A DNA stretch of 64,000 bases from Roseomonas sp. (GTDB lineage Bacteria > Pseudomonadota > Alphaproteobacteria > Acetobacterales > Acetobacteraceae): positions 1 through 64,000 of the forward strand of contig JADCFQ010000005.1 of NCBI GenBank assembly GCA_020249435.1, in the 5' to 3' direction. Positions 1 through 64,000 of this stretch are shown in pieces. Position numbers and translations under genes: made by a program. The notes under the pieces were generated by a model that made no database searches, was not told the origin of the DNA, and worked only from the letters and a program-made list of their open reading frames with translations. Numbering within the stretch: the stretch's first letter is position 1; each line of letters opens with the position of its first letter.

Positions 1-81
1 ATGCCGGGAGTCTGTCCAGAGTGTGCCGACTGGGCCAAAGAATCACTGAAAATGGCTGTGCGCAGGCACGCGCAGCGTTGA
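1..81 (+). CDS. possible C-terminal end of a gene entering from the left edge
   Basis: The first frame is open from base 1 to a TGA at 79-81 and would encode 26 residues including a CPEC pair and a basic tail (AVRRHAQR). The ATG at base 1 is probably an accident of where the window was cut, because no upstream ribosome site can be seen. I do not recognise the fragment. It may be the end of a longer protein or simply a chance open frame. Confidence 0.22.
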   Translation: MPGVCPECADWAKESLKMAVRRHAQR

Positions 82-157
82 AAACATCCGCGCGAGACAA
101 AACGACGATGCTCAATGACGGCTTTTCAGCAGCCTGCTAGCAAGGCTGACCTTATTT

Positions 158-634
158 TTGTTTGCGCTAGCGTTTCCAACTCTTTCAGGCGCGTCGGAAT
201 TTTTGAAGCCCGCAAATTTCGCTCTAGCAATTACAAACGGTTTGAGCGGAGATATTTGGATCAAAGGTCCAACTGCATGGCATGTAGCGGGCGCGCCTAC
301 GTTTACTTGCCAAAAACTGGAATCCAATTATTGGAACATCGAAGGACCCTTCACGTGGGTAAGTGGGGATATAGGTTCGGCTTTATACCAAATCTTCAAT
401 GGCGGGCAATGTTACCCCGAAAATTTACTGGTGACGTTTGATTTCGTCAATTATGGAAGCAGAGGTGCATCTGACTACTGTAGTGGGAACGATGCAGCGT
501 GGTTTAACACCATCGGGGTTAATCTTTGCGTTCGTACACTTGTATACAATCCCAGTTACACGTATGTGGTCGGCAGAACTGTTGATCCAAACCGCAGTGG
601 GCTATCCGTGATTGTTCTTCAAATAGGTCAATAG
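158..634 (+). CDS. secreted cysteine-containing hypothetical protein
   Basis: About 158 residues, no family recognised. The reading frame stays open upstream to a TGA at 116-118. The residues before the TTG at 158, read from the CTG at 134, are LLARLTLF, followed by FALAFPTLSGAS. That gives a convincing signal peptide (basic n-region, hydrophobic core, SGA-S cleavage site), so the real start is probably upstream of 158 and non-ATG. Alternatively a one-base frameshift disconnects it from the ATG at 115. The mature part is rich in Tyr, Trp, Asn and Gly and has four well separated cysteines (TFTCQ, GQCYP, DYCSG, NLCVR), consistent with an exported disulphide-bonded protein. It is less GC-rich than its neighbours, which hints at acquired DNA. 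Confidence 0.5.
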   Translation: MFALAFPTLSGASEFLKPANFALAITNGLSGDIWIKGPTAWHVAGAPTFTCQKLESNYWNIEGPFTWVSGDIGSALYQIFNGGQCYPENLLVTFDFVNYGSRGASDYCSGNDAAWFNTIGVNLCVRTLVYNPSYTYVVGRTVDPNRSGLSVIVLQIGQ

Positions 635-876
635 TAGTGATCTAGACTTCATCCGGCGCGCTACAGCTCCTGCACAAATTCGCCCTTTCTGTTCAGGGTT
701 CCTAGGGCGCCGGACAGCGGTCTAACTGGTAAATGCGCGCCGTCCCCCTACTGCTGGCCTGCAGCGTTAGGCCGACTGTAAAGCTGTACAGGGGCCAGCG
801 CCGCCGGGAATTTGGACACCTTGCCCAACAGACAAGCCGGACGCAGTGTGTCGCCTCAAAATAGGGGAAAAGCACA

Positions 877-1629
877 ATGGATCTCAAAGGCAAAGTCGCA
901 CTTGTCACGGGCGGGAATGGCGGGTTGGGGCAGCGCATCTGCCACGCACTCGCACGCGAAGGCGTGCACATCGCGGTCATGTACGCGCAAAGCAAGGACC
1001 AGGCGGAAGGCGTCGCACGCAACCTTGCAGGCCAATACCAAATCAACGCCGCCGCCTTTGGTTGCGACATCACCGATGGCGCTGCTGTTGAAACGCTTGT
1101 CGCGGCCGTGACCGCACGCTTCGGGCGGCTTGATATCCTGATCAATGACGCGGCCTTCAATAAATCCGTGCCCTTCCAAGACCTCGATAGCCTGACTGTC
1201 GAACTCTGGGAGAAGATCATGGCGGTGAACCTGACGGGGCCAATGCGGCTGATCAAGGCGGCGGCACCCGCGCTCAAAGCCAGCAAGGCGGGGCGGATCG
1301 TCAATATCTCCTCGGTCGCGGGGCTGGGGCCGACCGGATCCTCCATCGCCTATGCAGTGTCCAAAGCCGGGCTGATCCATCTGACACGCTGCATGGCGGT
1401 CGCGCTGGCGCCGGAAACCCTCGTGAACTGCGTCGCCCCCGGCCTGCTGGAAGGCACCCGCGCCACCGCTAACCTCCGGCCCGAACAGATCGAACGCTCC
1501 GCCGCATCCTCCCTGCTGCAAAAGGCTGCGGATAAGGATGACTGCGCCGATATGGTCGTCACCATGTGCCGGACAGACACCATGACGGGCCAGACCATCG
1601 TGATTGATGCCGGGCGGATTTTTCATTGA
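877..1629 (+). CDS. SDR family NAD(P)-dependent oxidoreductase
   Basis: A 250-residue classical short-chain dehydrogenase/reductase. The N-terminal Rossmann dinucleotide motif is TGGNGGLG (about residues 11-18). The usual NNAG is replaced by NDAA (about 89-92), the catalytic serine lies in ISSVAG (about 146-151), and the catalytic YxxxK is YAVSK (about 160-164). A terminal PG motif follows (VAPGLLEG). The C-terminus carries the usual TGQTIVIDAG. The ATG at 877 follows AGGGGA with good spacing. The substrate cannot be read from the sequence; FabG-like and sugar or polyol dehydrogenases share this layout. It stands alone, between two exported unknowns. Confidence 0.85.
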   Translation: MDLKGKVALVTGGNGGLGQRICHALAREGVHIAVMYAQSKDQAEGVARNLAGQYQINAAAFGCDITDGAAVETLVAAVTARFGRLDILINDAAFNKSVPFQDLDSLTVELWEKIMAVNLTGPMRLIKAAAPALKASKAGRIVNISSVAGLGPTGSSIAYAVSKAGLIHLTRCMAVALAPETLVNCVAPGLLEGTRATANLRPEQIERSAASSLLQKAADKDDCADMVVTMCRTDTMTGQTIVIDAGRIFH

Positions 1630-1672
1630 AGGCGTATTAGGCGACCTGAAAATAATTTTTGGTTGCATTTAC

Positions 1673-1701
1673 TTGGTATGTATTCTATCCAGGGTTGTAT
1701 A
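1673..1701 (+). promoter_or_regulatory. candidate housekeeping promoter for the small lipoprotein
   Basis: An unusually AT-rich stretch for this genome contains TTGGTA, 17 bases, then TGTATA, about 20 bases before the lipoprotein start at 1723. An overlapping alternative pairs TTGCAT at 1663-1668 with TATCCA at 1686-1691. This is a consensus match only. Confidence 0.3.
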
Positions 1702-1722
1702 TATACTGCCTGGGAGAACCCC

Positions 1723-2043
1723 ATGCCCCGCCTCGCCCCCTTGCTTGCCTTGCCCATCCTGCTCGGCTGCGCCTCTGCCACCCAGACCTATGCGCCGGAT
1801 GGCCGCACCGCCCATGCGGTAGATTGCGGCGGCGTTTGGCGTGATTGGGGCGCCTGCATGGAGCGCGCGGGGGAGATTTGCGGCGCCAAAGGCTATGACG
1901 TGCTCGCGCGCGATTCCGACCGTAACCGTTTTGGCGGTTACCTGCGCTATGGCTCGGGTGGCGGCGGATCCTATACCAGCACCTATACCCGCAACATGCT
2001 GATCGCCTGTCGCGCTGGCACGCAGCAGGCGCGGGCAGGTTAA
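1723..2043 (+). CDS. small outer-membrane-type lipoprotein, function unknown
   Basis: 106 residues. The chosen ATG at 1723 follows GGGAGA and gives a short lipoprotein signal ending in LPILLGC, with the lipidated cysteine at about residue 16. A frame-open ATG 60 bases upstream would bury the signal and is less likely. The mature part has conserved-looking cysteines (VDCGG, GACMERAGEICG, LIACRAG) and a glycine/serine/tyrosine run (GSGGGGSYTSTYTRN) near the end. Small lipoproteins of this type with a CGG...GACxxxAxxxC core are common in proteobacteria, and I know no function for them. Its 3' end overlaps the convergent ychF by 4 bases. Confidence 0.7.
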   Translation: MPRLAPLLALPILLGCASATQTYAPDGRTAHAVDCGGVWRDWGACMERAGEICGAKGYDVLARDSDRNRFGGYLRYGSGGGGSYTSTYTRNMLIACRAGTQQARAG

Positions 2044-3134
2044 ACGTTAAACCTGAACAGCATCACATCGCCATCACGCACGACATATTCCTTGCCTTCC
2101 ACGCGCATCTTGCCGGCTTCCTTGGCGCCCTGTTCGCCATTCAGCGCCACGTAATCATCATAGCCAATCGTCTCGGCCGCGATAAAGCCGCGTTCGAAAT
2201 CGCCATGAATGACACCCGCCGCCTGCGGCGCCTTCATGCCCTTCAGGATTGTCCAGGCGCGCGCTTCCTTGGGCCCCACGGTGAAATAGGTAATCAGCCC
2301 AAGCAATGCGTAACCTGCGCGGATCACACGATCCAACCCGCTATCTTCCAGGCCGAGGGAAGACAGAAACTCGCCCCGATCTGCCTGCGGCATTTGGCTG
2401 ATTTCCGCTTCAATCGCGGCCGAGACCACCACCGCCTGCGCGCCTTCTGCCTTGGCGCGCTCAAACACGCGCGCGGATTGAGAATTGCCAGCGCCGGCTG
2501 AGGCTTCTTCCACATTGCACACATAAAGCACGGGCTTCGTTGTCAGCAATTGCAGGCGCTTCGCGGCTTCTTCCTCACCCGCCGGCACGGCGGTGCGCGC
2601 CGGGCGGCCGGCTTCCAGCGCGGCCTTGATCGGTTCAATCAAGGCCATTTGCGCCAGCGCTTCCTTATCGCCACCGCGCGCGCGCTTCACCAAACCCTGC
2701 GCGCGTTTCTCAAGACTGTCCAAATCCGCAAGCATCAATTCGGTTTCCACCGTATCGGCATCACGGATCGGATCAATGCTGCCTTCCACATGCGTCACAT
2801 CGCCATCTTCAAAGCAGCGCAACACATGCACAATCGCATCCACTTCGCGGATATTCGCAAGGAACTGATTGCCCAAGCCTTCACCCTTGGAAGCGCCACG
2901 CACCAGCCCCGCAATATCCACGAATTCCAAACTCGTCGGCACGGTTTTTTGCGATTTGCCAATGCGCGTCAGCGTATCAAGCCGAGGATCAGGCACGGCC
3001 ACGCGCCCGACATTGGGTTCAATGGTGCAGAAGGGATAATTCGCTGCCTGCGCCGCTGCCGTTTGTGTCAGCGCATTAAACAAAGTGGATTTGCCGACAT
3101 TCGGCAGGCCCACAATACCGCAATTGAAACCCAT
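2040..3134 (-). CDS. ychF: redox-regulated ATPase YchF (Obg-family)
   Basis: 364 residues, the usual YchF length. The G1 motif is GLPNVGKS (about 8-15). Switch and G3 regions appear as [21 protein letters not shown], and NVEE replaces the NKxD guanine motif, which is why YchF/OLA1 prefers ATP. The C-terminal TGS-like domain ends in [10 protein letters not shown], typical of the family. It binds ribosomes and responds to stress, acting in the cytoplasm. It is the last gene of a leftward rplY-pth-unknown-ychF group, and the gap from the gene before it is 2 bases, so co-transcription is expected. Confidence 0.97.
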
Positions 3135-3136
3135 CT

Positions 3137-3583
3137 TTATGCTCCCGGCGCGGCGGGCCAGGCGGCGCGCAGCGCATTCCAGAATGTCTCGGCAACCACG
3201 CCCGCCGCGATACGCGCGGCACCATCATCACTGATCGGCATCAGCGCTGCCGCGCGCAAATGCGCGGAAATCTCCGGCAGGGCGAGCGCCATGCCGGAAA
3301 GCGCCGCGATGCTCGCTTCCGCCGCGCGCGAGGCATCCGCCGCATGCGCACGCAATTGCCGCGCAATCACCAGTAATGCAGCAGCCATGGCGGCAGCGCG
3401 GCGCGCTTCGTCACGCGGCAAATCCTGATCCGCCAGATCAAGCGTCGCGCGCAGCCCGGCCGCGGCCTGCGCCAAGGCGCCCGCTTCACGCACCAAACCA
3501 GCCGAGAGCAAGGCCGCACCATTGGCACGGTCTTCTGTGCTGGGCCCCATGAGGTCCATGCTGAAGGCGTCTTCGGCTTCCAT
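3137..3583 (-). CDS. alanine-rich hypothetical protein between pth and ychF
   Basis: 148 residues from the ATG at 3583, which overlaps the pth stop by one base (TGATG), so translation is probably coupled. A longer frame to 3691 exists but runs inside pth and is rejected. The protein is very rich in Ala, Arg and Leu and predicted helical, with no signal peptide or clear membrane segment. I do not recognise a domain. Its position between two translation-related genes suggests a lineage-specific cytoplasmic protein. Confidence 0.6.
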   Translation of the reverse strand: MEAEDAFSMDLMGPSTEDRANGAALLSAGLVREAGALAQAAAGLRATLDLADQDLPRDEARRAAAMAAALLVIARQLRAHAADASRAAEASIAALSGMALALPEISAHLRAAALMPISDDGAARIAAGVVAETFWNALRAAWPAAPGA

Positions 3584-4179
3584 CACTTCTCCTGCGTCAG
3601 CAGCGCAATGCGCGTCATGAAATCTTCTGTCTTGAGGGCAGCGAGCATGGGCGCGGCATCGGCCACCGCATCCAAAAGCTTCTCCAACCACGCCTGATCC
3701 GGCTTGGCGAAATTGCCCAGCACATGGCCCGTCACCGCATCCTTATGGCCGGGATGGCCTATGCCCATCCGCACACGCCAGAAATCCGGCGAAGCAAAAG
3801 CGCGGCGCATATCCCGAAGGCCATTATGCCCCGCAACCCCGCCGCCCAATTTCACGCGGAGCTTGCCAGGTGCCAGGTCCAGCTCATCATGAAACGCCAC
3901 CACATTCGCGGGCGGAATTTTGAGAAAGGCCGCGGCCTGCTGCACGGAATCACCACTCGCGTTCATGTAGGTTTGCGGCTTCAGCGCAATGATGCGTTGC
4001 CCGCCGATGACACCTTCCGCCACTTCGCCCTTGAAGCGCTTGCGCCAGGGGCCAAAGCCGTGGCGCCGGGCAATCTCATCCAGCGCCATGAAGCCGATAT
4101 TATGCCGCTGGCGCGCATGCTCAGGCCCTGGATTACCAAGGCCGACCCAAAGCATCGGGGCGCTGTCGCGGGCATTCAT
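3583..4179 (-). CDS. pth: peptidyl-tRNA hydrolase
   Basis: 198 residues; releases tRNA from stalled peptidyl-tRNA. Family signatures are present: LWVGLGNPGPEHARQRHNIG with the catalytic histidine in RHN, the TYMNASGDSV loop, FHDELDL with the conserved aspartate, and GGGVAGHNGLRDM. The start at 4179 adds eight residues to the usual MLWVGLGNPG beginning, and the internal ATG at 4155 is also possible. An intrinsic terminator lies just upstream, so it may have its own promoter or depend on read-through from rplY. Confidence 0.96.
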   Translation of the reverse strand: MNARDSAPMLWVGLGNPGPEHARQRHNIGFMALDEIARRHGFGPWRKRFKGEVAEGVIGGQRIIALKPQTYMNASGDSVQQAAAFLKIPPANVVAFHDELDLAPGKLRVKLGGGVAGHNGLRDMRRAFASPDFWRVRMGIGHPGHKDAVTGHVLGNFAKPDQAWLEKLLDAVADAAPMLAALKTEDFMTRIALLTQEK

Positions 4180-4193
4180 GGCGTTATGAACCC

Positions 4194-4228
4194 AAAAAGG
4201 GTCCGGGGGATGCTTCCCCCGAACCCTT
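4194..4228 (-). terminator. intrinsic terminator after rplY
   Basis: Read on the minus strand, GGGTTCGGGGG and CCCCCGGACCC form a GC-rich stem around AAGCAT and are followed directly by TTTTT. A second small hairpin (GGGGGTTGCGCCCCC) lies between it and the rplY stop. It sits between rplY and pth. Confidence 0.7.
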
Positions 4229-4263
4229 GATGTTCAGAAATGGGGGCGCAACCCCCATCCGCA

Positions 4264-4944
4264 TTACTTCTTCTTCGCAGGCGCCTTGGCCGGCGCAGCG
4301 GCACCAGCAGCGGGCGCCTTCTGCTTGGTGGCTTCCACCGGGCCAGGGGCCGCGGCCGGGGCGCTCTCATCCACCACCGTCGGCGCAGCGATGGACGCCA
4401 CCATGAAGTCGCGACCAGCGATCACCGGCTTGGTGCCAAACTGATCCTTCACTGCGGACCAGCGCAAGCCCGCACCGATTTGCGCTTCGGCCAGATCAAG
4501 TTCAAACTTTTCCGGTACCGAATCCGGGTCCGCCAGCACTTCAATTTCGCGGCGCACCACGTTCAGCACACCACCCGCCTTGATGCCGGGGCAGGTTTCT
4601 TCATGCAGGAAGGCCACCGGCACCTTCACGCGAATGCGTGACCCAGGCGCCAGGCGCTGGAAATCCACATGCAACGGACGATCCGTCACAGGATGGAATT
4701 GCACATCGCGCATCAGGCAGCGTTCCGTATCGCCACCCTTCACCGCAACCTCATACAAATGCGATTGCCAGCCAGCCTTGTGCAATTCCTTCATCACATC
4801 GCGCGGGTCGAGGGCGATCAGGGTCGCCTCACGCTTTGCGCCATAGATGACAGCGGGGACATGCCCCTCACGCCGAGTTGCGCGTGCCGCCCCCTTACCG
4901 GCCCGCCCGCGCGCTTCGGCTTCGATCCGTACAGTTTGGACCAT
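4264..4944 (-). CDS. rplY: 50S ribosomal protein L25 (long CTC form)
   Basis: 226 residues, the length of the two-domain L25/general stress protein Ctc. The N-terminal 5S rRNA-binding domain shows AEARGRAGKGAARATRREG and GHVPAVIYG. The TL5-type C-terminal domain shows VPVAFLHEETCPGIKAGGVLN. The tail is a low-complexity Ala/Pro/Lys segment ending in KKK. It is followed by a terminator and is in the common order prs ... rplY ... pth ... ychF, with two unrelated genes inserted between prs and rplY. Confidence 0.96.
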   Translation of the reverse strand: MVQTVRIEAEARGRAGKGAARATRREGHVPAVIYGAKREATLIALDPRDVMKELHKAGWQSHLYEVAVKGGDTERCLMRDVQFHPVTDRPLHVDFQRLAPGSRIRVKVPVAFLHEETCPGIKAGGVLNVVRREIEVLADPDSVPEKFELDLAEAQIGAGLRWSAVKDQFGTKPVIAGRDFMVASIAAPTVVDESAPAAAPGPVEATKQKAPAAGAAAPAKAPAKKK

Positions 4945-5074
4945 TGTCCGTGCTCCTTCGGGTTGTCGTGATGCCGCGGCGCCATGGCGCCAAACAGCAA
5001 GCGCCGGCCTCCAGGGGTGCCAGCGCTGCGGGGCTTCTAGGGGAAGGGAAGGCGGGGCGCAAGCGCCCCATCTG

Positions 5075-5647
5075 TTACGATATCGCGGGCAAATGGCTTG
5101 GCGTAATCACCCACACCTTGCCCGAAGCCGGCGGTTCGCACCACAGCGGCAGGGCATTGGGTGTGCGCACATTCGGCACATGCCCAAGTGCCAAGCGTAG
5201 CGCACGGAACAGCGCGCCATGCGCCACCACCAAAACAGGGCCTGGCTTGGCGGTGGCGCGGTTCACGGCGGCCACGGCGCGGTCATGCAAAGTCTGGAAG
5301 CTCTCTGCCCCTTCCGGCGTGAAGCTGCCTTCGATCCAGCTATCATACCAATCGCCCATGGGCCGGCCTTCTTCGACACCGAAGCCCACTTCCATCAGCC
5401 CCGCATCGGTCGCGACCGGGAGTGCCAGCGCCTCGGCGACAATTTCCGCCGTGCGCAAGGCGCGGCTGAGCGGCGAGGCGATGATGGTCGCAATCCCGCG
5501 ATCCACCAGCGCCAAGGCCGCACGCCGTGCCTGGGAAATCCCGACCGCATTCAGCGGAATATCCGTATGCCCCTGGCTCAGCCCCTCAGCGTTCCAATCG
5601 GTCTCCCCATGGCGGAGGAACCAGAAGGCGGTCGGGTTCAGGCTCAC
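5075..5647 (-). CDS. histidine phosphatase family protein (phosphoglycerate-mutase-like)
   Basis: 190 residues. The phosphohistidine motif is FLRHGETDWN (about 9-18). The second arginine and glutamate (SRALRTAE, EVGFGVEEG) and the second catalytic histidine (VVAHGALFRAL) are in order. Such proteins are cofactor-independent phosphatases of varied substrates (for example alpha-ribazole or sugar phosphates); the substrate cannot be read here. The start is a GTG overlapping the stop of the upstream GST gene (GTGA), so the two are translationally coupled. Confidence 0.88.
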   Translation of the reverse strand: MSLNPTAFWFLRHGETDWNAEGLSQGHTDIPLNAVGISQARRAALALVDRGIATIIASPLSRALRTAEIVAEALALPVATDAGLMEVGFGVEEGRPMGDWYDSWIEGSFTPEGAESFQTLHDRAVAAVNRATAKPGPVLVVAHGALFRALRLALGHVPNVRTPNALPLWCEPPASGKVWVITPSHLPAIS

Positions 5648-6261
5648 GCGAGGCCTTCCGCCTTCATCGTGCGCTGCACGGCGGGTCTGGCATTCATGCG
5701 CGCATAATGCGCTGCGACATTGGGGGGCAGTTGCTTATTCAAGCGGGCCGCCCACCAAAAGCTCACGTAAAACAGCGCGGTATCGGCGAAGGAATAGGTG
5801 CCGGCGAGCCATTCGCGGCCTTCAAGCGCCTTATCCATCACGCCAAGACCCTTTTGGAAAATCTCCTCACCACGCGCCTTCACCGCATCATGATCCGCTT
5901 CTGTCGGCGCGAAATTCGCCGGGCGGAACATGCGCGAAAACCCCTGCATATGCATGGTGGCAACGCAGTAATCGGTGGCCTCCAAAGCCCGCGCCTGCGC
6001 ATCCGTGCCGGATGGCATCAGCCCGGCGGAGGGAAAGCGTGACGCCAGCCAAAAGGCAATCGCCGGATATTCCGTCAGCACCGAACCATCATCGCGCTGC
6101 AGCGCCGGCACCTTGGATTTCGGATTGACCGAGGTAAAGCCAGGCTGGAATTGCGCGCCTTCGCGCAAATTGACCGCCACCGCTTCATAAGGCGCGCCGA
6201 TTTCTTCCAGCATCACATGGATGCCGATGGAACACGCCCCCGGCGCATAAAACAGCTTCAT
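5644..6261 (-). CDS. glutathione S-transferase family protein
   Basis: 205 residues from the ATG at 6261, which follows AAGGGG; a longer frame to 6321 overlaps prs and is unlikely. The thioredoxin-fold domain begins MKLFYAPGACSIGIHVMLEE, with Ser/Cys near the usual catalytic position, and contains the cis-proline stretch SKVPALQRDDG and EYPAI, which binds the glutathione gamma-glutamyl part. The helical C-terminal domain follows. It resembles GstA/beta-class enzymes. It lies between prs and a histidine phosphatase with tight spacing, suggesting one transcript. Confidence 0.9.
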   Translation of the reverse strand: MKLFYAPGACSIGIHVMLEEIGAPYEAVAVNLREGAQFQPGFTSVNPKSKVPALQRDDGSVLTEYPAIAFWLASRFPSAGLMPSGTDAQARALEATDYCVATMHMQGFSRMFRPANFAPTEADHDAVKARGEEIFQKGLGVMDKALEGREWLAGTYSFADTALFYVSFWWAARLNKQLPPNVAAHYARMNARPAVQRTMKAEGLA

Positions 6262-6286
6262 GATCGCAACCCCTTTGATGATTATT

Positions 6287-7219
6287 CTAGTTGAACAGAG
6301 ACGAAACCGAGCTTTCTTCACTGATCCGCTTCATCGCTTCCGCGATCAGCGGCGCGATGGTGAGCTGGCGGATATTGCGCGAAACGCGCACCGCTTCCGT
6401 CGCCTGAATGCTATCCGTCACGGTCATCATTTCAACCGGCGCGGCGCCAATCCGCGCTACTGCGCCGCCCGAGAAAACGCCATGCGTCACATAGACGCCA
6501 ACCGACCGCGCGCCATTCTTCAACAGCGCCTCAGCCCCGTTGCAGAGCGTGCCGCCGGAATCGACAATATCATCCACCAGCAGGCAATCACGCCCTTCCA
6601 CTTCACCGATCACATTCATCACTTCGGAAACGCCAGCACGCGGGCGGCGCTTGTCAATGATGGCCAGATCCACACCCAGCCGCGCCGCAATGGCGCGCGC
6701 GCGCACCACACCGCCGACATCGGGGGAGACGATCATCAATTCCCGGCCCGCATAGCGTTCCTGAATGTCGCGGGAATAGAGCGGTGCGGCGAAAAGATTA
6801 TCCACCGGAATGTCGAAAAACCCCTGAATCTGCGCCGCATGCAAATCCATGGTCAGCACGCGGTTCGCCCCCGCCGCCGTGATCAGGTTCGCGACCAGCT
6901 TCGCGCTGATCGGCGTGCGCGGCCCGGATTTCCGATCCTGCCTGGCATAGCCGAAATACGGGATCACCGCGGTCACGCGCCGCGCACTGCCGCGCTTCAG
7001 CGCATCCAGCGTGATCAGCAATTCCATCAGATTGTCATTGGCGGGGTAGGAGGTGGATTGGATGACAAACACATCCTCACCACGCACATTTTCATGAATT
7101 TCGACAAAAACTTCCAAATCCGCGAAGCGCCGGATGGACGCATTGGTCAGCGCGATACCGCAAGCGGCGGCCACAGCTTCGGCCAGGGGGCGGTTGCTGT
7201 TGCAGGCAACAATCTTCAT
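6287..7219 (-). CDS. prs: ribose-phosphate pyrophosphokinase
   Basis: 310 residues from the ATG at 7219, preceded by GGAG; a GTG 18 bases upstream is the alternative. Makes PRPP from ribose 5-phosphate and ATP for nucleotide, histidine, tryptophan and NAD synthesis. Motifs visible: [20 protein letters not shown], the flexible-loop [11 protein letters not shown], the metal-binding [14 protein letters not shown], and the PRPP loop DDIVDSGGT. The window also contains hisBHA, which consume PRPP-derived intermediates. Confidence 0.97.
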
Positions 7220-7301
7220 GCCGGGGGGACTCCGCACGCAGGGGCAATGACTTGTGAGGGACGCCTTTCTAGCAACGTGACGCTTTTGTGTAAATCATGG
7301 C

Positions 7302-7408
7302 CCGGAGCATTTTCAAGCCAAGTGGCTTCACTTGGCTCTCCGGAAAATGCGACCAGACAATAGCTTGGACTATTTCCGCTGCGCGGATGCGTGGCGGAAA
7401 TAGTCCAA
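7302..7408 (-). repeat. two-hairpin intergenic element, copy A (downstream of abcF)
   Basis: On the minus strand, directly after the abcF stop, a perfect 15-bp stem (7394-7408 pairing with 7365-7379) encloses a 14-base loop containing CGCATCCGC. Then comes GTCTGGTCGCATTTTCCGG and a second palindrome: GCATTTT at 7307-7313 pairs with AAAATGC at 7344-7350, and GCCAAGTG at 7317-7324 pairs with CACTTGGC at 7329-7336. A second full copy follows hslU (56624-56727) in the same orientation relative to its gene, and a half copy lies at 59823-59870. There is no T-tract, so it is not a standard terminator. Confidence 0.75.
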
Positions 7409-7409
7409 A

Positions 7410-9278
7410 TTACGCGTCCTCCAGCTTCGCCGAAAGCTCCAGCCATTCCTCCTCCAACCCCGCCACTTCCTTGGCAATGGCGGCGCGGCGGGTATTGGCC
7501 CAGGCGATATCCTCGGCCTTGAAGCGGGCATAGGTGTCGGGGTCCGCAAGGCGCTTTTCGATCAGCGCGGCTTCCTTGCCCAGTTTTTCCAGCGCGGCCT
7601 CCACCGCCTTCAAACGTGCACGCAGGGGTTGCAAGGCAGCGCGGTTTTCCGCCCTTTCGCGCCGCGCTTCGGCCCGCAGCCCACCAGCCTCACCCCGCGG
7701 CGCGGTACCGCGCGCGCGTTCCGCGAGCAACGCGCGATATTCATCCAAATCGCCATCAAAGCTGGTCACCGTGCCATCGGCCACCAGCCAAAGCCTATCC
7801 GCCACGAGTTCCACCAAATGCGGGTCATGCGTAATCAGCACCACCGCGCCTTCAAAATCCGCCAGCGCCTTCACCAGCGCATCACGCGCATCAATATCCA
7901 AATGGTTCGTCGGTTCATCCAGAATCAGCATTTGCGGCGCATCGCGCGTGGTGAGCGACAATAACAGCCGCGCCTTCTCCCCTCCCGAAAGCTGCGCCAC
8001 CCTTGTATCCGCCCTATCCGCATCCAGCCCAAACCGCGCCAATTGCGCGCGGCACGCAGTTTCAGTCGCCTTCGGCAGCGCGGCCTGCATATGCGAAAGC
8101 GGCGTGCCGTTAAGGTCCAATTCCTCGGCCTGGTGCTGCGCGAAATAACCAACGCGCAGCCGGTTATTCCGAAACACATCCCCGCCCGCCACATCCAACC
8201 GGCCCGCCAGCAACTTCGCCAACGTGGACTTGCCATTGCCATTCGCACCCAGCAGCGCCACACGATCTTCCTGATCCAGCCTGAGCGACAAATTGCGCAA
8301 CACCGGCGGCCCGCCATAGCCGACTGATGCACGGTTCAGCGACAATATCGGCGGCGCCAAAGCCTCCGGCGCTGGGAAGGCAAAACGCACGGGCGTGTCT
8401 TCCACCAGCGCTTCCACCGCCGGCATACGTTCCAGCGCTTTAAGCCGAGATTGCGCCTGGCGCGCCTTGGTCGCCTTGGCGCGAAAGCGATCCACAAAAG
8501 ACTGAATGCGCGCGCGTTCCGATATCAGCTTCGCATTCTGCGCCGCCTGCTGCGCCTGGCGTTCTGCGCGCACCCGCAGGAAATCCGCGAAATTCCCCGA
8601 ATAGAGCGTGATGCCCCCGCGATCGAGATGCGCAATGGCATCCACGCAACGTTCCAACAACCCACGATCATGGCTGACAACAATCGCCGCCCCCGGAAAC
8701 CGCGCGAGCCAACCTTCCAGCCAAAGCGTCGCCTCCAAATCCAGATGGTTGGTTGGTTCGTCCAACAACAACAAATCCGGTTCCAGAAACAAGGCGCGCG
8801 CCAAGGCGACCCGCATGCGCCAACCGCCGGAAAATTCCGCCAAGGGCCGCGCCTGCGCCGCGGCATCAAAACCAAGCCCGGAAAGCACCGCAGCGGCACG
8901 CGCCGGCGCACTATCGGCGCGGATCGCAATTAGCCTTTCATGCACTTCGGCCACCCACGCGGGATCGGTGGCTTGATCCGCTTCCGCCAATAACGCCGCG
9001 CGTTCGGTATCCGCCGCCAAGACCGCTTCCAACAAGGAAGCCGCCCCCGCCGGCGCTTCCTGCGCCACATGCCCCATGCGCGCGCGCGCCGAGAGCCTGA
9101 TCTCCCCGCCATCAGGCTGCAATTCACCGACAATAGCACGGAGCAAGGTGGATTTGCCGGCACCATTGCGACCAATAAGGCCAATCTTGCGCCCATCATC
9201 CACCTGCAGCGCAGCACCTTCCAATAGGGCGCGCCCGCCAAGGCGAATGGTGAGGTCTCGGATAGCCAGAACAGTCAT
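7410..9278 (-). CDS. ABC-F family ATPase (Uup/YheS-like translation factor)
   Basis: 622 residues with two complete ABC modules and no membrane segment. The first Walker A is GRNGAGKST, with signature FSGGWRMRVALARAL and Walker B LLLLDEPTNHLD. The linker is rich in Arg, Ala and Gln (about 240-290). The second module has GANGNGKST, LSGGEKARLLLSL and LILDEPTNHLD. The C-terminus is a charged coiled coil, as in Uup/YheS. ABC-F proteins act on the ribosome E site. It is monocistronic and has the two-hairpin repeat immediately after its stop. Confidence 0.95.
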   Translation of the reverse strand: MTVLAIRDLTIRLGGRALLEGAALQVDDGRKIGLIGRNGAGKSTLLRAIVGELQPDGGEIRLSARARMGHVAQEAPAGAASLLEAVLAADTERAALLAEADQATDPAWVAEVHERLIAIRADSAPARAAAVLSGLGFDAAAQARPLAEFSGGWRMRVALARALFLEPDLLLLDEPTNHLDLEATLWLEGWLARFPGAAIVVSHDRGLLERCVDAIAHLDRGGITLYSGNFADFLRVRAERQAQQAAQNAKLISERARIQSFVDRFRAKATKARQAQSRLKALERMPAVEALVEDTPVRFAFPAPEALAPPILSLNRASVGYGGPPVLRNLSLRLDQEDRVALLGANGNGKSTLAKLLAGRLDVAGGDVFRNNRLRVGYFAQHQAEELDLNGTPLSHMQAALPKATETACRAQLARFGLDADRADTRVAQLSGGEKARLLLSLTTRDAPQMLILDEPTNHLDIDARDALVKALADFEGAVVLITHDPHLVELVADRLWLVADGTVTSFDGDLDEYRALLAERARGTAPRGEAGGLRAEARRERAENRAALQPLRARLKAVEAALEKLGKEAALIEKRLADPDTYARFKAEDIAWANTRRAAIAKEVAGLEEEWLELSAKLEDA

Positions 9279-9334
9279 GGGCGCGGGTTGTGGGGCAAGG
9301 GGAGGGGGGCGTCAAAGGGGTGGGGGTGACTAAT

Positions 9335-9460
9335 GGGGGTGCTGCCCCCGCGCCCCAGCCGGGGTGGCCGATGGCGCAAGCCAGCGGCGCTCGCTGGGTT
9401 GGTGTGGCGGCTGCGCGCCAAACCAAAACTTGTTACCCCGGACCCCGCCGAGACTTGGGG
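9335..9460 (+). repeat. GC-rich multi-hairpin repeat, copy R1
   Basis: Begins with the hairpin GGGGGTGCTGCCCCC, then a second hairpin around GCGCAAGCCAGC, then the strongly conserved tail GGGTTGGTGTGGCGGCTGCG followed by CGCCAAACCAA, which can itself fold (TTGGTGTGGCG with CGCCAAACCAA). It ends in TTACCCCGGACCCCGCC. The same arrangement recurs inverted at 11601-11726 and directly at 19566-19689. This copy fills most of the gap between abcF and the first lipoprotein gene. Confidence 0.75.
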
Positions 9461-9482
9461 CAAGGGGCCGGGTTGCATAAAT

Positions 9483-9508
9483 GTAACCTATTTCGCCTTG
9501 CAGTAGAA
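9483..9508 (+). promoter_or_regulatory. near-match to the ECF promoter motif upstream of the lipoprotein array
   Basis: GTAACC at 9483-9488, 16 bases, then AGAA at 9505-9508. The -35 element and the spacing match the five sites near the sigma factor and its cluster, but the -10 has A instead of C at the first position. It lies about 50 bases before the first lipoprotein start, so it is at a plausible place but is weaker evidence. Confidence 0.3.
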
Positions 9509-9559
9509 AATGAGCGCTGCTTAACCTTCCCGCATCAAAACCAACGGTGGGAATATCCG

Positions 9560-10204
9560 ATGCGTGTTTGGTCCTTCATGGTGCGGGTTGCAGCGCTTGT
9601 ATTTTGTCTCCTGCTGGTGACGGCTTGTGAAGGACCGAATTGGGGGCGCAACACCGCCGGCGGCATTACCAGCCTCGGCGATTGGACAGAGATCGAACCT
9701 TCACAACTTACTGGCAACATCAACGAAGTTTTGTCAGGCCTACCGTTTAGGGATGCGAAACGAAGGCTGATTGATAACACTCAGCAACAGGATATGGTAA
9801 CGATTACGGATCGCGGTTGGGCCACGACCTACCGCATGATTTCGTCCCACCGCTACTTCGCTGACCGGGATTTTTTTCTTCTTGGATCGCGAAATGCTTT
9901 CGAGACCTGGGTGAAGGAGCGCTTCCCCCGAGCAAAAGCGGTTGAATTTCTGGATGTAATCCCCGTAACTCATCCCAGCAGCGCAACACGCGGCTTCGCT
10001 GCAACAATTTTGGTGACCAACGAACAGGATCGGAAATTTCGGTGCTCTATCGCCAATAGCGGCTATGGCGGACAAAGGTTTTCCGAGACTTCGACAGATA
10101 TTCCTCGGCCCGCAGATATGAACTCCACTTTGCGCATTATGCTTTGCACAACAAACGCGTCTGCTGCTGCGCTGCATTTGCGCATGCAGCGGGTGGCCTT
10201 TTGA
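9560..10204 (+). CDS. tandem lipoprotein paralog 1, function unknown
   Basis: 214 residues from the ATG at 9560. A lipoprotein signal ends in LLVTAC with the lipidated cysteine at residue 23, followed by EGPNWG. The mature protein shares with the next two genes the block DWTEIEPSQLTGNINEVLSG, a lysine/arginine-rich KRRLIDN segment, a VKERFPRAKAVEFLDVIPV block, and a C-terminal KFRCSIANSGYGG ... MLCTTNASAAALHLRMQ block with two conserved cysteines. I know no named domain. It probably faces the periplasm. First of three genes with 20- and 21-base gaps. Confidence 0.75.
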   Translation: MRVWSFMVRVAALVFCLLLVTACEGPNWGRNTAGGITSLGDWTEIEPSQLTGNINEVLSGLPFRDAKRRLIDNTQQQDMVTITDRGWATTYRMISSHRYFADRDFFLLGSRNAFETWVKERFPRAKAVEFLDVIPVTHPSSATRGFAATILVTNEQDRKFRCSIANSGYGGQRFSETSTDIPRPADMNSTLRIMLCTTNASAAALHLRMQRVAF

Positions 10205-10224
10205 AAGCCGCCCGAAGGAACGCC

Positions 10225-10869
10225 ATGAAAAATGTATCCCACCTGGTCTGGATGCTTGGTATTGCGCTGGTTGCTGGCTTTCTCACCGCGTGCGAAGGCC
10301 CAAATTGGCATCGCGATAATGCGGGGGGTTCTGTTCGAATTGATGACTGGACACCAATCGAAGTGTCGCAGCTAACCGGAAACCTACCTGAGATCCTGGC
10401 GGGCTTGCCGCTCAAGGATGCCAAACGCGCGCTCCGCGATAATGCCGTGCAGCACGACAATGTCATCATCACGGATCTTGGCTTTGCCAATACTCAGCGC
10501 GTTATTGCGCCAAACTCCTATTTTGGCGAACAGATGTTCGGTCAACTACAGTCGCGCGGCGCGTTTGAAGCTTGGGTACGCGCGCGCCTGCCCCAAGCGA
10601 AGCAAGTCGAATTCGCGGATATGATCCCTGCGATCCACCCAAGCATTACCACGCGCGGCTTTGTTGCAACGGTGATGGTGACTGACCAACAGGACAGGAA
10701 ATTCCGCTGCGCAATGACCTATACCGGCTATGGTGGTCCCCGGCTGTCGGCCACCAACACCGATATCTTCCGCATGGAGGAACTCAAGTCCACGCTGCAA
10801 ATCATGCTTTGCACCACAAACGCATCGGCCGCCTGGCTGCATCAGCGGATGCAGCGCGCGGCTTTCTGA
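10225..10869 (+). CDS. tandem lipoprotein paralog 2, function unknown
   Basis: 214 residues from the ATG at 10225 (GAAGGAA upstream); a longer frame to 10144 runs inside the previous gene. The signal ends FLTAC with Cys23, followed by EGPNWH as in paralog 1. Conserved blocks are DDWTPIEVSQLTGNLPEILA, RARLPQAKQVEFADMIPAIH, KFRCAMTYTGYGG and MLCTTNASAAWLHQRMQRAAF. It is closer to paralog 1 at both ends than to paralog 3, consistent with a recent duplication. Confidence 0.75.
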   Translation: MKNVSHLVWMLGIALVAGFLTACEGPNWHRDNAGGSVRIDDWTPIEVSQLTGNLPEILAGLPLKDAKRALRDNAVQHDNVIITDLGFANTQRVIAPNSYFGEQMFGQLQSRGAFEAWVRARLPQAKQVEFADMIPAIHPSITTRGFVATVMVTDQQDRKFRCAMTYTGYGGPRLSATNTDIFRMEELKSTLQIMLCTTNASAAWLHQRMQRAAF

Positions 10870-10890
10870 AACAATCTGGGAGGAGCCAAC

Positions 10891-11541
10891 ATGAAATCTT
10901 CAAACCTTATCGCACGCAGCTTGTGCATTCTGGCGCTTGCTGGCTTTGTGGCCGCTTGTGAGGGCCAGCGCACTTCGCAGGATATTGCCGGAACAACCAT
11001 CGCTTTGGATGACTGGACGCCGATGGAAGTATCCCAGCTGCGCGGAAATCTTGCTGAAGTTTTTTCCGGACTACCGCTAAGGAATGCACGGTATTCACTT
11101 CGCAATAATGGCCAAGTACGGCACGAACAGGTCACGATCACGGACCGTGGTGTAGCCGGCACTCAGGTAATGGATGCAAGTCGGCGTGGCGGTATGGGGA
11201 GCTTTACCTTTGAAGCGCTTGGTTCTCGTGAAAGATTTGAGGAGTGGGTCAGGGCACAATTTCCCCAGGCCAAGAATGTCCAGATTACAGAGGTCATTCC
11301 CGTTACCAACCCCAGGCAGGCAACACGTGGTCATGTGGCAACCGTGATGGTCACCAACCAGCAGGATCGTAGCTACCGTTGCGCGCTATCCCGTTCGGGA
11401 TATGGCGGCCCCCGCCTTTCTGAAACCTCAACTGAACTCTTCAACCAGGGTGAGTTGCGGTCCTATATGACTGTGCGTCTTTGCGCTGCTAGCGCGACAG
11501 CAGCTTCGCTCAATCAACGGCTGCAAGCGGTCGCCTTCTAA
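10891..11541 (+). CDS. tandem lipoprotein paralog 3, function unknown
   Basis: 216 residues, with a strong ribosome site GGGAGGAG before the ATG at 10891. The signal ends FVAAC with Cys23, then EGQRTS, so the PNW motif of the other two is lost. Shared blocks are DDWTPMEVSQLRGNLAEVFS, VRAQFPQAKNVQITEVIPV, SYRCALSRSGYGG and RLCAASATAASLNQRLQ. All three keep the lipid cysteine at residue 23 and the two C-terminal cysteines. The array is bracketed by repeats R1 and R2 in opposite orientation. Confidence 0.75.
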   Translation: MKSSNLIARSLCILALAGFVAACEGQRTSQDIAGTTIALDDWTPMEVSQLRGNLAEVFSGLPLRNARYSLRNNGQVRHEQVTITDRGVAGTQVMDASRRGGMGSFTFEALGSRERFEEWVRAQFPQAKNVQITEVIPVTNPRQATRGHVATVMVTNQQDRSYRCALSRSGYGGPRLSETSTELFNQGELRSYMTVRLCAASATAASLNQRLQAVAF

Positions 11542-11562
11542 GGGGTGGCTAAGGCCTCTCGC

Positions 11563-11726
11563 GGCGGGGTCCGGGGCGACTTGCTTTGGTTCGGCGGCGT
11601 CCCCAGTCCTGGCGGGGTCCGGGGTAACCTGCTTTGGTTTGGCGCGCAGCCGCCACACCAACCCTGCCCGCGCCGCTGGCTTGAGCCAGCGGCGACCCCG
11701 GCGGGGGCTTCGGGGGCAGCGCCCCC
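11563..11726 (-). repeat. GC-rich multi-hairpin repeat, copy R2 with a partial tandem unit
   Basis: Read on the minus strand it starts with GGGGGCGCTGCCCCC (11712-11726), then a hairpin CGCTGGCTCAAGCCAGCG, then the tail GGGTTGGTGTGGCGGCTGCG and TTACCCCGGACCCCGCC as in R1. The terminal unit is duplicated: GGCGGGGTCCGGGG...CTTTGGTT occurs at 11563 and again at 11611. It lies just after the third lipoprotein gene and in the opposite orientation to R1. Confidence 0.75.
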
Positions 11727-11811
11727 GATCCACCCCTCACTACACCTCCTTGACGCCCCACCCCCCAGCGCGTAAATGCCCGCGTCTCGCCGCAAGGCGC
11801 CGGCCCCCTTT

Positions 11812-11898
11812 GCCCAGGTGGCGGAATTGGTAGACGCGCAGGTTTCAGGTACCTGTGGCCGCAAGGCTGTGAAGGTTCGAGTCCTTTCCTGGGCACCA
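11812..11898 (+). tRNA. tRNA-Leu (anticodon CAG)
   Basis: 87 bases including an encoded CCA. The acceptor stem GCCCAGG pairs with CCTGGGC. The D arm is GCGGAATTGGTAGACGC. The anticodon arm is CAGGT-TTCAGGT-ACCTG with CAG at positions 34-36, reading CUG codons, which are the major leucine codon in this GC-rich genome. A long class II variable arm (GGCCGCAAGGCT) follows. The T arm is GAAGG-TTCGAGT-CCTTT. All features fit a bacterial leucine tRNA. Confidence 0.96.
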
Positions 11899-11904
11899 TA
11901 TTTT

Positions 11905-11941
11905 CCCCGAAGCGCTTAAAAAGGCGCGATATTTTTCGGGG
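11905..11941 (+). terminator. possible terminator hairpin after tRNA-Leu
   Basis: CCCCGAA at 11905-11911 pairs with TTCGGGG at 11935-11941, seven bases after the CCA end. The loop is long and the T-run (ATTTTT) lies on the 5' side of the second arm, so it is not a classical terminator. Confidence 0.35.
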
Positions 11942-12398
11942 CGGGCTCCCAGCCCGCACGTTCGGCGCCCGGTGGGGGTTGCAGCGCCCTTGGAAGGGCC
12001 TTCGCATTCCCTCGCATGAAGGCGCCTCAGACGTCCCGCCTCTCTGCACCGGATACGGGTTCCTGTATCCGCTTGACCAGGGCCGGGCACCGCCGAGCCT
12101 TGGGATTGCGCGCCCCCCTTTATGGCATCATCCGGAAGGGGTAGCAGACGCCGCCTAAAGGCCACCGCAGATCAGGCCAAGCAGGCCAAGCCGGGCGGCA
12201 CAATTCCACTGCACTGCAGTACTCCGCAACATTGGGGCGGGCGGCGAAGCGTCCCATGATCCCGTTTATGAGTTACGGATTGAGGGCTACCAACGCGGTC
12301 CGTTCAATATCGGAGAACAAGGTACGCGGCATAAAGGCGCCACCGGTTGCAACCCGGCAAGGCGCATCGGCCATGTCAGCGCGAAGCTCGCTTAGGGT
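11942..12398. other. gene-free stretch between tRNA-Leu and the palindromic repeat
   Basis: No frame here has a convincing ribosome site or recognisable protein. Small hairpins are visible (GGGCGGGCTCCCAGCCCGC near 11939; GGATACGGGTTCCTGTATCC near 12051), but I cannot assign an RNA family. It may be flanking debris of the element whose ATPase remnant lies just beyond. Confidence 0.4.
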
Positions 12399-12494
12399 AG
12401 ATCACGTTCAGATGGAAAATCTGAACGCGTGAAGATGCTCTAAAAACAGAGAAGTGAAGCCGGTTGCGTAAACCGATGTGAACGCAACACGCTC
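12399..12494. repeat. palindromic repeat family 2, copy 1
   Basis: About 96 bases beginning AGATCACGTTCAGATGGAAA and ending ACGCAACACGCTC. Contains GTTCAGAT-GGAAA-ATCTGAAC (a perfect 8-bp stem) and TTGCGT ... ACGCAA. A second copy at 59887-59981 matches most positions, with one single-base gap. It resembles the extragenic palindromes with GAGCA...TGCTC ends that are common in alphaproteobacteria. Confidence 0.75.
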
Positions 12495-12499
12495 AAGAT

Positions 12500-12745
12500 T
12501 GTCATGCGCAAGCAGGTAGCGCGCGCAACACGCGGCAGCGCGGCACCCCAAAGGTTTGAAGAATTAATCAGGCTTTTCAGCAAGCGGGAAGGCAGGGTCT
12601 TCTCGCTTCCTGATTCCCCTGCCAGGGCAAGGATTGGATAAGCGCCGCCGTCTTCAAAGGGACAAAGCGCGGTCACAAGCCAAGCCCAAACCGCCGGGAT
12701 TTCGGCCTTCGCACACTTCACAAAGGGGGCCAGATGAGCGCAGCG
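12500..12745 (-). pseudogene. remnant of a mobile-element primase/helicase-type ATPase
   Basis: The minus-strand frame reads ...VWAWLVTALCPFEDGGAYPI, then LALAGESGSEKTL and SRLLKSLINSSN. This looks like the P-loop region of ATPases that accompany phage or plasmid primases (remembered consensus: AWLLAALRP-GPYPVLAL-GEQGSAKST followed by LRALIDPN). The Walker motif is degenerate (GESGSEKT lacks the glycine before lysine). An in-frame stop lies just upstream, and the 3' side runs into the palindromic repeat. Only about 80 codons remain of a protein normally several hundred residues long. It probably marks a decayed element integrated near tRNA-Leu. Confidence 0.5.
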
Positions 12746-13061
12746 AATTTACTCACTTCAAGGCGCGCGGCAAGAAAGACCGCCGAAATGACGCTCACAA
12801 TGCCCGAGGCCAAGGCACTGTTTCGACTGAGCGCCGATATGACTTGCGCGTCGAGGATTTGCGCAAGAAAATTGGCGGGACCAGTTACAATTCACAGAAA
12901 ACCAGGGCCATGCCCGCCGCTACCCAGATCTGCGTTTTCGCCATCGGCAGGACACCAATTCCCAACTGCTCGGATCGAGCGTTTTGCATAGCACAGCAAC
13001 TTATCATATGAGTATAATTTCCGGAAGTTTAGCGGGAAATGCGAGGAAGACGTAAATCACC
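12746..13061. other. region without a supported gene
   Basis: Two overlapping plus-strand frames (12634-13011 and 12734-12991) are open. The second has AAGGGGG before its ATG and would encode an 85-residue basic protein (start MSAANLLTSRRAARKTAEMT). Neither looks like a known family and codon use is irregular, so I leave them uncalled. Further debris of the neighbouring decayed element is the simplest reading. Confidence 0.35.
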
Positions 13062-13859
13062 ATGACCTGGTCCATCCATCATGTTTCCCTGCAAGCGCAT
13101 GATCTGGATAGGGCAGCGCATTTCTTCGGTACGCTGATTGGGCTTGGCGTGGCGGCGGCACCCGATGCGCGCACGCGCTTCATTGGGCAGGGCGGGCGCG
13201 GCTTGCGGCTGCATCGCCCTGATGCGGTGCTGGCACGGTCCGGCGCTGCGCTGCTCGGCCCGATTGGGGCGCGCTATGTGGCGCTTGAAGTGGCTTCCCT
13301 GGATGCGGTGATTACGCGGCTGGACCAGGCCGGGCTGGCCTATGTGCGTGCCTTGCCGGGGGAGTTTGCCCAGCCGGCGATCTATACGCTGGACCCGGCG
13401 CTTAATCTTCTGGTGCTGCTGCAAGCGGGCGCAGCCAGCGACGCGCCGGCATGGCATATCCATCACGTCAATCTGCAAGCAGAAAATGTGCGGGAAGCCG
13501 TGGCGTTTTACACGGGGTTTATCGGGCTCAAGGAAGGGCGCTGGCGTTCAGCGGCCAAGCGCGGGGATTTCAGCATAGACCCTGCCGAATTGGCTGTGCT
13601 GACCAATGCGGATGACAATAGCGGGCTGCATATCATCCGCCCGGATGCTGGCTTCGCGTATCGCAATCGCTTCGCGCATAATCCTTCGATTGGTGGGCAT
13701 CCGGCCTTTTGTGTGCCGGATGTGCAGGCGGTGAAGGCGCGGCTGGAAGCGGCGGGTGTTTTGGTCTCGGATGCTGGCGTCTACGCCATGGCGGGGATGC
13801 ATCAGATTTATGTGCTCGACCCAGCCGCGAATATGATTGAGGTGAACCAGCATGTCTGA
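13062..13859 (+). CDS. VOC family protein (two glyoxalase/dioxygenase-like modules)
   Basis: 265 residues with two vicinal-oxygen-chelate repeats. The first begins SIHHVSLQAHDLDRAAHFF (about 4-22) and the second begins WHIHHVNLQAENVREAVAFY (about 129-148). Each module supplies a metal-ligand histidine near its start and a glutamate near its end (ALEVAS; MIEVNQ). The C-terminal part HQIYVLDPAANMIEVNQ is typical of ring-cleavage dioxygenase and glyoxalase folds. The substrate is unknown. It overlaps the following cupin by 8 bases, which suggests a coupled pair. Confidence 0.8.
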   Translation: MTWSIHHVSLQAHDLDRAAHFFGTLIGLGVAAAPDARTRFIGQGGRGLRLHRPDAVLARSGAALLGPIGARYVALEVASLDAVITRLDQAGLAYVRALPGEFAQPAIYTLDPALNLLVLLQAGAASDAPAWHIHHVNLQAENVREAVAFYTGFIGLKEGRWRSAAKRGDFSIDPAELAVLTNADDNSGLHIIRPDAGFAYRNRFAHNPSIGGHPAFCVPDVQAVKARLEAAGVLVSDAGVYAMAGMHQIYVLDPAANMIEVNQHV

Positions 13860-14190
13860 AACCCAAACCCGTACTCTGATCACGGCGGCCGAGGCCGCTG
13901 CGACGCCGCCTTCCCCCGGCCGGCTTTCCGCGCTGTTGCTGGAACATGGCACCATGCAGCTGCGGTGGTTCGCGCCGAAGGGTGAGGATACGCAAACACC
14001 GCATGACCAGGATGAGCTTTACATCATCGCATCCGGCACTGGCTGGTTTCGCCGTGGGGCGGAGCGTGTGGCCTTCGGCCCGCATGACGCGCTTTTCGTA
14101 CGTGCCGGGGAGGTGCATCGGTTTGAGGAAACTTCGCCCGATTTCGCGACCTGGGTGATCTTTTACGGCGCGAAGGGTGGGGAGGGGTAA
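13852..14190 (+). CDS. cupin domain-containing protein
   Basis: 112 residues forming one small beta-barrel. Cupin motif 1 is visible as TPHDQDELYIIASGTGWFRR, and motif 2 as VRAGEVHRFEETSPDFA. The metal ligands H-x(4)-E and a later H fit a metal-binding cupin. It is translated from inside the end of the VOC gene, so the two probably act on related small molecules; no substrate can be inferred. Confidence 0.8.
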   Translation: MSETQTRTLITAAEAAATPPSPGRLSALLLEHGTMQLRWFAPKGEDTQTPHDQDELYIIASGTGWFRRGAERVAFGPHDALFVRAGEVHRFEETSPDFATWVIFYGAKGGEG

Positions 14191-14250
14191 GGCCCTGGCC
14201 CGCGCGCTGTGCTTTGCTATAAGCGCGGCTCAAGACTGAAGGACACTCCC

Positions 14251-14712
14251 ATGGAACTCCGCGCCCGTTTTACCGATGCCTTGAAGACCGCGATGCTGGC
14301 CAAGGATGCCGCCACCACCTCCACCATGCGCATGATCATGGCCAAGCTGAAGGATACCGATATCGCCGCGCGCAAGACGCCGCAGGACCCCGGCGTGCCC
14401 GATGATCAGGTGATTGCCATGCTGCGCGGCATGGCGAAATCCAGGCGTGAGAGTGTGGAGCTTTATCGCCAGGGCAATCGCCCCGAATTGGCGGCGAAGG
14501 AAGAAGCGGAAATCGCCGTGATCGAAAGCTTCCTGCCGCAGCAGATGGATGATGCCGCCATGGCCGCCGCGATTGATGCAGCGGTGGCGGAAGCGGGGGC
14601 GGCTTCCATCAAGGATATGGGCAAGGTGATGGCGGTGCTGAAATCCCGCCACGCGGCAGCGCTCGATATGGCCAAGGCCGGGCCGATGGTGAAGGCGCGG
14701 CTGGGGGGCTAA
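14251..14712 (+). CDS. GatB/YqeY domain-containing protein
   Basis: 153 residues from the ATG at 14251, preceded by GAAGGA. The helical tRNA-associated YqeY fold is shown by KTAMLAKDAATTSTMRMIMA, SVELYRQGNRPELAAKEEAE and IESFLPQQMDD, and the C-terminal GKVMAVLKSRHAAALDM. YqeY-like proteins share a domain with the GatB amidotransferase subunit. In alphaproteobacteria the gene commonly precedes dnaG and rpoD, as here, though extra genes intervene. Confidence 0.9.
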   Translation: MELRARFTDALKTAMLAKDAATTSTMRMIMAKLKDTDIAARKTPQDPGVPDDQVIAMLRGMAKSRRESVELYRQGNRPELAAKEEAEIAVIESFLPQQMDDAAMAAAIDAAVAEAGAASIKDMGKVMAVLKSRHAAALDMAKAGPMVKARLGG

Positions 14713-14732
14713 CCCGCGCCCCCCCAGGCGCT

Positions 14733-14780
14733 TCAGTCACTATCCGGCACATTTTCCGCCAGCACCAGGATCGGCACGGC
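14733..14780 (-). pseudogene. detached duplicate of the DUF3126 gene 3' end
   Basis: The minus strand reads AVPILVLAENVPDSD and stop. This is a near copy of the last 15 codons of the DUF3126 gene (AVQIVVLAEDLQDSD and stop at 15373-15420), with about 42 of 48 bases identical. The frame upstream continues without resemblance to DUF3126, so this is a truncated duplicate. The ester cyclase gene lies between the two copies. Confidence 0.6.
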
Positions 14781-14896
14781 GGTGGGCTTGGTGGGGTGTC
14801 GCCAACCACACCGGGTACCGCGATCAGCAGCCAAGGCGGTCTCGCCATCGGGATGGATGGGGGTAGAGTGCCCCCTATCCAGGGGAGGAGCCTGTT

Positions 14897-15328
14897 ATGA
14901 CGATATCGCCGTCTCGACTGATCGAGCGCTTCTACCACGAGGTCTGGAACCAGGCTGATGAGGCAGTCGCGCGCGAAATCCTGCATCCCGGTTTCCGCTT
15001 CCGCGCATCGCTCGGGCCCGAGAAGTTGGGACCTGCCGGCTTCATTGAATACATGCGCCTGATCCACGCGGCCCTGGCCAGCTATACCTGCACCATCGAG
15101 GAAATCATCGAGCAGGGTGAGCGTGCGGCAGCGCGCATGCGCTTTGCCGGCCTCCACCAAGGCGTCCTGTTTGGCGTAGCGCCAACCGGCCGGCAAATCG
15201 CGTGGTCGGGGGCAGCCTTCTTCACCACCGACGGACACCAGATCACCAGCCTATGGGTCCTGGGAGATGTGGATGCGGTGAAGCATCAGCTTGGCCACGG
15301 GCACTCAGCACCGGCGCCGAACCCCTGA
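14897..15328 (+). CDS. SnoaL-like ester cyclase family protein
   Basis: 143 residues with an NTF2-like fold: LIERFYHEVWNQADEAVARE, ILHPGFRFRASLG, then GFIEYMRLIHAALASYTCTI and GVLFGVAPTGRQIAWSGAAF, ending TSLWVLGDVDAVKHQLG. This pattern matches the polyketide cyclase/ester cyclase family, whose members include true cyclases and many proteins of unknown role. No polyketide genes are nearby. It is flanked by two copies of the DUF3126 3' end, suggesting arrival by insertion. Confidence 0.78.
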   Translation: MTISPSRLIERFYHEVWNQADEAVAREILHPGFRFRASLGPEKLGPAGFIEYMRLIHAALASYTCTIEEIIEQGERAAARMRFAGLHQGVLFGVAPTGRQIAWSGAAFFTTDGHQITSLWVLGDVDAVKHQLGHGHSAPAPNP

Positions 15329-15372
15329 ATTCCTGATCAGCGGTACGGAGCCGGTCGCGGGGCACGCGTGTT

Positions 15373-15591
15373 TCAGTCACTATCCTGCAAATCTTCCGCC
15401 AGCACCACAATCTGCACGGCATAGGACACATCGCCATCTTCCGCATCGCGGTGGACGGTGCCGATAAACTCATTCCCGATCTTGAGCTCCACACTGCCCT
15501 TGGGGCGGTCCGGCGCGGTCACCTGAATACGGGGGTTGCTGAAAAGCTTGCGCAGATGCGCCTGCACGGCGGCGCGTTCGGCGGGGGTCAT
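15373..15591 (-). CDS. DUF3126 family small protein
   Basis: 72 residues. The family pattern ELKIGNEFIGTVHRDAEDGD followed by SYAVQIVVLAEDL is clear, after an N-terminal helix (AERAAVQAHLRKLFSNPRIQ). DUF3126 is a small protein restricted mainly to alphaproteobacteria, with no established function. Its 3' end is duplicated at 14733. It is divergent from dnaG. Confidence 0.85.
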   Translation of the reverse strand: MTPAERAAVQAHLRKLFSNPRIQVTAPDRPKGSVELKIGNEFIGTVHRDAEDGDVSYAVQIVVLAEDLQDSD

Positions 15592-15675
15592 GGTGTGGTT
15601 CCTTCAAAACTCGGTTGCGCGGGGGATAGCCGCCTTGGTGTCGGGGTGCAAACCAACCGCTGCGCGAAAACAACT

Positions 15676-15701
15676 CCCCTATTTATAGGGGGGTATTTTT
15701 T
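15676..15701 (+). terminator. hairpin with T-run in the dnaG leader
   Basis: CCCCTA (15676-15681) and TAGGGG (15686-15691) form a tight hairpin around TTTA, followed after four bases by TTTTTT. On the plus strand this looks like a small intrinsic terminator about 55 bases before dnaG. It could end upstream transcription or attenuate the dnaG leader. Confidence 0.45.
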
Positions 15702-15757
15702 CGCGCCCCCCGCCCGAGTCCACTTTTCCCGTGAAAGGTATAGCTTAGTCCCCCGCC

Positions 15758-17563
15758 ATGGCCCTGCCCCCCGGTTTCCTTGATGAGCTTCGCGCCCGCA
15801 CGCCTCTGCCCGGTCTGATCGGGCGGAAGACGCGGCTGCTCAAATCCGGGCGGAACTGGAAGGGCTGCTGCCCGTTTCATGGGGAAAAGACGCCGTCCTT
15901 CTACGTCTATGACGATCATTTCCACTGCTTTGGCTGCGGCGCGCATGGGGATGCCGTTACCTTCGTCATGCGGGCCGATGGCGCGCAATTCATGGAAGCG
16001 GTGGAACGGCTCGCCGGCGAAGCGGGGCTTGAGGTTCCCAAACTCGCCCCGCGTGATGCCGAACGCGCCCGCCAGGCGCGGGATCTCCACACCGTCATGG
16101 AAGCGGCCAGCGCCGCGTTTCAGCGCCGGCTCCGCCTGCCCGAAGGCCGCCCGGCTTTGGAATACCTCCACCGCCGCGGCCTGACCGAGGATACCATCCA
16201 GGGCTTCGGCCTCGGCTGGGCGGGCGCGGGGCGCGGCGCCTTGCAGGCGGATTTGAAGCAGGATGCGTTTGAGGCGGACCAATTGATCGAAGCCGGCCTG
16301 CTGAAGGCGCCCGAAGGCGATGAAGCGCCGCGCGATTTCTTCTTCAACCGCGTCATGTTCCCCATTCGGGACCGGCGCGGGCGCGTGATTGCCTTTGGCG
16401 GGCGCATTCTGGGCGATGGCCAGCCGAAATACATCAACAGCCCGGAAACGCCACTTTTTCGCAAACGCTATGCGCTGTACGGGCTGGATCGCGCGCGGGA
16501 GGGTGTGTTTCGCGGCGCTGCCCTGGTGGCCGTTGAAGGCTATATGGATGTGATCGCGTTGCATCAGGCGGGCTTTACCGGGGCGGTGGCGCCGCTTGGC
16601 ACGGCGCTCACGGAAGATCAGCTGCAGGAATTATGGCGCCTGTCGCCCGAACCGGTGCTGTGTTTTGATGGCGATGCCGCCGGCGCGCGGGCCGCCGCCC
16701 GTGTCGCAGAAGCCGCCCTGCCGCTGATCAGCGCCGAACGCAGCCTGAAGCTGGCAACCCTGCCGGCGGGGGAAGACCCTGACACGCTGATCGCCAAGGG
16801 CGGGAAATCCGCCTTCCAGGCCGTCCTGGATGGCGCGCGGCCCTTGGCCGAGGCGCTTTACGGCCTGCTGTTGGAAGGCCAAGCCCTGGCAAGCCCGGAA
16901 CAGCGCGCCGCCGCCCGCAACCGCCTTGTCGCTGCCGCCGCCACGATTTCAGACCGCGCCCTGGTCAGCGAATATCGCCAGGCTTTGCTCGATCGCTTCT
17001 TTGCCGCCACGCGTCGCCAGCCTGGCCGCGCCGCACCGGCCCAGCGCATCACCCGCCCGGCCCTGGTCGCGCCCACGATCCGCACCGCCCAGGCGCGCAT
17101 CCTGATCGCCATTCTGCTCCGCCACCCCTGGCTGCTGCCGCAGATTGAAGAAGCCTTCGGCTTGCTCGATCTGCCCGAAGGCCCGGCGCGCGGCCTGCAA
17201 AGTGCCATTCTGTCCTGGCCTATGGACACTCAGCGGCTTGACTCTGAGGCCCTCCTATCCCACCTCGCAACTGAAGGTATGGCGGAAGCTGCGGCCTGGG
17301 CGCTTGGCGCTGAGGCCCTGCCCCAAGCGGCGCGCCCCGATGCGCTGCCGCGGGAGGTAGAGGAAGGCTTCTGGCATTTCTTCCTGCGGCTGCGCGGAGA
17401 AGCGGCTTTGCTTGAAGACCAAAAGGCGGCGGCCGAAAGTTTCGCCGCCACGAATGACCCGGCGGCGCAGCAAAGGCTGATCCGCCTGACCGAAGCCCTT
17501 GGCGCCTTGCGTCGGGGGGAAGATGGGGCCGATATGGCCGAAGATACGGCGGCAACGCCATAA
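15758..17563 (+). CDS. dnaG: DNA primase
   Basis: 601 residues, normal length. The N-terminal zinc-binding module is CCPFHGEKTPSF ... FHCFGCGAHGDAVTF (about 35-70). The catalytic core includes FNRVMFPIRDRRGRVIAFGG, and the TOPRIM metal site lies in VAVEGYMDVIALHQAGF with CFDGDAAG. A less conserved helicase-binding C-terminus follows. Synthesises RNA primers at the replication fork. It is followed after 69 bases by rpoD, the classical macromolecular-synthesis pairing. Confidence 0.98.
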   Translation: MALPPGFLDELRARTPLPGLIGRKTRLLKSGRNWKGCCPFHGEKTPSFYVYDDHFHCFGCGAHGDAVTFVMRADGAQFMEAVERLAGEAGLEVPKLAPRDAERARQARDLHTVMEAASAAFQRRLRLPEGRPALEYLHRRGLTEDTIQGFGLGWAGAGRGALQADLKQDAFEADQLIEAGLLKAPEGDEAPRDFFFNRVMFPIRDRRGRVIAFGGRILGDGQPKYINSPETPLFRKRYALYGLDRAREGVFRGAALVAVEGYMDVIALHQAGFTGAVAPLGTALTEDQLQELWRLSPEPVLCFDGDAAGARAAARVAEAALPLISAERSLKLATLPAGEDPDTLIAKGGKSAFQAVLDGARPLAEALYGLLLEGQALASPEQRAAARNRLVAAAATISDRALVSEYRQALLDRFFAATRRQPGRAAPAQRITRPALVAPTIRTAQARILIAILLRHPWLLPQIEEAFGLLDLPEGPARGLQSAILSWPMDTQRLDSEALLSHLATEGMAEAAAWALGAEALPQAARPDALPREVEEGFWHFFLRLRGEAALLEDQKAAAESFAATNDPAAQQRLIRLTEALGALRRGEDGADMAEDTAATP

Positions 17564-17632
17564 TAGTAGAGGGGTTTTGCGCGGGCATCCGGGGCGCCGG
17601 ATGCCTGTTGCAATTGGATGGAGTGACACGGC

Positions 17633-19555
17633 ATGGCGACTAAAGCGGCGGCAGGGGCGGAACCGGTTGAAGCCCGCGACGAACAGGTTGAGGGCATGAT
17701 GCTCGATATCCAGTCCGCGGCGGTGAAGAAGCTGATCGCCCGCGGCAAGGAACGCGGCTATGTCACGGTAGACGAAATCAACGCCGTATTGCCTTCAGAA
17801 CAAGTGTCTTCGGAAATGATCGAAGACACCATGGCGATGTTGAGCGAAGCCGGCATCACCGTATCTGAAGCGGAAGAAGCCGAAGAAGGTGAAGGCGCGC
17901 TGGTCAAGCCCGTGACGCGCGCCGATGGTGAGGAAGAAGAAGAAGCCGGCGGTAATGTGGATGAGGAAAGCGTCGGGCGCACCGATGATCCTGTCCGCAT
18001 GTATTTGCGTGAAATGGGCAGCGTTGAATTGCTGTCCCGCGAAGGTGAAATCGCCATCGCCAAGCGGATCGAAGCCGGGCGCGACATGATGATTGGCGGC
18101 TTGTGCGAAAGCCCGCTGACCTTCAAGGCCATTCTGCGCTGGCATGAAGCGGTGCGCCAGACACCCCCGCGCATGCTGCTGCGCGACATTATTGACCTGG
18201 AAGCAACCCAATCCGCCGGCAATCCCGAAGCCGCTGCCTCCGCCGCAGTGGAGGAATTCGAAGAAGGCGAAGAAGGGGAAGGGCTTGGCCTTTCGCTTTC
18301 CGCGCTTGAAGAAAAACTGAAGCCGGAAGTGCTGGCGACCTTTGAACAGATTGAGGGCATTTATTCCAAGCTTTCCAAGCTGAGTTCCAAGCGCATGGAA
18401 GCCTTTACCTCGGGTGAGGAATTGGCGATGCGCGGGGAGAAGAATTACGAAAAGCTCCGCCGGGAATTGATCACGCTGGTTGAAAAGGTGCAGTTGCACA
18501 ATAACCGCATTGAAGAACTGGTGGATCAGCTGAAAACGCTGAACCGCCGCATGACCCAGATGGAAGGCCAGGTGCTGCGCCTGGCCGATAGCCAGAAGGT
18601 CAAGCGCGATGAATTCCTGTTGCAATGGCGCGGCAGCGAAATGGACCCCGCCTGGCTGGAACGTGTTGGCAATCTGCCGGGTAAGGGCTGGAAGCCCTTC
18701 GTCGCCAAATACGGCGCTGAGGTTGAACAAATCCGCACGCGCATCAGCGAAGTGGCGAATGAAACCGGCCTGCCGGTGGCGGAATTCAAGCGCGTCTATG
18801 CCACCGTATCGCGCGGCGAACGCGACATGACCCAGGCGAAGAAGGAAATGATCGAGGCGAATCTGCGCCTTGTTATCTCCATCGCCAAGAAATACACCAA
18901 TCGCGGCCTGCAATTCCTTGACCTGATTCAGGAAGGCAATATCGGCCTAATGAAGGCAGTGGATAAGTTCGAATACCGCCGCGGCTATAAGTTCAGCACC
19001 TATGCCACCTGGTGGATCAGGCAGGCGATCACGCGGTCCATCGCCGATCAGGCGCGCACCATCCGCATTCCGGTGCATATGATTGAAACCATCAACAAGC
19101 TGGTGCGCACATCCCGCCAGATGCTGCATGAAATCGGCCGCGAACCTCAGCCGGAAGAACTGGCCGAAAAGCTCGGCATGCCGCTTGAGAAGGTGCGCAA
19201 GGTGCTGAAGATCGCGAAAGAACCGATCAGCCTTGAAACCCCGATCGGGGATGAGGAAGACAGCCACCTTGGCGATTTCATCGAAGACAAGAACGCAATC
19301 ATCCCGATTGATGCGGCGATCCAATCAAATCTGCGCGAACAAACCACGCGCGTGCTGGCCAGCCTGACGCCCCGCGAAGAACGCGTGCTGCGCATGCGCT
19401 TTGGCATCGGCATGAATACGGACCACACGCTGGAAGAAGTGGGCCAGCAATTCAACGTAACGCGCGAACGCATCCGCCAGATTGAAGCCAAGGCTCTGCG
19501 CAAACTGAAGCATCCAAGCCGGAGCCGGAAGCTACGGTCATTTTTGGATAATTGA
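17633..19555 (+). CDS. rpoD: RNA polymerase primary sigma factor (sigma-70)
   Basis: 640 residues. Region 1.1 starts near [20 protein letters not shown]. Region 1.2 is [20 protein letters not shown]. There is an acidic non-conserved spacer, then region 2 ([51 protein letters not shown]), region 3, and region 4 with the -35 helix ([20 protein letters not shown]). This is the housekeeping sigma factor. The start at 17633 follows a GGAG-type site. A copy of the GC-rich hairpin repeat lies directly downstream. Confidence 0.98.
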
Positions 19556-19565
19556 GAGGGATAAC

Positions 19566-19689
19566 GGGGGCGCTGCCCCCAGAACCCCCGCTGGGGTAAG
19601 CTGCGGGCACAAGCCCGCAGCGCGCGCAGGGTTGGTGTGGCGGCTGCGCGCTAACGAAGAATATGTTACCCCGGACCCCGCCGACACGG
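19566..19689 (+). repeat. GC-rich multi-hairpin repeat, copy R3 (after rpoD)
   Basis: Starts 11 bases after the rpoD stop. Hairpin one is GGGGGCGCTGCCCCC. Hairpin two is CTGCGGGC-ACAA-GCCCGCAG, whose stem differs in sequence from R1 and R2 but still pairs. The tail GGGTTGGTGTGGCGGCTGCG and TTACCCCGGACCCCGCC are conserved. It may work as a terminator for rpoD, but there is no T-run. Confidence 0.75.
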
Positions 19690-19699
19690 AGTTAGCAAA

Positions 19700-20614
19700 C
19701 TACTCCTCGGTGAAAAAATCCTCGTCCAGGCGTTTGAATTCTACAATGCGATTTGATCTTACGCCGACATTGTAAGTCACCATCAAATCCGTCAAACGCT
19801 TGCCATCAATCAAGATAATGCGTTGCGGCACGCGCGATGCGAAATCCAACGCCTGAGCGGAAAACGATGAGGTTGTGACGAAAACGCCCTTGGTTGCACC
19901 CAAACCAACAAGGCTCCCAGTGAAGGCCTGGACCTCAGGCCGCCCAACCGAAGTGCCGGGCGCATAACGCTTTGCTTGAACATAAACCCGATCCAGGCCA
20001 AGCGCATCTTCATTGATGACACCATCAACGCCGCCATCGCCAGACTTTCCAAGCTGTTCAGCCGCATTGAGGCGCGAGCCGCCGTAACCCATCGCAACCA
20101 GCAACTCCACAATCAATTGTTCAAAGAATTGAGGTGTATTCTGTAGGATGCGGTTCAGCAGATCATCACGCAACGCGGCGTTGAAGGCTTTTTCTGCCTC
20201 ACTGATGATTTCCTCTGGCGTCGCTACGGGCGGGTCTGGCGTGGCGCTGTCATCCGCAGGCTGCGCGGCTTCAGACTTACCGTAAAATTCCTTGAACGCC
20301 GGCAGCGTCAAAAGATACTTGGTATTGAGAACCGCTGGCGGCTTAGTGAGAAGCTGCTTACCCATCTCGGTCAGGGTAAAACGGCCACGCTTCGGGCTTT
20401 CCATCAGGCCCGCCTTGGTCAGATAGAATTTCGCCCAATGAATGCGATTATGCAGCAAACGCTGCTTGCCGCTGGGCAACATTTCTTCAGCCTCGGCGGC
20501 AGAAAGACCGTGGCTTTTGGCGATCTCAGCCGCTGCCATTGGCACTGAAAACTCGCCCTGCGCGGCTAGTTTCATGATCGGCAGCATCAGACTTTGATAA
20601 TCGGGGATGGCCAT
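19700..20614 (-). CDS. mrr: Mrr-type restriction endonuclease
   Basis: 304 residues. The N-terminal winged-helix Mrr_N domain is shown by FSVPMAAAEIAKSHGLSAAE, RLLHNRIHWAKFYLTKAGLM and RGRFTLTEMGKQLL. The C-terminal PD-(D/E)xK nuclease has GKSGDGGVDGVINEDALGLD and VYVQAKRYAP (D-x(n)-QxK), then a typical VFVTTSSFSAQALDFA. Family members cut methylated foreign DNA (type IV restriction). No methyltransferase is adjacent, as expected for type IV. The start has AGGAA upstream. Confidence 0.92.
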   Translation of the reverse strand: MAIPDYQSLMLPIMKLAAQGEFSVPMAAAEIAKSHGLSAAEAEEMLPSGKQRLLHNRIHWAKFYLTKAGLMESPKRGRFTLTEMGKQLLTKPPAVLNTKYLLTLPAFKEFYGKSEAAQPADDSATPDPPVATPEEIISEAEKAFNAALRDDLLNRILQNTPQFFEQLIVELLVAMGYGGSRLNAAEQLGKSGDGGVDGVINEDALGLDRVYVQAKRYAPGTSVGRPEVQAFTGSLVGLGATKGVFVTTSSFSAQALDFASRVPQRIILIDGKRLTDLMVTYNVGVRSNRIVEFKRLDEDFFTEE

Positions 20615-20702
20615 AAAGGTTCCTGCCTACGGAAGAATCGAAAGAATAATCCAAAATGGTACAAAACCACATCGAAAAACTGCTCGCCAAGCCTTAGACC
20701 CC

Positions 20703-21677
20703 TCACCCACACCCGCTCGGCACACCCTGCGCTGCGCACCAGGCCAGCGCTTCTTCCGCCGCCTGCTGATCCGCCGCGCGGATCAAATCCAAATAACCCT
20801 GCTCGGCCGCGCCAAGTGCGCGGTTGCGAAGCGTGATGATGCCGGGATGGATCGAAGCCCAAGGCGCGCGCTGCCAGGGCAGTGCGACGATATCGCCGTG
20901 GCGGAGTGCGTCCATCGCCATGGTCACGCTCACCCCGGCCACCGCATCGCATTGCGGCAATAATTTCAACGTGACGGTTGGGCTTTCATGCACCAGCGCG
21001 GGAAAGGCCGGGTGCGGCTGGCCCAGGCGGCGCGCTTCTTCCCGCGCGGCGATATGCGGTGCCTGCACTTCGCGCGGTGCGCGGCCAATAAAGGCCAAGG
21101 GATAGGACATGATATCGGCCAGGCTCACACTCGCCTGGCTTGCCAAAGGATGCCCGGCGCGTGCGACAAAAATCGCGGGCTGTGGACGGAGCTTTTCCAC
21201 GGAAAGCCCAGGATCGGCGACAAAGCCGCGGATATCCATCATGCCGATCGGTGCTTCCCGATCCAGGATGGCTGCCGGCACCTCGGTCCAATTCGCCGAG
21301 ACCAATCGCACCCGTGTATTGGGAAAGGCAGAGAGCATGCGCGCCGCCGCAGTCAGGCAGAGCGTCTCCGCCATATAGGCCCCGGCGATCACATCCAGAT
21401 CATGGGTCTGGGTGCCGCGTGCCTCGGCCAAATGCCGGTCAAGCCTTTCCAGGCTTTCCAGAATCGCAGCACCCTCGGCGATAATGGCGCGCCCAAGATC
21501 GGTTGCGATCACGCCACGGCGGCTGCGTTCAAACAGCTTGCCGCGCAGCCGCGCTTCCAGCCGCGCCAGCGCCCGTGTCAGGGCAGGCTGGGCAATGCCG
21601 AGCACCCGCGCCGCCCGCACCAGGCTGCCATGCTCATCTATGGCCTTGACCAGCCGTAACTCACGAACCTCGATCAT
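20703..21677 (-). CDS. LysR family transcriptional regulator
   Basis: 324 residues. The N-terminal winged helix begins EVRELRLVKAIDEHGSLVRA and contains RVLGIAQPALTRALARLEAR; the periplasmic-binding-like effector domain follows (about 95-300). It is divergent from the formylglycine-generating enzyme gene with only about 36 bases between the starts. It probably controls the neighbouring sulfatase group and itself through that short shared region. The effector is unknown; a sulfate ester or its product is a guess from context. Confidence 0.92.
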   Translation of the reverse strand: MIEVRELRLVKAIDEHGSLVRAARVLGIAQPALTRALARLEARLRGKLFERSRRGVIATDLGRAIIAEGAAILESLERLDRHLAEARGTQTHDLDVIAGAYMAETLCLTAAARMLSAFPNTRVRLVSANWTEVPAAILDREAPIGMMDIRGFVADPGLSVEKLRPQPAIFVARAGHPLASQASVSLADIMSYPLAFIGRAPREVQAPHIAAREEARRLGQPHPAFPALVHESPTVTLKLLPQCDAVAGVSVTMAMDALRHGDIVALPWQRAPWASIHPGIITLRNRALGAAEQGYLDLIRAADQQAAEEALAWCAAQGVPSGCG

Positions 21678-21713
21678 ATACCCCCGGTAGAATTACAGAT
21701 TGCCAAAAAGGTA

Positions 21714-22772
21714 TTGGGTGCCCTTGTCGCAAAGATGGCAGGCTTTGCGAAGGCGTGGGCTCAGCAGGGGCATGGTTTCGGTATGAGGCAAGGGCCAAAC
21801 AGGCCCGATCCGGGGGGTGAAGGTGCAGGCATGGCCTGGATTCCGGGCGGCACTTTCCTGATGGGTTCGGATCGGCATTATCCCGAGGAAAGGCCCTGCC
21901 ATAGCGCGAAGGTGGCGGGTTTCTGGATGGACCAGACAGCGGTGACCAATCGGGACTTCGCGCGCTTTGTTGCGGCCACCGGCTATAGGACCGTGGCGGA
22001 ACGCCCGCTTGACCCTGCGCTCTATCCAGGTGCGGCCGCAGATATGCTGGCGCCGGGCGCGCTGGTGTTTCGCATGACCGATGGCCCGGTAGATACGCGC
22101 GATATTCGCAACTGGTGGCATTGGACCAAGGGGGCGCATTGGCGCGCGCCGGAAGGCCCGGGCAGTGACATTGCCGGCCGAGAAGATCATCCGGTGGTGC
22201 ATGTGGCATTTGCAGATGCCAGCGCCTATGCCGCCTGGGCCGGCAAGGAATTGCCGACCGAAGCGGAATGGGAATGTGCCGCACGCGGCGGGCTTTATGG
22301 CGCGGAATTCGCCTGGGGAGATGAATTGGCGCCGGGCGATGTGCATCTGGCCAATACCTGGCAGGGCCCCTTCCCCTGGCGCAATTTCGAAGCCGATGGC
22401 TTTGCCGGCACCTGCCCTGTGCAAAGCTTCCCGCCCAATGGCTACGGGTTGTTTGAGGTTTGCGGCAATGTCTGGGAATGGACCGTGGATTGGTGGAGCG
22501 CGCAACACGCCGCCGATCCGGAAAGCCCTTGCTGCGTCGCTGAAAATCCGCGCGGCGCAGGCATGGAGGGATCCTTCGATCCCTTGCAGCCCGCCATTCG
22601 CATTCCGCGCAAGGTTGTGAAGGGCGGTTCCTTTCTTTGCGCGCCATCCTATTGCCGACGCTACCGGCCCGCCGCGCGTCACGCCCAAATGGTGGATACA
22701 GGCATGAGCCATATCGGCTTTCGCTGCATCCGCCGCCCATCATCTCAATCATCAAGGGGAACGCTCACATGA
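21714..22772 (+). CDS. formylglycine-generating enzyme family protein (SUMF1-like)
   Basis: Up to 352 residues. The family core begins GMAWIPGGTFLMGSDRHYPE, continues with ELPTEAEWECAARGG and GYGLFEVCGNVWEWTVDWW, and ends with FLCAPSYCRRYRPAARH. The two cysteines of CAPSYC (about 309 and 314) correspond to the catalytic pair of true sulfatase-activating enzymes, so this copy is probably active. It converts a sulfatase cysteine to formylglycine. The start is uncertain: TTG 21714 (after AAGG), ATG 21735 or ATG 21783. Its stop overlaps the sulfatase start (ATGA). Confidence 0.92.
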   Translation: MGALVAKMAGFAKAWAQQGHGFGMRQGPNRPDPGGEGAGMAWIPGGTFLMGSDRHYPEERPCHSAKVAGFWMDQTAVTNRDFARFVAATGYRTVAERPLDPALYPGAAADMLAPGALVFRMTDGPVDTRDIRNWWHWTKGAHWRAPEGPGSDIAGREDHPVVHVAFADASAYAAWAGKELPTEAEWECAARGGLYGAEFAWGDELAPGDVHLANTWQGPFPWRNFEADGFAGTCPVQSFPPNGYGLFEVCGNVWEWTVDWWSAQHAADPESPCCVAENPRGAGMEGSFDPLQPAIRIPRKVVKGGSFLCAPSYCRRYRPAARHAQMVDTGMSHIGFRCIRRPSSQSSRGTLT

Positions 22773-24379
22773 GCAAAGACAATCAACGCCCATCACGCCG
22801 CGATATGCTGCTTGGGGGTGCCGCTGGGCTTGCCGCCGGAACGCTGGGCAGCGTGCAGATGGCGCAAGCGCAAACTGCGCCTGCACCTGCGCCTGCACCT
22901 GCTGCGCCGCAAGGCAAACCAAACATCCTGGTGATTTTCGGGGATGATATCGGCTGGTCCAATATCTCGGCCTACAATATGGGCATGATGGGCTATCGTA
23001 CGCCCAATATTGATCGCATCGCGCGCGAGGGCGCGATGTTTACCGATGCCTATGGCGAGAATTCCTGCACTGCCGGGCGTTCCGCCTTCATCACCGGCCA
23101 AAGCCCGCTGCGCACGGGGCTTTCAAAAGTTGGTCTGCCCGGCGCGCCCGAAGGCATGCGCGCGGAAGACCCGACCATTGCCGTGCTGCTGAAGGCGATG
23201 GGCTATGCAACTGGCCAATTCGGCAAGAACCATCTGGGCGACCGTGATGAGCATCTGCCCACCATGCATGGCTTCGACGAATTCTTCGGCTCGCTCTATC
23301 ACCTGAATGCGGAAGATGAGCCGGAAAATCCCGATTACCCGCGTGACCCGCGCTTTCGCGATCGTTTCGCGCCGCGTGGCGTCTTGAAAACCTGGGCCAA
23401 TGCGGATGGCACGCAGCGGATCGAAAATACCGGGCCGCTCACCATGAAGCGCATGGAAACGGTGGATGAGGAATTCCTGGCCGCGTCACTCGATTTCATT
23501 GATCGCCAGCACCGCGCGGGCAAGCCCTTCTTCACCTGGTTCAATTCCACACGCATGCATATCTGGACGCGGCTTAAGGCGGAAAGCCAGGGCAAGACCG
23601 GGCTTGGCGTGTATCCCGATGGCATGGTGGAACATGATGGCCATGTCGGGCAATTGCTGAAGAAGCTGGATGATCTTGGCATTACGCAAAACACCATCGT
23701 GATCTACAGCACGGATAATGGTGCGGAAGTGATGACCTGGCCGGATGGCGGCGCCACGCCCTTCCGTGGCGAGAAGGCCACTGCCTGGGAAGGCGGCTTC
23801 CGCGTGCCCAGCATGATCCGTTGGCCTGGGCGCATTCAGCCTGGGCAGGTGCTGAATGATATCTTCTCTCACCAGGATTGGTTGCCGACCTTGCTTGCGG
23901 CGGCGGGTGAACCGCAAATCAAGGAGAAATTGCTGGCGGGCCATCGTGCGGGCCGGCGCGATTACAAGGTGCATTTGGATGGCTATAACCAATTGCCCTT
24001 GCTGACGGGCTCAGGCCCCGGTGCGCGGCGAGAGATGTTCTACTTCACCGATGATGGTGATCTTGCCGCACTCCGCTACGATCATTGGAAGCTGCACTTC
24101 ATGATCCAGGAACATCATGGGCTTGAAGTATGGGAGCGGAGCTTCACGCCGCTGCGGCTGCCCATGCTATTCAATCTGCGCGCCGATCCTTTTGAACGCG
24201 CGACTGAATCGATGAATTACAATCGCTGGCGGGTGGAACGGGCTTTTGCTCTCGTGCCGGCGCAAGCCTATGTCGGGCGCTTCCTGGAAAGCTTCAAGGA
24301 TTTCCCGCCGCGGCAACGGCCGGGCAGCTTCAGCCTGGGGGATGCGATGGAAAGGCTACGGCGCGGTTCGGCGAATTAG
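22769..24379 (+). CDS. Tat-exported arylsulfatase-family hydrolase
   Basis: 536 residues from the ATG at 22769, which overlaps the FGE stop. A twin-arginine signal (PSRRDMLLGGAAGLAAG, cleavage after AQA) is followed by an Ala-Pro linker. The alkaline-phosphatase-like core has the metal ligands GDDIGWSN (D59, D60) and the formylglycine motif CTAGR at Cys100, so it needs the maturase encoded just upstream. Later motifs are QFGKNHLGD, VIYSTDNGAE and FYFTDDGDLAALRYDHWKLH. It acts in the periplasm on an unknown sulfate ester; some relatives hydrolyse choline sulfate or phosphonate esters. Confidence 0.93.
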   Translation: MSKDNQRPSRRDMLLGGAAGLAAGTLGSVQMAQAQTAPAPAPAPAAPQGKPNILVIFGDDIGWSNISAYNMGMMGYRTPNIDRIAREGAMFTDAYGENSCTAGRSAFITGQSPLRTGLSKVGLPGAPEGMRAEDPTIAVLLKAMGYATGQFGKNHLGDRDEHLPTMHGFDEFFGSLYHLNAEDEPENPDYPRDPRFRDRFAPRGVLKTWANADGTQRIENTGPLTMKRMETVDEEFLAASLDFIDRQHRAGKPFFTWFNSTRMHIWTRLKAESQGKTGLGVYPDGMVEHDGHVGQLLKKLDDLGITQNTIVIYSTDNGAEVMTWPDGGATPFRGEKATAWEGGFRVPSMIRWPGRIQPGQVLNDIFSHQDWLPTLLAAAGEPQIKEKLLAGHRAGRRDYKVHLDGYNQLPLLTGSGPGARREMFYFTDDGDLAALRYDHWKLHFMIQEHHGLEVWERSFTPLRLPMLFNLRADPFERATESMNYNRWRVERAFALVPAQAYVGRFLESFKDFPPRQRPGSFSLGDAMERLRRGSAN

Positions 24380-24463
24380 GCCGATACAAAATGCCGCGCC
24401 ATGATTGCCCCGTGGCGCGGCAGGCGCAGTCTCAATACCGGATGACCGAGAAAGGCCAACCCG

Positions 24464-25375
24464 ATGACCCTGATGCACGCAGAGACTTGCCCGCATGACA
24501 GGCAGCTTCGCGCTTTGAATATGCGTAAGGTGCATGCATTGCATTGGGTCGCTTTGGTCTTAGTGCTACTGGCTTTCGCGCCTGTGATGCCTGCCCAAGC
24601 GCAAACCGCACCGCGCACGGAACCGGGGTGGCAATTTTCACTCACGCCGTATGCCTGGGTGCCATCCATTGATGGCACGCTGCGTTATCAGCTGCCGGCG
24701 CAAGCGGGCGCTGGTTCCGCAGATGTCGCCAAGGATAGTTTCAGCGTGCTGGAAGCGCTCAATTTCGCTGCAATGATCGCGGCAGAGGCGCGTTATCAGC
24801 GTTATTCGCTGCTGACAGATTTCATCTACATGGATCTGGGTGGTTCTGGCAGCAAGCTGCGCAGCGTTGATTTTGCGGGAAGTAATGGCGGTGTCGCTGC
24901 CAATCTTGATCGCGGCACCGAATCTTCGCTGAGCGGTAGCCTTTGGACCCTGATGGGCGGCTATACCGTAACCCAGGGTGATTGGGGCCACGCCGATATC
25001 ACCGGTGGCTTTCGCCTGTTTTCCTTGAGTGCTGAGACCAATCTCCGCCTTTCTGGTGACGTGACAGCGCCGGGTGGCACCGCAAGCCTGAACCGCAATG
25101 CGCGGCTGAGCGATAGCGCTACCCTGTTTGATGGCATTGTTGGTCTGCGCGGGCGGTTTGTGATCGGCAATGGGGTTTTCGTACCCTATGCTTTCGATAT
25201 TGGCACGGGCAGTTCATCCTTGACCTGGCAGGCCTCTGCCGCGCTTGGCTATCAAATGAATTGGGGGAGTGTCGCACTTGGTTGGCGCCATCTTTCCTAT
25301 GAGCAAAGCGGCAATAGGCTGGTGCAGGATCTGTCCTTCAGCGGACCATTCCTGGCGCTGAATTTCACCTTCTGA
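24464..25375 (+). CDS. outer-membrane beta-barrel protein
   Basis: Up to 303 residues. The signal peptide is best read from the ATG at 24521 (MRKVHALHWVALVLVLLAF ... AQA), though the ATG at 24464 has a better upstream GAAAGG. The mature part alternates polar and aromatic residues in strands (FSLTPYAWVPSIDGTLRY, MAAEARYQRYSLLTDFIYMD) and ends LSFSGPFLALNFTF with a terminal phenylalanine, as expected for an outer-membrane barrel. It follows the sulfatase by about 85-140 bases and may serve the same substrate. Confidence 0.72.
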   Translation: MTLMHAETCPHDRQLRALNMRKVHALHWVALVLVLLAFAPVMPAQAQTAPRTEPGWQFSLTPYAWVPSIDGTLRYQLPAQAGAGSADVAKDSFSVLEALNFAAMIAAEARYQRYSLLTDFIYMDLGGSGSKLRSVDFAGSNGGVAANLDRGTESSLSGSLWTLMGGYTVTQGDWGHADITGGFRLFSLSAETNLRLSGDVTAPGGTASLNRNARLSDSATLFDGIVGLRGRFVIGNGVFVPYAFDIGTGSSSLTWQASAALGYQMNWGSVALGWRHLSYEQSGNRLVQDLSFSGPFLALNFTF

Positions 25376-25415
25376 TGTAGTGATAGTTTTTGCATTGGCA
25401 GAAATCGCGGGAGAA

Positions 25416-26417
25416 ATGAAGATGAAGGCAACAATACCGCATCTCAGCCGCCGCAGCCTTGGCCTTGTCTTGGCCGCGCTGCCGATGGCGGCCCTTGCGC
25501 AAGGCGCGGACCCTTTGCCTTCCTGGCGCGACGGCCCGCGCAAGCGCGCACTGCTGGATTTTGTTGCTGCCGTCACGCGCGAAGGCAGCGCGGGATTTGT
25601 CCCGCCCGCTGAGCGTATTGCGGTATTCGACAATGACGGCACGCTTTGGGTGGAACAGCCGGCCTATGCGCAGCTTATCTTCATCCTGGATCGCATTCGC
25701 ACCCTGGCGCCGGAAAATCCCGCTTGGCAGCAGGATGCGGTATTCCGCGCAGCCATTGCCGGCGATCTACATGGCGCCATGGCGGGCGGCACTGAGGGGC
25801 TGATGCGCCTGGCCGGTGCCGCCATGGCCGGCAATTCGCCCGAGGCATTTCAGCAGATCGCCGCCGATTGGCTGAAGACTGCAAGGCACCCGAAATGGAA
25901 CCTGCCCTATACCGCGCTGGTCTATCAGCCGATGCTGGAAGTGCTTCGCTTTCTGCGCGCTTCGGGCTTCACGAATTTCATTGTCTCGGGCGGCGGTGTT
26001 GAATTCGTGCGCGCCTTTTCGGAAGAAACCTACGGCATTCCCCCGCAGCATGTTGTGGGATCAAGTTTTGCGCTAAAGGTGACGGAAGATGCCGGGCGAC
26101 TGATGTTGCTGCGCGAACCGCGCGTGGATTTCATTGATGATGGCCCGGGCAAGCCGATTGGCATTGCGCGCCATATCGGCCGGCGCCCGATTGCAGCCTT
26201 TGGCAATTCCGATGGCGATTTTGAAATGCTGCGCTACACCACGGAAGGTGCTGGGCAGCGCTTCGGCATGATCATCCGCCATGATGATGTGGAACGTGAA
26301 TTCGCCTATGATCGGGAAAGCCATATCGGGCGGCTGGCGCGCGCCCTGGATGCGGCACCGGCGCGTGGCTGGCAGGTGGTGTCCATGCGGGAAGATTGGG
26401 CGCGGGTGTTTGCGTAG
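25416..26417 (+). CDS. exported HAD-superfamily phosphatase
   Basis: 333 residues from the ATG at 25416 (GGGAGA upstream). The N-terminus SRRSLGLVLAALPMAALAQG is a Tat-like or Sec signal. HAD motif I is AVFDNDGTLW (nucleophile about D72, acid about D74), motif II is NFIVSGGG, and motif IV is FGNSDGDFEML. A large helical cap separates I and II. The family includes periplasmic acid phosphatases. With the sulfatase and barrel it forms an exported ester-hydrolase set, suggesting release of phosphate or sulfate from organic esters. Confidence 0.85.
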   Translation: MKMKATIPHLSRRSLGLVLAALPMAALAQGADPLPSWRDGPRKRALLDFVAAVTREGSAGFVPPAERIAVFDNDGTLWVEQPAYAQLIFILDRIRTLAPENPAWQQDAVFRAAIAGDLHGAMAGGTEGLMRLAGAAMAGNSPEAFQQIAADWLKTARHPKWNLPYTALVYQPMLEVLRFLRASGFTNFIVSGGGVEFVRAFSEETYGIPPQHVVGSSFALKVTEDAGRLMLLREPRVDFIDDGPGKPIGIARHIGRRPIAAFGNSDGDFEMLRYTTEGAGQRFGMIIRHDDVEREFAYDRESHIGRLARALDAAPARGWQVVSMREDWARVFA

Positions 26418-26590
26418 AAGGTATTGGGCCCGAGAGCAGTCTGGGCATGCGATCGCTCCATCCCAACTGTGCTGAGGCGATATTCAAATCACGGGTAGCC
26501 TGGGCACTGCCCCGCCCCGAGCTTATCTTCGTATCGCCAAATCGGCAGTAGGCCACCGCCCTTTATGCGATCTCTACAAGCCTGCGATGT

Positions 26591-26616
26591 GTAACCTTCC
26601 CACGACCTACGGCGTA
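26591..26616 (+). promoter_or_regulatory. ECF sigma promoter, site 1 (sigma factor gene)
   Basis: GTAACC at 26591-26596, exactly 16 bases, then CGTA at 26613-26616. It lies about 70 bases upstream of the sigma factor start. It resembles the GTAACC-N16-CGAA promoter that I recall for Caulobacter sigma F, and suggests autoregulation. Four further exact-spacing sites occur in the cluster at 36-43 kb. Confidence 0.72.
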
Positions 26617-26687
26617 AAGACCCAGGGCGTTCCTCCATCCATGCTTGACCCATCTGCACAGGCCGCCCCGCAAGGAGTCGTCTTGGA

Positions 26688-27329
26688 ATGCCGAGTACCT
26701 GCCTGCCAGCCTATCCAATGGCATCTGGCCTGATGGATAAGCCGGGCCTCGCCGCCGCCGCGCCGGATGACCGCGATGCGCGCGATCTGCGCTGGTCGTG
26801 CCTGATGGCCGCGGCACAGGCAGGCGATCGGCGCGCCTATGAGGATTTGCTGCGCGAATGCCTGCCGCTGCTCCGCCAGATTTGCCGCGCCAGGCTGCGC
26901 GATGCGACCGAAGCTGAGGATGCGGTGCAGGACACGTTGCTGACCATCCATCGTGCGCGGGCGAGCTATGATGCCTCTCGCCCCTTTCGCCCCTGGCTGG
27001 TCGCCATTACCGAAAGGCGGGCGCTTGACCGCATCCGTGCCCGTGGCCGCCGTTCTGGGCGAGAGGCTGCGCTTGATCTGGCGGCGGAGCTCCCGGCACC
27101 CGAAGGCAGTGCCGATGCTGCTTTGGATGCCAATCGTGCGGCGGCCCAGTTGCGTGAAGCCGTGCAGGATTTGCCGCAATCCCAGCGCACCGCGCTTGGG
27201 CTGACCAAGCTGCAGGACCTCACGATCCAGGAAGCGAGTGCGCGTTCCGGCATGAGTATTGGCGCGATCAAGGTCGCGACACATCGCGCCGTGCAAACCC
27301 TGCGCCGCAGACTGACGGGGAAGGAGTAG
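26688..27329 (+). CDS. ECF-type RNA polymerase sigma factor (SigF-like)
   Basis: 213 residues. Region 2 is shown by ACRARL-type helix RQICRARLRDATEAEDAVQD and RPWLVAITERRALDRIR; region 4 by LREAVQDLPQSQRTALGLTK and IQEASARSGMSIGAIKVATH. There is no regulatory C-terminal extension. The chosen ATG at 26688 has AAGGAG ten bases upstream; MDKPG at 26733 is possible. It is followed after 6 bases by a NrsF-type anti-sigma factor, the arrangement of Caulobacter sigma F. It probably drives the GTAACC-N16-CG(A/T)A promoters in this window. Confidence 0.9.
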   Translation: MPSTCLPAYPMASGLMDKPGLAAAAPDDRDARDLRWSCLMAAAQAGDRRAYEDLLRECLPLLRQICRARLRDATEAEDAVQDTLLTIHRARASYDASRPFRPWLVAITERRALDRIRARGRRSGREAALDLAAELPAPEGSADAALDANRAAAQLREAVQDLPQSQRTALGLTKLQDLTIQEASARSGMSIGAIKVATHRAVQTLRRRLTGKE

Positions 27330-27335
27330 CGGGTC

Positions 27336-27989
27336 ATGCAAAGCGAAGACCTGATCCACCGTTTGGCCGATGATCTCCGCCCGGTTCGCCCGGCGCGGCC
27401 CCCTGGCACGGCAACAGCGCTTTGGCTTGGGCTGGCCGCTGCCGTCATTATTGGCGCGGTGCTGTTCTTGGGCCTGCGGCATGATCTGGCGGAACGCCTC
27501 GCCAGCGGGTTCGATGCCCCGCAACTGGTCACGGCACTTGCCACCGGTGTGCTGGCCGCCTTCGCCGCCTTTCAATTGGCCTTGCCGGATCGCAGCCGGC
27601 TTTGGGCCCTTCTGCCGCTGCCCGCTGCCTTGGGCTGGCTTGCCACCATGGGCTGGGGCTGCTTGCGGGATTTTGTGAAAATCGGGCCGGAGGCCTTGCA
27701 AATCGGGGTGAGCCTGCCTTGTTTCAGCTTCATCCTGGGCCTTGGCATACCGCTCACCATGGTCATGCTTTGGCTGTCCCGCCATGGGGCCTGGTTCAGC
27801 CCCGGTCCCGTTGCTGCCTTGGGCGGCCTATCCGCCGCCGCGATGGCGAGCGTTGGCCTCAGCCTCATTCATCATTTGGATGCGGTGCTGATGGTGCTGA
27901 TTTGGCATGGCCTATCGGTTCTGGTGGTGACCGCGATTGCGGCCAAGTTCGGCCCCGGGGTAATGCGGCTTGCGCGCTCAGGGGAATGA
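27336..27989 (+). CDS. nrsF: NrsF/DUF1109-type membrane anti-sigma factor
   Basis: 217 residues with about six hydrophobic segments (for example ALWLGLAAAVIIGAVLFLGL and LVTALATGVLAAFAAFQLAL) and a short N-terminal cytoplasmic tail (QSEDLIHRLADDLRPVRP) of the kind that binds the sigma factor. Two cysteines lie in membrane-proximal positions (WGCLRDF; LPCFSF), as in NrsF, where they are implicated in sensing metal stress. The signal sensed here is inferred, not shown. It is six bases downstream of the sigma gene. Confidence 0.85.
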   Translation: MQSEDLIHRLADDLRPVRPARPPGTATALWLGLAAAVIIGAVLFLGLRHDLAERLASGFDAPQLVTALATGVLAAFAAFQLALPDRSRLWALLPLPAALGWLATMGWGCLRDFVKIGPEALQIGVSLPCFSFILGLGIPLTMVMLWLSRHGAWFSPGPVAALGGLSAAAMASVGLSLIHHLDAVLMVLIWHGLSVLVVTAIAAKFGPGVMRLARSGE

Positions 27990-28050
27990 AACCAAATCGG
28001 TTTCGACCGGTCGCTGTGTGTTTCGTGTGAAGGACAGAAAGTTTTAGAGC

Positions 28051-28842
28051 ATGCTCGCCTTTGAAACCATGATCAGGTTATCCGCCTCCATCGGCGTGCT
28101 CAGCATCATGCTGATCCTGCAGCATGCGTTTCCGCGTCGGGCGCAGCGGCTTGCCTGGCGGCGTTGGCCGAGTAATTTCGGGCTGGTGGTGATTTCCTCC
28201 CTGCTCGTGCGGCTGCTCATTCCAACCGCGGCGATTGGTGTAGCACTTTATGCCGAAGCCCAGGGCCTTGGGCTGCTGCGCTGGCTTGGCGTGAATGAGA
28301 TTATCGGTGGCATCCTGGCGGTGCTGCTGCTGGATATGCTGATCTATTTTCAGCATCGTGTCTTTCACGCCCTGCCCATTCTGTGGCGGCTGCATCGCGT
28401 GCATCATGCGGATACGGAATTGGATGCTTCTTCGGGCTTGCGCTTTCACCCGATTGAGATCCTGCTTTCCATGGGCATCAAAATGGCGGCGGTGGTCGCG
28501 CTGGGTGCTCCTGCCGAAGCGGTGCTGGTGTTTGAAGTGCTGTTGAACGCGACCGCCATGTTCAATCATTCCAATGTTGCGCTGCCGCTATGGCTTGATC
28601 GCGTCTTGCGCTGGGTTCTGGTGACGCCGGATATGCACCGCGTGCATCATTCGGTGGTGCGCGCTGAAACCGACAGCAATTTCGGCTTCTGCCTTTCCGT
28701 TTGGGATCGGATTTTTGGCACGCATATCCCGGACCCCGCCGCCGGGCAGCTTGGCATGGTGATCGGCGTTGAGGAGTTCCGCGCTGATGAGGAACAGCGG
28801 CTGGATCGGCTGCTGACGCAGCCTTTCAGGCGCGGGGTTTGA
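28051..28842 (+). CDS. sterol desaturase/fatty acid hydroxylase family di-iron protein
   Basis: 263 residues with several membrane helices. The histidine clusters that bind the di-iron centre are present: HRVFHALPILWRLHRVHHAD (HxxxH and HxxHH) and TPDMHRVHHSV. An additional histidine lies in FNHSN. The family oxidises lipid alkyl chains or sterol-like compounds in the inner membrane. It begins about 60 bases after the anti-sigma gene on the same strand and may be co-transcribed with it. Confidence 0.88.
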   Translation: MLAFETMIRLSASIGVLSIMLILQHAFPRRAQRLAWRRWPSNFGLVVISSLLVRLLIPTAAIGVALYAEAQGLGLLRWLGVNEIIGGILAVLLLDMLIYFQHRVFHALPILWRLHRVHHADTELDASSGLRFHPIEILLSMGIKMAAVVALGAPAEAVLVFEVLLNATAMFNHSNVALPLWLDRVLRWVLVTPDMHRVHHSVVRAETDSNFGFCLSVWDRIFGTHIPDPAAGQLGMVIGVEEFRADEEQRLDRLLTQPFRRGV

Positions 28843-29138
28843 TTGGGTGTAGCGCGCCTGCTGGGCTGCTCGTTGCTGCCCTTCCCCAACAACAACTTCA
28901 CTACGCCGTTTCAGTCTTCCGGACTTGTTGCGAATTACAACGAGGTTATGTTTTTAATGGTGAGGGCTAGGTTTCCAGAATAAAGAGACCGCACCATGAA
29001 TTTACGGTGACCGCCGCCACAGTCGCAGCCAAATACCCACGAACAAAAAGTTTCCTCAATTTTCTTCGAGAAGAGGAGTTTCGGCATTCCAAGTTGATCT
29101 TACTGCGGCAAGGATGCACGAAGGAAGATATAGATATG
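28843..29138. other. AT-richer left flank of the ASCH/PIN/kinase island
   Basis: Base composition changes here from the GC-rich chromosome to visibly AT-richer DNA. A short open frame on the plus strand (29007-29243) overlaps the kinase gene on the opposite strand, lacks a clear ribosome site and is not called. I see no integrase, terminal repeat or tRNA at this edge. Confidence 0.4.
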
Positions 29139-29678
29139 CTATCGCGAAATAAGGAGCTGAGCCAACCGATCAGTGTCGTTATGCGTAACAATATAAAAAG
29201 GGGCACACAGCAGGGCGGCGATAGCTTGGGCGTGAGCACGTGAAAGCGCTTGGTGCCGTTCAAGAATGTGAAATGGATAAGCTGGACGATGGCGCAATGT
29301 GTCTCCTTCGCGGTTCGCGGCAATCCGCTTGGGCTCGGCTTCCAAATGTACCATGACTGAAACCCCTAGCGCCTTGAAAACTTCACTTGAGATTGTTGTT
29401 AGTTCTTCCCCATTATCAATAACGACATGACCATCCATAACGATCAGGTCAGCATTTGAATCACGTGTGAGTGCGAAGCCCTTGATCAAAAGGCGCTGAT
29501 TTTCATCAAGGTCAGCATAGCGGATTGAGTCTCTAGAATCCGAAGCAGCCCCTCGCGCGGTAGCAATAAGGGTACCGCCTGTGATGTGTTGGAAGTCGAT
29601 TTTCTTTGCGAGCTGGCGCAAGAAGGAGGTCTTTCCAACACCGGAGATACCGGTGAAAGCAACAATGAGCTGGTTCAT
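29139..29678 (-). CDS. P-loop nucleotide-kinase-like protein of the ASCH/PIN cassette
   Basis: 179 residues. Walker A is GISGVGKTS (about 10-18). A Walker-B-like strand LIVMDGHVVID follows, and a lid-like arginine segment (EAEPKRIAANREGD) lies near the end, as in adenylate/cytidylate kinase-type P-loop kinases. The substrate is not known. The start overlaps the stop of the PIN-GNAT gene by 4 bases, so it is the last gene of a coupled three-gene cassette. Codon use is less GC-rich than the surrounding chromosome. Confidence 0.75.
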   Translation of the reverse strand: MNQLIVAFTGISGVGKTSFLRQLAKKIDFQHITGGTLIATARGAASDSRDSIRYADLDENQRLLIKGFALTRDSNADLIVMDGHVVIDNGEELTTISSEVFKALGVSVMVHLEAEPKRIAANREGDTLRHRPAYPFHILERHQALSRAHAQAIAALLCAPFYIVTHNDTDRLAQLLISR

Positions 29679-31213
29679 ACCTCAAACGCCAGATTTGCTC
29701 GCTTAACCAGTACAGCCGTCATTGCCTGGCTAAGGCTGTAGATTGACTGCTGGGGGTGGCCCCTGATCACACCCATAGTTCGAAGCTCGTCAAGCGACAC
29801 CGCAGGCTCGATGTATGACACCAGCAGGTAGTTGATAACCTTGACCGGTCGCTCTTGCGATGCATTCCAGTTCTCCAACTGCTCCTCACTATAAACGGAT
29901 CGTCCACCGGTCAGTTGCATTAGTTCTTTGGTTGATCGCGCGAGTGTCACGCTTTCTAGGACGCCAAGGGCGGTAATGGCTTGCGATGGGGGATTCTGGG
30001 ATGCGCTCTTATAGAAAAACAGAAGAGATCCAGCGGGACCGAGCCTCGATTTGGCACGACATAGGTATACCTTTCGGATTGTGTTGCCGGGCCTTGTGAT
30101 CGTCTCGGCGCGAGATGCATCACTAAAAAGGTCAGGCTGAACTGGGTGATAAAGGTCTGGGTAGAGCGTATCGTGATATGCCTCTTGGATCGGAATGCCG
30201 AAGCCAGCTGTATTGTCGCGAAGAACGAAGCGTGGATAGTGCTCTCGAGCAAGATCGAAGTCGCTTCTGCCATTTTGCGGAGACAGGGCCGCAGTGGAGA
30301 AGTGTCGTTCATAAATGTACTCGCCGTTGGCGTTGTGACCGGCAATCCCAAATCCGTAGAACTCCAAAAGCTGCATCAGAGCGACTTGGTCTTCATAGGT
30401 CGTAAGGTATGCAAGATCATACTTGTTGACCTGTGCGTACCAGAGAACTTGTTTCAGAAGCAGTTCACCGAGCTTTACCCCCCGGCTTTCCGGTGCAACC
30501 TTGAAAGTACAGATCTTGAGAATTTTAGCCGCTTTTGTGATCGCATCTGTATCCAAGGGCTCTTCGTCTTTACGAACGATCAATCCTACCAAACGGTCGC
30601 CATCATAAACCACCCAGCACGAGCGATGCTGCTTCACGCATTTTTCTCGCCACCAGGCATCGAACTCCGGATAACCTTCTCGAAGGCTATCAAAAAATGC
30701 GTCCCTGCTGTCAATCTCATGTGCCTCCACTTCCCCAACGTGGCGGATCGGCACTTGCCTCGGCTCGTAGGTCTGGACGAGTAATTCCGTAGCGTCACTG
30801 ATGAACAGGACACGTCGGGCAAGGTCGGGAGAATGCTTCTGGGCACGCTGATGGAGGCCTTTGTCTTGAGTTACAAGAAAGTCTGCGGCACCATACTGAA
30901 GTGAGTGAAGAAGCATAGCGTCGACAACATCGTTAGGTTTATTCAGTGGCCCGAATGCAACTTCGAGATCGGACTGGCTCAACCCGCGCTGCTTCCTCAG
31001 CAGTCGATACTTTTCTATCTTGCTCAGCGAGATCTGGCGGCGCTTTGAGTCTGTATCACGGGCGATGTCATCCTTCGCCGCCTCATGAACGTAAACATCT
31101 ACCTTATGAATTGCCGCGAGCGCGAGAAATCTAGCATAAGCCGCTTCGACTGTGTGATTATCTTCGAGCCCGATCAGGATGTTCGTATCAATGAGATACC
31201 CTTGATGGCTCAT
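29675..31213 (-). CDS. fusion of PIN nuclease-like, GNAT acetyltransferase and PUA/EVE-like domains
   Basis: 512 residues. Residues 1-145 look like a PIN domain: GYLIDTNILI with Asp9, a central NDVVDAMLLHSL acidic pair, and FLVTQDKGL. Residues about 165-305 look like a GNAT fold, with CTFKVAPESRGVKLGELLLK giving the acetyl-CoA loop and LLEFYGFGI near its end. The last ~130 residues, from RKVYLCRAKSRLGPAGSLLF through ITALGVLESV, look like a PUA-superfamily (EVE or ASCH-like) module that would bind nucleic acid or modified bases. Such a triple architecture suggests an RNA- or nucleotide-directed effector. It overlaps the upstream gene by 26 bases. Confidence 0.72.
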   Translation of the reverse strand: MSHQGYLIDTNILIGLEDNHTVEAAYARFLALAAIHKVDVYVHEAAKDDIARDTDSKRRQISLSKIEKYRLLRKQRGLSQSDLEVAFGPLNKPNDVVDAMLLHSLQYGAADFLVTQDKGLHQRAQKHSPDLARRVLFISDATELLVQTYEPRQVPIRHVGEVEAHEIDSRDAFFDSLREGYPEFDAWWREKCVKQHRSCWVVYDGDRLVGLIVRKDEEPLDTDAITKAAKILKICTFKVAPESRGVKLGELLLKQVLWYAQVNKYDLAYLTTYEDQVALMQLLEFYGFGIAGHNANGEYIYERHFSTAALSPQNGRSDFDLAREHYPRFVLRDNTAGFGIPIQEAYHDTLYPDLYHPVQPDLFSDASRAETITRPGNTIRKVYLCRAKSRLGPAGSLLFFYKSASQNPPSQAITALGVLESVTLARSTKELMQLTGGRSVYSEEQLENWNASQERPVKVINYLLVSYIEPAVSLDELRTMGVIRGHPQQSIYSLSQAMTAVLVKRANLAFEV

Positions 31214-31982
31214 CTCGAAGTGCCTTTCTCAGGTTATGCTTGGCATAGAGAAAAGATTGAGGTGGTTCAAAGCCGAATTTCTCTCGAAGCTCATGAAGTG
31301 GTAGCGGGCGCGTGAAAGATTTTACTTCATCAAAGACGAGCGCGTAGCCATAATCCAATCCTTCGAAATACTTATCGAATAACGGCCGCTCAATAAATGC
31401 TGAGTTTTCAAACTCAGTCCAGATTTGTTCGACAGGAAGCTTGAGGACATCACGGATCGAAGCGGTACCAACTATCGCTTTCACTGGCGCGCTTGAATAA
31501 ATGTAGGCCAAGACCCCATGCGGAGTTGTAAACGGAAAGCGGCGGCGCAATTCCACCGTCTTCTGGCCGGCAAGAATCTTTTCAGAGTAGGCCGGCTTGA
31601 TAGACAACACCACGTCGCGTTGGGGCTTAAACGGCTCTTCAGCGAGAATTGGGAGCACGAGTTGGTCATCGTGCCCATGCTCGATATCGAAGGGCGCGCT
31701 CTGCAACCGCGCCGCAATCGGGGTATCAACTGGAAAATGCGCGTTCAGCCGCAGCGAAGCGCCAAGAGCCTTAACATAGCGTTCCACAGTACTGAGGAAA
31801 ATCTCGCCGCCGTTCTCGATTTTGGAAATCGCGGCTTGCTGGACGTCCATGCGAGCGGCAACATGCTCTTGCGTTAGGCCCGCCAGAATCCGCAGCCTCC
31901 TGAGTTCGGCACCGACGCGTGCCGTACCTGTCCCGCTCTCGACGGCCTCTGCTTCGATAACTTGCTCGGTAACCTTGCCCAT
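31188..31982 (-). CDS. XRE helix-turn-helix plus ASCH domain protein
   Basis: 264 residues from the ATG at 31982, with an excellent GAGGAAA site five bases upstream. Residues about 20-80 are an XRE-type HTH (LRILAGLTQEHVAARMDVQQ followed by AAISKIENG). Residues about 125-235 are an ASCH domain: VLSIKPAYSEKILAGQKTVE, continuing LRRRFP, contains the diagnostic GxKxxExR. ASCH modules resemble PUA domains and are thought to bind RNA or act on modified nucleosides. First gene of the cassette; the HTH suggests it also autoregulates, as antitoxins often do. Confidence 0.85.
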   Translation of the reverse strand: MGKVTEQVIEAEAVESGTGTARVGAELRRLRILAGLTQEHVAARMDVQQAAISKIENGGEIFLSTVERYVKALGASLRLNAHFPVDTPIAARLQSAPFDIEHGHDDQLVLPILAEEPFKPQRDVVLSIKPAYSEKILAGQKTVELRRRFPFTTPHGVLAYIYSSAPVKAIVGTASIRDVLKLPVEQIWTEFENSAFIERPLFDKYFEGLDYGYALVFDEVKSFTRPLPLHELREKFGFEPPQSFLYAKHNLRKALRDEPSRVSH

Positions 31983-32409
31983 GTGTTTCCTCTCGACCTT
32001 CGATTCTTCTAAGCTAGGGCAGCATTCCATGCAAGGAATATTCTGCTGTCATATTTGTGGGCAGCCAGACACGAGGTAGAGAAACCCGAGTTAGACTGTC
32101 GGAGAGTAAATAAGTGATGGAATGAGTACCGCGACGAAGAAGAAAGCAATGAGACTCGCGTATTTTCCGGTGAAAAAGAATCTCAGCAAGCTGAACTTTA
32201 GCTGTTTTTTCGCAGTTGGCCGCCAGATGTTGGCTTCTCTCCGGGCGAGATACCGCAAACACCAAGGCGCTACCGTAGCTGTGAGATGCCTGCGTATCGC
32301 TAATTTGGGGCTTCAACTAATGTTAAGAAATTCGTGTCAGTCCCATATCGTTATTCTTGTGTAGGGCCATTTTAGGGTCAGAAAGAATGAACACGAATCG
32401 CACCAATAA
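31983..32409. other. AT-richer upstream region of the ASCH cassette
   Basis: Should hold the cassette promoter; I could not fix one with confidence. A plus-strand frame at 32122-32364 (80 residues, basic) and a minus-strand frame at 32014-32316 are both open, but neither has family resemblance or a good ribosome site. The base composition returns to GC-rich at about 32400, which marks the right edge of the island. Confidence 0.4.
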
Positions 32410-33255
32410 CTACCACACCAATCCCGCCGGCATCAGCTTCTCCCCACGCCGCGCCCGTTCCGCCGGGGGCAAGACATCGCAGGAAGGCCAGATGCCGCTG
32501 CCAAGCGCCGCCACATAACCCTCTGGCAGGCCCGCCGCACGCATGGCCGCTGCCGCCGCAGCATGGTCATACTCCAAGGGCAGGATTTCAACGCCAAGGC
32601 CCGCTTCGCCCGGCGTCAGCACGGCGAACCAAATGCGCGGCGTGCCATCATCGGCGGGCATGCCAATCGCCCCCGCATTGATCCAAACCCCCTGCCCCAC
32701 CTGGCGCGCAAAGGGAATGCCGCAATGCCCCGCAATTACGCCATCGCATCCGGTGGCGGCGATTTCCGTCGCCAATTCTGCGGGCGTTGTGGAGGCGAAA
32801 ATGAAGCGGCTGATATCGCTTGCCCCGCCATGCAGCACGGCAAGCCGCCGCCCATCCGGCAGCCTGACCATCAGCCGATGCGGCAAGCCCGCCATCCAGG
32901 CGCGATGCGCCGCCGTCACCTGCCGATCGGCATGCGCATACCAGGCGCGGGAGAGCAAATCGCACGCCGTCCCCTCCTCAAACCCGCAGCCGCAATCAAG
33001 CGCGCCGGCTGCCAGATTTTCCTCGCAATTGCCGGCAATTACCCAAATGCCGCTCGCCGTGATCAAGTCACAACAGGCGGCCGCATCGGCGCCATAGGCA
33101 ACAACATCGCCGGTGCAGATCACACGCTCTGCCGAAATGCCGCGCCGCACCGCTTCGTCCAAAATGGCGCGCGTTGCCTGCAGGTTTGAATAGGGGCCGC
33201 CAAAGACCAGCAGCGGACCATCCGCGACCAGTTCCGTCAAAGCTGTCTGAGACAT
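32410..33255 (-). CDS. metallophosphoesterase family protein
   Basis: 281 residues from the ATG at 33255 (GGAGGA upstream). Calcineurin-like motifs are seen: VFGGPYSNLQAT in place of GDxHxN, the central GDVVAYGADAAACC, AGNCEEN (GNH/E motif), LHGGAS and a C-terminal GHCGIPF. The first motif is unusual because FGGPYSN replaces the common SDIHGN. Last gene of the radical SAM/phn operon; its start overlaps the end of the ATPase gene by 19 bases. It may remove phosphate from the imported or modified compound. Confidence 0.85.
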   Translation of the reverse strand: MSQTALTELVADGPLLVFGGPYSNLQATRAILDEAVRRGISAERVICTGDVVAYGADAAACCDLITASGIWVIAGNCEENLAAGALDCGCGFEEGTACDLLSRAWYAHADRQVTAAHRAWMAGLPHRLMVRLPDGRRLAVLHGGASDISRFIFASTTPAELATEIAATGCDGVIAGHCGIPFARQVGQGVWINAGAIGMPADDGTPRIWFAVLTPGEAGLGVEILPLEYDHAAAAAAMRAAGLPEGYVAALGSGIWPSCDVLPPAERARRGEKLMPAGLVW

Positions 33256-33875
33256 CCATCCTCCAGGCAAAGCAATCGGTCGGCAAAGCGCGCGGCCAAA
33301 TCATGTTGATGCAGCGATACCAGCACCGCGAGGCGATCCCGGCGCGCGAGGTCCTGCAATAGGCTCAGCACGTCCTCTGCCAGCGCAGGGTCCAGGCTTG
33401 CCACGGGTTCATCCGCCAAAAGAATACGGGATTGCTGGTGCAGTGCGCGGGCAATGGCGACACGCTGGCGTTGCCCACCGGAAAGCCGATCCGCCCGCCG
33501 CCCCCCAAGCCCAGCGAGGCCAACCCGCGCCAGGCTAGCCTCAGCCAGGGCCATTTCCGCCCTCGGCCAAAGCCGCAGCGCCGCGCGCCAGAAACCCATG
33601 CGCCCAAGCCCGCCCACCAGCACATTATCACGCGCGGTCAGGCGGCTTGCCAGCGCGTGTTGCTGGAACACCAGCGCGGGCTGGCCTTGCGACTCACGCT
33701 TGCCGGAGGACGGCAAAAGCCCCGCCATGGCGCGCAGCAGCGTGGTCTTGCCCGCCCCTGAAGGGCCGATCAGCGCCACCATCTCCCCCGCCGCCACGCC
33801 GAGCGAGACATCCCGCAGCACCACGCGCCCACCAAGCGAAGCGCCAAGCCCTTGCACTGATATCGCCAGCATCAC
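33237..33875 (-). CDS. ABC transporter ATP-binding protein, PhnC-like
   Basis: 212 residues. Walker A is GPSGAGKTT, the Q-loop LVFQQHAL, the signature LSGGQRQRVAIARAL, Walker B RILLADEPVASLDP, and the H-loop LVSLHQHDLA. Together with the adjacent permease and binding protein it forms a phosphonate/phosphite/phosphate-type importer. The start is either the GTG at 33875 or the ATG at 33872; both overlap the permease stop. Confidence 0.9.
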   Translation of the reverse strand: MMLAISVQGLGASLGGRVVLRDVSLGVAAGEMVALIGPSGAGKTTLLRAMAGLLPSSGKRESQGQPALVFQQHALASRLTARDNVLVGGLGRMGFWRAALRLWPRAEMALAEASLARVGLAGLGGRRADRLSGGQRQRVAIARALHQQSRILLADEPVASLDPALAEDVLSLLQDLARRDRLAVLVSLHQHDLAARFADRLLCLEDGCLRQL

Positions 33876-34618
33876 AGCAACCTGGCGCGCAAGGCTGCGG
33901 AAAGCCGGTCAGCCGTCAGGGTCATGGCGACGATCAGCGCCAGAATCGCCAGCACGCGGCTGAAATCCAGCAAATCCACCGCGTTTTTCAGCTCCTGCCC
34001 AATGCCGCCGGCGCCCACCAGACCAAGCACGGTGGAAGCACGGATATTGAATTCCCAGACATACAGCGCCGCCGAGGCGGTTTGCGGCAATGTCTCCGGC
34101 AGCAGGATCACAGCGGCTGCCTGGGCGCGGCCTGCGCCGGCGCTGCGCGCGGCTTCCATGGGTGCGGGATCGGCGGCCTCCAGCGCTTCCGACCAAAGCT
34201 TGCCCAGGCTGCCGGCGGAATGCAGCGCCACGCCAAGCATGCCGGCAAAGGGGCCAAGCCCGACGGCGGCGACAAAAATCAGCGCAAAGACAAAGCCATC
34301 AATGCCGCGCAAGGCATCCAGCAAGGTGCGGATCGGGTGATACAGCACCGGGTAGGGATTGGCGGGCTTGGCTGCCATCAGCGCCAGGGGCAGCGCCAAA
34401 ACCCCCGCCAGAGTGGTGCCCAGGGTCGCGAGGGCCAGCGTTTCCGCCGCGCGCGCCGCCAGGTCTCCAAAGCCCGAAAAATCAGGCGGGAAGCCGCCCG
34501 CAATCCAGCCGGCAAGCCGGGGCAGTCCAGCCCAAAGCCGGCCCAGATCGGGCTGCACCACCCAGATACAGGCCGCCTGAACCGCAATGAACCCAATGAT
34601 CCAGGCAGCCCGCCGCAT
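33872..34618 (-). CDS. ABC transporter permease, PhnE-like
   Basis: 248 residues from the ATG at 34618, overlapping the binding-protein stop by one base. Several membrane segments are visible, with the cytoplasmic EAA-type loop EAADPAPMEAARSAGAGRAQ and the PhnE-typical segment EFNIRASTVLGLVGAGGIGQ before the last helices. The full set binding protein-permease-ATPase is contiguous and translationally coupled. Confidence 0.9.
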   Translation of the reverse strand: MRRAAWIIGFIAVQAACIWVVQPDLGRLWAGLPRLAGWIAGGFPPDFSGFGDLAARAAETLALATLGTTLAGVLALPLALMAAKPANPYPVLYHPIRTLLDALRGIDGFVFALIFVAAVGLGPFAGMLGVALHSAGSLGKLWSEALEAADPAPMEAARSAGAGRAQAAAVILLPETLPQTASAALYVWEFNIRASTVLGLVGAGGIGQELKNAVDLLDFSRVLAILALIVAMTLTADRLSAALRARLL

Positions 34619-35472
34619 CAGGCAGTGGACAGCCGCCCGAGTGCGCGGCCTGCGGCTTCGATCGGCGCATAAGTTTCCGGCGTTGCCGCCACCCACCCGG
34701 TGTAATTGGGCGGCATGATCTGACCGGCCTCGGCTTCCGTGATGGCCAGTGCTGCCTGGGTGATGGCGGCTTTGAGGCCAGGATCAAAATCGCGCCGCAC
34801 GGCCAGGGCATCATTCGGCAAGGGATCGCTGCGCCAGACCACCTTGACCTGATCCTGCCTGACACGCCCGGCGGCGATCATGGCGGCCAGGTTGCGGTCG
34901 AAATCGGTGGCGAGGTCCACCTGGCCCGAGGCGACGGAAATCACATTCGCCGCATGGCTTGCCCCGTCGCGGTAACGGAAGAAGCTGCGCGGGTCTATGC
35001 CACGGGTCATGAACCAGTGATGCGGGATCAGCCAGCCGCTGGTGGAACCGGCATCGGCGAATGAAATGCTGCGCCCCTGCGCATCTTCCGGAAAGCGGGT
35101 GATCGGCAGATCAGGCCGCGCGATCATGATGGCGTGATAGGTGGGCCGGCCCTGATAGAGCACCGTCGCCACAGCTTCCGCCCCGGCGCGGGCGCGCGCC
35201 AGCACAAAGCCCCAAGGCCCCATCCAGGCGCAATCCGCCTGCCCGCTGCCCAGCGCCACCGCAATGCCGGCCCAATCGGTGGTGACGGCCAATTCATGCG
35301 GGCGGCCAAGCGCCTGTGCCAAATGGGCGAAAAATGGCGCAAAGGCGCGGCGCGTATCGCCCGCTGTTGGCTGAAAAGGGCCAACCGCAAAGCGCAAGGG
35401 GGTCGTTTGCGCCAGGGCAGGCGCGGCAAGCGCGGCCAAAGGCAGCGCCATCAGGGAACGACGTTTCATCAT
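34618..35472 (-). CDS. phosphate/phosphonate-type ABC substrate-binding protein, PhnD-like
   Basis: 284 residues from the ATG at 35472 (AGGAA upstream). The signal peptide MMKRRSLMALPLAALAAPAL ends in AQA-like ALAQ. The mature protein has the family pattern FAVGPFQPTAGDTRRAFAPF, ADCAWMGPWGFVLAR and FADAGSTSGWLIP. PhnD-like proteins bind phosphonates, phosphite, phosphate or, in AioX relatives, arsenite; the ligand here cannot be told from sequence. It sits directly after the radical SAM gene in an operon. Confidence 0.88.
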   Translation of the reverse strand: MMKRRSLMALPLAALAAPALAQTTPLRFAVGPFQPTAGDTRRAFAPFFAHLAQALGRPHELAVTTDWAGIAVALGSGQADCAWMGPWGFVLARARAGAEAVATVLYQGRPTYHAIMIARPDLPITRFPEDAQGRSISFADAGSTSGWLIPHHWFMTRGIDPRSFFRYRDGASHAANVISVASGQVDLATDFDRNLAAMIAAGRVRQDQVKVVWRSDPLPNDALAVRRDFDPGLKAAITQAALAITEAEAGQIMPPNYTGWVAATPETYAPIEAAGRALGRLSTA

Positions 35473-35486
35473 GGGGTGTTCCTTGG

Positions 35487-36452
35487 CTACCGAGAGCAGG
35501 CCGCACCGCCAAGCACGCAGAAGCGCGCACAATGCGGATGGTTCAGGGCAACCGGCTGCGCTGCCTCGGCCAGGGTGGCGCCAAGCTCAAAGCGCTCATC
35601 ATAAGGCAGCAGCGTGCAGGCAATCACGGCGGGACGCTCCGCCCCCTTGCGCTTCACCACCATGCGGGCGGAAGCGCACATGACGCTATCGGGCGATTTA
35701 TGCAGAATGCCCCAGCAGGCTTCGGTGATTTCCGGCACATCGGCCTTGGCGTCCATTTCGGGAAAAAGCATCAGCGCCACGGGGTCTGCCGCATCTATCG
35801 GAATGCCGTATTCGGCGAAAAGCGCGGCATAGCCTTGGCGCATGGCGGCTTCCTGGCCCTGGCCGAAGCCAAGCCTGCCGGCGACATGCACGGTGAAGCC
35901 CTCACGCACCAGCCAACCGAGCCCTTCCAGGGTTTTGGCAAAACTGCCCGCGCCGCGTTCCATATCGTGAAAGCTTGGGGCGTAGTGATCCAGGCTGACG
36001 CGCAGGGTCAGGCGATCCGTGCCGAAGCGGTCCCGCAGCCGCAATAGCCCATCGGCATAGCGCCGCATGGGCTGCATGGCATTGGTCAGCACCAGGGCGG
36101 AAAGCCCGGGCCGGGCGAGTGTATCCGCCAGCATGTCAAGCAAGCCTGGATTCATGAAAGGCTCGCCACCCGTGAAGCCGATCTGCTGCAGCGGCTCGCC
36201 AAGGGCAGCGGCCTCATTCAGATAGGCCGTCACTTCCTGCGGCGAGATATAGACAAGCGCATCATTGCGCGGGCTGCTTTCGATATAGCAATTGGCGCAG
36301 GTGATGTTGCAGAGCGTCCCGGTATTGATCCAAAGCGTCTGCAAGCCCTTGAGCGCGACGGTGGCGCGGCGTTCGCCCTTGGCGGTCACGAAAGGGTCCT
36401 GGAACTTGGCCAGGCTGCGGGGCGGAAGGCTGATGACGGACAAGAGTTTCAT
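35487..36452 (-). CDS. radical SAM protein of the ECF-controlled cluster
   Basis: 321 residues from the ATG at 36452; the longer frame to 36503 would begin upstream of the promoter and is rejected. The 4Fe-4S motif CNITCANC has Cys48, Cys52 and Cys55. It is followed by IGFTGGEPFMNP (GGE motif) and VLTNAMQPM. The C-terminus has additional cysteines (CWGILHK, VMCASA, IACTLL, HCARFCVLGGAAC), which could hold a further cluster. It is not the arsenosugar ArsS type as I remember that family. Substrate unknown. First gene of the operon reaching to the metallophosphoesterase. Confidence 0.88.
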   Translation of the reverse strand: MKLLSVISLPPRSLAKFQDPFVTAKGERRATVALKGLQTLWINTGTLCNITCANCYIESSPRNDALVYISPQEVTAYLNEAAALGEPLQQIGFTGGEPFMNPGLLDMLADTLARPGLSALVLTNAMQPMRRYADGLLRLRDRFGTDRLTLRVSLDHYAPSFHDMERGAGSFAKTLEGLGWLVREGFTVHVAGRLGFGQGQEAAMRQGYAALFAEYGIPIDAADPVALMLFPEMDAKADVPEITEACWGILHKSPDSVMCASARMVVKRKGAERPAVIACTLLPYDERFELGATLAEAAQPVALNHPHCARFCVLGGAACSR

Positions 36453-36484
36453 CCTTTCGAAGCAGGGCGCTTTAATTGGTTCTT

Positions 36485-36510
36485 TACGCTCCTTGTTTCC
36501 CAAAGGTTAC
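36485..36510 (-). promoter_or_regulatory. ECF sigma promoter, site 2 (radical SAM/phn operon)
   Basis: On the minus strand GTAACC (36510-36505), exactly 16 bases, then CGTA (36488-36485). It is 33 bases upstream of the radical SAM start at 36452 and inside the short gap after the GT2 gene, so the downstream five genes have their own promoter. Confidence 0.75.
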
Positions 36511-36530
36511 GGGCCATGGGCGGATTTCGC

Positions 36531-37244
36531 TCAGGTGTTTCGCCGGGTGGGGCGCGCCAGCGCCTCCGCTGCGATGACCCAGAGGATTTTCCACCCCGCC
36601 TTGATCGTGCCCATCAGGGTTCCCGATATCTTGGAATGGCCAATGCGGCGCCGATAGCCCACCGGCACTTCCCGCACGCGAAGGCCAAGGCGCGCGGCGC
36701 GCACCTGCATCTCAACGGTCCAGCCCCAGGTTTCATCGCGCATTTGAAGCCGATCCAGTGCTGCCCGGCTGATCACACGAAAGGGGCCAAGATCCGTATA
36801 GCCTATGCCCCAAATCAGGCGGATCAGCCGGCAGGCCAGCGCATTGCCAAAGCGCTGCTGCGGCGTCAGCGCGCCCGGTTCGACATCAAGGCTGCGCGCG
36901 CCAATCACCAGTTCCGCCCCGTCTTCGATGAGGGGTGCGAGCAGCCGCGGCAAATCCTCGGGCCTGTCCGAGGCATCGGCATCCATGAACAGGACCGTAT
37001 CCACCGCAGGGGATAGCGCGGCGATGCCTGCAAGGCAGGCCCGGCCATAGCCGCGGCGGGGTTCGGAGACCACGCGCGCCCCCATGCCTGCTGCAATTTC
37101 CGGCGTGCCATCGGTGCTGGCGGTATCCACCACAATCACCTCAGCGACCTTTGGCAAGATAGCGCTGAGAACCTTGGGCAGCGCCGCGGCCTCATTCCTG
37201 GTGGGCATGATGACGCCGATGATGGGCGGGGCTGTGGGCTTCAT
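36531..37244 (-). CDS. GT2 glycosyltransferase, polyprenyl-phosphate-sugar synthase-like
   Basis: 237 residues from the ATG at 37244, which overlaps the upstream stop (ATGA). The GT-A fold begins VIMPTRNEAAALPKVLSAIL, has VIVVDTASTDGT and the metal-binding DxD in FMDADASDRPED. The acceptor region TDLGPFRVISRAALDRLQMR and the terminal GHSKISGTLMGTIKAGWKIL are as in dolichyl/polyprenyl-phosphate glucose or mannose synthases. It probably charges a lipid carrier with a sugar used by the membrane glycosyltransferase encoded just upstream. Confidence 0.87.
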   Translation of the reverse strand: MKPTAPPIIGVIMPTRNEAAALPKVLSAILPKVAEVIVVDTASTDGTPEIAAGMGARVVSEPRRGYGRACLAGIAALSPAVDTVLFMDADASDRPEDLPRLLAPLIEDGAELVIGARSLDVEPGALTPQQRFGNALACRLIRLIWGIGYTDLGPFRVISRAALDRLQMRDETWGWTVEMQVRAARLGLRVREVPVGYRRRIGHSKISGTLMGTIKAGWKILWVIAAEALARPTRRNT

Positions 37245-38584
37245 GGGTTGGCGCGCCGCCGGATCAGGTTTTGGCCGAGCATCATCAGCACCCCCGCAAG
37301 ATGAATAGCCGCGATGCCCTGCGTGAAAACCGAGCTCAGCACGGGGCCGTTGAAGGCAAAGAACAAATAGTAAAGCGGCAATAGCACCGCCGGCAGCAGC
37401 AAGGCCCGGCATCGCAAAACCGCGGCAAAGGGCAGGAACCACACCGCATACCAAGGGAATTGCGCCGGTGAGAGGTAGAAGGTCGCCGCCGCAATCACCA
37501 GCACACCGCGCAAAAGCGCGCCGCCATTTGTGGGCGCGCGCCAGGCCATGGCGAGGGCAATTGCGGCGCCCGCGAAGCCAAGCAGCGGGCGCAGTGTCGC
37601 GCCGGATTCTTCGCCCAGGATCGCCTCGGCCCAGGCCATGGGTGCGTTATTGACGGACCAGAAACGCGCATAGGCGTTCAAACCCGCATCCGGCGCGGCG
37701 ATTGTCGCCAGCAATGGCGCGAGAACCAGCAAGGTTGTCGCACCAAACGCGATCAAGGCGCCAAGCCAGGTGCTGCGCGGCAGCCAGCGCCCGAAAAGCG
37801 GCGCCAGCAGCACAGGCCAAAGCTTCACGCCGGCGGCAAGGCCGAGCAAAACCCCAACGGCAATGCCCTTGCCGCGCAGCGTCAACAGCACCGCGCCCAA
37901 CAGCAGCGGCGGCAAAAGCGCATCCACATGCGCTGCATTGGTCAGTACAAGCGGCAGCAGCGGGCAGCACCACCAGATCGCCACCCGCATGATCGGAAGC
38001 CCCGCTTGGTGCAGCACAGCAGCCATCAGCGGCAAGGTGACAAGCTCCGCGCCCAGGATCACAAGCCGAAGGCCCGCGACATCCCAGGGCATGATCCAAT
38101 GCGCCAGCAGAAAGGCGGCCTGGGCTGTGGCGGGGTAGATGCTGCGGAGCTCGGTAAAGGGAAGCCTATCCAGCAGCGCTGCCCCGGCCGCGCCAAGTTC
38201 AGGCGGCAGGCCCGCCGCCGGGGGCGCAGCCCAGGGAGAGATCCCATGCGCGGCCAGCGCCCCATCCCAAAGATAACGCAGCGCATCCGTATCGAGCACA
38301 AGCGGTGTGGTGAACCAGGGCAGGCGGATCGCCAGGCCAAAGGCGAAAACCCCAAGCAGCACCAGCGGGCGCATCGGCAGGCGTTCCAGCGGGCCAAGCG
38401 CGGTAATCCAGGCGGCGCCGCCAAGTACGGCAAGCGCGACGTAGAGGAATATCGGCAGCGGCTGCGCGGTGAGCTCATTGGCCAGGGAGGGCGCAAGGGC
38501 CAGCATGGCCAATTGCGTGAGCGCGATGATCGCTGCTGAGCTAGCCAATGGCGCGCCCCTGCCCGGCGCCAAGTCACTACCCAT
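37241..38584 (-). CDS. GT-C-type multi-pass membrane glycosyltransferase (DUF2029/GT87-like)
   Basis: 447 residues with about ten or more hydrophobic segments. The first periplasmic loop contains TPLVLDTDALRYLWDGALAA, an acidic pair position typical of GT-C enzymes, followed by YPATAQAAF; later come PLVLTNAAHVDALLPPLLLG and YLSPAQFPWYAVWFLPF. Such enzymes take sugars from polyprenyl phosphate. It is coupled to the GT2 gene. I did not find a GTAACC promoter in front of it on the minus strand. Confidence 0.75.
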   Translation of the reverse strand: MGSDLAPGRGAPLASSAAIIALTQLAMLALAPSLANELTAQPLPIFLYVALAVLGGAAWITALGPLERLPMRPLVLLGVFAFGLAIRLPWFTTPLVLDTDALRYLWDGALAAHGISPWAAPPAAGLPPELGAAGAALLDRLPFTELRSIYPATAQAAFLLAHWIMPWDVAGLRLVILGAELVTLPLMAAVLHQAGLPIMRVAIWWCCPLLPLVLTNAAHVDALLPPLLLGAVLLTLRGKGIAVGVLLGLAAGVKLWPVLLAPLFGRWLPRSTWLGALIAFGATTLLVLAPLLATIAAPDAGLNAYARFWSVNNAPMAWAEAILGEESGATLRPLLGFAGAAIALAMAWRAPTNGGALLRGVLVIAAATFYLSPAQFPWYAVWFLPFAAVLRCRALLLPAVLLPLYYLFFAFNGPVLSSVFTQGIAAIHLAGVLMMLGQNLIRRRANP

Positions 38585-38588
38585 GCGC

Positions 38589-38614
38589 GTAACCTGAAGC
38601 CTGGTTGCGGCGAA
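38589..38614 (+). promoter_or_regulatory. ECF sigma promoter, site 3 (rhodanese gene)
   Basis: GTAACC at 38589-38594, exactly 16 bases, then CGAA at 38611-38614. It lies 35 bases before the rhodanese start chosen at 38649. This copy has the CGAA form of the -10 element. Confidence 0.76.
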
Positions 38615-38648
38615 AATGTTGAAGCGCCATCAAAGCCGGGATATCGCA

Positions 38649-39230
38649 ATGGAAATGTTCAAGCCCCCGCTGCCAAATCGCCGCCTTGTTGTGGGCATGG
38701 TGGGCGCCACCATCCTGGGCGGCGCTGGCATGGCCATGGCATGGCCTTGGCGTCGCGGCCTGCCCGATCCCACCGATCCGCGCACCACGCTGCAAGCGGT
38801 TGAAGATGCTATTGCGCGACTGCTGCCGGAACCGGAGATGACAACAACGGCCTTGGCGGCACGGCTGGCTGCGGGTGAGCGCATCATATTGTTCGACACG
38901 CGCGAGCCTGATGAATACGCGCAAAGCCACCTTCCGGGCGCGCTGCGCGTTGCACCGGATGCGCCCGCCAGCGCGATATTGGCCCAATACCGCGCGCTGA
39001 TGGCTGATGCGACCGTGGTTGTTTATTGCTCGGTCGGGTGGCGTTCGGGTCTGGTGGTGCAGGCCATCCGGCGCGCTGCGAATGATGCGCCGGCCAAGGC
39101 GGTCTTCAATCTGCGCGGCGGCATCTTCCGCTGGCATGCCGAAGGGCGCCCCTTGGAATTCGGGCCCGGCGCTTCGGGCGTGCATCCCTTCAGCCGTGAT
39201 TGGGGACATTTGCTCAAGCGCCTTGGCTAG
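38649..39230 (+). CDS. membrane-anchored rhodanese-like protein
   Basis: 193 residues from the ATG at 38649; a start at 38616 would fall at or before the transcription start set by the promoter. An N-terminal anchor or signal (RRLVVGMVGATILGGAGMAM) precedes a single rhodanese domain: ERIILFDTREPDEYAQSHLP, and the active loop YCSVGWRSG with the nucleophile at about Cys127. Handles sulfane sulfur or related thiol chemistry, probably at the periplasmic face. It runs opposite to the flanking operons but shares their promoter type. Confidence 0.85.
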   Translation: MEMFKPPLPNRRLVVGMVGATILGGAGMAMAWPWRRGLPDPTDPRTTLQAVEDAIARLLPEPEMTTTALAARLAAGERIILFDTREPDEYAQSHLPGALRVAPDAPASAILAQYRALMADATVVVYCSVGWRSGLVVQAIRRAANDAPAKAVFNLRGGIFRWHAEGRPLEFGPGASGVHPFSRDWGHLLKRLG

Positions 39231-39284
39231 CGTGACGTTATGAGAAATTTCAGGCGAACACGCAGCGCGCGCGTGGCGCATTGA

Positions 39285-40079
39285 TCAGGTGCCCGCCGGC
39301 GCATTGTTCAAGGCCCAATCATAGGCATCCTCGGCAATGCTCGTAGCTCCGGCAAGGCGCTGGCGAAGCGGCGGGGCGGCGAATTGCCGGAGATGCGCAA
39401 TGACCCCAGCCTCATCGCCACCGAAATCCTCGCGAAACCAGGTATAGATTGAGGACACACGCAAGCGCCCATCCGGCAGAACGGTCACGCCGCGCGGATG
39501 ATTGACATAGGCGGCGGCAGCGGCATTCAGCTCGGCTTCCAGCGTCGCGGCGCGCCAGACCCGCGGCCAGAGATTGGGGCAGCCGATGGAGGCGCAGTTG
39601 ACAGCGTAATGCACGCGCGGATCGCGAAAGTAGGGTCGCATCGTGCCGTGTTCGATATCGTCAAGCGACATGCGCTTGCCTTCCACGGTCACAAGCCGCG
39701 TCCGCCAAGGGCCGATATAGCCCTTTGGGTCAAAGGGCACGCCTGATGAGCGGATGTCGCGAATGGACCGCACCGGGTGGCGTTCCAGCACGACCTTGAG
39801 CGTCAGCGCATTATAGAGATTGGCCCAATAGGCAAAGGCTTCAGGCCGCGCCATGCTGGAAGGGCTGCGCGTTGCAGCCTCAGTGATCCAGGCATCAAGC
39901 GCGCGCATATCCTCGGCTGAAGCCTTCAGCGCGGCGTAGCGCACGCGCGTCACGCCATCGGGTGGTTCAATGACATAGCGCGCCAACAAGGCACCAAGGC
40001 TCACGTCAGGATTGGCAGCGGCGCGGCGGAGCGGCAGCGCGGCAATGGCAAGCGCGCCGAGCGCGCGACGGGTTGGCAT
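39285..40079 (-). CDS. DUF547 family exported protein
   Basis: 264 residues from the ATG at 40079. A short basic signal (MPTRRALGALAIAALPLRRA, cleavage near AANP) precedes the DUF547 core: EAFAYWANLYNALTLKVVLE, DDIEHGTMRPYFRDPRVHYA and VNCASIGCPNL, the last holding the cysteine-histidine signature of this family, which is papain-like in fold. Function is not established. Last gene of the FAD oxidoreductase-TVP38-DUF547 operon. Confidence 0.88.
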   Translation of the reverse strand: MPTRRALGALAIAALPLRRAAANPDVSLGALLARYVIEPPDGVTRVRYAALKASAEDMRALDAWITEAATRSPSSMARPEAFAYWANLYNALTLKVVLERHPVRSIRDIRSSGVPFDPKGYIGPWRTRLVTVEGKRMSLDDIEHGTMRPYFRDPRVHYAVNCASIGCPNLWPRVWRAATLEAELNAAAAAYVNHPRGVTVLPDGRLRVSSIYTWFREDFGGDEAGVIAHLRQFAAPPLRQRLAGATSIAEDAYDWALNNAPAGT

Positions 40080-40089
40080 GATCGCTCTC

Positions 40090-40800
40090 CTAGGACTTCG
40101 CAAATCGTGCCTTGAGCGGAATGGCAGCGAGTGACAGCAAGGCAAGCCCGATCAGGGCGCCCAGTATTTCAGGCGTCAGCACGGAACCGACATCAAAATC
40201 GCCGCCCTGCGCCAGCACATCGCCAAGCCCGGCGCCGGCCAGGCTGAACACCGCCGTGCCCGGCAGAATGCCAATCGCCGTGGTGATGATGTAGATCGGC
40301 AGGCGCACACCAACAAAGGCCGGCACCAGATTGACCAGAAAAAAGGGGAACAGCGGCACAAGACGCAGCACCAGCAGATAGGAAGCGGCATTGCGGCGAA
40401 TTCCCTCGCCCAGGGCACGCGCCTTGGGGCCCATGCGATCCAACGCATCAGCGCCGAAAATGCGTTGGGCGAACAGGAAAATCAACGTGGCGCCAATGGT
40501 GGCGCCAAAGACCGTCAGCGCTGTGCCCAGGATGGCGCCAAACAGAAACCCGCCGGACAGCGTAATGAAGACGGCGCCGGGCACTGAGAAAGCGACCGCC
40601 ACCACATAAAGCAAAACATAGGCGCCGGCAGCGAGCAGCAGATTGGCCGCAACGAACGCCGCCAACGCTTCCCGATGCCGCGCCAAAGTTTCCAGCGACA
40701 GCTGATCCGAAAGCCCGGTGGCCCGCAGCATGATCAGAATCGCCACAACGGCAAGCGCCACCCAAAGCCGCCGGTCGCGGAGCAGATGCTTGAGTTTCAC
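40090..40800 (-). CDS. TVP38/TMEM64 (DedA-like VTT) membrane protein
   Basis: 236 residues from the GTG at 40800. Several membrane helices surround the VTT signature: FSVPGAVFITLSGGFLFGAI and GTALTVFGATIGATLIFLFA, followed by the re-entrant-helix region LVLRLVPLFPFFLVNLVPAF. VTT proteins are linked to lipid scrambling or transport. It is 13 bases after the FAD oxidoreductase gene and 10 bases before DUF547. VTT proteins and MerA-like oxidoreductases are often neighbours in other bacteria. Confidence 0.9.
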   Translation of the reverse strand: MKLKHLLRDRRLWVALAVVAILIMLRATGLSDQLSLETLARHREALAAFVAANLLLAAGAYVLLYVVAVAFSVPGAVFITLSGGFLFGAILGTALTVFGATIGATLIFLFAQRIFGADALDRMGPKARALGEGIRRNAASYLLVLRLVPLFPFFLVNLVPAFVGVRLPIYIITTAIGILPGTAVFSLAGAGLGDVLAQGGDFDVGSVLTPEILGALIGLALLSLAAIPLKARFAKS

Positions 40801-40813
40801 GGTGCCTTCCCCG

Positions 40814-42292
40814 TCACGGCAACCAGCGCTGCAGCAGCCCAACCAGGCGCCGCGTGCGCGCGCTGAAAAGGCTCGGCGTGTAAAAACTGCCGGCAGCGCG
40901 CTTGGAAATCTCCGACATGGTCGGATAGGGAGCGATCATCGAAGCAATGGCGCCGATTTTCATTTTCTGCTGAATGGCAAGGCCCCAAACGCCGATCATC
41001 TCCCCGGCGCGCGGGGCGAGAATCGTGGCCCCCAGAACGCGCCCGCGCGGCCCCAGGATGATTTTTGCAAGCCCTTCGGTTGCGCGTTCCGCCTGGGCGC
41101 GGTCATTGCCGGCAAGCGGTTGCAGCAATGTCGAGACATCATGCCCAGCCTCCCGCGCGGCTGCTTCCGTCAGGCCGACATGCGCGAGTTCTGGGTCAGC
41201 ATAGGTCACCCAGGGCAGCGCGGCATAATCAACCTTCGCCGGCAGGCCAAAGAGCGCATTCCGAATGACAATGCCCGCGTGATAGCCGGCGATATGGGTG
41301 AATTGCGGGCCGCCCGAGACATCGCCTATCGCAAAGACGCGCCGATTGCTGCTGCGCAGGCGTTGATCAACCGTGATGCCGCGCGGCGTCACTGCAATGC
41401 CGGCGGCTTCAAGCCCAAGCCCGGCGGTATTCGGTTTGCGCCCGGCCGCCACCAGCAGATGCGACCCTTGCACCAGCACGGTGCCCGCATTGCCACGCAA
41501 TTCCAGTTCAACCCCTGTGCCAGCGTTGCGCGCCGCCACTACTTCAATACCCTCATGCAGGGTGATGCCTTCGCGGATCAGGGTATCGCGCAGGATTGTC
41601 ACGGCCTCGGGCTCATCACGGGGCAGGATGGCAGCGCGTTCAACCAAGGTGACGCGGGCGCCAAGGCGGCGAAAGGCTTGCGCCATTTCAATCCCGATGG
41701 GTCCCCCGCCCAGGACCAGCAAATGGTCCGGTTTTTCTGTCAGGCCGAAGATGGTTTCATTGGTGAGATAAGGGATATCGCCAAGCCCAGGCACGGGCGG
41801 AATGGCGGCGGTAGACCCCGTTGCCACGACAAACCGGCGCGCCCGGATGCGATGGCTGCCGGCCTGGACTTCAGCCGGCCCCGAGAAGCTTGCTTGCGCC
41901 TGGATCACCGTGACGCCAAGGCTTTCAAAGCGTTCCACACTGTCATGCGGGGCGATGGCGGCGATCACGCCATGCACATGCTGATGGACCTTGGCGAAAT
42001 CCACCACGGGTTCATGGTTGGAGATGCCGAACTGGCCAGAATCGCGCTGGGCATGCGCAGCATGCGCCGCGGCCAACAGCGCCTTGGAGGGCACGCAGCC
42101 GGTATTGAGGCAATCACCGCCCATCAGGTGTTTTTCAATCAGCACAACAGAAGCGCCCATCTGCACGGCGCCGGCTGCCACGGAAAGCCCACCCGATCCC
42201 GCACCGATAATGCAAAGATCCGCGTGCAGAATGCCATCGCGCAGCACCGGGCGGCGCGCGGCAATTCCAGAGGATGGCGATGCAGCAGTCAC
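40814..42292 (-). CDS. MerA-like FAD-dependent pyridine nucleotide-disulfide oxidoreductase
   Basis: 492 residues from the GTG at 42292, chosen because the promoter lies at 42323-42348 and an AAAGG precedes it; the open frame further upstream overlaps DUF2064. The FAD-binding motif is CIIGAGSGGLSVAA, the redox-active disulfide GGDCLNTGCVPSK (Cys61, Cys66), the NAD(P) motif VLGGGPIGIEMAQAF, and FAIGDVSGG near the middle. It lacks the N-terminal heavy-metal domain and C-terminal CC pair of true mercuric reductase, so mercury reduction is not supported. First gene of its operon. Confidence 0.9.
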   Translation of the reverse strand: MTAASPSSGIAARRPVLRDGILHADLCIIGAGSGGLSVAAGAVQMGASVVLIEKHLMGGDCLNTGCVPSKALLAAAHAAHAQRDSGQFGISNHEPVVDFAKVHQHVHGVIAAIAPHDSVERFESLGVTVIQAQASFSGPAEVQAGSHRIRARRFVVATGSTAAIPPVPGLGDIPYLTNETIFGLTEKPDHLLVLGGGPIGIEMAQAFRRLGARVTLVERAAILPRDEPEAVTILRDTLIREGITLHEGIEVVAARNAGTGVELELRGNAGTVLVQGSHLLVAAGRKPNTAGLGLEAAGIAVTPRGITVDQRLRSSNRRVFAIGDVSGGPQFTHIAGYHAGIVIRNALFGLPAKVDYAALPWVTYADPELAHVGLTEAAAREAGHDVSTLLQPLAGNDRAQAERATEGLAKIILGPRGRVLGATILAPRAGEMIGVWGLAIQQKMKIGAIASMIAPYPTMSEISKRAAGSFYTPSLFSARTRRLVGLLQRWLP

Positions 42293-42322
42293 GCGATTGA
42301 ACCTTTCTGAGTTGAAACGCCT

Positions 42323-42348
42323 TTCGCTGGGAGGTGCCAGAAGGTTAC
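42323..42348 (-). promoter_or_regulatory. ECF sigma promoter, site 4 (FAD oxidoreductase operon)
   Basis: On the minus strand GTAACC (42348-42343), exactly 16 bases, then CGAA (42326-42323). It starts two bases after the DUF2064 stop and is 31 bases from the GTG at 42292. Confidence 0.76.
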
Positions 42349-42350
42349 GT

Positions 42351-43094
42351 TCAGCCCAGGCCTGCTTGTTGCGAGGGCGGTATTTCCGCCGCCGTCCAAG
42401 CCGCCAGCAAGGCGCGCGTATACCGCGCTGGACCACCTTGTACCACCGCATCAGGGAAGGGGGACTGCCCGTCAAATTCAGCCTTCAGACGCTGAAAATC
42501 CTCCGCCTCATCCACATCATACCATTTATGCAGCACATGCACCGGCAGGCCCATTTGCGCTGCACGTGCGCAGGTGGTGGAGAAGACCGCCGGTGTGCTC
42601 CAGGCCATGTTACGGAATAATGTCGGATGAAAGCCCTTCAGCCCAATGAGATTATAGCCGCCATCCAGCGAAGGGCCGAGGACGACGCGATCACCATCGG
42701 GGCGCAGCGCAGTGATGGCTTCTTCGATCAGAACACCAGGCAGGCTAGGGCTGTCGCTATTCACGAAAACAACGCTGTTATGCCCCGCCTGGAGCAGCAC
42801 CTTCAAACTTGCTTCCAGCACCTGCCCAACATCATCGGCCTCGCGCGGGATTAGCTGCCAATCAGAGGTGAGAAGTTCGCGCAGCACTGCCTCGGTGCCG
42901 GCGGGGCTGAATAGCGCGTAGCATTGCCGGGAGAGCGTTGCGGGTAAAGCCGCCAAGGTTTCTGCAACATCACGGATGAAACAGGCGGAGAGCTGGGCTG
43001 TTCGACTCTGGCCAAGCAATGGCCAAAGCCGCGACTTGCCGCGCCCGATGGCGGGGGTTTTGCAGACAAGCGCGATGGCAATTTTTGGCGTCAT
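42351..43094 (-). CDS. DUF2064/TIGR04282-type glycosyltransferase-like protein
   Basis: 247 residues. The nucleotide-sugar-transferase-like fold is shown by ALVCKTPAIGRGKSRLWPLL, VFVNSDSPSLPGVLIEEAI with a DxD-like site, and VLGPSLDGGYNLIGLKG. The family is named in databases after arsenosugar biosynthesis clusters, although many members are uncharacterised. It is a single-gene unit behind its own ECF promoter; the next gene downstream has a separate one. Confidence 0.88.
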   Translation of the reverse strand: MTPKIAIALVCKTPAIGRGKSRLWPLLGQSRTAQLSACFIRDVAETLAALPATLSRQCYALFSPAGTEAVLRELLTSDWQLIPREADDVGQVLEASLKVLLQAGHNSVVFVNSDSPSLPGVLIEEAITALRPDGDRVVLGPSLDGGYNLIGLKGFHPTLFRNMAWSTPAVFSTTCARAAQMGLPVHVLHKWYDVDEAEDFQRLKAEFDGQSPFPDAVVQGGPARYTRALLAAWTAAEIPPSQQAGLG

Positions 43095-43124
43095 TATTCC
43101 AGGAAACCTAGAACAAGCTCCTTA

Positions 43125-43150
43125 TACGCCGAAAGGGCTGCTAAGGTTAC
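43125..43150 (-). promoter_or_regulatory. ECF sigma promoter, site 5 (DUF2064 gene)
   Basis: On the minus strand GTAACC (43150-43145), exactly 16 bases, then CGTA (43128-43125), 31 bases before the DUF2064 start. It is the last site seen, and the IS remnant begins about 30 bases beyond it, so the cluster probably ends here. Confidence 0.75.
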
Positions 43151-43181
43151 GCATCAAGAAACGGGTTAGATCTGCCGCGCC

Positions 43182-43553
43182 TTGGCCGCGCGGGCTCATT
43201 TGATCTTCCTGCAGGCCTGTAGCGCCGACCTGAACCCGATCGAGCAACTCTTCGCCAAGCTCAAGCACCTGATGCGCGCCGTACAGTCAGGCACCGTGGA
43301 AGGAACCTGGCAAAAGGCCGGAGCGCTGAGGAGCATCAATGCGCTTGCTGAGACCATGAACGGGCTTTACAAAACCGAGGTCATTCACCGGCGCGAGCCG
43401 TGGCGCAGCTTCAAGGCCGTGGAATTCGCCACCTTGGAATGGGTAGATTGGTTCAATAAGGGACGCTTGCTGGCGCCAATCGGCTATATTCCGCCATCGG
43501 AAACCGAAGAACGCACCTATGCCTTACTGGATGAACCAGCCGTGGCAGCTTAA
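43182..43553 (+). pseudogene. chimeric transposase remnant (IS630-type piece joined to IS3-type piece)
   Basis: One open frame of 123 codons joins two unrelated families. The first ~50 codons (HLIFLQACSADLNPIEQLFA, KLKHLMR...GTVEGTWQKAGAL) match the C-terminal DDE region of IS630-type transposases. From about 43332 the frame continues INALAETMNGLYKTEVIHR and RSFKAVEFATLEWVDWFN, ending YALLDEPAVAA, the C-terminus of IS3-family OrfB. Neither half is complete and no inverted repeats were found, so it is a fossil of overlapping insertions. Confidence 0.8.
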
Positions 43554-43663
43554 CTTAAGCAAAGCAGCCTTCGGCAAAGCCGGGGCGGTTCATTCAAAAA
43601 GTCAAAAATGGTATCCAAGGGCGGCTTGACGACAACCGATACCGACACGCCAATTGCCAATTT

Positions 43664-43951
43664 TCACGCGATGGCATCTATCGCCTGCGCCAGCCTGACA
43701 TCGCGCGCGGAAAGCCCGCCCGCGTCATGGGTGGAAAGCGTAATTTCCACCCGGTTCCAGACATTGAACCATTCCGGGTGATGGTCCTGCGCTTCGGCCA
43801 ATAATGCCACGCGCGCCATAAAACCCCAGGCTTCGGAAAAATCCTTGAAGCGGAAGCTGCGCGTAATGGCATCACGGCCTTCCACCAGCTTCCATTCTGG
43901 CAGCGCTGCCGCCAGGCCCGCCCGTTCCGTGGTGGTGAGTTTCTCCACCAT
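43664..43951 (-). CDS. phhB: 4a-hydroxytetrahydrobiopterin dehydratase (PCD/DCoH)
   Basis: 95 residues, normal length. The active-site pattern [20 protein letters not shown] contains the conserved histidines and PEW, and the end [18 protein letters not shown] is typical. Dehydrates the 4a-carbinolamine of tetrahydropterin after aromatic amino acid hydroxylation; no hydroxylase gene is nearby, and the protein is often present alone. It follows fabG by 4 bases and probably shares its transcript. Confidence 0.93.
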
Positions 43952-43955
43952 GGCG

Positions 43956-44693
43956 TCAGATCATCGCCATGCCGCCATTGACATGCAGGGTCTGGCCAGT
44001 GACCCAGCCGGCCTCATTGCTCGCCAAATACACCACGGCGGCGGCGATATCCTCGGGCGAGCCCATGCGCTGGGTCGGGATGCGCGCGAGCAGGGCTGTT
44101 TTCTGCGCGTCATTCAGCGCATCCGTCATGGCGGTCTTCACAAAACCCGGGGCCACCACATTCACCGTGACACCGCGCGTTGCCACTTCCTGCGCCAAGG
44201 ATTTGGACATGCCAATCAGGCCCGCCTTGGCGGCAGCGTAATTCGCCTGGCCGGCATTGCCGGTGACACCCACAATGGACGCGATGGAAATGATCCGCCC
44301 CTGGCGCTTTTTCATCATGCCGCGCAACGCGGCACGCGCCAGGCGAAACGGCGCGGTCAAATCCACTTCCAGCACCGCATTCCAATCCGCATCACCCATG
44401 CGGAGCGCCAGCATATCGCGCGTGAAGCCAGCATTATTCACCAGAATATCCAAAGAATCGGCCTCGGCTTCGATCTTTTCCACAAGCTTCGCCGGCGCTT
44501 CCGGGTCCGCCAGATCGGCAGGCGCCACGATTACGCGGGACCCAAGCTCGGCGGCCAATGCCTCCAATTCCGCGGCGCGGCGGCCCGTGATGGCAACGGT
44601 CGCGCCCTGGGCGTGCAGCGCACGGGCCACGCCCGCGCCAATGCCGCCCGTGGCACCGGTGACAAGCGCGGTCTTGCCGGTCAGATCAAACAT
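43956..44693 (-). CDS. fabG: 3-oxoacyl-ACP reductase
   Basis: 245 residues. SDR motifs: [45 protein letters not shown] with the catalytic Ser, Tyr and Lys, and [12 protein letters not shown]. The ending [13 protein letters not shown] is diagnostic for FabG. NADPH-dependent reductive step of fatty acid elongation. It follows fabD by 11 bases. acpP, which normally comes next, is not present before the IS remnant. Confidence 0.97.
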
Positions 44694-44704
44694 CGGACAT
44701 CCCC

Positions 44705-45664
44705 TCAGAGCGTTTTCAGGAAGGCTTCAAGTTCGGCCGGATTGCCGATGGCAAGCGCGGTGGCTTCCGGCGCATTGCGCTTCATGAGGCCAGTCAGCAC
44801 CTTGCCAGCACCGACCTCAATGAAATTGGTGCAGCCCATGGCGGCCATGGCGGCGACGCATTCGCGCCAGCGCACTGTGCCGGTGACTTGCCGCACGAGC
44901 AGATCGCGGATTTCAGCGGGATCGGTCGCCTTGGCTGCGGTCACATTCGCCACCACCGGCACGGCGGGCGCCTGCATGGTGGCCTTGCCCAGCGCTTCCG
45001 CCATGGCGTCGGCTGCGGGCGCCATCAGGGCACAATGGAAGGGCGCCGAGACTGGCAGCAGCATGGCGCGCTTCACGCCCTTTTCCTTGGCGATTTCAAT
45101 GGCGCGCTCCACCGCGGCCTTGGCGCCGGAAATCACCACCTGACCGCCGCCATTGTCATTGGCCGCTTCCACCACCTCAGCCTTGCCCGTCTCAGGGTTG
45201 GTGGCGGCGGCGGCGCAAATCTCCTGCGCGAGGTCAATCTCCGCGCCCAAAAGTGCCGCCATGGCGCCGGTGCCGGGTGGCGTCGCCTTCTGCATCGCCT
45301 CACCCCGCAAGCGCAAAAGCTTGGCGGCGGTTGCGACATCAAAGGCGCCGGCAGCCGTCAGCGCGCTATATTCGCCGAGCGAATGGCCCGCTACCAGCGC
45401 CACACGCGCGGCCAGCCCAAAACCGCCTTCGGCTTCCAGGGCGCGCACCACCGCCAAGGAATGCGCCATCAGCGCCGGCTGGGCATTGGCGGTCAGGGTC
45501 AATTCCTCCTGCGGGCCTTCCCACATCAGCTTGCTCAGCTTGTGGTTCAGCGCGTCATCCACTTCCTGAAAGACGTGGCGGGCAGAAGGAAAGGCATCGG
45601 CCAGGTCGCGGCCCATGCCGACAGCCTGGCTCCCTTGGCCGGGAAAGACGAAGGCGAAGGCCAT
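44705..45664 (-). CDS. fabD: malonyl-CoA:ACP transacylase
   Basis: 319 residues. The family opens with FVFPGQGSQAVGMG, has the nucleophile motif GHSLGEYSAL, the arginine-containing LRLRGEAMQKA, and the catalytic histidine in SAPFHCALM. Ends with EVGAGKVLTGLMKRN. Loads malonyl groups onto ACP to feed fatty acid synthesis. First gene of the fabD-fabG-phhB group. Confidence 0.97.
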   Translation of the reverse strand: MAFAFVFPGQGSQAVGMGRDLADAFPSARHVFQEVDDALNHKLSKLMWEGPQEELTLTANAQPALMAHSLAVVRALEAEGGFGLAARVALVAGHSLGEYSALTAAGAFDVATAAKLLRLRGEAMQKATPPGTGAMAALLGAEIDLAQEICAAAATNPETGKAEVVEAANDNGGGQVVISGAKAAVERAIEIAKEKGVKRAMLLPVSAPFHCALMAPAADAMAEALGKATMQAPAVPVVANVTAAKATDPAEIRDLLVRQVTGTVRWRECVAAMAAMGCTNFIEVGAGKVLTGLMKRNAPEATALAIGNPAELEAFLKTL

Positions 45665-45734
45665 GTTCAGAATTCCGTGATTGTTAAAGGTCAGGCCGCG
45701 CGAATGGCCGCGCGGCCCCGGCTTGTCAACCGCG

Positions 45735-46706
45735 TCAATTCATCTGGATATTGGCTTCGCGCACCACCTGCTTCCAGCGGGCGAGCTCCGCCGAAATCGT
45801 GGCCCCCAATTCCTGGGGGGAGGATGCGTCAATGGTGAAGCCGGCTGCCGTCAGGCGCTGCGTGGTCTCGGGCGCGCGCAGCGCTGCGACAATCACCTCA
45901 TGCAGCCGGGCGATGGCCGGCAGAGGGGTGCCCGCTGGCGCCAGAAAGGCCGACCAGGATGCAGAAAGCACATCCGGCAGGCCGGCTTCGGGCATGGTGG
46001 GCACATCCGGCAGGCCGGAAAAGCGCTTGGTGCCGGTAATCGCAATGGCGCGGAGTGCGCCCGAGACCACATGCGGGCGTGCCGTCGCGGCATTCAGGAT
46101 GCTCGCCTGGACCTGCCCCTGGATCATGGCAGTCACGGCGGGCGCGCCGCCGGGGAAGGGCACATGCGTCGCCTCAGTCCCCGTGCGCTTCAGGAATAGC
46201 TCCATGCCCAATTGCTCGGTGGAGCCGACCCCGCCCGAGGAATAGGCCGCCCGGCCCCCTTCGCGCTTCAGCCAGGCGACAACCTCGGCCACATTGGTCG
46301 CGGGCACATCCTTGTTCACGACCAGCATATTGGGCACCGACATGGCCAGGCTGACCGGGGCGAAATCCTTTTCAGGATCATAGCCGGGGCGGGTCATGAC
46401 GGCAGGGTTGATGGTCATGGTGCCGCTGGCGGCCACAATCAGCGTATGGCCATCGGCGGCTTGGGCGGCGACATGGCGGGCGGCGATGGCGCCCGTGGCG
46501 CCGGGGCGGTTTTCCACCACCACATTCTGGCCAAGGGCTGCCTGGATGGCGGGGGCGACCAGCCGCGCCACCAGATCATTCGGCCCGCCAGGGGCAAAGG
46601 GCACCACCAGCACCAACGGGCGGCTTGGCGCCCAGGCGCCTTGCGCGCGGGCTTGGGTGGCGAGCAACGCCAAGGGCAGGCCCATCAGCAAGCGGCGGTT
46701 CAACAT
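45735..46706 (-). CDS. Bug-type tripartite tricarboxylate transporter substrate-binding protein
   Basis: 323 residues. The signal is MLNRRLLMGLPLALLATQAR with an AQA cleavage site. The mature core shows RPLVLVVPFAPGGPNDLVAR, VVENRPGATGAIAARHVA and DGHTLIVAASGTMTINPAVM, the usual TctC/Bug pattern. It binds a carboxylate in the periplasm. No TctA or TctB genes are nearby, and orphan Bug proteins are abundant in Acetobacteraceae. It stands between fabD and rpsF, which are usually closer together in related genomes. Confidence 0.93.
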   Translation of the reverse strand: MLNRRLLMGLPLALLATQARAQGAWAPSRPLVLVVPFAPGGPNDLVARLVAPAIQAALGQNVVVENRPGATGAIAARHVAAQAADGHTLIVAASGTMTINPAVMTRPGYDPEKDFAPVSLAMSVPNMLVVNKDVPATNVAEVVAWLKREGGRAAYSSGGVGSTEQLGMELFLKRTGTEATHVPFPGGAPAVTAMIQGQVQASILNAATARPHVVSGALRAIAITGTKRFSGLPDVPTMPEAGLPDVLSASWSAFLAPAGTPLPAIARLHEVIVAALRAPETTQRLTAAGFTIDASSPQELGATISAELARWKQVVREANIQMN

Positions 46707-46897
46707 GATGCATCTCCCCTAATTTTCTTGGGCCTTCTAAGCATAAAGCGGCGGGGCGCGACAGCCAGGGCTTGATCCCCCACCCCGCTTTGTGCTTTAC
46801 GCCCCGCTCCCCTGCCGGGCGCAAGGCAAGCGCGCGGCTATGCCCCTATGTGCGCCCCATCCCGGGGCCAGGGCTGAGCCAGCCAAAGGGAGATCAC
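46707..46897. promoter_or_regulatory. divergent upstream region of rpsF and the Bug gene
   Basis: 191 bases shared by two divergent genes. An imperfect inverted repeat pairs GCATAAAGCGG (near 46740) with CCGCTTTGTGC (near 46785). Further downstream, CCCGGGGCCAGGGCTGAGCC precedes the rpsF ribosome site AAGGGAG. An S6:S18-binding autoregulatory leader is possible here, but I cannot confirm its conserved bulge. Confidence 0.3.
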
Positions 46898-47374
46898 ATG
46901 CCGCTATACGAATGCGTGTTCATCGCACGCAATGATATCACGCAACAGCAGGTTGAAGCCATTGCCGACCAGGTCGCCGCGACCTTGGCCGAAGGCGGTG
47001 GCGAAGTGCGCAAGCGCGAATATTGGGGCCTGCGCAGCCTTGCTTATCGCATCAAGAAGAATCGCAAGGGGCATTACATGCTTCTTGGCCTTGATACGCC
47101 CCCTGCCGCCTTGAATGAAGCCGAACGTCAGCTTGGCCTTAATGAAGACGTGCTGCGCATGCTGACCGTGCGCGTGGAAGCGATTGATGAGGCGCCTTCC
47201 GCTGTCATGTCCAAGCGTGGCGGTGGTGAAGAACGCGATCGGGAAAAGAGCTTCCGTGGCCCGCGCCCGGCTGGCCGCTTTGGTTCCGGCCGTGGTGGCC
47301 GCGGTGATGACCGCGAGGAATTCCGCGCCCGTGGCCGCGACGAAATGGAAATGCCCATGGGGATGGAGGAATAA
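46898..47374 (+). CDS. rpsF: 30S ribosomal protein S6
   Basis: 158 residues from the ATG at 46898, preceded by AAAGGGAG. The fold is recognised from [40 protein letters not shown] and [10 protein letters not shown]-like [16 protein letters not shown]. The C-terminus carries a long Arg/Gly/Glu-rich tail ([15 protein letters not shown]), as in many alphaproteobacterial S6. First gene of the rpsF-rpsR-DUF2232-rplI operon. Confidence 0.97.
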
Positions 47375-47377
47375 GCC

Positions 47378-47656
47378 ATGTCTGACAATGCAGATCTGAT
47401 CCCCGCCGCCCGCCGCCCCGCTGTGGGCGCCCGCCGGCCGTTTCATCGTCGTCGCAAATCCTGCCCCTTCAGCGGGAATGGCGCGCCGAAGATTGATTAT
47501 AAGGATGTGCGGCTCCTGTCCCGCTTCCTGTCCGAGCGCGGCAAGATCGTGCCGGCGCGCATCACCTCGGTTTCGGCGAAGAAGCAGCGCGAATTGGCCA
47601 TTGCCATCAAGCGCGCGCGCTTCCTGGCGCTGCTGCCTTACGTGATTGCGGATTAG
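47378..47656 (+). CDS. rpsR: 30S ribosomal protein S18
   Basis: 92 residues, starting 3 bases after rpsF. The core is [40 protein letters not shown] and [20 protein letters not shown]. It carries the CPFSG cysteine found in part of the family. Binds S6 in the 30S platform. Confidence 0.97.
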
Positions 47657-47691
47657 GCAGCGCGTTACGGCGAAAGGGCATGGGACCAGCC

Positions 47692-48606
47692 ATGGCGATC
47701 AGGCGCGGCCTGTTGGATGACCCGCGTTGGCTCGCGGCGGCGATTGGTGGGATTGGTTCCGCCATTGCCGCGCTATGGGCCATGCGCGGGTTGCCGCTGG
47801 GCTTTGCCGCTTTCTGGCTGACATCCTTGCCAATCTTCGCCGCCGGGCTTGGCTTTGGCAGCCTTGCTGCCTTTGGCGCGCTTTGTGTCGGCACCGTGAT
47901 GGTGCTGATGCTGGCAAGCGAATGGCCGGCGCTGATTTATCTGCTGGGCTTCGCACTTCCTGCGCTGCTGATGGTGGCAACGGGGCTGCGCGGTGGCCGG
48001 CTGGATGCCTCTGCCCCCTTGGCGCTGACCGGCATTTGGCCGGCGCTGGTGATCCTATTGGTGGCGATGCTGCTGGCGGGGTCTCCCGGTGGGTTTGATG
48101 GGGCCTTGATTGGTTCAGTCAACCAAGGCCTGGCCCGCATGGGCATTGCCGATGCCGGCATGCCGGTGGAGCAATTGGCGCGCATCATGGCGCCCGCCAT
48201 GGCGGGGTGGATGGTGGCGGCGCTGATCCTTTGCGGGATTGGCGCGCAATCGGCGCTGGCACGGCGCGGCATGGCTTTGGCCGCAAACCCGCGCTGGAGC
48301 GAAGCCCGCTTGCCGATCTGGTACGGGTTTTTGCCATCCGGGGCGGCGCTGATCTGGCTGAGCGGCATGGGCGGCGATAGCAGCCTGCCTTTCGCGCTTT
48401 TTGTGGTGTTGCTGCTGCCCTTTTTTCTGCTGGGGCTTGCCGCGGTGCATCGGCGTTCTGCCGGCCGCACCGCCCGGCCCTTTATGCTTGGCGTCTTCTA
48501 CGCCGGGCTTGTGATCTTGAGCGTGCCGGCCGCAATCGCGGTGACGGCCTTCGGCATTTTCGAACAATGGGGGCGGCGCAACCAGCCGCCCGGAGGCATG
48601 ACATGA
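47692..48606 (+). CDS. DUF2232 integral membrane protein
   Basis: 304 residues from the ATG at 47692 (47680 is also possible). About eight hydrophobic segments are seen, including [20 protein letters not shown] and [12 protein letters not shown], with a conserved loop [16 protein letters not shown] near the end and [15 protein letters not shown] at the C-terminus. The gene lies between rpsR and rplI in many alphaproteobacteria (YybS-like family), with no settled function. Its stop overlaps the rplI start (ATGA). Confidence 0.85.
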
Positions 48607-49160
48607 TTGACCTGATCCTGATGCAGCGCGTGGACAAGCTTGGCCAAATGGGTGAGCGCGTGAAGGTGCGCCCTGGCTATGCGCGCAATTACTTGCTGCC
48701 CACCGGCAAGGCGATCCGCGCCAGCAAATCCAACCTGGAACGGTTTGAGCGCGAACGCGCCCAGCTTGAAGCGGATAACATCAAGCGCCGTGGTGAGGCT
48801 GAGCGTGTGGCCGAACGCGTGGCCGGGCTTTCCGTGATCATCATCCGCCAGGCGGGTGAAAGCGGCAGCCTTTATGGTTCCGTGGTGGCGCGCGATATCG
48901 CCATTGCCTGCACCGAAGGCGGCCTGACCGTCACGCGTGAACAAGTGCTGCTGGGTGAACCCATCAAGGCCGTTGGCGTCAGCACCGTGCAGGTGGAACT
49001 CCACCCCGAAGTGCGGATCCCGGTGGTGGTGAATGTGGCGCGTAGCCGCGAAGAAGCTGAAAAGCAGGCGCGTGGCGAAAGCGCGGCCGCTGCTGCACAG
49101 GCCGAAAGCCTGGAAGCTGAATTGGCCGCCGAAATGGCTGCGACGGAAGAAGCTGGCTGA
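48603..49160 (+). CDS. rplI: 50S ribosomal protein L9
   Basis: 185 residues. The N-terminal rRNA-binding domain is [20 protein letters not shown], continuing [20 protein letters not shown], the family signature. A connecting helix and the C-terminal domain follow ([29 protein letters not shown]). The terminal [19 protein letters not shown] extension is a common alphaproteobacterial addition. Last gene of its operon. Confidence 0.97.
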
Positions 49161-49169
49161 GATTGGCTC

Positions 49170-49200
49170 AGGGTTGCGGGGGCTCGGCCACCGCAACCCT
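49170..49200 (+). terminator. hairpin after the rpsF operon
   Basis: AGGGTTGCGG (49170-49179) and CCGCAACCCT (49191-49200) form a perfect 10-bp stem ten bases after the rplI stop. The T-run is weak. A second perfect stem, GCAACCTT with AAGGTTGC (49217-49240), follows, so the pair may end transcription together. Confidence 0.55.
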
Positions 49201-49391
49201 TCCAGTGAAAGCGAGTGCAACCTTCGTCAGGCAAGGTTGCGCTTCACCTTCATTCAGGGCGCAATTTGTAAGTACCTGCCTGATCGCATGTGCCGAACAG
49301 CAAGGTATCACCATCTGGCTTGAATCTGCGCCGGCCCCCTACGCAACGATGCTGGCCGCCAAGTTCTGGCCAGCACCAATTCTTGATTTGC

Positions 49392-49425
49392 AAAAGGGTG
49401 TGATCCGAAGGGATGGGTCACGCCC
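49392..49425 (-). terminator. intrinsic terminator after the chemoreceptor gene
   Basis: On the minus strand GGGCGTGA and TCACACCC (with one G-T pair) enclose a loop of about 14 bases and are followed immediately by TTTT. It lies about 25 bases downstream of the chemoreceptor stop. Confidence 0.65.
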
Positions 49426-49450
49426 TTATCGTATGCTTCTGGGCTGGCCG

Positions 49451-51532
49451 TTACGCCGCGCGAACCCTTTGGATGAAGCCCGCCATGGCGCGCGACAAAT
49501 CCTCAGACCGCCCAGCCAGGCCCTGCGCAGTGCTGAGCACCTGAGAGGCTGAGGCGGTGCTATCTGTCGCGGTCTTAGCCACCAGCGAAGCATCGCCACG
49601 CACCGCTTCCGTCAATGAGGATGTGCGCGAGACATTATTGGCAACATCCGCAATCACCGCATTCTGCTCCTCAATCGCGGAGGCGATGGTGGAAGCGATA
49701 TGCTCCAGCTCAGCAATGGCGCCGGAAATATCCTTGATATTCGTCACTGCCGCGCCGGTTGCACTTTGAATGCCGGCAATCTGTTCACTGATTTCCGCAG
49801 TGGCCTTGCCAGTCTGCGCGGCAAGTGCCTTCACCTCACTCGCGACCACCGCGAAGCCCTTGCCCGCTTCGCCCGCGCGCGCGGCTTCAATAGTGGCGTT
49901 AAGTGCCAGAAGATTGGTCTGACCCGCGATGGAATTGATCAGCTCCACCACGCTGCCAATGCGGCCTACCGTCTCCGCCAGGGTATTGATCTGCTCCGTG
50001 GTGCGGGCGGCATTTTCGACCGCTTCCTGCGTCTTCGCTGCGGAATTCTGGATCGAACGGCTGATTTCACCAACCGAGGTGGTCATCTGTTCGGTCGCAG
50101 CCGCCACACCGGATGCAATGTTTGAGGTTTCCTCAGCCGAGCGCAACACGGATTGTGAACGGTCACCCACATCGCCTGCGGAATTCTGCATGGCCTGGGC
50201 GGCACCGGTCATATCCCGCGCATTGTCATTCAGGGATTGGACAATGGCGCCGATTTCACGTTCGAATTCAGCGGCGATCTTTTCCATCTCTGCCTTGCGC
50301 TGCACGGCACGCTGTTCCTCGGCGGCCTGCTTTTCAGCTTCCAGCGCGGCAACGCGCAACGCATTGTCGCGGAAGACAACCAATGAACGCGCCATATCGC
50401 CGATTTCATCACCGCTCTTCAAATCAGTGATGGCAATGGCGGTATCGCCATTCGCCAAAGCAGCCATCGCCTGATTGGTGCGCGAAAGGCGCTGGGCGAT
50501 ACGGAAGTAGAGCAACCAGGAGACAAACAGAATCGCCGCAATACCAATGACGGCGAATAGGGCGCTCAGCATCAGGCCCATCCTGATCTCTGCCATCGCG
50601 TTTTCCGCGCTACGGGTTGCGAATTCGCTGAAAGCATTGGTAGCGCCTTCGATTTCTGCAAGCGCCTCACCCGACCTTAGAAAGAAGGCATTGAAATCAA
50701 TGGGGTAGTTTCCATTAGAAGCACCAGAGAGCACCGACTGACGCAAGGACGCGTAATTTTGTCCATAGGCGCGCTCAATCTGAGCGAGTGTAGGCTGTAA
50801 CGCTTCTGGGAGCAGGCGGCGAGTGGATTTAAGCGCTTCAAATGCCGCTTCGGCCTGGCCCGTAAGACCGCTGGCGGTGATCATGGTTGCGGGCGTCATG
50901 GCGCGCTGATGCAGTAGCGCAACAGCCAAATAGGTGCGTGATTGACCCTCAAATTCGCGCATGCGCCAGATACGATAGGCGGCCAAAACGGTATGTTCGG
51001 CCTTGGCAGTCCGGATGGCAGAGCTTTCGATGAGGTTACCCAGAACCGACTGCATGCCGCGAATGGCGCCAATGATTTCCTGGGGCAGAGCATCCACGTC
51101 CGCGGCACGATTCTGGCGCGGTGATGAGACTGCAGCATCGGCACGGGCGCGCAGCGCTGTCAGATTGGCGCGCGCCGCCTTCAGCGCATTGATGGTTTCC
51201 TGCCTGTTTGTGATGGCGCTTGTCCGTTCAAGATGCGTCATCAGTGCATCAAAATGCTGTTCGGAGATCCTTCTCTGCTCCATGCGCAAGGTAGCGAATT
51301 GCGCGGGCAGTGGCGTGTCCAGCGTCAGGCCAACCTGCGTCACTGAACGTTCCAGGGACATGGGCATCAGCGCCCGATAGCCAAGTTCCAAAGCAGCTGT
51401 GATTTCGTGACCCCTTTTAGCGAGGGTCCTTTCATTCAACTTGTCGCTGATAACCATCGCCGATATCCCGGCGACCAGAAGTGTGAGCACGGCGCCAATG
51501 CCGAGCCCGATATTGCGGATGGAGATGCGCAC
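49451..51532 (-). CDS. methyl-accepting chemotaxis protein
   Basis: 693 residues from the GTG at 51532 (AAGGAA upstream). The N-terminal segment [20 protein letters not shown] is the first membrane helix, and a second ([20 protein letters not shown]) closes a periplasmic helical sensor of about 300 residues. HAMP follows ([20 protein letters not shown]), then the signalling helices whose hairpin tip contains [20 protein letters not shown] and [12 protein letters not shown]. No chemotaxis kinase genes are nearby, so it works with the core system elsewhere. It occupies the place where hisF would be expected after hisA. Confidence 0.93.
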
Positions 51533-51679
51533 AGTGCGGGTTCCTTCTGCGGGGGTTGGAAAGAAGGCCGCCCCCATAGAGGCATTTTCTGAACAATCGG
51601 TTACATTTCAGACATGTTTTGTAATATGGCTCTTGCTTTAAAAACCGCAGAAATCGGAACTCGGCCCAAAAGGCCCCGC

Positions 51680-52408
51680 TTACGCCGCCGCAGCCAGCGC
51701 CAGCTTGGGTTCAATCCGCCCATCATAAAGCGCGCGCCCCAAAATCGCGCCTTCAATCCCTGCACCTGCCTCGCGCAGCGCTGTGATATCCTCAACCCCC
51801 GCGACACCGCCCGAGGCAATCACAGGCAAACGCACCGCGCGCGCGAGTGCCGCCGTTGCCGCGACATTCACGCCGGTCAACATGCCATCACGGGCGATAT
51901 CAGTATAAATCACTGCCGCCGCGCCGGAATCCTCAAAGCGGCGGGCGAGATCGGTCGCACTCACATCGCTCGTCTCCGCCCAGCCTTCTGTCGCCACCAT
52001 GCCACCCCGCGCATCAATGCCAAGTACCACATGGCCCGGAAAGGCGCGGCAGGCAGCGCGGGCGAAATCCGGGTCCTTCACGGCGGCTGAACCCAGAATG
52101 ATCCGGCTGACGCCGGCTTCCAGCCATGCTTCAGCCGTTGCCATGGTGCGAATGCCGCCACCCAATTGCAGCTTCGCCCCCGGCACGGCGGCGATAATGG
52201 CGCGCACCGCCGCCGCATTGGCCGGCTTGCCGGCAAAGGCGCCGTCCAGATCCACCATATGCACCCAGGTGAAACCGACTTCGATGAAGCTTCGCGCCTG
52301 TGCCGCAGGGTCATCGGCATAGATGGTGGCCTGATCCATCTCCCCACGTTTCAGGCGCACCACCTGCCCGCCCTTCAAATCAATGGCGGGATAGAGCGAA
52401 AAGCCCAT
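51680..52408 (-). CDS. hisA: phosphoribosylformimino-5-aminoimidazole carboxamide ribotide isomerase
   Basis: 242 residues, TIM barrel. [20 protein letters not shown] contains the catalytic aspartate, and [31 protein letters not shown] and DGMLTGVNV are all present, as is [12 protein letters not shown]. Fourth step of histidine synthesis. The start overlaps the stop of the GNAT gene by one base (TAATG). Confidence 0.97.
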
Positions 52409-52998
52409 TACTGGGTGGGATCAAGCAAGGCGCCGGTGGAACGCCCACGGCCAGGCTCAAGCGGCTTGTAATAGAAGCGCCCGGATACCGTTTGCCCATG
52501 CACGCGCGCATAGAAGGGATGCGTGCCCCAATGGACGTAACCCAGCGCTTCAAACAGCGCGATAGCGGTGCTTTGCGTCTCCCGCACGTCCAGGTTCAGG
52601 ACGCGATGGCCAAGGGCTGCGGCACGTTCTTCAACGCGCATCACCAACATGCGCGCCAGACCATGGCCGCGCGCATAGGGCGCGAGATAGGCATGGGTCA
52701 GCGTGGCGCCAAAGGATTGCGCTTCATTGTTGCGCGGCGGGCGCACCAATTGCGCTGATCCCACCACATGGCCGTCAAGGCGCGCGATGAATAATTCGCG
52801 TTCCGGCACCAGCAAGGTGCCGCGGAAATGCCGCGCCAGTGCTTCCCGCCCCTGCGGTTCCAGCCAGCCGAAGCCGCCGCCTTCAATGATGGCCGCATCC
52901 GTCGCTTCACAGAGATCGGCCAAATCGGCATCCGATATCTGGTTCGCGAGTTCCACCGCCAGATCATGGGTGAAGCTCATGGTCATTGCGCTATTCAT
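52408..52998 (-). CDS. GNAT family N-acetyltransferase within the his operon
   Basis: 196 residues from the ATG at 52998, which overlaps the hisH stop (ATGA); a start at 53007 is also open. The GNAT acetyl-CoA site is seen in [20 protein letters not shown] and the beta-5 region [20 protein letters not shown] ending LGYVHWG. The substrate is unknown. The tight overlaps on both sides mean it is translated with hisH and hisA, which suggests a lineage-specific operon member. Confidence 0.87.
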
Positions 52999-53648
52999 GG
53001 CACCCATTGGAGGAAATTCATAAGGATACGCAACCCCACCGTACCGCTTTTCTCCACATGGAACTGAAGCCCGGCAAGATTATGGCGGGCAATGGCGGCT
53101 GTCACCGGCCCGCCGTAATCGGTGGTAGCGATCACATCCTCTGCCCGCGCCGACCTAAAGGCATAGGAATGCACGAAATAAACCTGATCCCCCGGCGTGA
53201 TGCCCGCCAGCAAGGGGTGGCAGCCGGGGCGAAAGGTGAGCCCATTCCAGCCCATTTGCGGCAGCGGCAGGGGGGCGCCATCCGCGCCCTTCGGGTCCAT
53301 GGGCGCTACCTCGCCCGGCAGCCAATCCAGCCCTGGCGTACTGCCATGTTCCAAGCCACGCGACGCCATCAACTGCATACCCACGCAGATGCCAAGAAAG
53401 GGCACGCCATCGCGGCGCACGCGCTGTTCCAGGGCCGCAACCGCACCAGGCAGCGCATCCAAGCCGCGCCGGCAGGCGGCAAAAGCCCCCTGCCCGGGCA
53501 GCACCACGCGATCAGCCGCCAGGATGTCCGATGCCCCACGCGTCACACGAATATCGGCGGCGATGCCTGCCTCTGCCGCCACCTTCTGAAAAGCGCGCAG
53601 CACAGAAGCCAAGTTGCCCGAACCCGGGTCTATGATGACCAGCTTCAT
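52995..53648 (-). CDS. hisH: imidazole glycerol phosphate synthase glutaminase subunit
   Basis: 217 residues, class I glutamine amidotransferase. IDPGSGNLASVLRAF opens the fold. The oxyanion region RVVLPGQGAFAAC and the catalytic cysteine in FLGICVGMQLM are clear, with HSYAF and the C-terminal Gln-Phe-His-x-Glu (LQFHVEKSG). It needs HisF as partner, which is not in this window. Confidence 0.97.
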   Translation of the reverse strand: MKLVIIDPGSGNLASVLRAFQKVAAEAGIAADIRVTRGASDILAADRVVLPGQGAFAACRRGLDALPGAVAALEQRVRRDGVPFLGICVGMQLMASRGLEHGSTPGLDWLPGEVAPMDPKGADGAPLPLPQMGWNGLTFRPGCHPLLAGITPGDQVYFVHSYAFRSARAEDVIATTDYGGPVTAAIARHNLAGLQFHVEKSGTVGLRILMNFLQWVP

Positions 53649-54019
53649 GTCAGGCCACGCGCCAGATCGGCGCGACGATCCGCCAGATTCAGCACCGCGC
53701 CTTCCTCATCGCGCCCCTGCACCACACCCATGAGGCGAAAGCCACCCCGTTCGAGCGTCCAGCGCTGGAGGTTCCGCGCCTCAAACCCTGTCAGGATTTG
53801 CAAAGCAATCATCGCCCAAGGTGAGATGCCGGCAGGCAGCACAAAGCCCAGCAGCGTGGCGAGTGCGAAATACAGTGCCGCCACGATCCAAAGTCGCTTG
53901 GCCAGGAACCAGAACAGCGGAAACAGCGCCGCCCACCAGGAAAAGCCCTCGCGCACCATGACCGTCCGCGCGGGTTTATCCGCGATACCCGGGCGGTGAT
54001 GCACGGTCCAAACCCGCAT
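53645..54019 (-). CDS. DUF2628 family membrane protein
   Basis: 124 residues from the ATG at 54019; the longer open frame runs into hisB. The N-terminus is RVWTVHHRPG and TVMVREGFSWWAALFPLFWF, then two hydrophobic segments (RLWIVAALYFALATLLGFVL and ISPWAMIALQILTGFEA) and RWTLERGGFRLMGVV, all typical of DUF2628. This small membrane protein is found inside his operons of several alphaproteobacteria. It overlaps hisH by 4 bases and starts one base after hisB ends. Confidence 0.85.
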   Translation of the reverse strand: MRVWTVHHRPGIADKPARTVMVREGFSWWAALFPLFWFLAKRLWIVAALYFALATLLGFVLPAGISPWAMIALQILTGFEARNLQRWTLERGGFRLMGVVQGRDEEGAVLNLADRRADLARGLT

Positions 54020-54020
54020 G

Positions 54021-54635
54021 TCAGGCTTCCAGCACGCCCTTGGTGGAAGGAATGGCGCCCATCGCGCGCGGGTCCGGCTCCACCGCCTCCCGCAGCGCCC
54101 GCGCCAAAGCCTTGAAGCAGGCTTCTGCCACGTGATGGGCATTGGTGCCGGATTTTTGCGTCACATGCAGCGTAATGCCGGCATTGAAGGCGAGCGCGCG
54201 GAAGAATTCCTCGAACAGTTCCGTATCCATCTCACCGATTTTCGGCTGTGCGAAGCTGACCGACCAGGCAAGGAAAGGCCGGCCAGAGATATCCACCGCC
54301 GCTTCGGCCAAGGCTTCATCCATCGGGATGACAGCCGCGCCGTAGCGACGAATGCCACGCTTATCGCCCAGGGCCTGGCGCAGGCATTGGCCAATCACGA
54401 TGCCGACATCTTCGGTGGTGTGGTGAAAATCAATGTGCAGATCACCCTTGGCCTGCACCTTCAGGTCAAACAGGCCATGGCGGGCGAGGGCAGTCAGCAT
54501 ATGGTCCAGAAAGCCAATGCCGGTGGCGATATCCGCGCGCCCTTCGCCATCCAGGCCAAGGGCGACGGTGATCGCGGTTTCCGAGGTCTCGCGGCTGATT
54601 TCCGCGCGGCGGTTCCAGGGCGGGGTGGTTTTCAT
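54021..54635 (-). CDS. hisB: imidazoleglycerol-phosphate dehydratase
   Basis: 204 residues. Manganese-binding histidine clusters are visible in [49 protein letters not shown]-like [20 protein letters not shown] and the two internal repeats. Acts on imidazole glycerol phosphate. First gene of the his group, divergent from hslV across about 90 bases. Confidence 0.97.
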
Positions 54636-54724
54636 GGCGCCTAACTACGCCTCGCGGTGGGGGGGATGCAACCGAAAGCGGGGGGCGGTTGTCTCGGCGC
54701 CCCAGCCGCGCCATTTCATGGCCC

Positions 54725-55303
54725 ATGACACAGACACAACACGACCCCCTGGGCTGGCACGGCACCACCATTCTTTGCGTCCGCAAGGGCGGGCAGGTGG
54801 CCATGGCCGGGGATGGCCAGGTCTCCCTTGGGCAGACCGTGGTGAAGGGTAATGCGCGCAAAATCCGCCGGATTGCGGGCGGCAAGGTGCTGGCGGGCTT
54901 CGCCGGTGCCACGGCGGATGCGTTTACGCTTTTGGAGCGGCTGGAAGCCAAGCTGGAACGCTTCCCGGATCAATTGGAACGCGCCTGCGTTGATTTGGCC
55001 AAGGATTGGCGGACGGATCGCTACTTGCGCCGCCTGGAAGCCTTGCTGGCAGTGGCGGATGCCAAAAGGTCCTTGCTGGTGACCGGGCAGGGCGATGTAC
55101 TGGAACCGGAAGATGCGATCATCGGCATTGGTTCCGGCGGCAATTACGCGCTTTCTGCCGCACGCGCGTTGCTGCCGGTAGAGGGTGTGGAGGCTGAGGA
55201 GATTTGCCGGCGTTCCATGAAAATCGCCGCTGATATCTGCGTCTACACCAATGGCAATATCATCCTTGAGACGCTGGCCGCCAGCGCGGGAGACGCGGCA
55301 TGA
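54725..55303 (+). CDS. hslV: ATP-dependent protease peptidase subunit HslV (ClpQ)
   Basis: 192 residues from the ATG at 54725. A short leader ([13 protein letters not shown]) is removed to expose the catalytic threonine of [20 protein letters not shown]. Other family blocks are [31 protein letters not shown] and [20 protein letters not shown]. Forms the proteolytic double ring with HslU. It overlaps hslU by 4 bases. Confidence 0.97.
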
Positions 55304-56625
55304 CCGAAACCGTCAACCTCTCCCCGCGTGAGATCGTCTCGGAGCTTGATCGGCATATTGTCGGCCAGCAGGAAGCCAAGCGCGCGGTTGCGATTGCTTT
55401 GCGCAACCGTTGGCGCCGCCAGCAATTGGCGCCGGGGCTGCGCGAAGAAGTGGTGCCGAAGAATATTCTGATGATCGGGCCCACGGGCTGCGGCAAAACC
55501 GAAATAGCGCGCCGTTTGGCGCGTTTGGCGAATGCGCCGTTTCTGAAGGTGGAAGCGACAAAATTCACCGAAGTTGGCTATGTCGGGCGCGATGTGGAAA
55601 GCATTCTGCGTGATCTGGTCGAGGTTGCCATCACCATGGGCCGCGAAGCCGCGCGCAAGGGCGTGCAGGCGAAGGCCGAATTGGCCACCGAGGAAACCCT
55701 GCTGACGGCGCTGGTGGGCGAAGGCGCGTCCGGCGAAACTCGGCTGAAATTCCGTCGCATGCTGCGTGAAGGCCAATTGGAAAACCGCGAAATTGAAGTG
55801 CAATTGGCCGATTCCGGACCCGCCATGCCGATTGGCATGATTGATCTGCCGGGCGGGCAGCCACCACAAATGCAGAATTTACAGGATATGTTCGGCAAGA
55901 TGTTTGGCGAGCGCAGTAAATCCCGCAAAATGACGGTAGCCGAAGCCCGCAGCGCCCTATTGAAGGATGAAGCCGATAAGCTTCTGGATCAGGATGCGGT
56001 GGTGCGTGACGCGCTGTTGAATGTGGAAGCCAATGGCATCGTCTTCCTGGATGAAATTGACAAGGTTTGCGCCCGCACCAGCGAAAGCGGCTTTCGTGGC
56101 GGCGATGTCTCCCGCGAAGGGGTACAGCGCGATTTGCTGCCGCTGATTGAAGGCACCACGGTGACCACCAAGCACGGGCCGGTGAAGACGGATCATGTGC
56201 TGTTTATCGCGTCTGGCGCCTTTCATCTGGCGAAGCCTTCTGATCTTTTGCCGGAATTGCAGGGCCGCTTGCCGATCCGCGTGGAATTGAAGGCGCTGTC
56301 GCGCGATGATTTCCGCCAGATTTTGACGGAGCCCGAACATTCGCTGCTGAAGCAATATACGGCACTGCTTGGCACCGAAGCGGTCGCGCTGGATTTCGCG
56401 CCGGATGCGGTTGAAGCAATTGCTGATCTGGCAGCCGAGATCAATGCGAGTGTGGAGAATATCGGCGCGCGGCGCCTCGCGACGGTGCTGGAACGGTTGC
56501 TTGAAGAAGTTTCCTTCACCGCGACTGACCGCGCCGGCGAAACCATTGCCGTGGATGCTGCCATGGTGCGTGACCGTGTTGCGCCACTTGCGGCCAGCGC
56601 CGATCTTTCGCGCTACATCCTATAG
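55300..56625 (+). CDS. hslU: ATP-dependent protease ATPase subunit HslU (ClpY)
   Basis: 441 residues. Walker A is [20 protein letters not shown]. The [20 protein letters not shown] pore region, the I domain, Walker [32 protein letters not shown] and the C-terminal [20 protein letters not shown] ending SRYIL (which docks into HslV) are all present. Unfolds substrates for HslV. The stop codon lies inside the first arm of a two-hairpin repeat. Confidence 0.98.
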
Positions 56626-56727
56626 GCCATGCCTGCTTCGCATCCGCTCACCAGGCACGGCCTAACCCATGTCTGGTCGCATTTTCCGAGTCGCCAAGTG
56701 CGCGCACTTGGCTTGAAAATGCTCCGG
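56624..56727 (+). repeat. two-hairpin intergenic element, copy B (downstream of hslU)
   Basis: Starting at the hslU stop, AGGCCATGCCTG (56624-56635) pairs with CAGGCACGGCCT (56652-56663) around a loop containing CGCATCCGC. Then comes GTCTGGTCGCATTTTCCG and a second palindrome with GCCAAGTG/CACTTGGC and CATTTTC/GAAAATG. The first stem differs completely from copy A while the loop and the second part are kept, and both copies begin at a stop codon. It ends just before the EcsC gene. Confidence 0.75.
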
Positions 56728-56729
56728 CA

Positions 56730-57539
56730 ATGAGCCTTACGGTGAGCCCTGCGCCGCCGCCGCTCGGCCCCCGGGCGGAGGCTGATCTGCGCGCGGCGTT
56801 TGAGGCTTTGGAGAACCCCTCCCTCGCCGCGCGGCTTTCGGCGACGGTGGGCACCCCGATCGAGGCATTGACCGCGCGCCTGCCAGGGCCGCTGCAAGGC
56901 GGGCTGCATGGCGCGGTACGCACGGCGCTTACCACGGCCATGGCGGCAGCGCTGCGGTCATCGCCGGCGGCGACGCCCGCGGTTCTGCCTTCATCGTGGC
57001 TGCATCGTGGGCTGGCCGCGGCAACCGGTGCGGCGGGTGGGGCCTTTGGGCTGGCTGGCACACTGGTGGAATTGCCGGTTTCCACCACCATTCTGCTCCG
57101 TCAGATCGCGGCCATTGCCGCTGAGGAAGGCGAAGATTTGGCGCGGCCTGAGATCACCGCCGAGTGCTTGAAGATTTTCGCGCTTGGCGGGCGCGGGCGC
57201 GCCGATGATGCGGCTGAATCCGGCTATTTCGCGCTGCGCATTGCCCTGGCTGAGGCGCTGAAGGGCAGCATTGGCACGACGATCCTGCCCGGCTTTATCG
57301 CGGCCATTGCGTCACGCTTTGTGGGACCGGTCGGTTTGAAGCTTTCCGCCCAGGCCGCGCCTCTGATTGGCGCCGCGGCGGGCGCTGCGATCAACCTCGC
57401 ATTTCTTGAACATTTCCGCAGCGTGGCGCGCGGGCATTTCACGCTGCGGCGGCTGGAGCGGATACATGGCGCTGAGGCCGTGCGCGTGGCCTATGACAAG
57501 CTCGCGGCAACGCGCGATGTGGCGTTTGCAAAGGTTTAG
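56730..57539 (+). CDS. EcsC family protein
   Basis: 269 residues. The EcsC core is visible as RGLAAATGAAGGAFGLAGTL, VELPVSTTILLRQIAAIA, EDLARPEITAECLKIFALGG and ESGYFALRIALAEALKGS, with a glycine-rich small-residue segment (APLIGAAAGAAINLAFLEHF) near the end that looks membrane-associated. The family is named from Bacillus EcsC, and its function is not settled. Confidence 0.88.
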   Translation: MSLTVSPAPPPLGPRAEADLRAAFEALENPSLAARLSATVGTPIEALTARLPGPLQGGLHGAVRTALTTAMAAALRSSPAATPAVLPSSWLHRGLAAATGAAGGAFGLAGTLVELPVSTTILLRQIAAIAAEEGEDLARPEITAECLKIFALGGRGRADDAAESGYFALRIALAEALKGSIGTTILPGFIAAIASRFVGPVGLKLSAQAAPLIGAAAGAAINLAFLEHFRSVARGHFTLRRLERIHGAEAVRVAYDKLAATRDVAFAKV

Positions 57540-57615
57540 CGATTGACAGCTTGACTAAGCACCTGCCGCCCATCACCCTTCCGAAACATCATTTTCATGA
57601 ACCAAGGGCAGTCTA

Positions 57616-58422
57616 ATGCGCGGTACGGTCGTGATGACATGCGGTTACAACTACCGCGCAGAACAGATGATCCCCTTTTTTCATTCACTTCGTCTGCATT
57701 TTAGCGATGAAGTTGTGGTCTTTTCGGATATCGCGCCTGAGATTTTAGACCCGCTTGTATCGCGCTATGGCGTAAGGGTCGTGCGCAATCTGCCGCAACG
57801 GTTTGGGCCAGCCATTGATCGTTTCCATTGGGCGGCAGACTTCCTGGAAAAGGAACAGGAGGTGACTTCGGTCTTTTTCACCGATCTCCGTGATGTGATG
57901 TTCCAGCAATCGCCGTTTTCCCTGCCCCCTCGATCAGCGCTTGAATTATTCTTGGAACCGCGACGAATCATGGATTGTTCCATGAATCGGAAGTGGCTTG
58001 CGGAGATTTATGGCGATGAGGCAATAGCGCCATTCATCAAAAACGGAATCTGCTGTGTTGGAACAACCCGGGGCACGGCTACCGCCATGCGGAGCTACTT
58101 CGCGCTCATGGCCGCTGAATTTGATCGCCTGAATCAAATGGGGCTTCGGCCGTTTTGGGGTTGGGATCAGGCGGCGCATAATTTTCTTGCCTATACTGAT
58201 CATTTTGCCGATTACACCCTTAATCCTTCCGGCGAGGGTCTGGTGCAGACGTTATTTTACGAAAGTCGCTTTTGCTTTGATCGTATCGGACGGTTGTTGA
58301 ACAAGGATGGTGGCGTCTGTCCCGTGGTCCATCAATATGATCGGACCATGGACCTTTTTGGCGGTGCTTATAGGCGAACCATCCTGGGGCCTCAGCCGCC
58401 GGCCAAGAAGCAGACGGGCTGA
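57616..58422 (+). CDS. glycosyltransferase-like protein, GT-A fold suspected
   Basis: 268 residues. The start VVMTCGYNYRAEQMIPFFHS, the segment EVVVFSDIAPE, and the acidic FFTDLRDVMFQ (a DxxD-type metal site) suggest a GT-A-like transferase similar to those of capsule and O-antigen loci; I do not recognise the exact family. No signal peptide. Codon use is less GC-biased than the flanking housekeeping genes, and it faces a FkbM methyltransferase gene, so the two may form a small glycan-modifying acquisition. Confidence 0.55.
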   Translation: MRGTVVMTCGYNYRAEQMIPFFHSLRLHFSDEVVVFSDIAPEILDPLVSRYGVRVVRNLPQRFGPAIDRFHWAADFLEKEQEVTSVFFTDLRDVMFQQSPFSLPPRSALELFLEPRRIMDCSMNRKWLAEIYGDEAIAPFIKNGICCVGTTRGTATAMRSYFALMAAEFDRLNQMGLRPFWGWDQAAHNFLAYTDHFADYTLNPSGEGLVQTLFYESRFCFDRIGRLLNKDGGVCPVVHQYDRTMDLFGGAYRRTILGPQPPAKKQTG

Positions 58423-58486
58423 TAAGGGCTGTCATCACCTTATCGGAGGGGCTTGGCCCGGAGGCGTCTTGGGCGCGCCAGCGCGA

Positions 58487-59764
58487 TCATGGCCGATCAA
58501 GGAAACGATGATAGAACTGAATGACTTCATCCTTGGCTGGCCCCATATAATCGCCATTGAGGATCGAGAATCGAATGGCCCCACGCCAATGCATCTGGAT
58601 TTCCATGCGCTTCGGGTCTGCCACCCATTCAGCTTCCCGGGAGAGGTTGAGGTTATTGAAAACCGCAAGCTTGGGGGCCAGCATCAACTCCCCATCCAAA
58701 TGATCCAATATCCAGCGATGATGGATGAAGCCCCGATAAGGTCCTTCGACCCGTCTTGCCTCAAGGAAGCGGGATGGGGCGGCGATATAGCCTGCATCCG
58801 CAATGCGGGGTAGCATTTCCAGGGTTAGGGCAGGGTAGGCCAAATCCTCCAAGGTATGGGAGCAGATGCAGTAGGCAAAGCGCCCATGCCGTGCGACATG
58901 ACGAAGCAAGGGGTCCCAACTGCGGTAATCATTCAGATTCCCCGTGAAATGCAGCGGCGCCACGGGTTCCGCATTAAGATCAAATGATGCGTCCAGTATG
59001 GGCTTCGACCATGGGCGTGCCGAGGCGCCGATATCTATGACCGAAAAATCCGCGCACCGCTCCTTCTGGGTGCGCAGATAGTCGAGTACCGGCTCATGAT
59101 GAAAGAGGGGAGCATAGCGAAAATTTTGGCTCGGCCTCGCAGCAATACGCTCGAACAGGAAATCCATCTGCAGCAGCTGCCCGTCACGCACCTTGCGCAG
59201 CCGGTGGAATTCAACCGCATCTACGCAACGAAACCCCATCCGATGAAGCTCCGCAAAAACGGCTTCTGCCTGCGCGCCCCCTTTATTGAACTCGACGAGG
59301 GAAATCTCAATCAGGATATGATCGGCTTGGCGCAACACCGTCTCGCCACCGCGCAACACATCAAGTTCAGAACCCTGTGTGTCGATCTTGACAAAATCGA
59401 ACCGTCGCCCCGCAAGAAGATCATCAATACGCGCCTTCTCCACCCTCCGCGTCGTGACCACTTCGTCACGAAAATAATCGGAGTCTTCCCGATACAGGGA
59501 TGCGCCGGTGGATTGCGCCCATTCCTTTGTGAGGAAAAGCTCTGCCGTCCCGGCTTCAAGCGATGCCGCGACCGCGTGGCGTTCATAGGGCAGCTTCGCC
59601 AGGGCATCCTGACAAAAAGGGTTTGGCTCGATGAGCGTGGGGACGCACTCGGGAAAAATTTCAAGAAACTTGCTTGTGAAGCCCCCGATATGGGCGCCAA
59701 TGTCAAGCAGTGTTAGCGGACCGTAGCCGGCGAAGCGGAGATCGCTGAGTTTTCTTTCAATCAT
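58487..59764 (-). CDS. FkbM family methyltransferase with a second methyltransferase-like domain
   Basis: 425 residues from the ATG at 59764. Residues 1-210 are a FkbM-type SAM methyltransferase: LLDIGAHIGGFTSKFLEIFP, EPNPFCQDAL, FVKIDTQGSELDVLRGG and ILIEISLVEFN. After a linker, residues about 250-425 look like another SAM-binding fold (FSVIDIGASARPWSKPILDA, ICSHTLEDLAYPALTLEMLP), lacking a clear glycine-rich loop, so it may be a degenerate partner. It probably modifies a cell-surface glycan. The layout is unusual in length for FkbM. Confidence 0.8.
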   Translation of the reverse strand: MIERKLSDLRFAGYGPLTLLDIGAHIGGFTSKFLEIFPECVPTLIEPNPFCQDALAKLPYERHAVAASLEAGTAELFLTKEWAQSTGASLYREDSDYFRDEVVTTRRVEKARIDDLLAGRRFDFVKIDTQGSELDVLRGGETVLRQADHILIEISLVEFNKGGAQAEAVFAELHRMGFRCVDAVEFHRLRKVRDGQLLQMDFLFERIAARPSQNFRYAPLFHHEPVLDYLRTQKERCADFSVIDIGASARPWSKPILDASFDLNAEPVAPLHFTGNLNDYRSWDPLLRHVARHGRFAYCICSHTLEDLAYPALTLEMLPRIADAGYIAAPSRFLEARRVEGPYRGFIHHRWILDHLDGELMLAPKLAVFNNLNLSREAEWVADPKRMEIQMHWRGAIRFSILNGDYMGPAKDEVIQFYHRFLDRP

Positions 59765-59822
59765 ATGCCCAACCCTTACGCATTTCCACGGACCTCGTAT
59801 AGCGATTTGACAACCATTCCAT

Positions 59823-59870
59823 AGCGCTTTCAAGCCAAGAGGAGTCACTGGGCTCCCCGGAAATGCGGCC
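59823..59870 (-). repeat. half copy of the two-hairpin element (copy C)
   Basis: On the minus strand GTTGGCCGCATTTCCGG, then a CCAGTG...-like arm and CTTGGCTTGAAAGCGC, matching the second hairpin of copies A and B with several changes. The variable stem-loop with CGCATCCGC is missing, and in its place lies palindromic repeat family 2. Confidence 0.6.
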
Positions 59871-59886
59871 AACAGGGGTATAGAGC

Positions 59887-59981
59887 AGATCACGTTCAGA
59901 TGGAAAATCTCAACGTGTGAAGATGCTCAAAAACGGAGATTTAGAGCGAGTTGCGTGAACCCATGTGAACGCAACACGCTC
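59887..59981. repeat. palindromic repeat family 2, copy 2
   Basis: About 95 bases starting AGATCACGTTCAGATGGAAA. It pairs GAGCA with TGCTC and CACGTT with AACGTG, then GAGCG with CGCTC and TTGCGT with ACGCAA, giving two hairpins. It matches the copy at 12399-12494 over most of its length. The rest of the 59765-60073 gap shows nothing else I can name. Confidence 0.75.
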
Positions 59982-60073
59982 TGGAATGGGGTCCCGCAAA
60001 CCAACATGGACAGGAAACGTCCAACGCCGCGTCAGGCATAGTTTATTGCATTTTTAGATCGTATTAGTTAACT

Positions 60074-62101
60074 TTAGGCGCCTAGCCAAATCAGCAACGC
60101 CATGAGCGCGAGCAGCACCGTAAACCCAAGCCCGAGACATTGCCTGAGCGAGAAATCACGCAAGCGTTCCGCAAGCGCTGCCAGCCTATCTCGTGCGCGC
60201 GGCAATGGCCCGGCAATCAGCGTCAGCACGGGATCATGAAACCCGGCCTGCAAGCGCGCGGGCGCGGTGTTGCCGGGCGGTGGCATTTCCACTTTCTCTC
60301 GTGCCGCCAACAGCGTCTTGCCCAGCATGCGGCGCAGCGGTTGCGCCATGCCGGCCGACGAGACTTGCGTCACCGGATCGCCAAAGGGCAGATGATGCGG
60401 TGGGGCAATAAAACCGCAATCCCAGGCCGGGCCGCGCGCAATGCCCGGCGCCTGTCGCCGCGCGAACCAGACAACGCCGCCGCCCAGAAGCAGCAACAGG
60501 ATAAAGACGATCAGCGGCGCATAACCCGCGCCACCTTCAGAAACCGTCACAGTCACGCCGCCAAGCGCGGAAAGCCCCGCGCCCGCCCCGGTCAATAGCC
60601 GCAGCGCCGGCGCGGCGAGTTCCAACAGAAAGCCAGGCGTCAGGCCAAAGATCACCGTCAGCGCGGCGGGCAGCATCAGCGCGCCGCGCGCGACGCCGGA
60701 GATTTCAGTGGCACCCGCGGCGCGCGGGCTGCGCGGCCTGCCCAGAAACACCATGCCGTAAAAGCGCAGCATCGCCGCGGCAGATAGTGCGACGGCCAAA
60801 GCCGCCAAAGCCGTGGCCGCCGCCGCGCCAATCTGAAACGCCAAATCACCAACGCGCCAGGCGGCGATCAACGCCTGCAACAGCAACCATTCGGATGCAA
60901 AGCCCGAAAGCGGCGGCAGCGCCGCGGCGGCGGCAGCGCCCAACAATACCAAGCCGGCGGTCCAGGGCATGGCGTTGATCAGGCCACCCAGCCGATCCAT
61001 CCGCCGCGATGCCGTGCCATACAGCACCTCACCCGCGCCCAGAAACAGCAGCGTCTTGAACATGGCGTGGTTCAGCGCATGCAACAGCGCCGCCCCCGCC
61101 GCCACCGCAGCCAGCGCCCCCAAATCCGCCGCGCGAAACGCAAGCGCCAGACCAAGCCCCAAGGTGATCAGCCCGATATTCTCGATGGTGGAACAGGCAA
61201 GAAGCGTTTTGGTGTCTTCTTCCAACGCCGCACGCAATGCCCCCATGATGGCAGAGGCCAAGCCAAGCGCCATCAGCACCGCGCCCCAGAACAAGGGCTG
61301 CGCCGGGCCTGCCAGATCGAAGATCACGCGCGCCAGTACATAAAGCGCCACCTTGGTCATGGCGGCTGACATCAGCGCGCTCACATGGCTCGGTGCCGCC
61401 GGATGCGCCAAGGGCAGCCAGACATGCAAGGGCACGAGCCCGGCCTTGGACCCGGCGCCAATCACCACCAACAGCAAGATCGCCAAGGCACGCAGCCCAT
61501 CCGGTGGTGAAGCGCGCAAGGCAGCAAAGCCTGCCCCCGCTGGGGCGCCAGCGGCAAGTAAACCAAAACACAGAATCAGCGCCGCACCACCCAAGGCCGC
61601 GAAGCCCAGATAAAGCCGCGCCGCGCGGCGATTTTCCGCGTTTTCATGTTCATGCGCCACCAGCACCCATGACGCGAAGGACATGAGTTCAAATCCAAGC
61701 ACCAGCGTAAAGCCATCGGCGGCGAGCAAGGTCAGCGCCATGCCGGCGAGAAACAGCGGATAGGGCACCAGTCGCCGCGCTGCCTCGGGCCCTTTCACAT
61801 GGCCAAAGGCGAAGGCGGAAGCGGCCACACCGCAAAGCCCCAGAATAAGCAGGAACCAGGCAGAAAGCGGATCGAGCGCGAGGCGCATCGCCCCCCAGGG
61901 CGGACCAAAGGGCAGCGATAGTGTTTCAGGTGCCGCCAGCAAGCCACTTACGCCCCCAAGGGCGAGAACCGCCGCCGCCAAACCCGCAAAGCCATAGACC
62001 AGCTGGGCCCCAAGGGCTGATCGCGCCAGCAAGGGTGTCGCCAGGCTGAGCAGACCCAGCGCCGCCAGCGTCAGGGCAAGCGTCAGCAACACGATTCGCA
62101 A
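60074..62101 (-). CDS. HyfB/NuoL-type proton-translocating membrane subunit
   Basis: 675 residues with about 14-16 membrane helices. The Mrp/NuoL/N core contains ELMSFASWVLVAHEHENAEN, GAGSKAGLVPLHVWLPLAHP with the conserved lysine, SALMSAAMTKVALYVLARVI, STIENIGLITLGLGLALAFR and HALNHAMFKTLLFLGAGEVL. The extended C-terminus (WDCGFIAPPHHLPFGDP...) matches hydrogenase-4 component B. No other hyf or nuo genes are in the window. The start is probably the TTG at 62101 or the GTG at 62092. Confidence 0.88.
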   Translation of the reverse strand: MRIVLLTLALTLAALGLLSLATPLLARSALGAQLVYGFAGLAAAVLALGGVSGLLAAPETLSLPFGPPWGAMRLALDPLSAWFLLILGLCGVAASAFAFGHVKGPEAARRLVPYPLFLAGMALTLLAADGFTLVLGFELMSFASWVLVAHEHENAENRRAARLYLGFAALGGAALILCFGLLAAGAPAGAGFAALRASPPDGLRALAILLLVVIGAGSKAGLVPLHVWLPLAHPAAPSHVSALMSAAMTKVALYVLARVIFDLAGPAQPLFWGAVLMALGLASAIMGALRAALEEDTKTLLACSTIENIGLITLGLGLALAFRAADLGALAAVAAGAALLHALNHAMFKTLLFLGAGEVLYGTASRRMDRLGGLINAMPWTAGLVLLGAAAAAALPPLSGFASEWLLLQALIAAWRVGDLAFQIGAAAATALAALAVALSAAAMLRFYGMVFLGRPRSPRAAGATEISGVARGALMLPAALTVIFGLTPGFLLELAAPALRLLTGAGAGLSALGGVTVTVSEGGAGYAPLIVFILLLLLGGGVVWFARRQAPGIARGPAWDCGFIAPPHHLPFGDPVTQVSSAGMAQPLRRMLGKTLLAAREKVEMPPPGNTAPARLQAGFHDPVLTLIAGPLPRARDRLAALAERLRDFSLRQCLGLGFTVLLALMALLIWLGA

Positions 62102-62177
62102 CCGCTGCGTTTCATCCTTGGAAGGCTAGGCCTGTAGCTACCAATCGGACAGCCCCCGTCCGAAATTTTCCTTCAAT

Positions 62178-62399
62178 TCACATCCCGCGCGCATGGCCCA
62201 GTGCGGCAAGGCGCAGCGCGCTTGCCAACGGTAAGCCTTGCGCCGCCCTTGCCTCATCAACACTCACCACCAGGGCGGCCAGGCTTTGGCCCTTCTGCTG
62301 CGCCAGCGCTTCCAACTCCCCCCAGAAGGCGGGCTCCAGCGCGACCGAAGTCGCGTGCCCTGCCAGGCGAAAGGAACGCTTGATCAAATGACGCGACAT
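62178..62399 (-). CDS. ribbon-helix-helix small protein (RHH_4-like)
   Basis: 73 residues from the ATG at 62399. RSFRLAGHATSVALEPAFW, GELEALAQQKGQSLAALVV and SVDEARAAQGLPLASALRLA fit the ribbon-helix-helix DNA-binding family common in alphaproteobacteria. It may be a transcriptional regulator; targets are unknown. It is upstream of and on the same strand as hyfB, with a gap of 76 bases. Confidence 0.82.
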   Translation of the reverse strand: MSRHLIKRSFRLAGHATSVALEPAFWGELEALAQQKGQSLAALVVSVDEARAAQGLPLASALRLAALGHARGM

Positions 62400-62594
62400 G
62401 ACTTTTCCTAATCCATTGGCGCGATTTCGGATTTGGGGTGCCTTTGGGAACTCAGGCAGGAGCAAAAAATGAGACCCAAGACCGAAACCATGGAAGGCAT
62501 AGGCATGGTCACGGGCAACAAGCAGCGCGGTGAAGCCTTAATTTGCATCAGCGAAGGATCCACCGTGCGTGCCGCAGGACTGATCGCGCGCGCT

Positions 62595-62744
62595 TCAACC
62601 GGGCCGCGAAGCGCCTGCCCTCGCGGCAGGCGCCTTCAATTCCTGCGCCAATATCCAAACCCGCCCGGCATCCATGCGGGTTTCCGGATCATTCAGCAGC
62701 CGATCAAGCTCGGCCAATTTCCGGGCGATTTCGGTATCGGACAT
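62595..62744 (-). CDS. small conserved-looking hypothetical protein
   Basis: 49 residues from the ATG at 62744, with GTGGAG seven bases upstream; the frame is open to 62801. The sequence MSDTEIARKLAELDRLLNDP followed by ETRMDAGRVWILAQEL is a regular amphipathic helix with coding-like composition. No family recognised. It lies between the HMG-CoA lyase and the RHH gene on the same strand. Confidence 0.45.
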   Translation of the reverse strand: MSDTEIARKLAELDRLLNDPETRMDAGRVWILAQELKAPAARAGASRPG

Positions 62745-62858
62745 GCGCCAACTCCACCAAGCCTGAACAGGATCATCAGGCAGGGTGGTTATGGCGGGCA
62801 AAAGCGTCCGAAAAATGGAAGGATTCGGGCCGCGCCGTGAAATGACGCGACCAAGTCC

Positions 62859-63761
62859 TCACGCCGCAAGCCGCGCCGCGCGCACGCCGCGCATCCGCCC
62901 GCCGGGAATGGCGCCCTTGATCGCCGCGGCCATATCCGCTGCGGCCAGAAGGTTGTTCCAGGTAACCCCGGTTTCGACCCCCATGCGGCGGAACATCCAG
63001 ACCACGTCCTCGGTCGCCACATTGCCGGTGGCGCCAGGCGCGAAGGGGCAACCGCCAATGCCGCCCGCGGCGCTATCAATCACGCGGCAGCCGGCAGCAT
63101 AGGCCGCTGCCACATTCGCAACCCCCATGCCGTAAGTGTCATGGCCATGAAAGGCGAAGCGATGGCCCCAGGCGCCCTGCGCTTTCTCAAAAATCCGCCG
63201 CACCTGATCGGGGCTGGCATTGCCGGTGGTATCGGCCAGCGCGATTTCCATGCTGGGGTCCAGCGCCACAATGCGTTCCACCCAATCCAACGCTTCCGCA
63301 TCTTCCACCACGCCATCAAAGGGGCAATGGAAGACGCAGGACAGGTTGAAGCGGATCAGCGTGCCTTTCGGCGTATCCCGCACCAGGGATGCCAATTCAG
63401 CGAAGCTTTCTTCCCGCGTGCGGTTCAGATTGGCCTTGTTGTGCCCCGCCGTTGCCGACATGAAAAAGCCCAAGCGTTCCGCGCCGCCCGCCAAGGCCGC
63501 ATCAAAGCCGCGCCTATTGGGGACCAGGACAGTGCTCTCCAAACCCGGCAGGGTCTTGGCGAAGGCCAGCACCGCCGCCGTATCCGCCATTTGCGGAATA
63601 GCCTTGGGCGAGACAAAGGAACCGATTTCCATCCGCCTGAGGCCCGCATCATAAAGCGCCTGAATAAGGGCGATTTTCACCTCGGTCGGCACGAAATCGC
63701 CGGTGATGGATTGAATCCCGTCACGCGGGGAGACTTCGCTGATGGTCACCTTGCCGGTCAT
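62859..63761 (-). CDS. mvaB: hydroxymethylglutaryl-CoA lyase
   Basis: 300 residues. EVSPRDGIQS carries the catalytic Arg/Asp, and LSCVFHCPFDGVVEDAEALD, ADTTGNASPDQV, FHGHDTYGMGVANVAAAYAA and GGIGGCPFAPGATGNVATED supply metal ligands and the catalytic cysteine loop. Cleaves HMG-CoA to acetyl-CoA and acetoacetate (leucine degradation). It overlaps the preceding CoA transferase by 4 bases (ATGA), so the two are one operon. Confidence 0.95.
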   Translation of the reverse strand: MTGKVTISEVSPRDGIQSITGDFVPTEVKIALIQALYDAGLRRMEIGSFVSPKAIPQMADTAAVLAFAKTLPGLESTVLVPNRRGFDAALAGGAERLGFFMSATAGHNKANLNRTREESFAELASLVRDTPKGTLIRFNLSCVFHCPFDGVVEDAEALDWVERIVALDPSMEIALADTTGNASPDQVRRIFEKAQGAWGHRFAFHGHDTYGMGVANVAAAYAAGCRVIDSAAGGIGGCPFAPGATGNVATEDVVWMFRRMGVETGVTWNNLLAAADMAAAIKGAIPGGRMRGVRAARLAA

Positions 63762-64000
63762 GCCTGCTTCTCCTTCAACTCATCCAGTAATTCACCGAAT
63801 ACATGCGCATTATGCGCCCCCGCCGCCGGGCCTGGCCAGCGCACGACATCCTGCGGCGCGACGCCATCAAAGCGGAAAGGTGCGGCCGGGTGCAGCACCT
63901 GGCCCAGCAAGGGGTCCGCCACTTCCATCACCCAGCCGCGTTCCCGGAAATGCGGGTCATTGGCGCAATCGGCCATGTCATATAGGCGGGAGCACGGCAC
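63758..64000 (-). CDS. CaiB/BaiF CoA-transferase, C-terminal part only
   Basis: The last 80 codons of a gene that begins beyond the right edge. PCSRLYDMADCANDPHFRER, GWVMEVADPLLGQVLHPAAP and VRWPGPAAGAHNAHVFGELL are the usual C-terminal blocks of class III CoA transferases. Being coupled to HMG-CoA lyase, it probably activates a carboxylic acid in a related degradation route. Confidence 0.85.
   Translation of the reverse strand: MPCSRLYDMADCANDPHFRERGWVMEVADPLLGQVLHPAAPFRFDGVAPQDVVRWPGPAAGAHNAHVFGELLDELKEKQA

Follow-up and report, generated by a model that had tools for sequence, protein, structure and literature searches.

Described sigma factors of the ECF16 group include SigF of Caulobacter crescentus, the prototype (PMC3511200), EcfF of Bradyrhizobium (PMC3420878) and BcrS of Brucella (PMC8315932), and the available extracts of these papers present a common architecture in which the sigma gene is followed by that of a six-helix PF06532 anti-sigma factor, named NrsF, OsrA and AbcS respectively. 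The Caulobacter regulon is small, with a site before its own operon and DUF692/DUF2063/DUF2282/DoxX operons and YedY as its reported targets, and 5'RACE at two of these target operons has located its promoter (PMC3511200). For Bradyrhizobium and Brucella the promoter is given as (T/C)GTAAC-N17-CGAA (PMC3420878, PMC8315932), and the published group consensus is YGTAAC-N17-CGWA (PMC8315932). The reported inducers of NrsF-type systems differ: Cr/Cd in Caulobacter (PMC3511200), H2O2 in Bradyrhizobium (PMC3420878) and HOCl in Brucella (PMC8315932), and the Sinorhizobium ECF16 member responds to none of those tried, H2O2, Cd or chromate (PMC6180224).

The locus described here lies in a 64,000-nucleotide stretch of Roseomonas sp. 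DNA, hereafter the window, for which the original prediction was that five identically spaced GTAACC-N16-CG(A/T)A promoters join a sigma factor to a distant gene cluster.

The sigF locus and its candidate promoters

A pattern search of the window recovered all five sites, each exact and on the predicted strand, and none of the remaining 13 of its 18 GTAACC hexamers has CGWA at 16 nt. They are listed with the distance from motif end to start codon and the fraction of orthologous upstream regions carrying the motif, fractions which lean towards presence because a locus was fetched only if it held one or more strict sites or a related sigma gene.

26591..26616, +, candidate sigma-F-type promoter 1, GTAACC-N16-CGTA, own (sigF) operon; 71 bases to ATG 26688 or 116 to ATG 26733; strict motif in 13/14
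36485..36510, -, candidate promoter 2, CGTA, radical SAM/importer operon; 32 bases to ATG 36452; 13/13
38589..38614, +, candidate promoter 3, CGAA, rhodanese; 34 bases to ATG 38649; 9/10
42323..42348, -, candidate promoter 4, CGAA, FAD oxidoreductase/TVP38/DUF547; 30 bases to GTG 42292 or 75 to GTG 42247; 9/10
43125..43150, -, candidate promoter 5, CGTA, DUF2064; 30 bases to ATG 43094; 8/10
26688..27329, +, ECF sigma factor, start 26688 or 26733; Sigma70_r2 and r4_2 by profile search, and tree
27336..27989, +, NrsF-family anti-sigma factor, CCH subtype (C109, C129, H179); PF06532 at 97 bits, structure model pLDDT 90
28051..28842, +, fatty-acid-hydroxylase-family membrane protein (PF04116), next gene after nrsF, by synteny
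28967..32316, -, strain-variable island outside the regulon; helix-turn-helix, PIN/GNAT-like and kinase-like genes with weak family matches

The predicted pairing of a sigma gene with an NrsF-type anti-sigma gene was borne out: models of sigma-70 regions 2 and 4 both match the first product, and PF06532 (DUF1109/NrsF) matches the second at 97.4 bits against a cut-off of 26.8, with six long helices in its predicted structure. The predicted strict regulon is one locus of ~17 kb, in which the island parts sigF from the rest. The island is present in G019 and absent in G014 and G017, so that the separation is a local accident and the description of the cluster as distant does not stand.

The sigma-F reading of the sites is supported by comparison of the motif, which is, as in the original prediction, that of the Caulobacter sigma-F promoter and also fits the ECF16 consensus (PMC3511200, PMC8315932); the form YGTAAC-N17-CGAA is found before the own operon and the targets, with CGTA replacing CGAA at three of the five. 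In the tree the window sigma lies outside the clade of sigma factors with two-cysteine-type partners, Caulobacter SigF being absent under its own name, and the placement of the window sigma in ECF16 is by tree.

The genome-wide scan suggested as a check (3.8 Mb) gave seven strict matches, five of them these sites and the other two not promoter-placed, and the published ECF16 consensus gave six, again including the five. With the spacer opened to 12-20 nt the genome holds 25 matches, seven at 16 nt and one to four at each other spacing where there are any (none at 12 or 18); the two N16 matches outside the window are thus about background level and the five window sites are the excess, no excess being found at other spacings. 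The bare pattern GTAACC-N16-CGWA is present in 35 of 39 genomes scanned, so that a match is no proof by itself and what carries the case is where the sites lie and how well they are conserved.

Conservation of the sites and their link to NrsF

The suggested test for the motif at orthologous clusters of related genomes found it exact in 52 of 57 upstream regions (with the lean noted above) whilst the spacer drifts. Among these relatives, which are not independent of one another, mean identity is 0.97-1.0 over the ten motif bases, 0.46-0.83 in the spacer and 0.36-0.81 in the rest. Congeners outside the closely syntenic group have a site before the radical SAM gene (G006, G009, G011, G018, G042), DUF547 (six genomes), TVP38 (four), DUF2064 (G016, G018) and the FAD oxidoreductase (G016), and further site-bearing genes in the genus include Msr, catalase-family, YHS-like, DoxX-like and thioredoxin genes. 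In Roseomonas rosulenta OP-27, locus L310 has sigF and nrsF together with several of the target genes.

The planned regions were covered to 160 of 163, three from G050 with one site each being left out. In NrsF-positive genomes 150 of 210 sites are promoter-placed (at a distance of up to 250 bp before a start on the same strand) and 50 of 210 fall inside genes, an assignment made approximate by the use of our own gene caller. Only 1 of 19 sites is promoter-placed in the eight NrsF-negative genomes, in four of which the absence of NrsF is unsure because they are <90% complete; in the other four it is 0 of 10. A site precedes the sigF operon in all 27 NrsF-positive genomes of the genus, our own included: 15 sites are directly before sigF, 13 before a membrane-protein gene preceding it, and one further site is at a chimeric ORF in G003. 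That membrane protein appears OpgC-like by eye, and the one tested (G015) has no Pfam match.

Beyond the genus the link of motif to system loosens. The site is missing at all 29 radical-SAM orthologues inspected there, including those of NrsF-bearing G121 and G129, and in a wider sample 44 of 80 related sigma loci have GTAAC-N17-CGWA in the 1.7 kb preceding the sigma gene. Within the genus, 8 of 26 radical-SAM loci of NrsF-positive genomes are without the strict motif. A looser GTAACG-N16-CGAA upstream of other radical-SAM copies, seen at 8 of 30 loci (L386, L388, L390, L391, L395, L399, L400, L402), may be coding and was not used.

Might the five sites be matches of chance or repeat origin? 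GTAACC does occur more often in the window than expected (18 times against 6.6), but 100 shuffles gave a mean of 0.07 strict matches, at most two and never five, and both genome-wide counts (5 of 7 strict, 5 of 6 ECF16) concentrate here; furthermore a motif conserved whilst its spacers diverge contradicts such an origin, which we reject as having next to no chance of being correct. It would also seem highly improbable that the sites are real and conserved and yet serve a different ECF sigma factor, or act as the operator of a DNA-binding regulator, with the adjacent sigma incidental. Further ECF sigma factors are presumably encoded in the genome and some NrsF-bearing genomes have no site before individual targets; against this, promoter-placed sites nearly vanish without NrsF in the genus, none of the 27 sigF operons is without a site, and spacing and sequence equal those of mapped Caulobacter sigma-F promoters (PMC3511200).

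The best overall explanation, and one we consider very probable, is that the ECF sigma factor at 26688-27329, restrained by NrsF, uses the five sites as its promoters, one for its own operon and the others for four more units; a stress-type output is the less certain part. This explanation draws on the motif, its position and conservation, its link within the genus to NrsF, and the scarcity of promoters of this kind elsewhere in this genome.

Predicted target genes and proposed output of the regulon

The genes of the remaining units, with two intervening genes, are as follows.

32410..33270, -, gene downstream of phnC, metallophosphoesterase-like by eye; no NCBIfam match, synteny conserved
33237..33875, -, PhnC-like ATPase, below PhnC cut-off
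33872..34696, -, PhnE-like permease, TIGR01097 above cut-off
34618..35532, -, substrate-binding protein nearest HtxB (46% identity), Ser/His at two pocket positions
35487..36452, -, radical SAM enzyme; nearest NCBIfam model Rv1681, below cut-off
36531..37244, -, GT2 family, polyprenyl-phosphate-sugar-synthase-like, below cut-offs; no own motif
37241..38506, -, multi-pass membrane protein, transferase-like by eye, no Pfam/NCBIfam match; no own motif
38649..39230, +, rhodanese (profile matches) with N-terminal anchor by eye
39285..40145, -, DUF547 protein, profile match
40090..40842, -, TVP38/DedA-family (VTT) membrane protein, profile match
40814..42292, -, FAD pyridine-nucleotide disulfide oxidoreductase, MerA/Lpd-like, below equivalog cut-offs
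42351..43094, -, TIGR04282 transferase (DUF2064), 149.3 bits against cut-off 134

By these family assignments the predicted window targets are a radical-SAM enzyme, an HtxB-like importer, a TIGR04282 transferase, a disulfide reductase/TVP38 pair and a rhodanese, and differ from those reported for Caulobacter. The GT2/membrane-protein pair at 36531-38506 has no site just upstream on its own strand even at two mismatches. Profile searches found none of the classic sigma-F targets, bufferin (DUF692/DUF2063/DUF2282/DoxX) or MsrP, among the five window units, but DoxX-like and Msr genes do carry sites in congeners. Among 385 genomes sampled from the class, 115 have a radical SAM of this type. DedA subfamily COG0398 proteins are reported to occur fused to disulfide oxidoreductases (PMC10127716), which bears on the reductase/TVP38 pair only if the window TVP38 is COG0398.

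Against solved structures the binding protein scores 267 bits with HtxB, 79 with PhnD and 74 with PtxB, and a plain "phosphonate transporter" label was therefore rejected. It conserves W52, P71-W72-G73, T129, S130, R178 and D206 of the hypophosphite-binding protein HtxB (5me4), among them the residues of the P-H...pi tryptophan (W52) and the R178-D206 salt bridge (cf. PMC5700983, PMC6629693), and differs in having Ser at N128 and His at F158. These would resemble the STS-H motif reported for PtxB (PMC5700983, PMC6629693), position F158 probably being that His.

Two other outputs can be set beside a stress response under the same regulation. One is phosphorus acquisition, as phosphite or phosphonate, to which the HtxB match, the retained W52, R178 and D206, the PtxB-like Ser and His and a C-P lyase gene, phnI, in the genome all point. 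The rhodanese, disulfide reductase/TVP38 and DUF547 proteins do not fit such a pathway, having to our knowledge no role in it, and neither do the site-bearing genes of congeners, from Msr to thioredoxin; we regard this as unlikely. Less likely again, and improbable, is that the sigma-F-controlled product of the locus is a metabolite of arsenosugar or seleno type: the DUF2064 protein passes TIGR04282, "arsenosugar biosynthesis glycosyltransferase", but the radical SAM fails the ArsS model TIGR04167 (54.6 against 300) and the GT2 fails TIGR04283 (43.6 against 182), and with two of three family models failing, a pathway taken from the family name alone was rejected.

Under the preferred stress-type reading, NrsF, a six-helix inner-membrane protein, would hold the sigma factor inactive until an oxidant or thiol-reactive metal acts on its periplasmic face (C109, C129, H179), and the freed sigma would transcribe its own operon along with the other four units, which make up one locus. 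The output may, less certainly, be an envelope repair or detoxification module, in which thiol-sulfur chemistry in the periplasm (rhodanese, disulfide reductase with TVP38) would be joined to phosphite-like oxyanion import and to radical-SAM and sugar-transfer steps; its "stress-responsive" character is suggested by analogy with relatives. The regulon would place conserved unassigned genes (radical SAM, DUF547, TIGR04282, TVP38 and the reductase beside it) under a single signal, which offers a practical way into their function.

The CCH subtype of NrsF

Caulobacter NrsF has the canonical pair C131 and C181, and OsrA and AbcS are reported to have C129 and C179 (PMC3420878, PMC8315932), C179 of OsrA being needed for the H2O2 response (PMC3420878). 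The window protein keeps C129, has His at the second position, thus being without the H2O2-response cysteine, and has an extra Cys at 109. It also scores 22.1 against a cut-off of 300 with the NCBIfam equivalog model for NrsF, NF042994. On alignment it belongs to a sister subtype that retains one sensor cysteine, has the other replaced by histidine and gains a further cysteine. In the predicted structure (pLDDT 90) the three residues lie near helix ends on one side, sidedness being read from charge distribution.

C109, C129 and H179 are invariant in 60 aligned sequences, the window protein and 59 of 78 NrsF proteins near related sigma genes, with one known exception outside the alignment; the 19 left out include L367 (Thr at 109) and L329, L358, L371 and L374, whose His position is not scorable. 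In the genus the NrsF of L053 and L057 are both CCH. Of five class rows with a misread or poor sequence in the subtype survey, three were re-read: L248 is two-cysteine, L250 CCH and L251 neither.

We suggest, tentatively, that CCH NrsF may form a separate sensor class with a periplasmic Cys-Cys-His site, metal or redox, in place of the two-cysteine switch, answering a different signal and dedicated in Roseomonas-like bacteria to one undescribed pathway joining a phosphite-type importer, radical-SAM and sugar-transfer steps. The exchange of the signalling cysteine for histidine, plus a new cysteine, makes the subtype a natural direct test of NrsF sensing. CCH-type proteins are also found on plasmid 3 of Nitrobacter hamburgensis (cysteines 110/130) and a plasmid of Rhizobium sp. 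T136 (cysteines 109/129), both having His, like the window protein, at the second canonical position, but there they adjoin bufferin-type DUF692/DoxX genes rather than a radical-SAM/importer cluster.

Strict sites in the genome and the position of sigF

It had been predicted that GTAACC-N16-CG(A/T)A occurs five times in the window, and a pattern search of the whole window returned those five sites and no sixth, against a mean of 0.07 per window in 100 dinucleotide shuffles. The GTAACC hexamer occurs 18 times in the window (6.6 expected from shuffling), with only five being promoters. The genome-wide scan proposed with the original prediction gave seven strict matches in the 3.80-Mb genome (62 contigs), five of them in the window; neither of the two others precedes a same-strand start and one lies inside a called gene. 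The reversed pattern has 33 matches in the same genome, a rough control as its composition differs. Furthermore the published ECF16 promoter consensus YGTAAC-N17-CGWA (PMC8315932) matches the genome six times, at the same five window sites and once inside an ORF. The strict regulon of this genome, as defined by exact-motif sites, is thus a single locus of ~17 kb. The ORF holding the sixth consensus match is presumably that of glutamyl-tRNA synthetase.

The regulatory architecture is already known, being that of ECF16. Among the open-licence literature matches listed, a scope outside which the ECF reclassification (reportedly of 2021) falls, no title or abstract concerns this regulon or a C-C-H NrsF, and novelty is unproven.

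The gene cluster had also been described as distant from sigF. The two are indeed apart in the window, but the distance is not intrinsic, as what separates them is:

28967-32316, a strain-variable island standing between the sigF operon and the target genes, with a helix-turn-helix gene, a PIN/GNAT-like gene and a kinase-like gene

The island is found in genome G019 and is missing from genomes G014 and G017, where the sigF unit directly adjoins the importer operon. The cluster is bordered on its outer side by an ORF (43182-43553), close upstream of the DUF2064 promoter, that looks by eye like a transposase remnant.

Conservation of the sites and their link to the sigma/anti-sigma pair

Of the 369 loci that genomes yielded when scanned with the sigma alignment, 80 were kept. 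The nearest sigma records are eleven MAG loci with 89-97% identity (nine named Roseomonas sp., two Alphaproteobacteria bacterium), followed by Rubritepida, Roseococcus, Roseomonas and other Acetobacteraceae; the cluster, whole or in part, lies near sigF also in loci of Roseomonas mucosa (MAG), Rubritepida, Roseomonas rosulenta, Roseococcus and Pseudoroseomonas aestuarii.

All five sites are at the same places in G014 and G019, and G017 has two, which is what its 8.2-kb contig can hold. Regions upstream of the five genes, taken from up to 14 other sources (12 genus genomes and loci L307 and L308), were aligned, and the motif proved to be present before orthologous clusters, with 52 of 57 regions carrying it in strict form (sigF 13/14, radical SAM 13/13, rhodanese 9/10, FAD oxidoreductase 9/10, DUF2064 8/10), counts that are biased upward since a region was included if it held one or more strict sites or a related sigma gene. 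The ten motif bases have 97-100% mean identity to the window and the 16-nt spacer 46-83%, a contrast that, for the other sites, is unaffected by this selection. The variable -10 base is nearly fixed for each promoter, with CGTA at sigF, radical SAM and DUF2064 and CGAA at rhodanese and FAD oxidoreductase, as if setting promoter strength.

The bare pattern is common, occurring in 35 of 39 genomes scanned, and the position of a site tells more than its mere occurrence. NrsF was found in 27 of 35 genus genomes (own included), and 229 strict sites were collected and classed with a simple custom gene caller, three one-site regions of genome G050 being excluded. Of the 210 sites in NrsF-positive genomes, 150 have a start on their own strand within the next 250 bp, 50 are inside genes and 10 elsewhere, compared with one promoter-placed, 17 inside genes and one other among the 19 sites of NrsF-negative genomes (Fisher p ~1e-8, kinship uncorrected). 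Four of these eight negative genomes are <90% complete; in the four others (G002, G004, G005 and G007) 0/10 sites are promoter-placed.

Sites precede the sigF operon in all 27 NrsF-positive genomes; they number 29, and at 13 of them a membrane-protein gene lies between site and sigF. The only NrsF among 30 without a strict site (G001:C12) is of the two-cysteine type and has a GTAACG version upstream. Of the 80 related sigma loci, all from named genomes, 44 carry GTAAC-N17-CGWA within 1.7 kb upstream of sigma, so autoregulation by this exact motif is far from universal outside the genus.

Target genes and the output of the regulon

Genes with sites in the genus were grouped by clustering and representatives searched against Pfam.

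Genes behind strict sites in the genus
Radical SAM: 18 sites in 17 genomes
YHS-like (below Pfam cut-off): 13 sites in 10 genomes
DUF2064: 11 sites in 11 genomes
FAD oxidoreductase: 11 sites in 11 genomes
DoxX-like (below cut-off): 10 sites in 10 genomes
Rhodanese: 8 sites in 8 genomes
DUF547 (by eye): 6 sites in 6 genomes
Catalase family: 6 sites in 6 genomes
DUF302: 5 sites in 5 genomes
PhaC: 5 sites in 5 genomes
TVP38 (by eye): 4 sites in 4 genomes
LCAT family: 3 sites in 3 genomes
Binding protein: 3 sites in 2 genomes
DUF1223: 2 sites in 2 genomes
Singletons: 13, including MsrA, MsrB, a ferric-reductase-like protein and thioredoxin

The PhaC-like gene stands behind a strict site in G016, G018, G040, G041 and G042 (also locus L195), and in these five genomes the spacer too is nearly conserved.

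We favour, at about even odds, an output that is an envelope repair and detoxification module. The FAD oxidoreductase and TVP38 genes adjoin in the window, and DedA domains of one subfamily occur fused to such reductases (PMC10127716). A rival is phosphorus acquisition: the binding protein best matches HtxB (267 bits, 46% identity; next PhnD 79, PtxB 74 and AioX 61), and the genome encodes the C-P lyase PhnI. HtxB residues W52, R178 and D206 (PMC5700983, PMC6629693) are kept, whereas N128 and F158 are replaced by Ser and His, a pair resembling the STS-H motif of PtxB, which suggests that the ligand may be an anion with three oxygens, for example phosphite or methylphosphonate. Arsenic or selenium chemistry is another rival; the DUF2064 protein passes TIGR04282, but the arsenosugar partners fall below their model cut-offs.

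Many genomes of the class have the radical SAM gene (115 of 385), as do 33 of 35 in the genus. The motif is absent from the 400 bp upstream of the gene in all 29 loci listed outside the genus, although two of the genomes concerned, G121 and G129, have NrsF. Among the 30 genus loci listed, 17 of 26 NrsF-positive ones have the strict motif upstream, eight are without and one is cut off; none of the four NrsF-negative ones has it (G004, G005, G012 and G008, the last with 22 upstream bases). Sigma-F control is therefore a trait of the lineage that was added to an older gene. In eight NrsF-positive genomes (L386, L388, L390, L391, L395, L399, L400, L402) GTAACG-N16-CGAA, a candidate that may be promoter or coding, precedes the other radical-SAM copy by 128-200 bases, with a similar spacer in most.

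The C-C-H type of NrsF

Studied NrsF proteins have two cysteines, C131/C181 in Caulobacter (PMC3511200), C129/C179 in OsrA and AbcS (PMC3420878, PMC8315932) and, as read here, C131/C181 in R. etli p42f, whereas the window NrsF has C109 and C129 with His at the second canonical position. The 30 genus loci comprise 27 C-C-H, two more on re-reading and one x-C-C, and the 29 class loci 11 C-C-H, 10 x-C-C, three x-C-E and five misread or poor; in no row of either were both extra cysteines seen together. A second set of 83, drawn via window-type sigma factors and so favouring C-C-H, has 76 of this type, four unscorable at the third position and three that differ (L248, L251, L367). An alignment of 60 sequences (the window and 59 of 78 located, L367 being among those omitted) has ten invariant columns, and C109, C129 and H179 occupy three of them.

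In a sigma tree (n=60) ten of twelve x-C-C partners fall in one clade (support 99/93), and the 43 C-C-H rows lie together, joined by the odd row L367, on a branch of weak support (88/60); NrsF type needs four changes on this tree versus 15.9 with shuffled labels. The predicted structure of the window NrsF (pLDDT 90) has six long helices, and the helix ends nearest C109, C129 and H179 are on the side placed outside by charge distribution. OsrA needs C179 for its H2O2 response and C129 to hold sigma (PMC3420878), and since C179 is His in the window NrsF, the exchange would predict a different sensing chemistry.

At L406 and L408, on plasmids of Nitrobacter and Rhizobium, a C-C-H NrsF adjoins bufferin-type DUF692/DoxX genes, and the sensor type is therefore not tied to one target set. 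Plasmid records matched by a two-cysteine-type NrsF query number 152 and those matched by the window NrsF 18, sets that may overlap.
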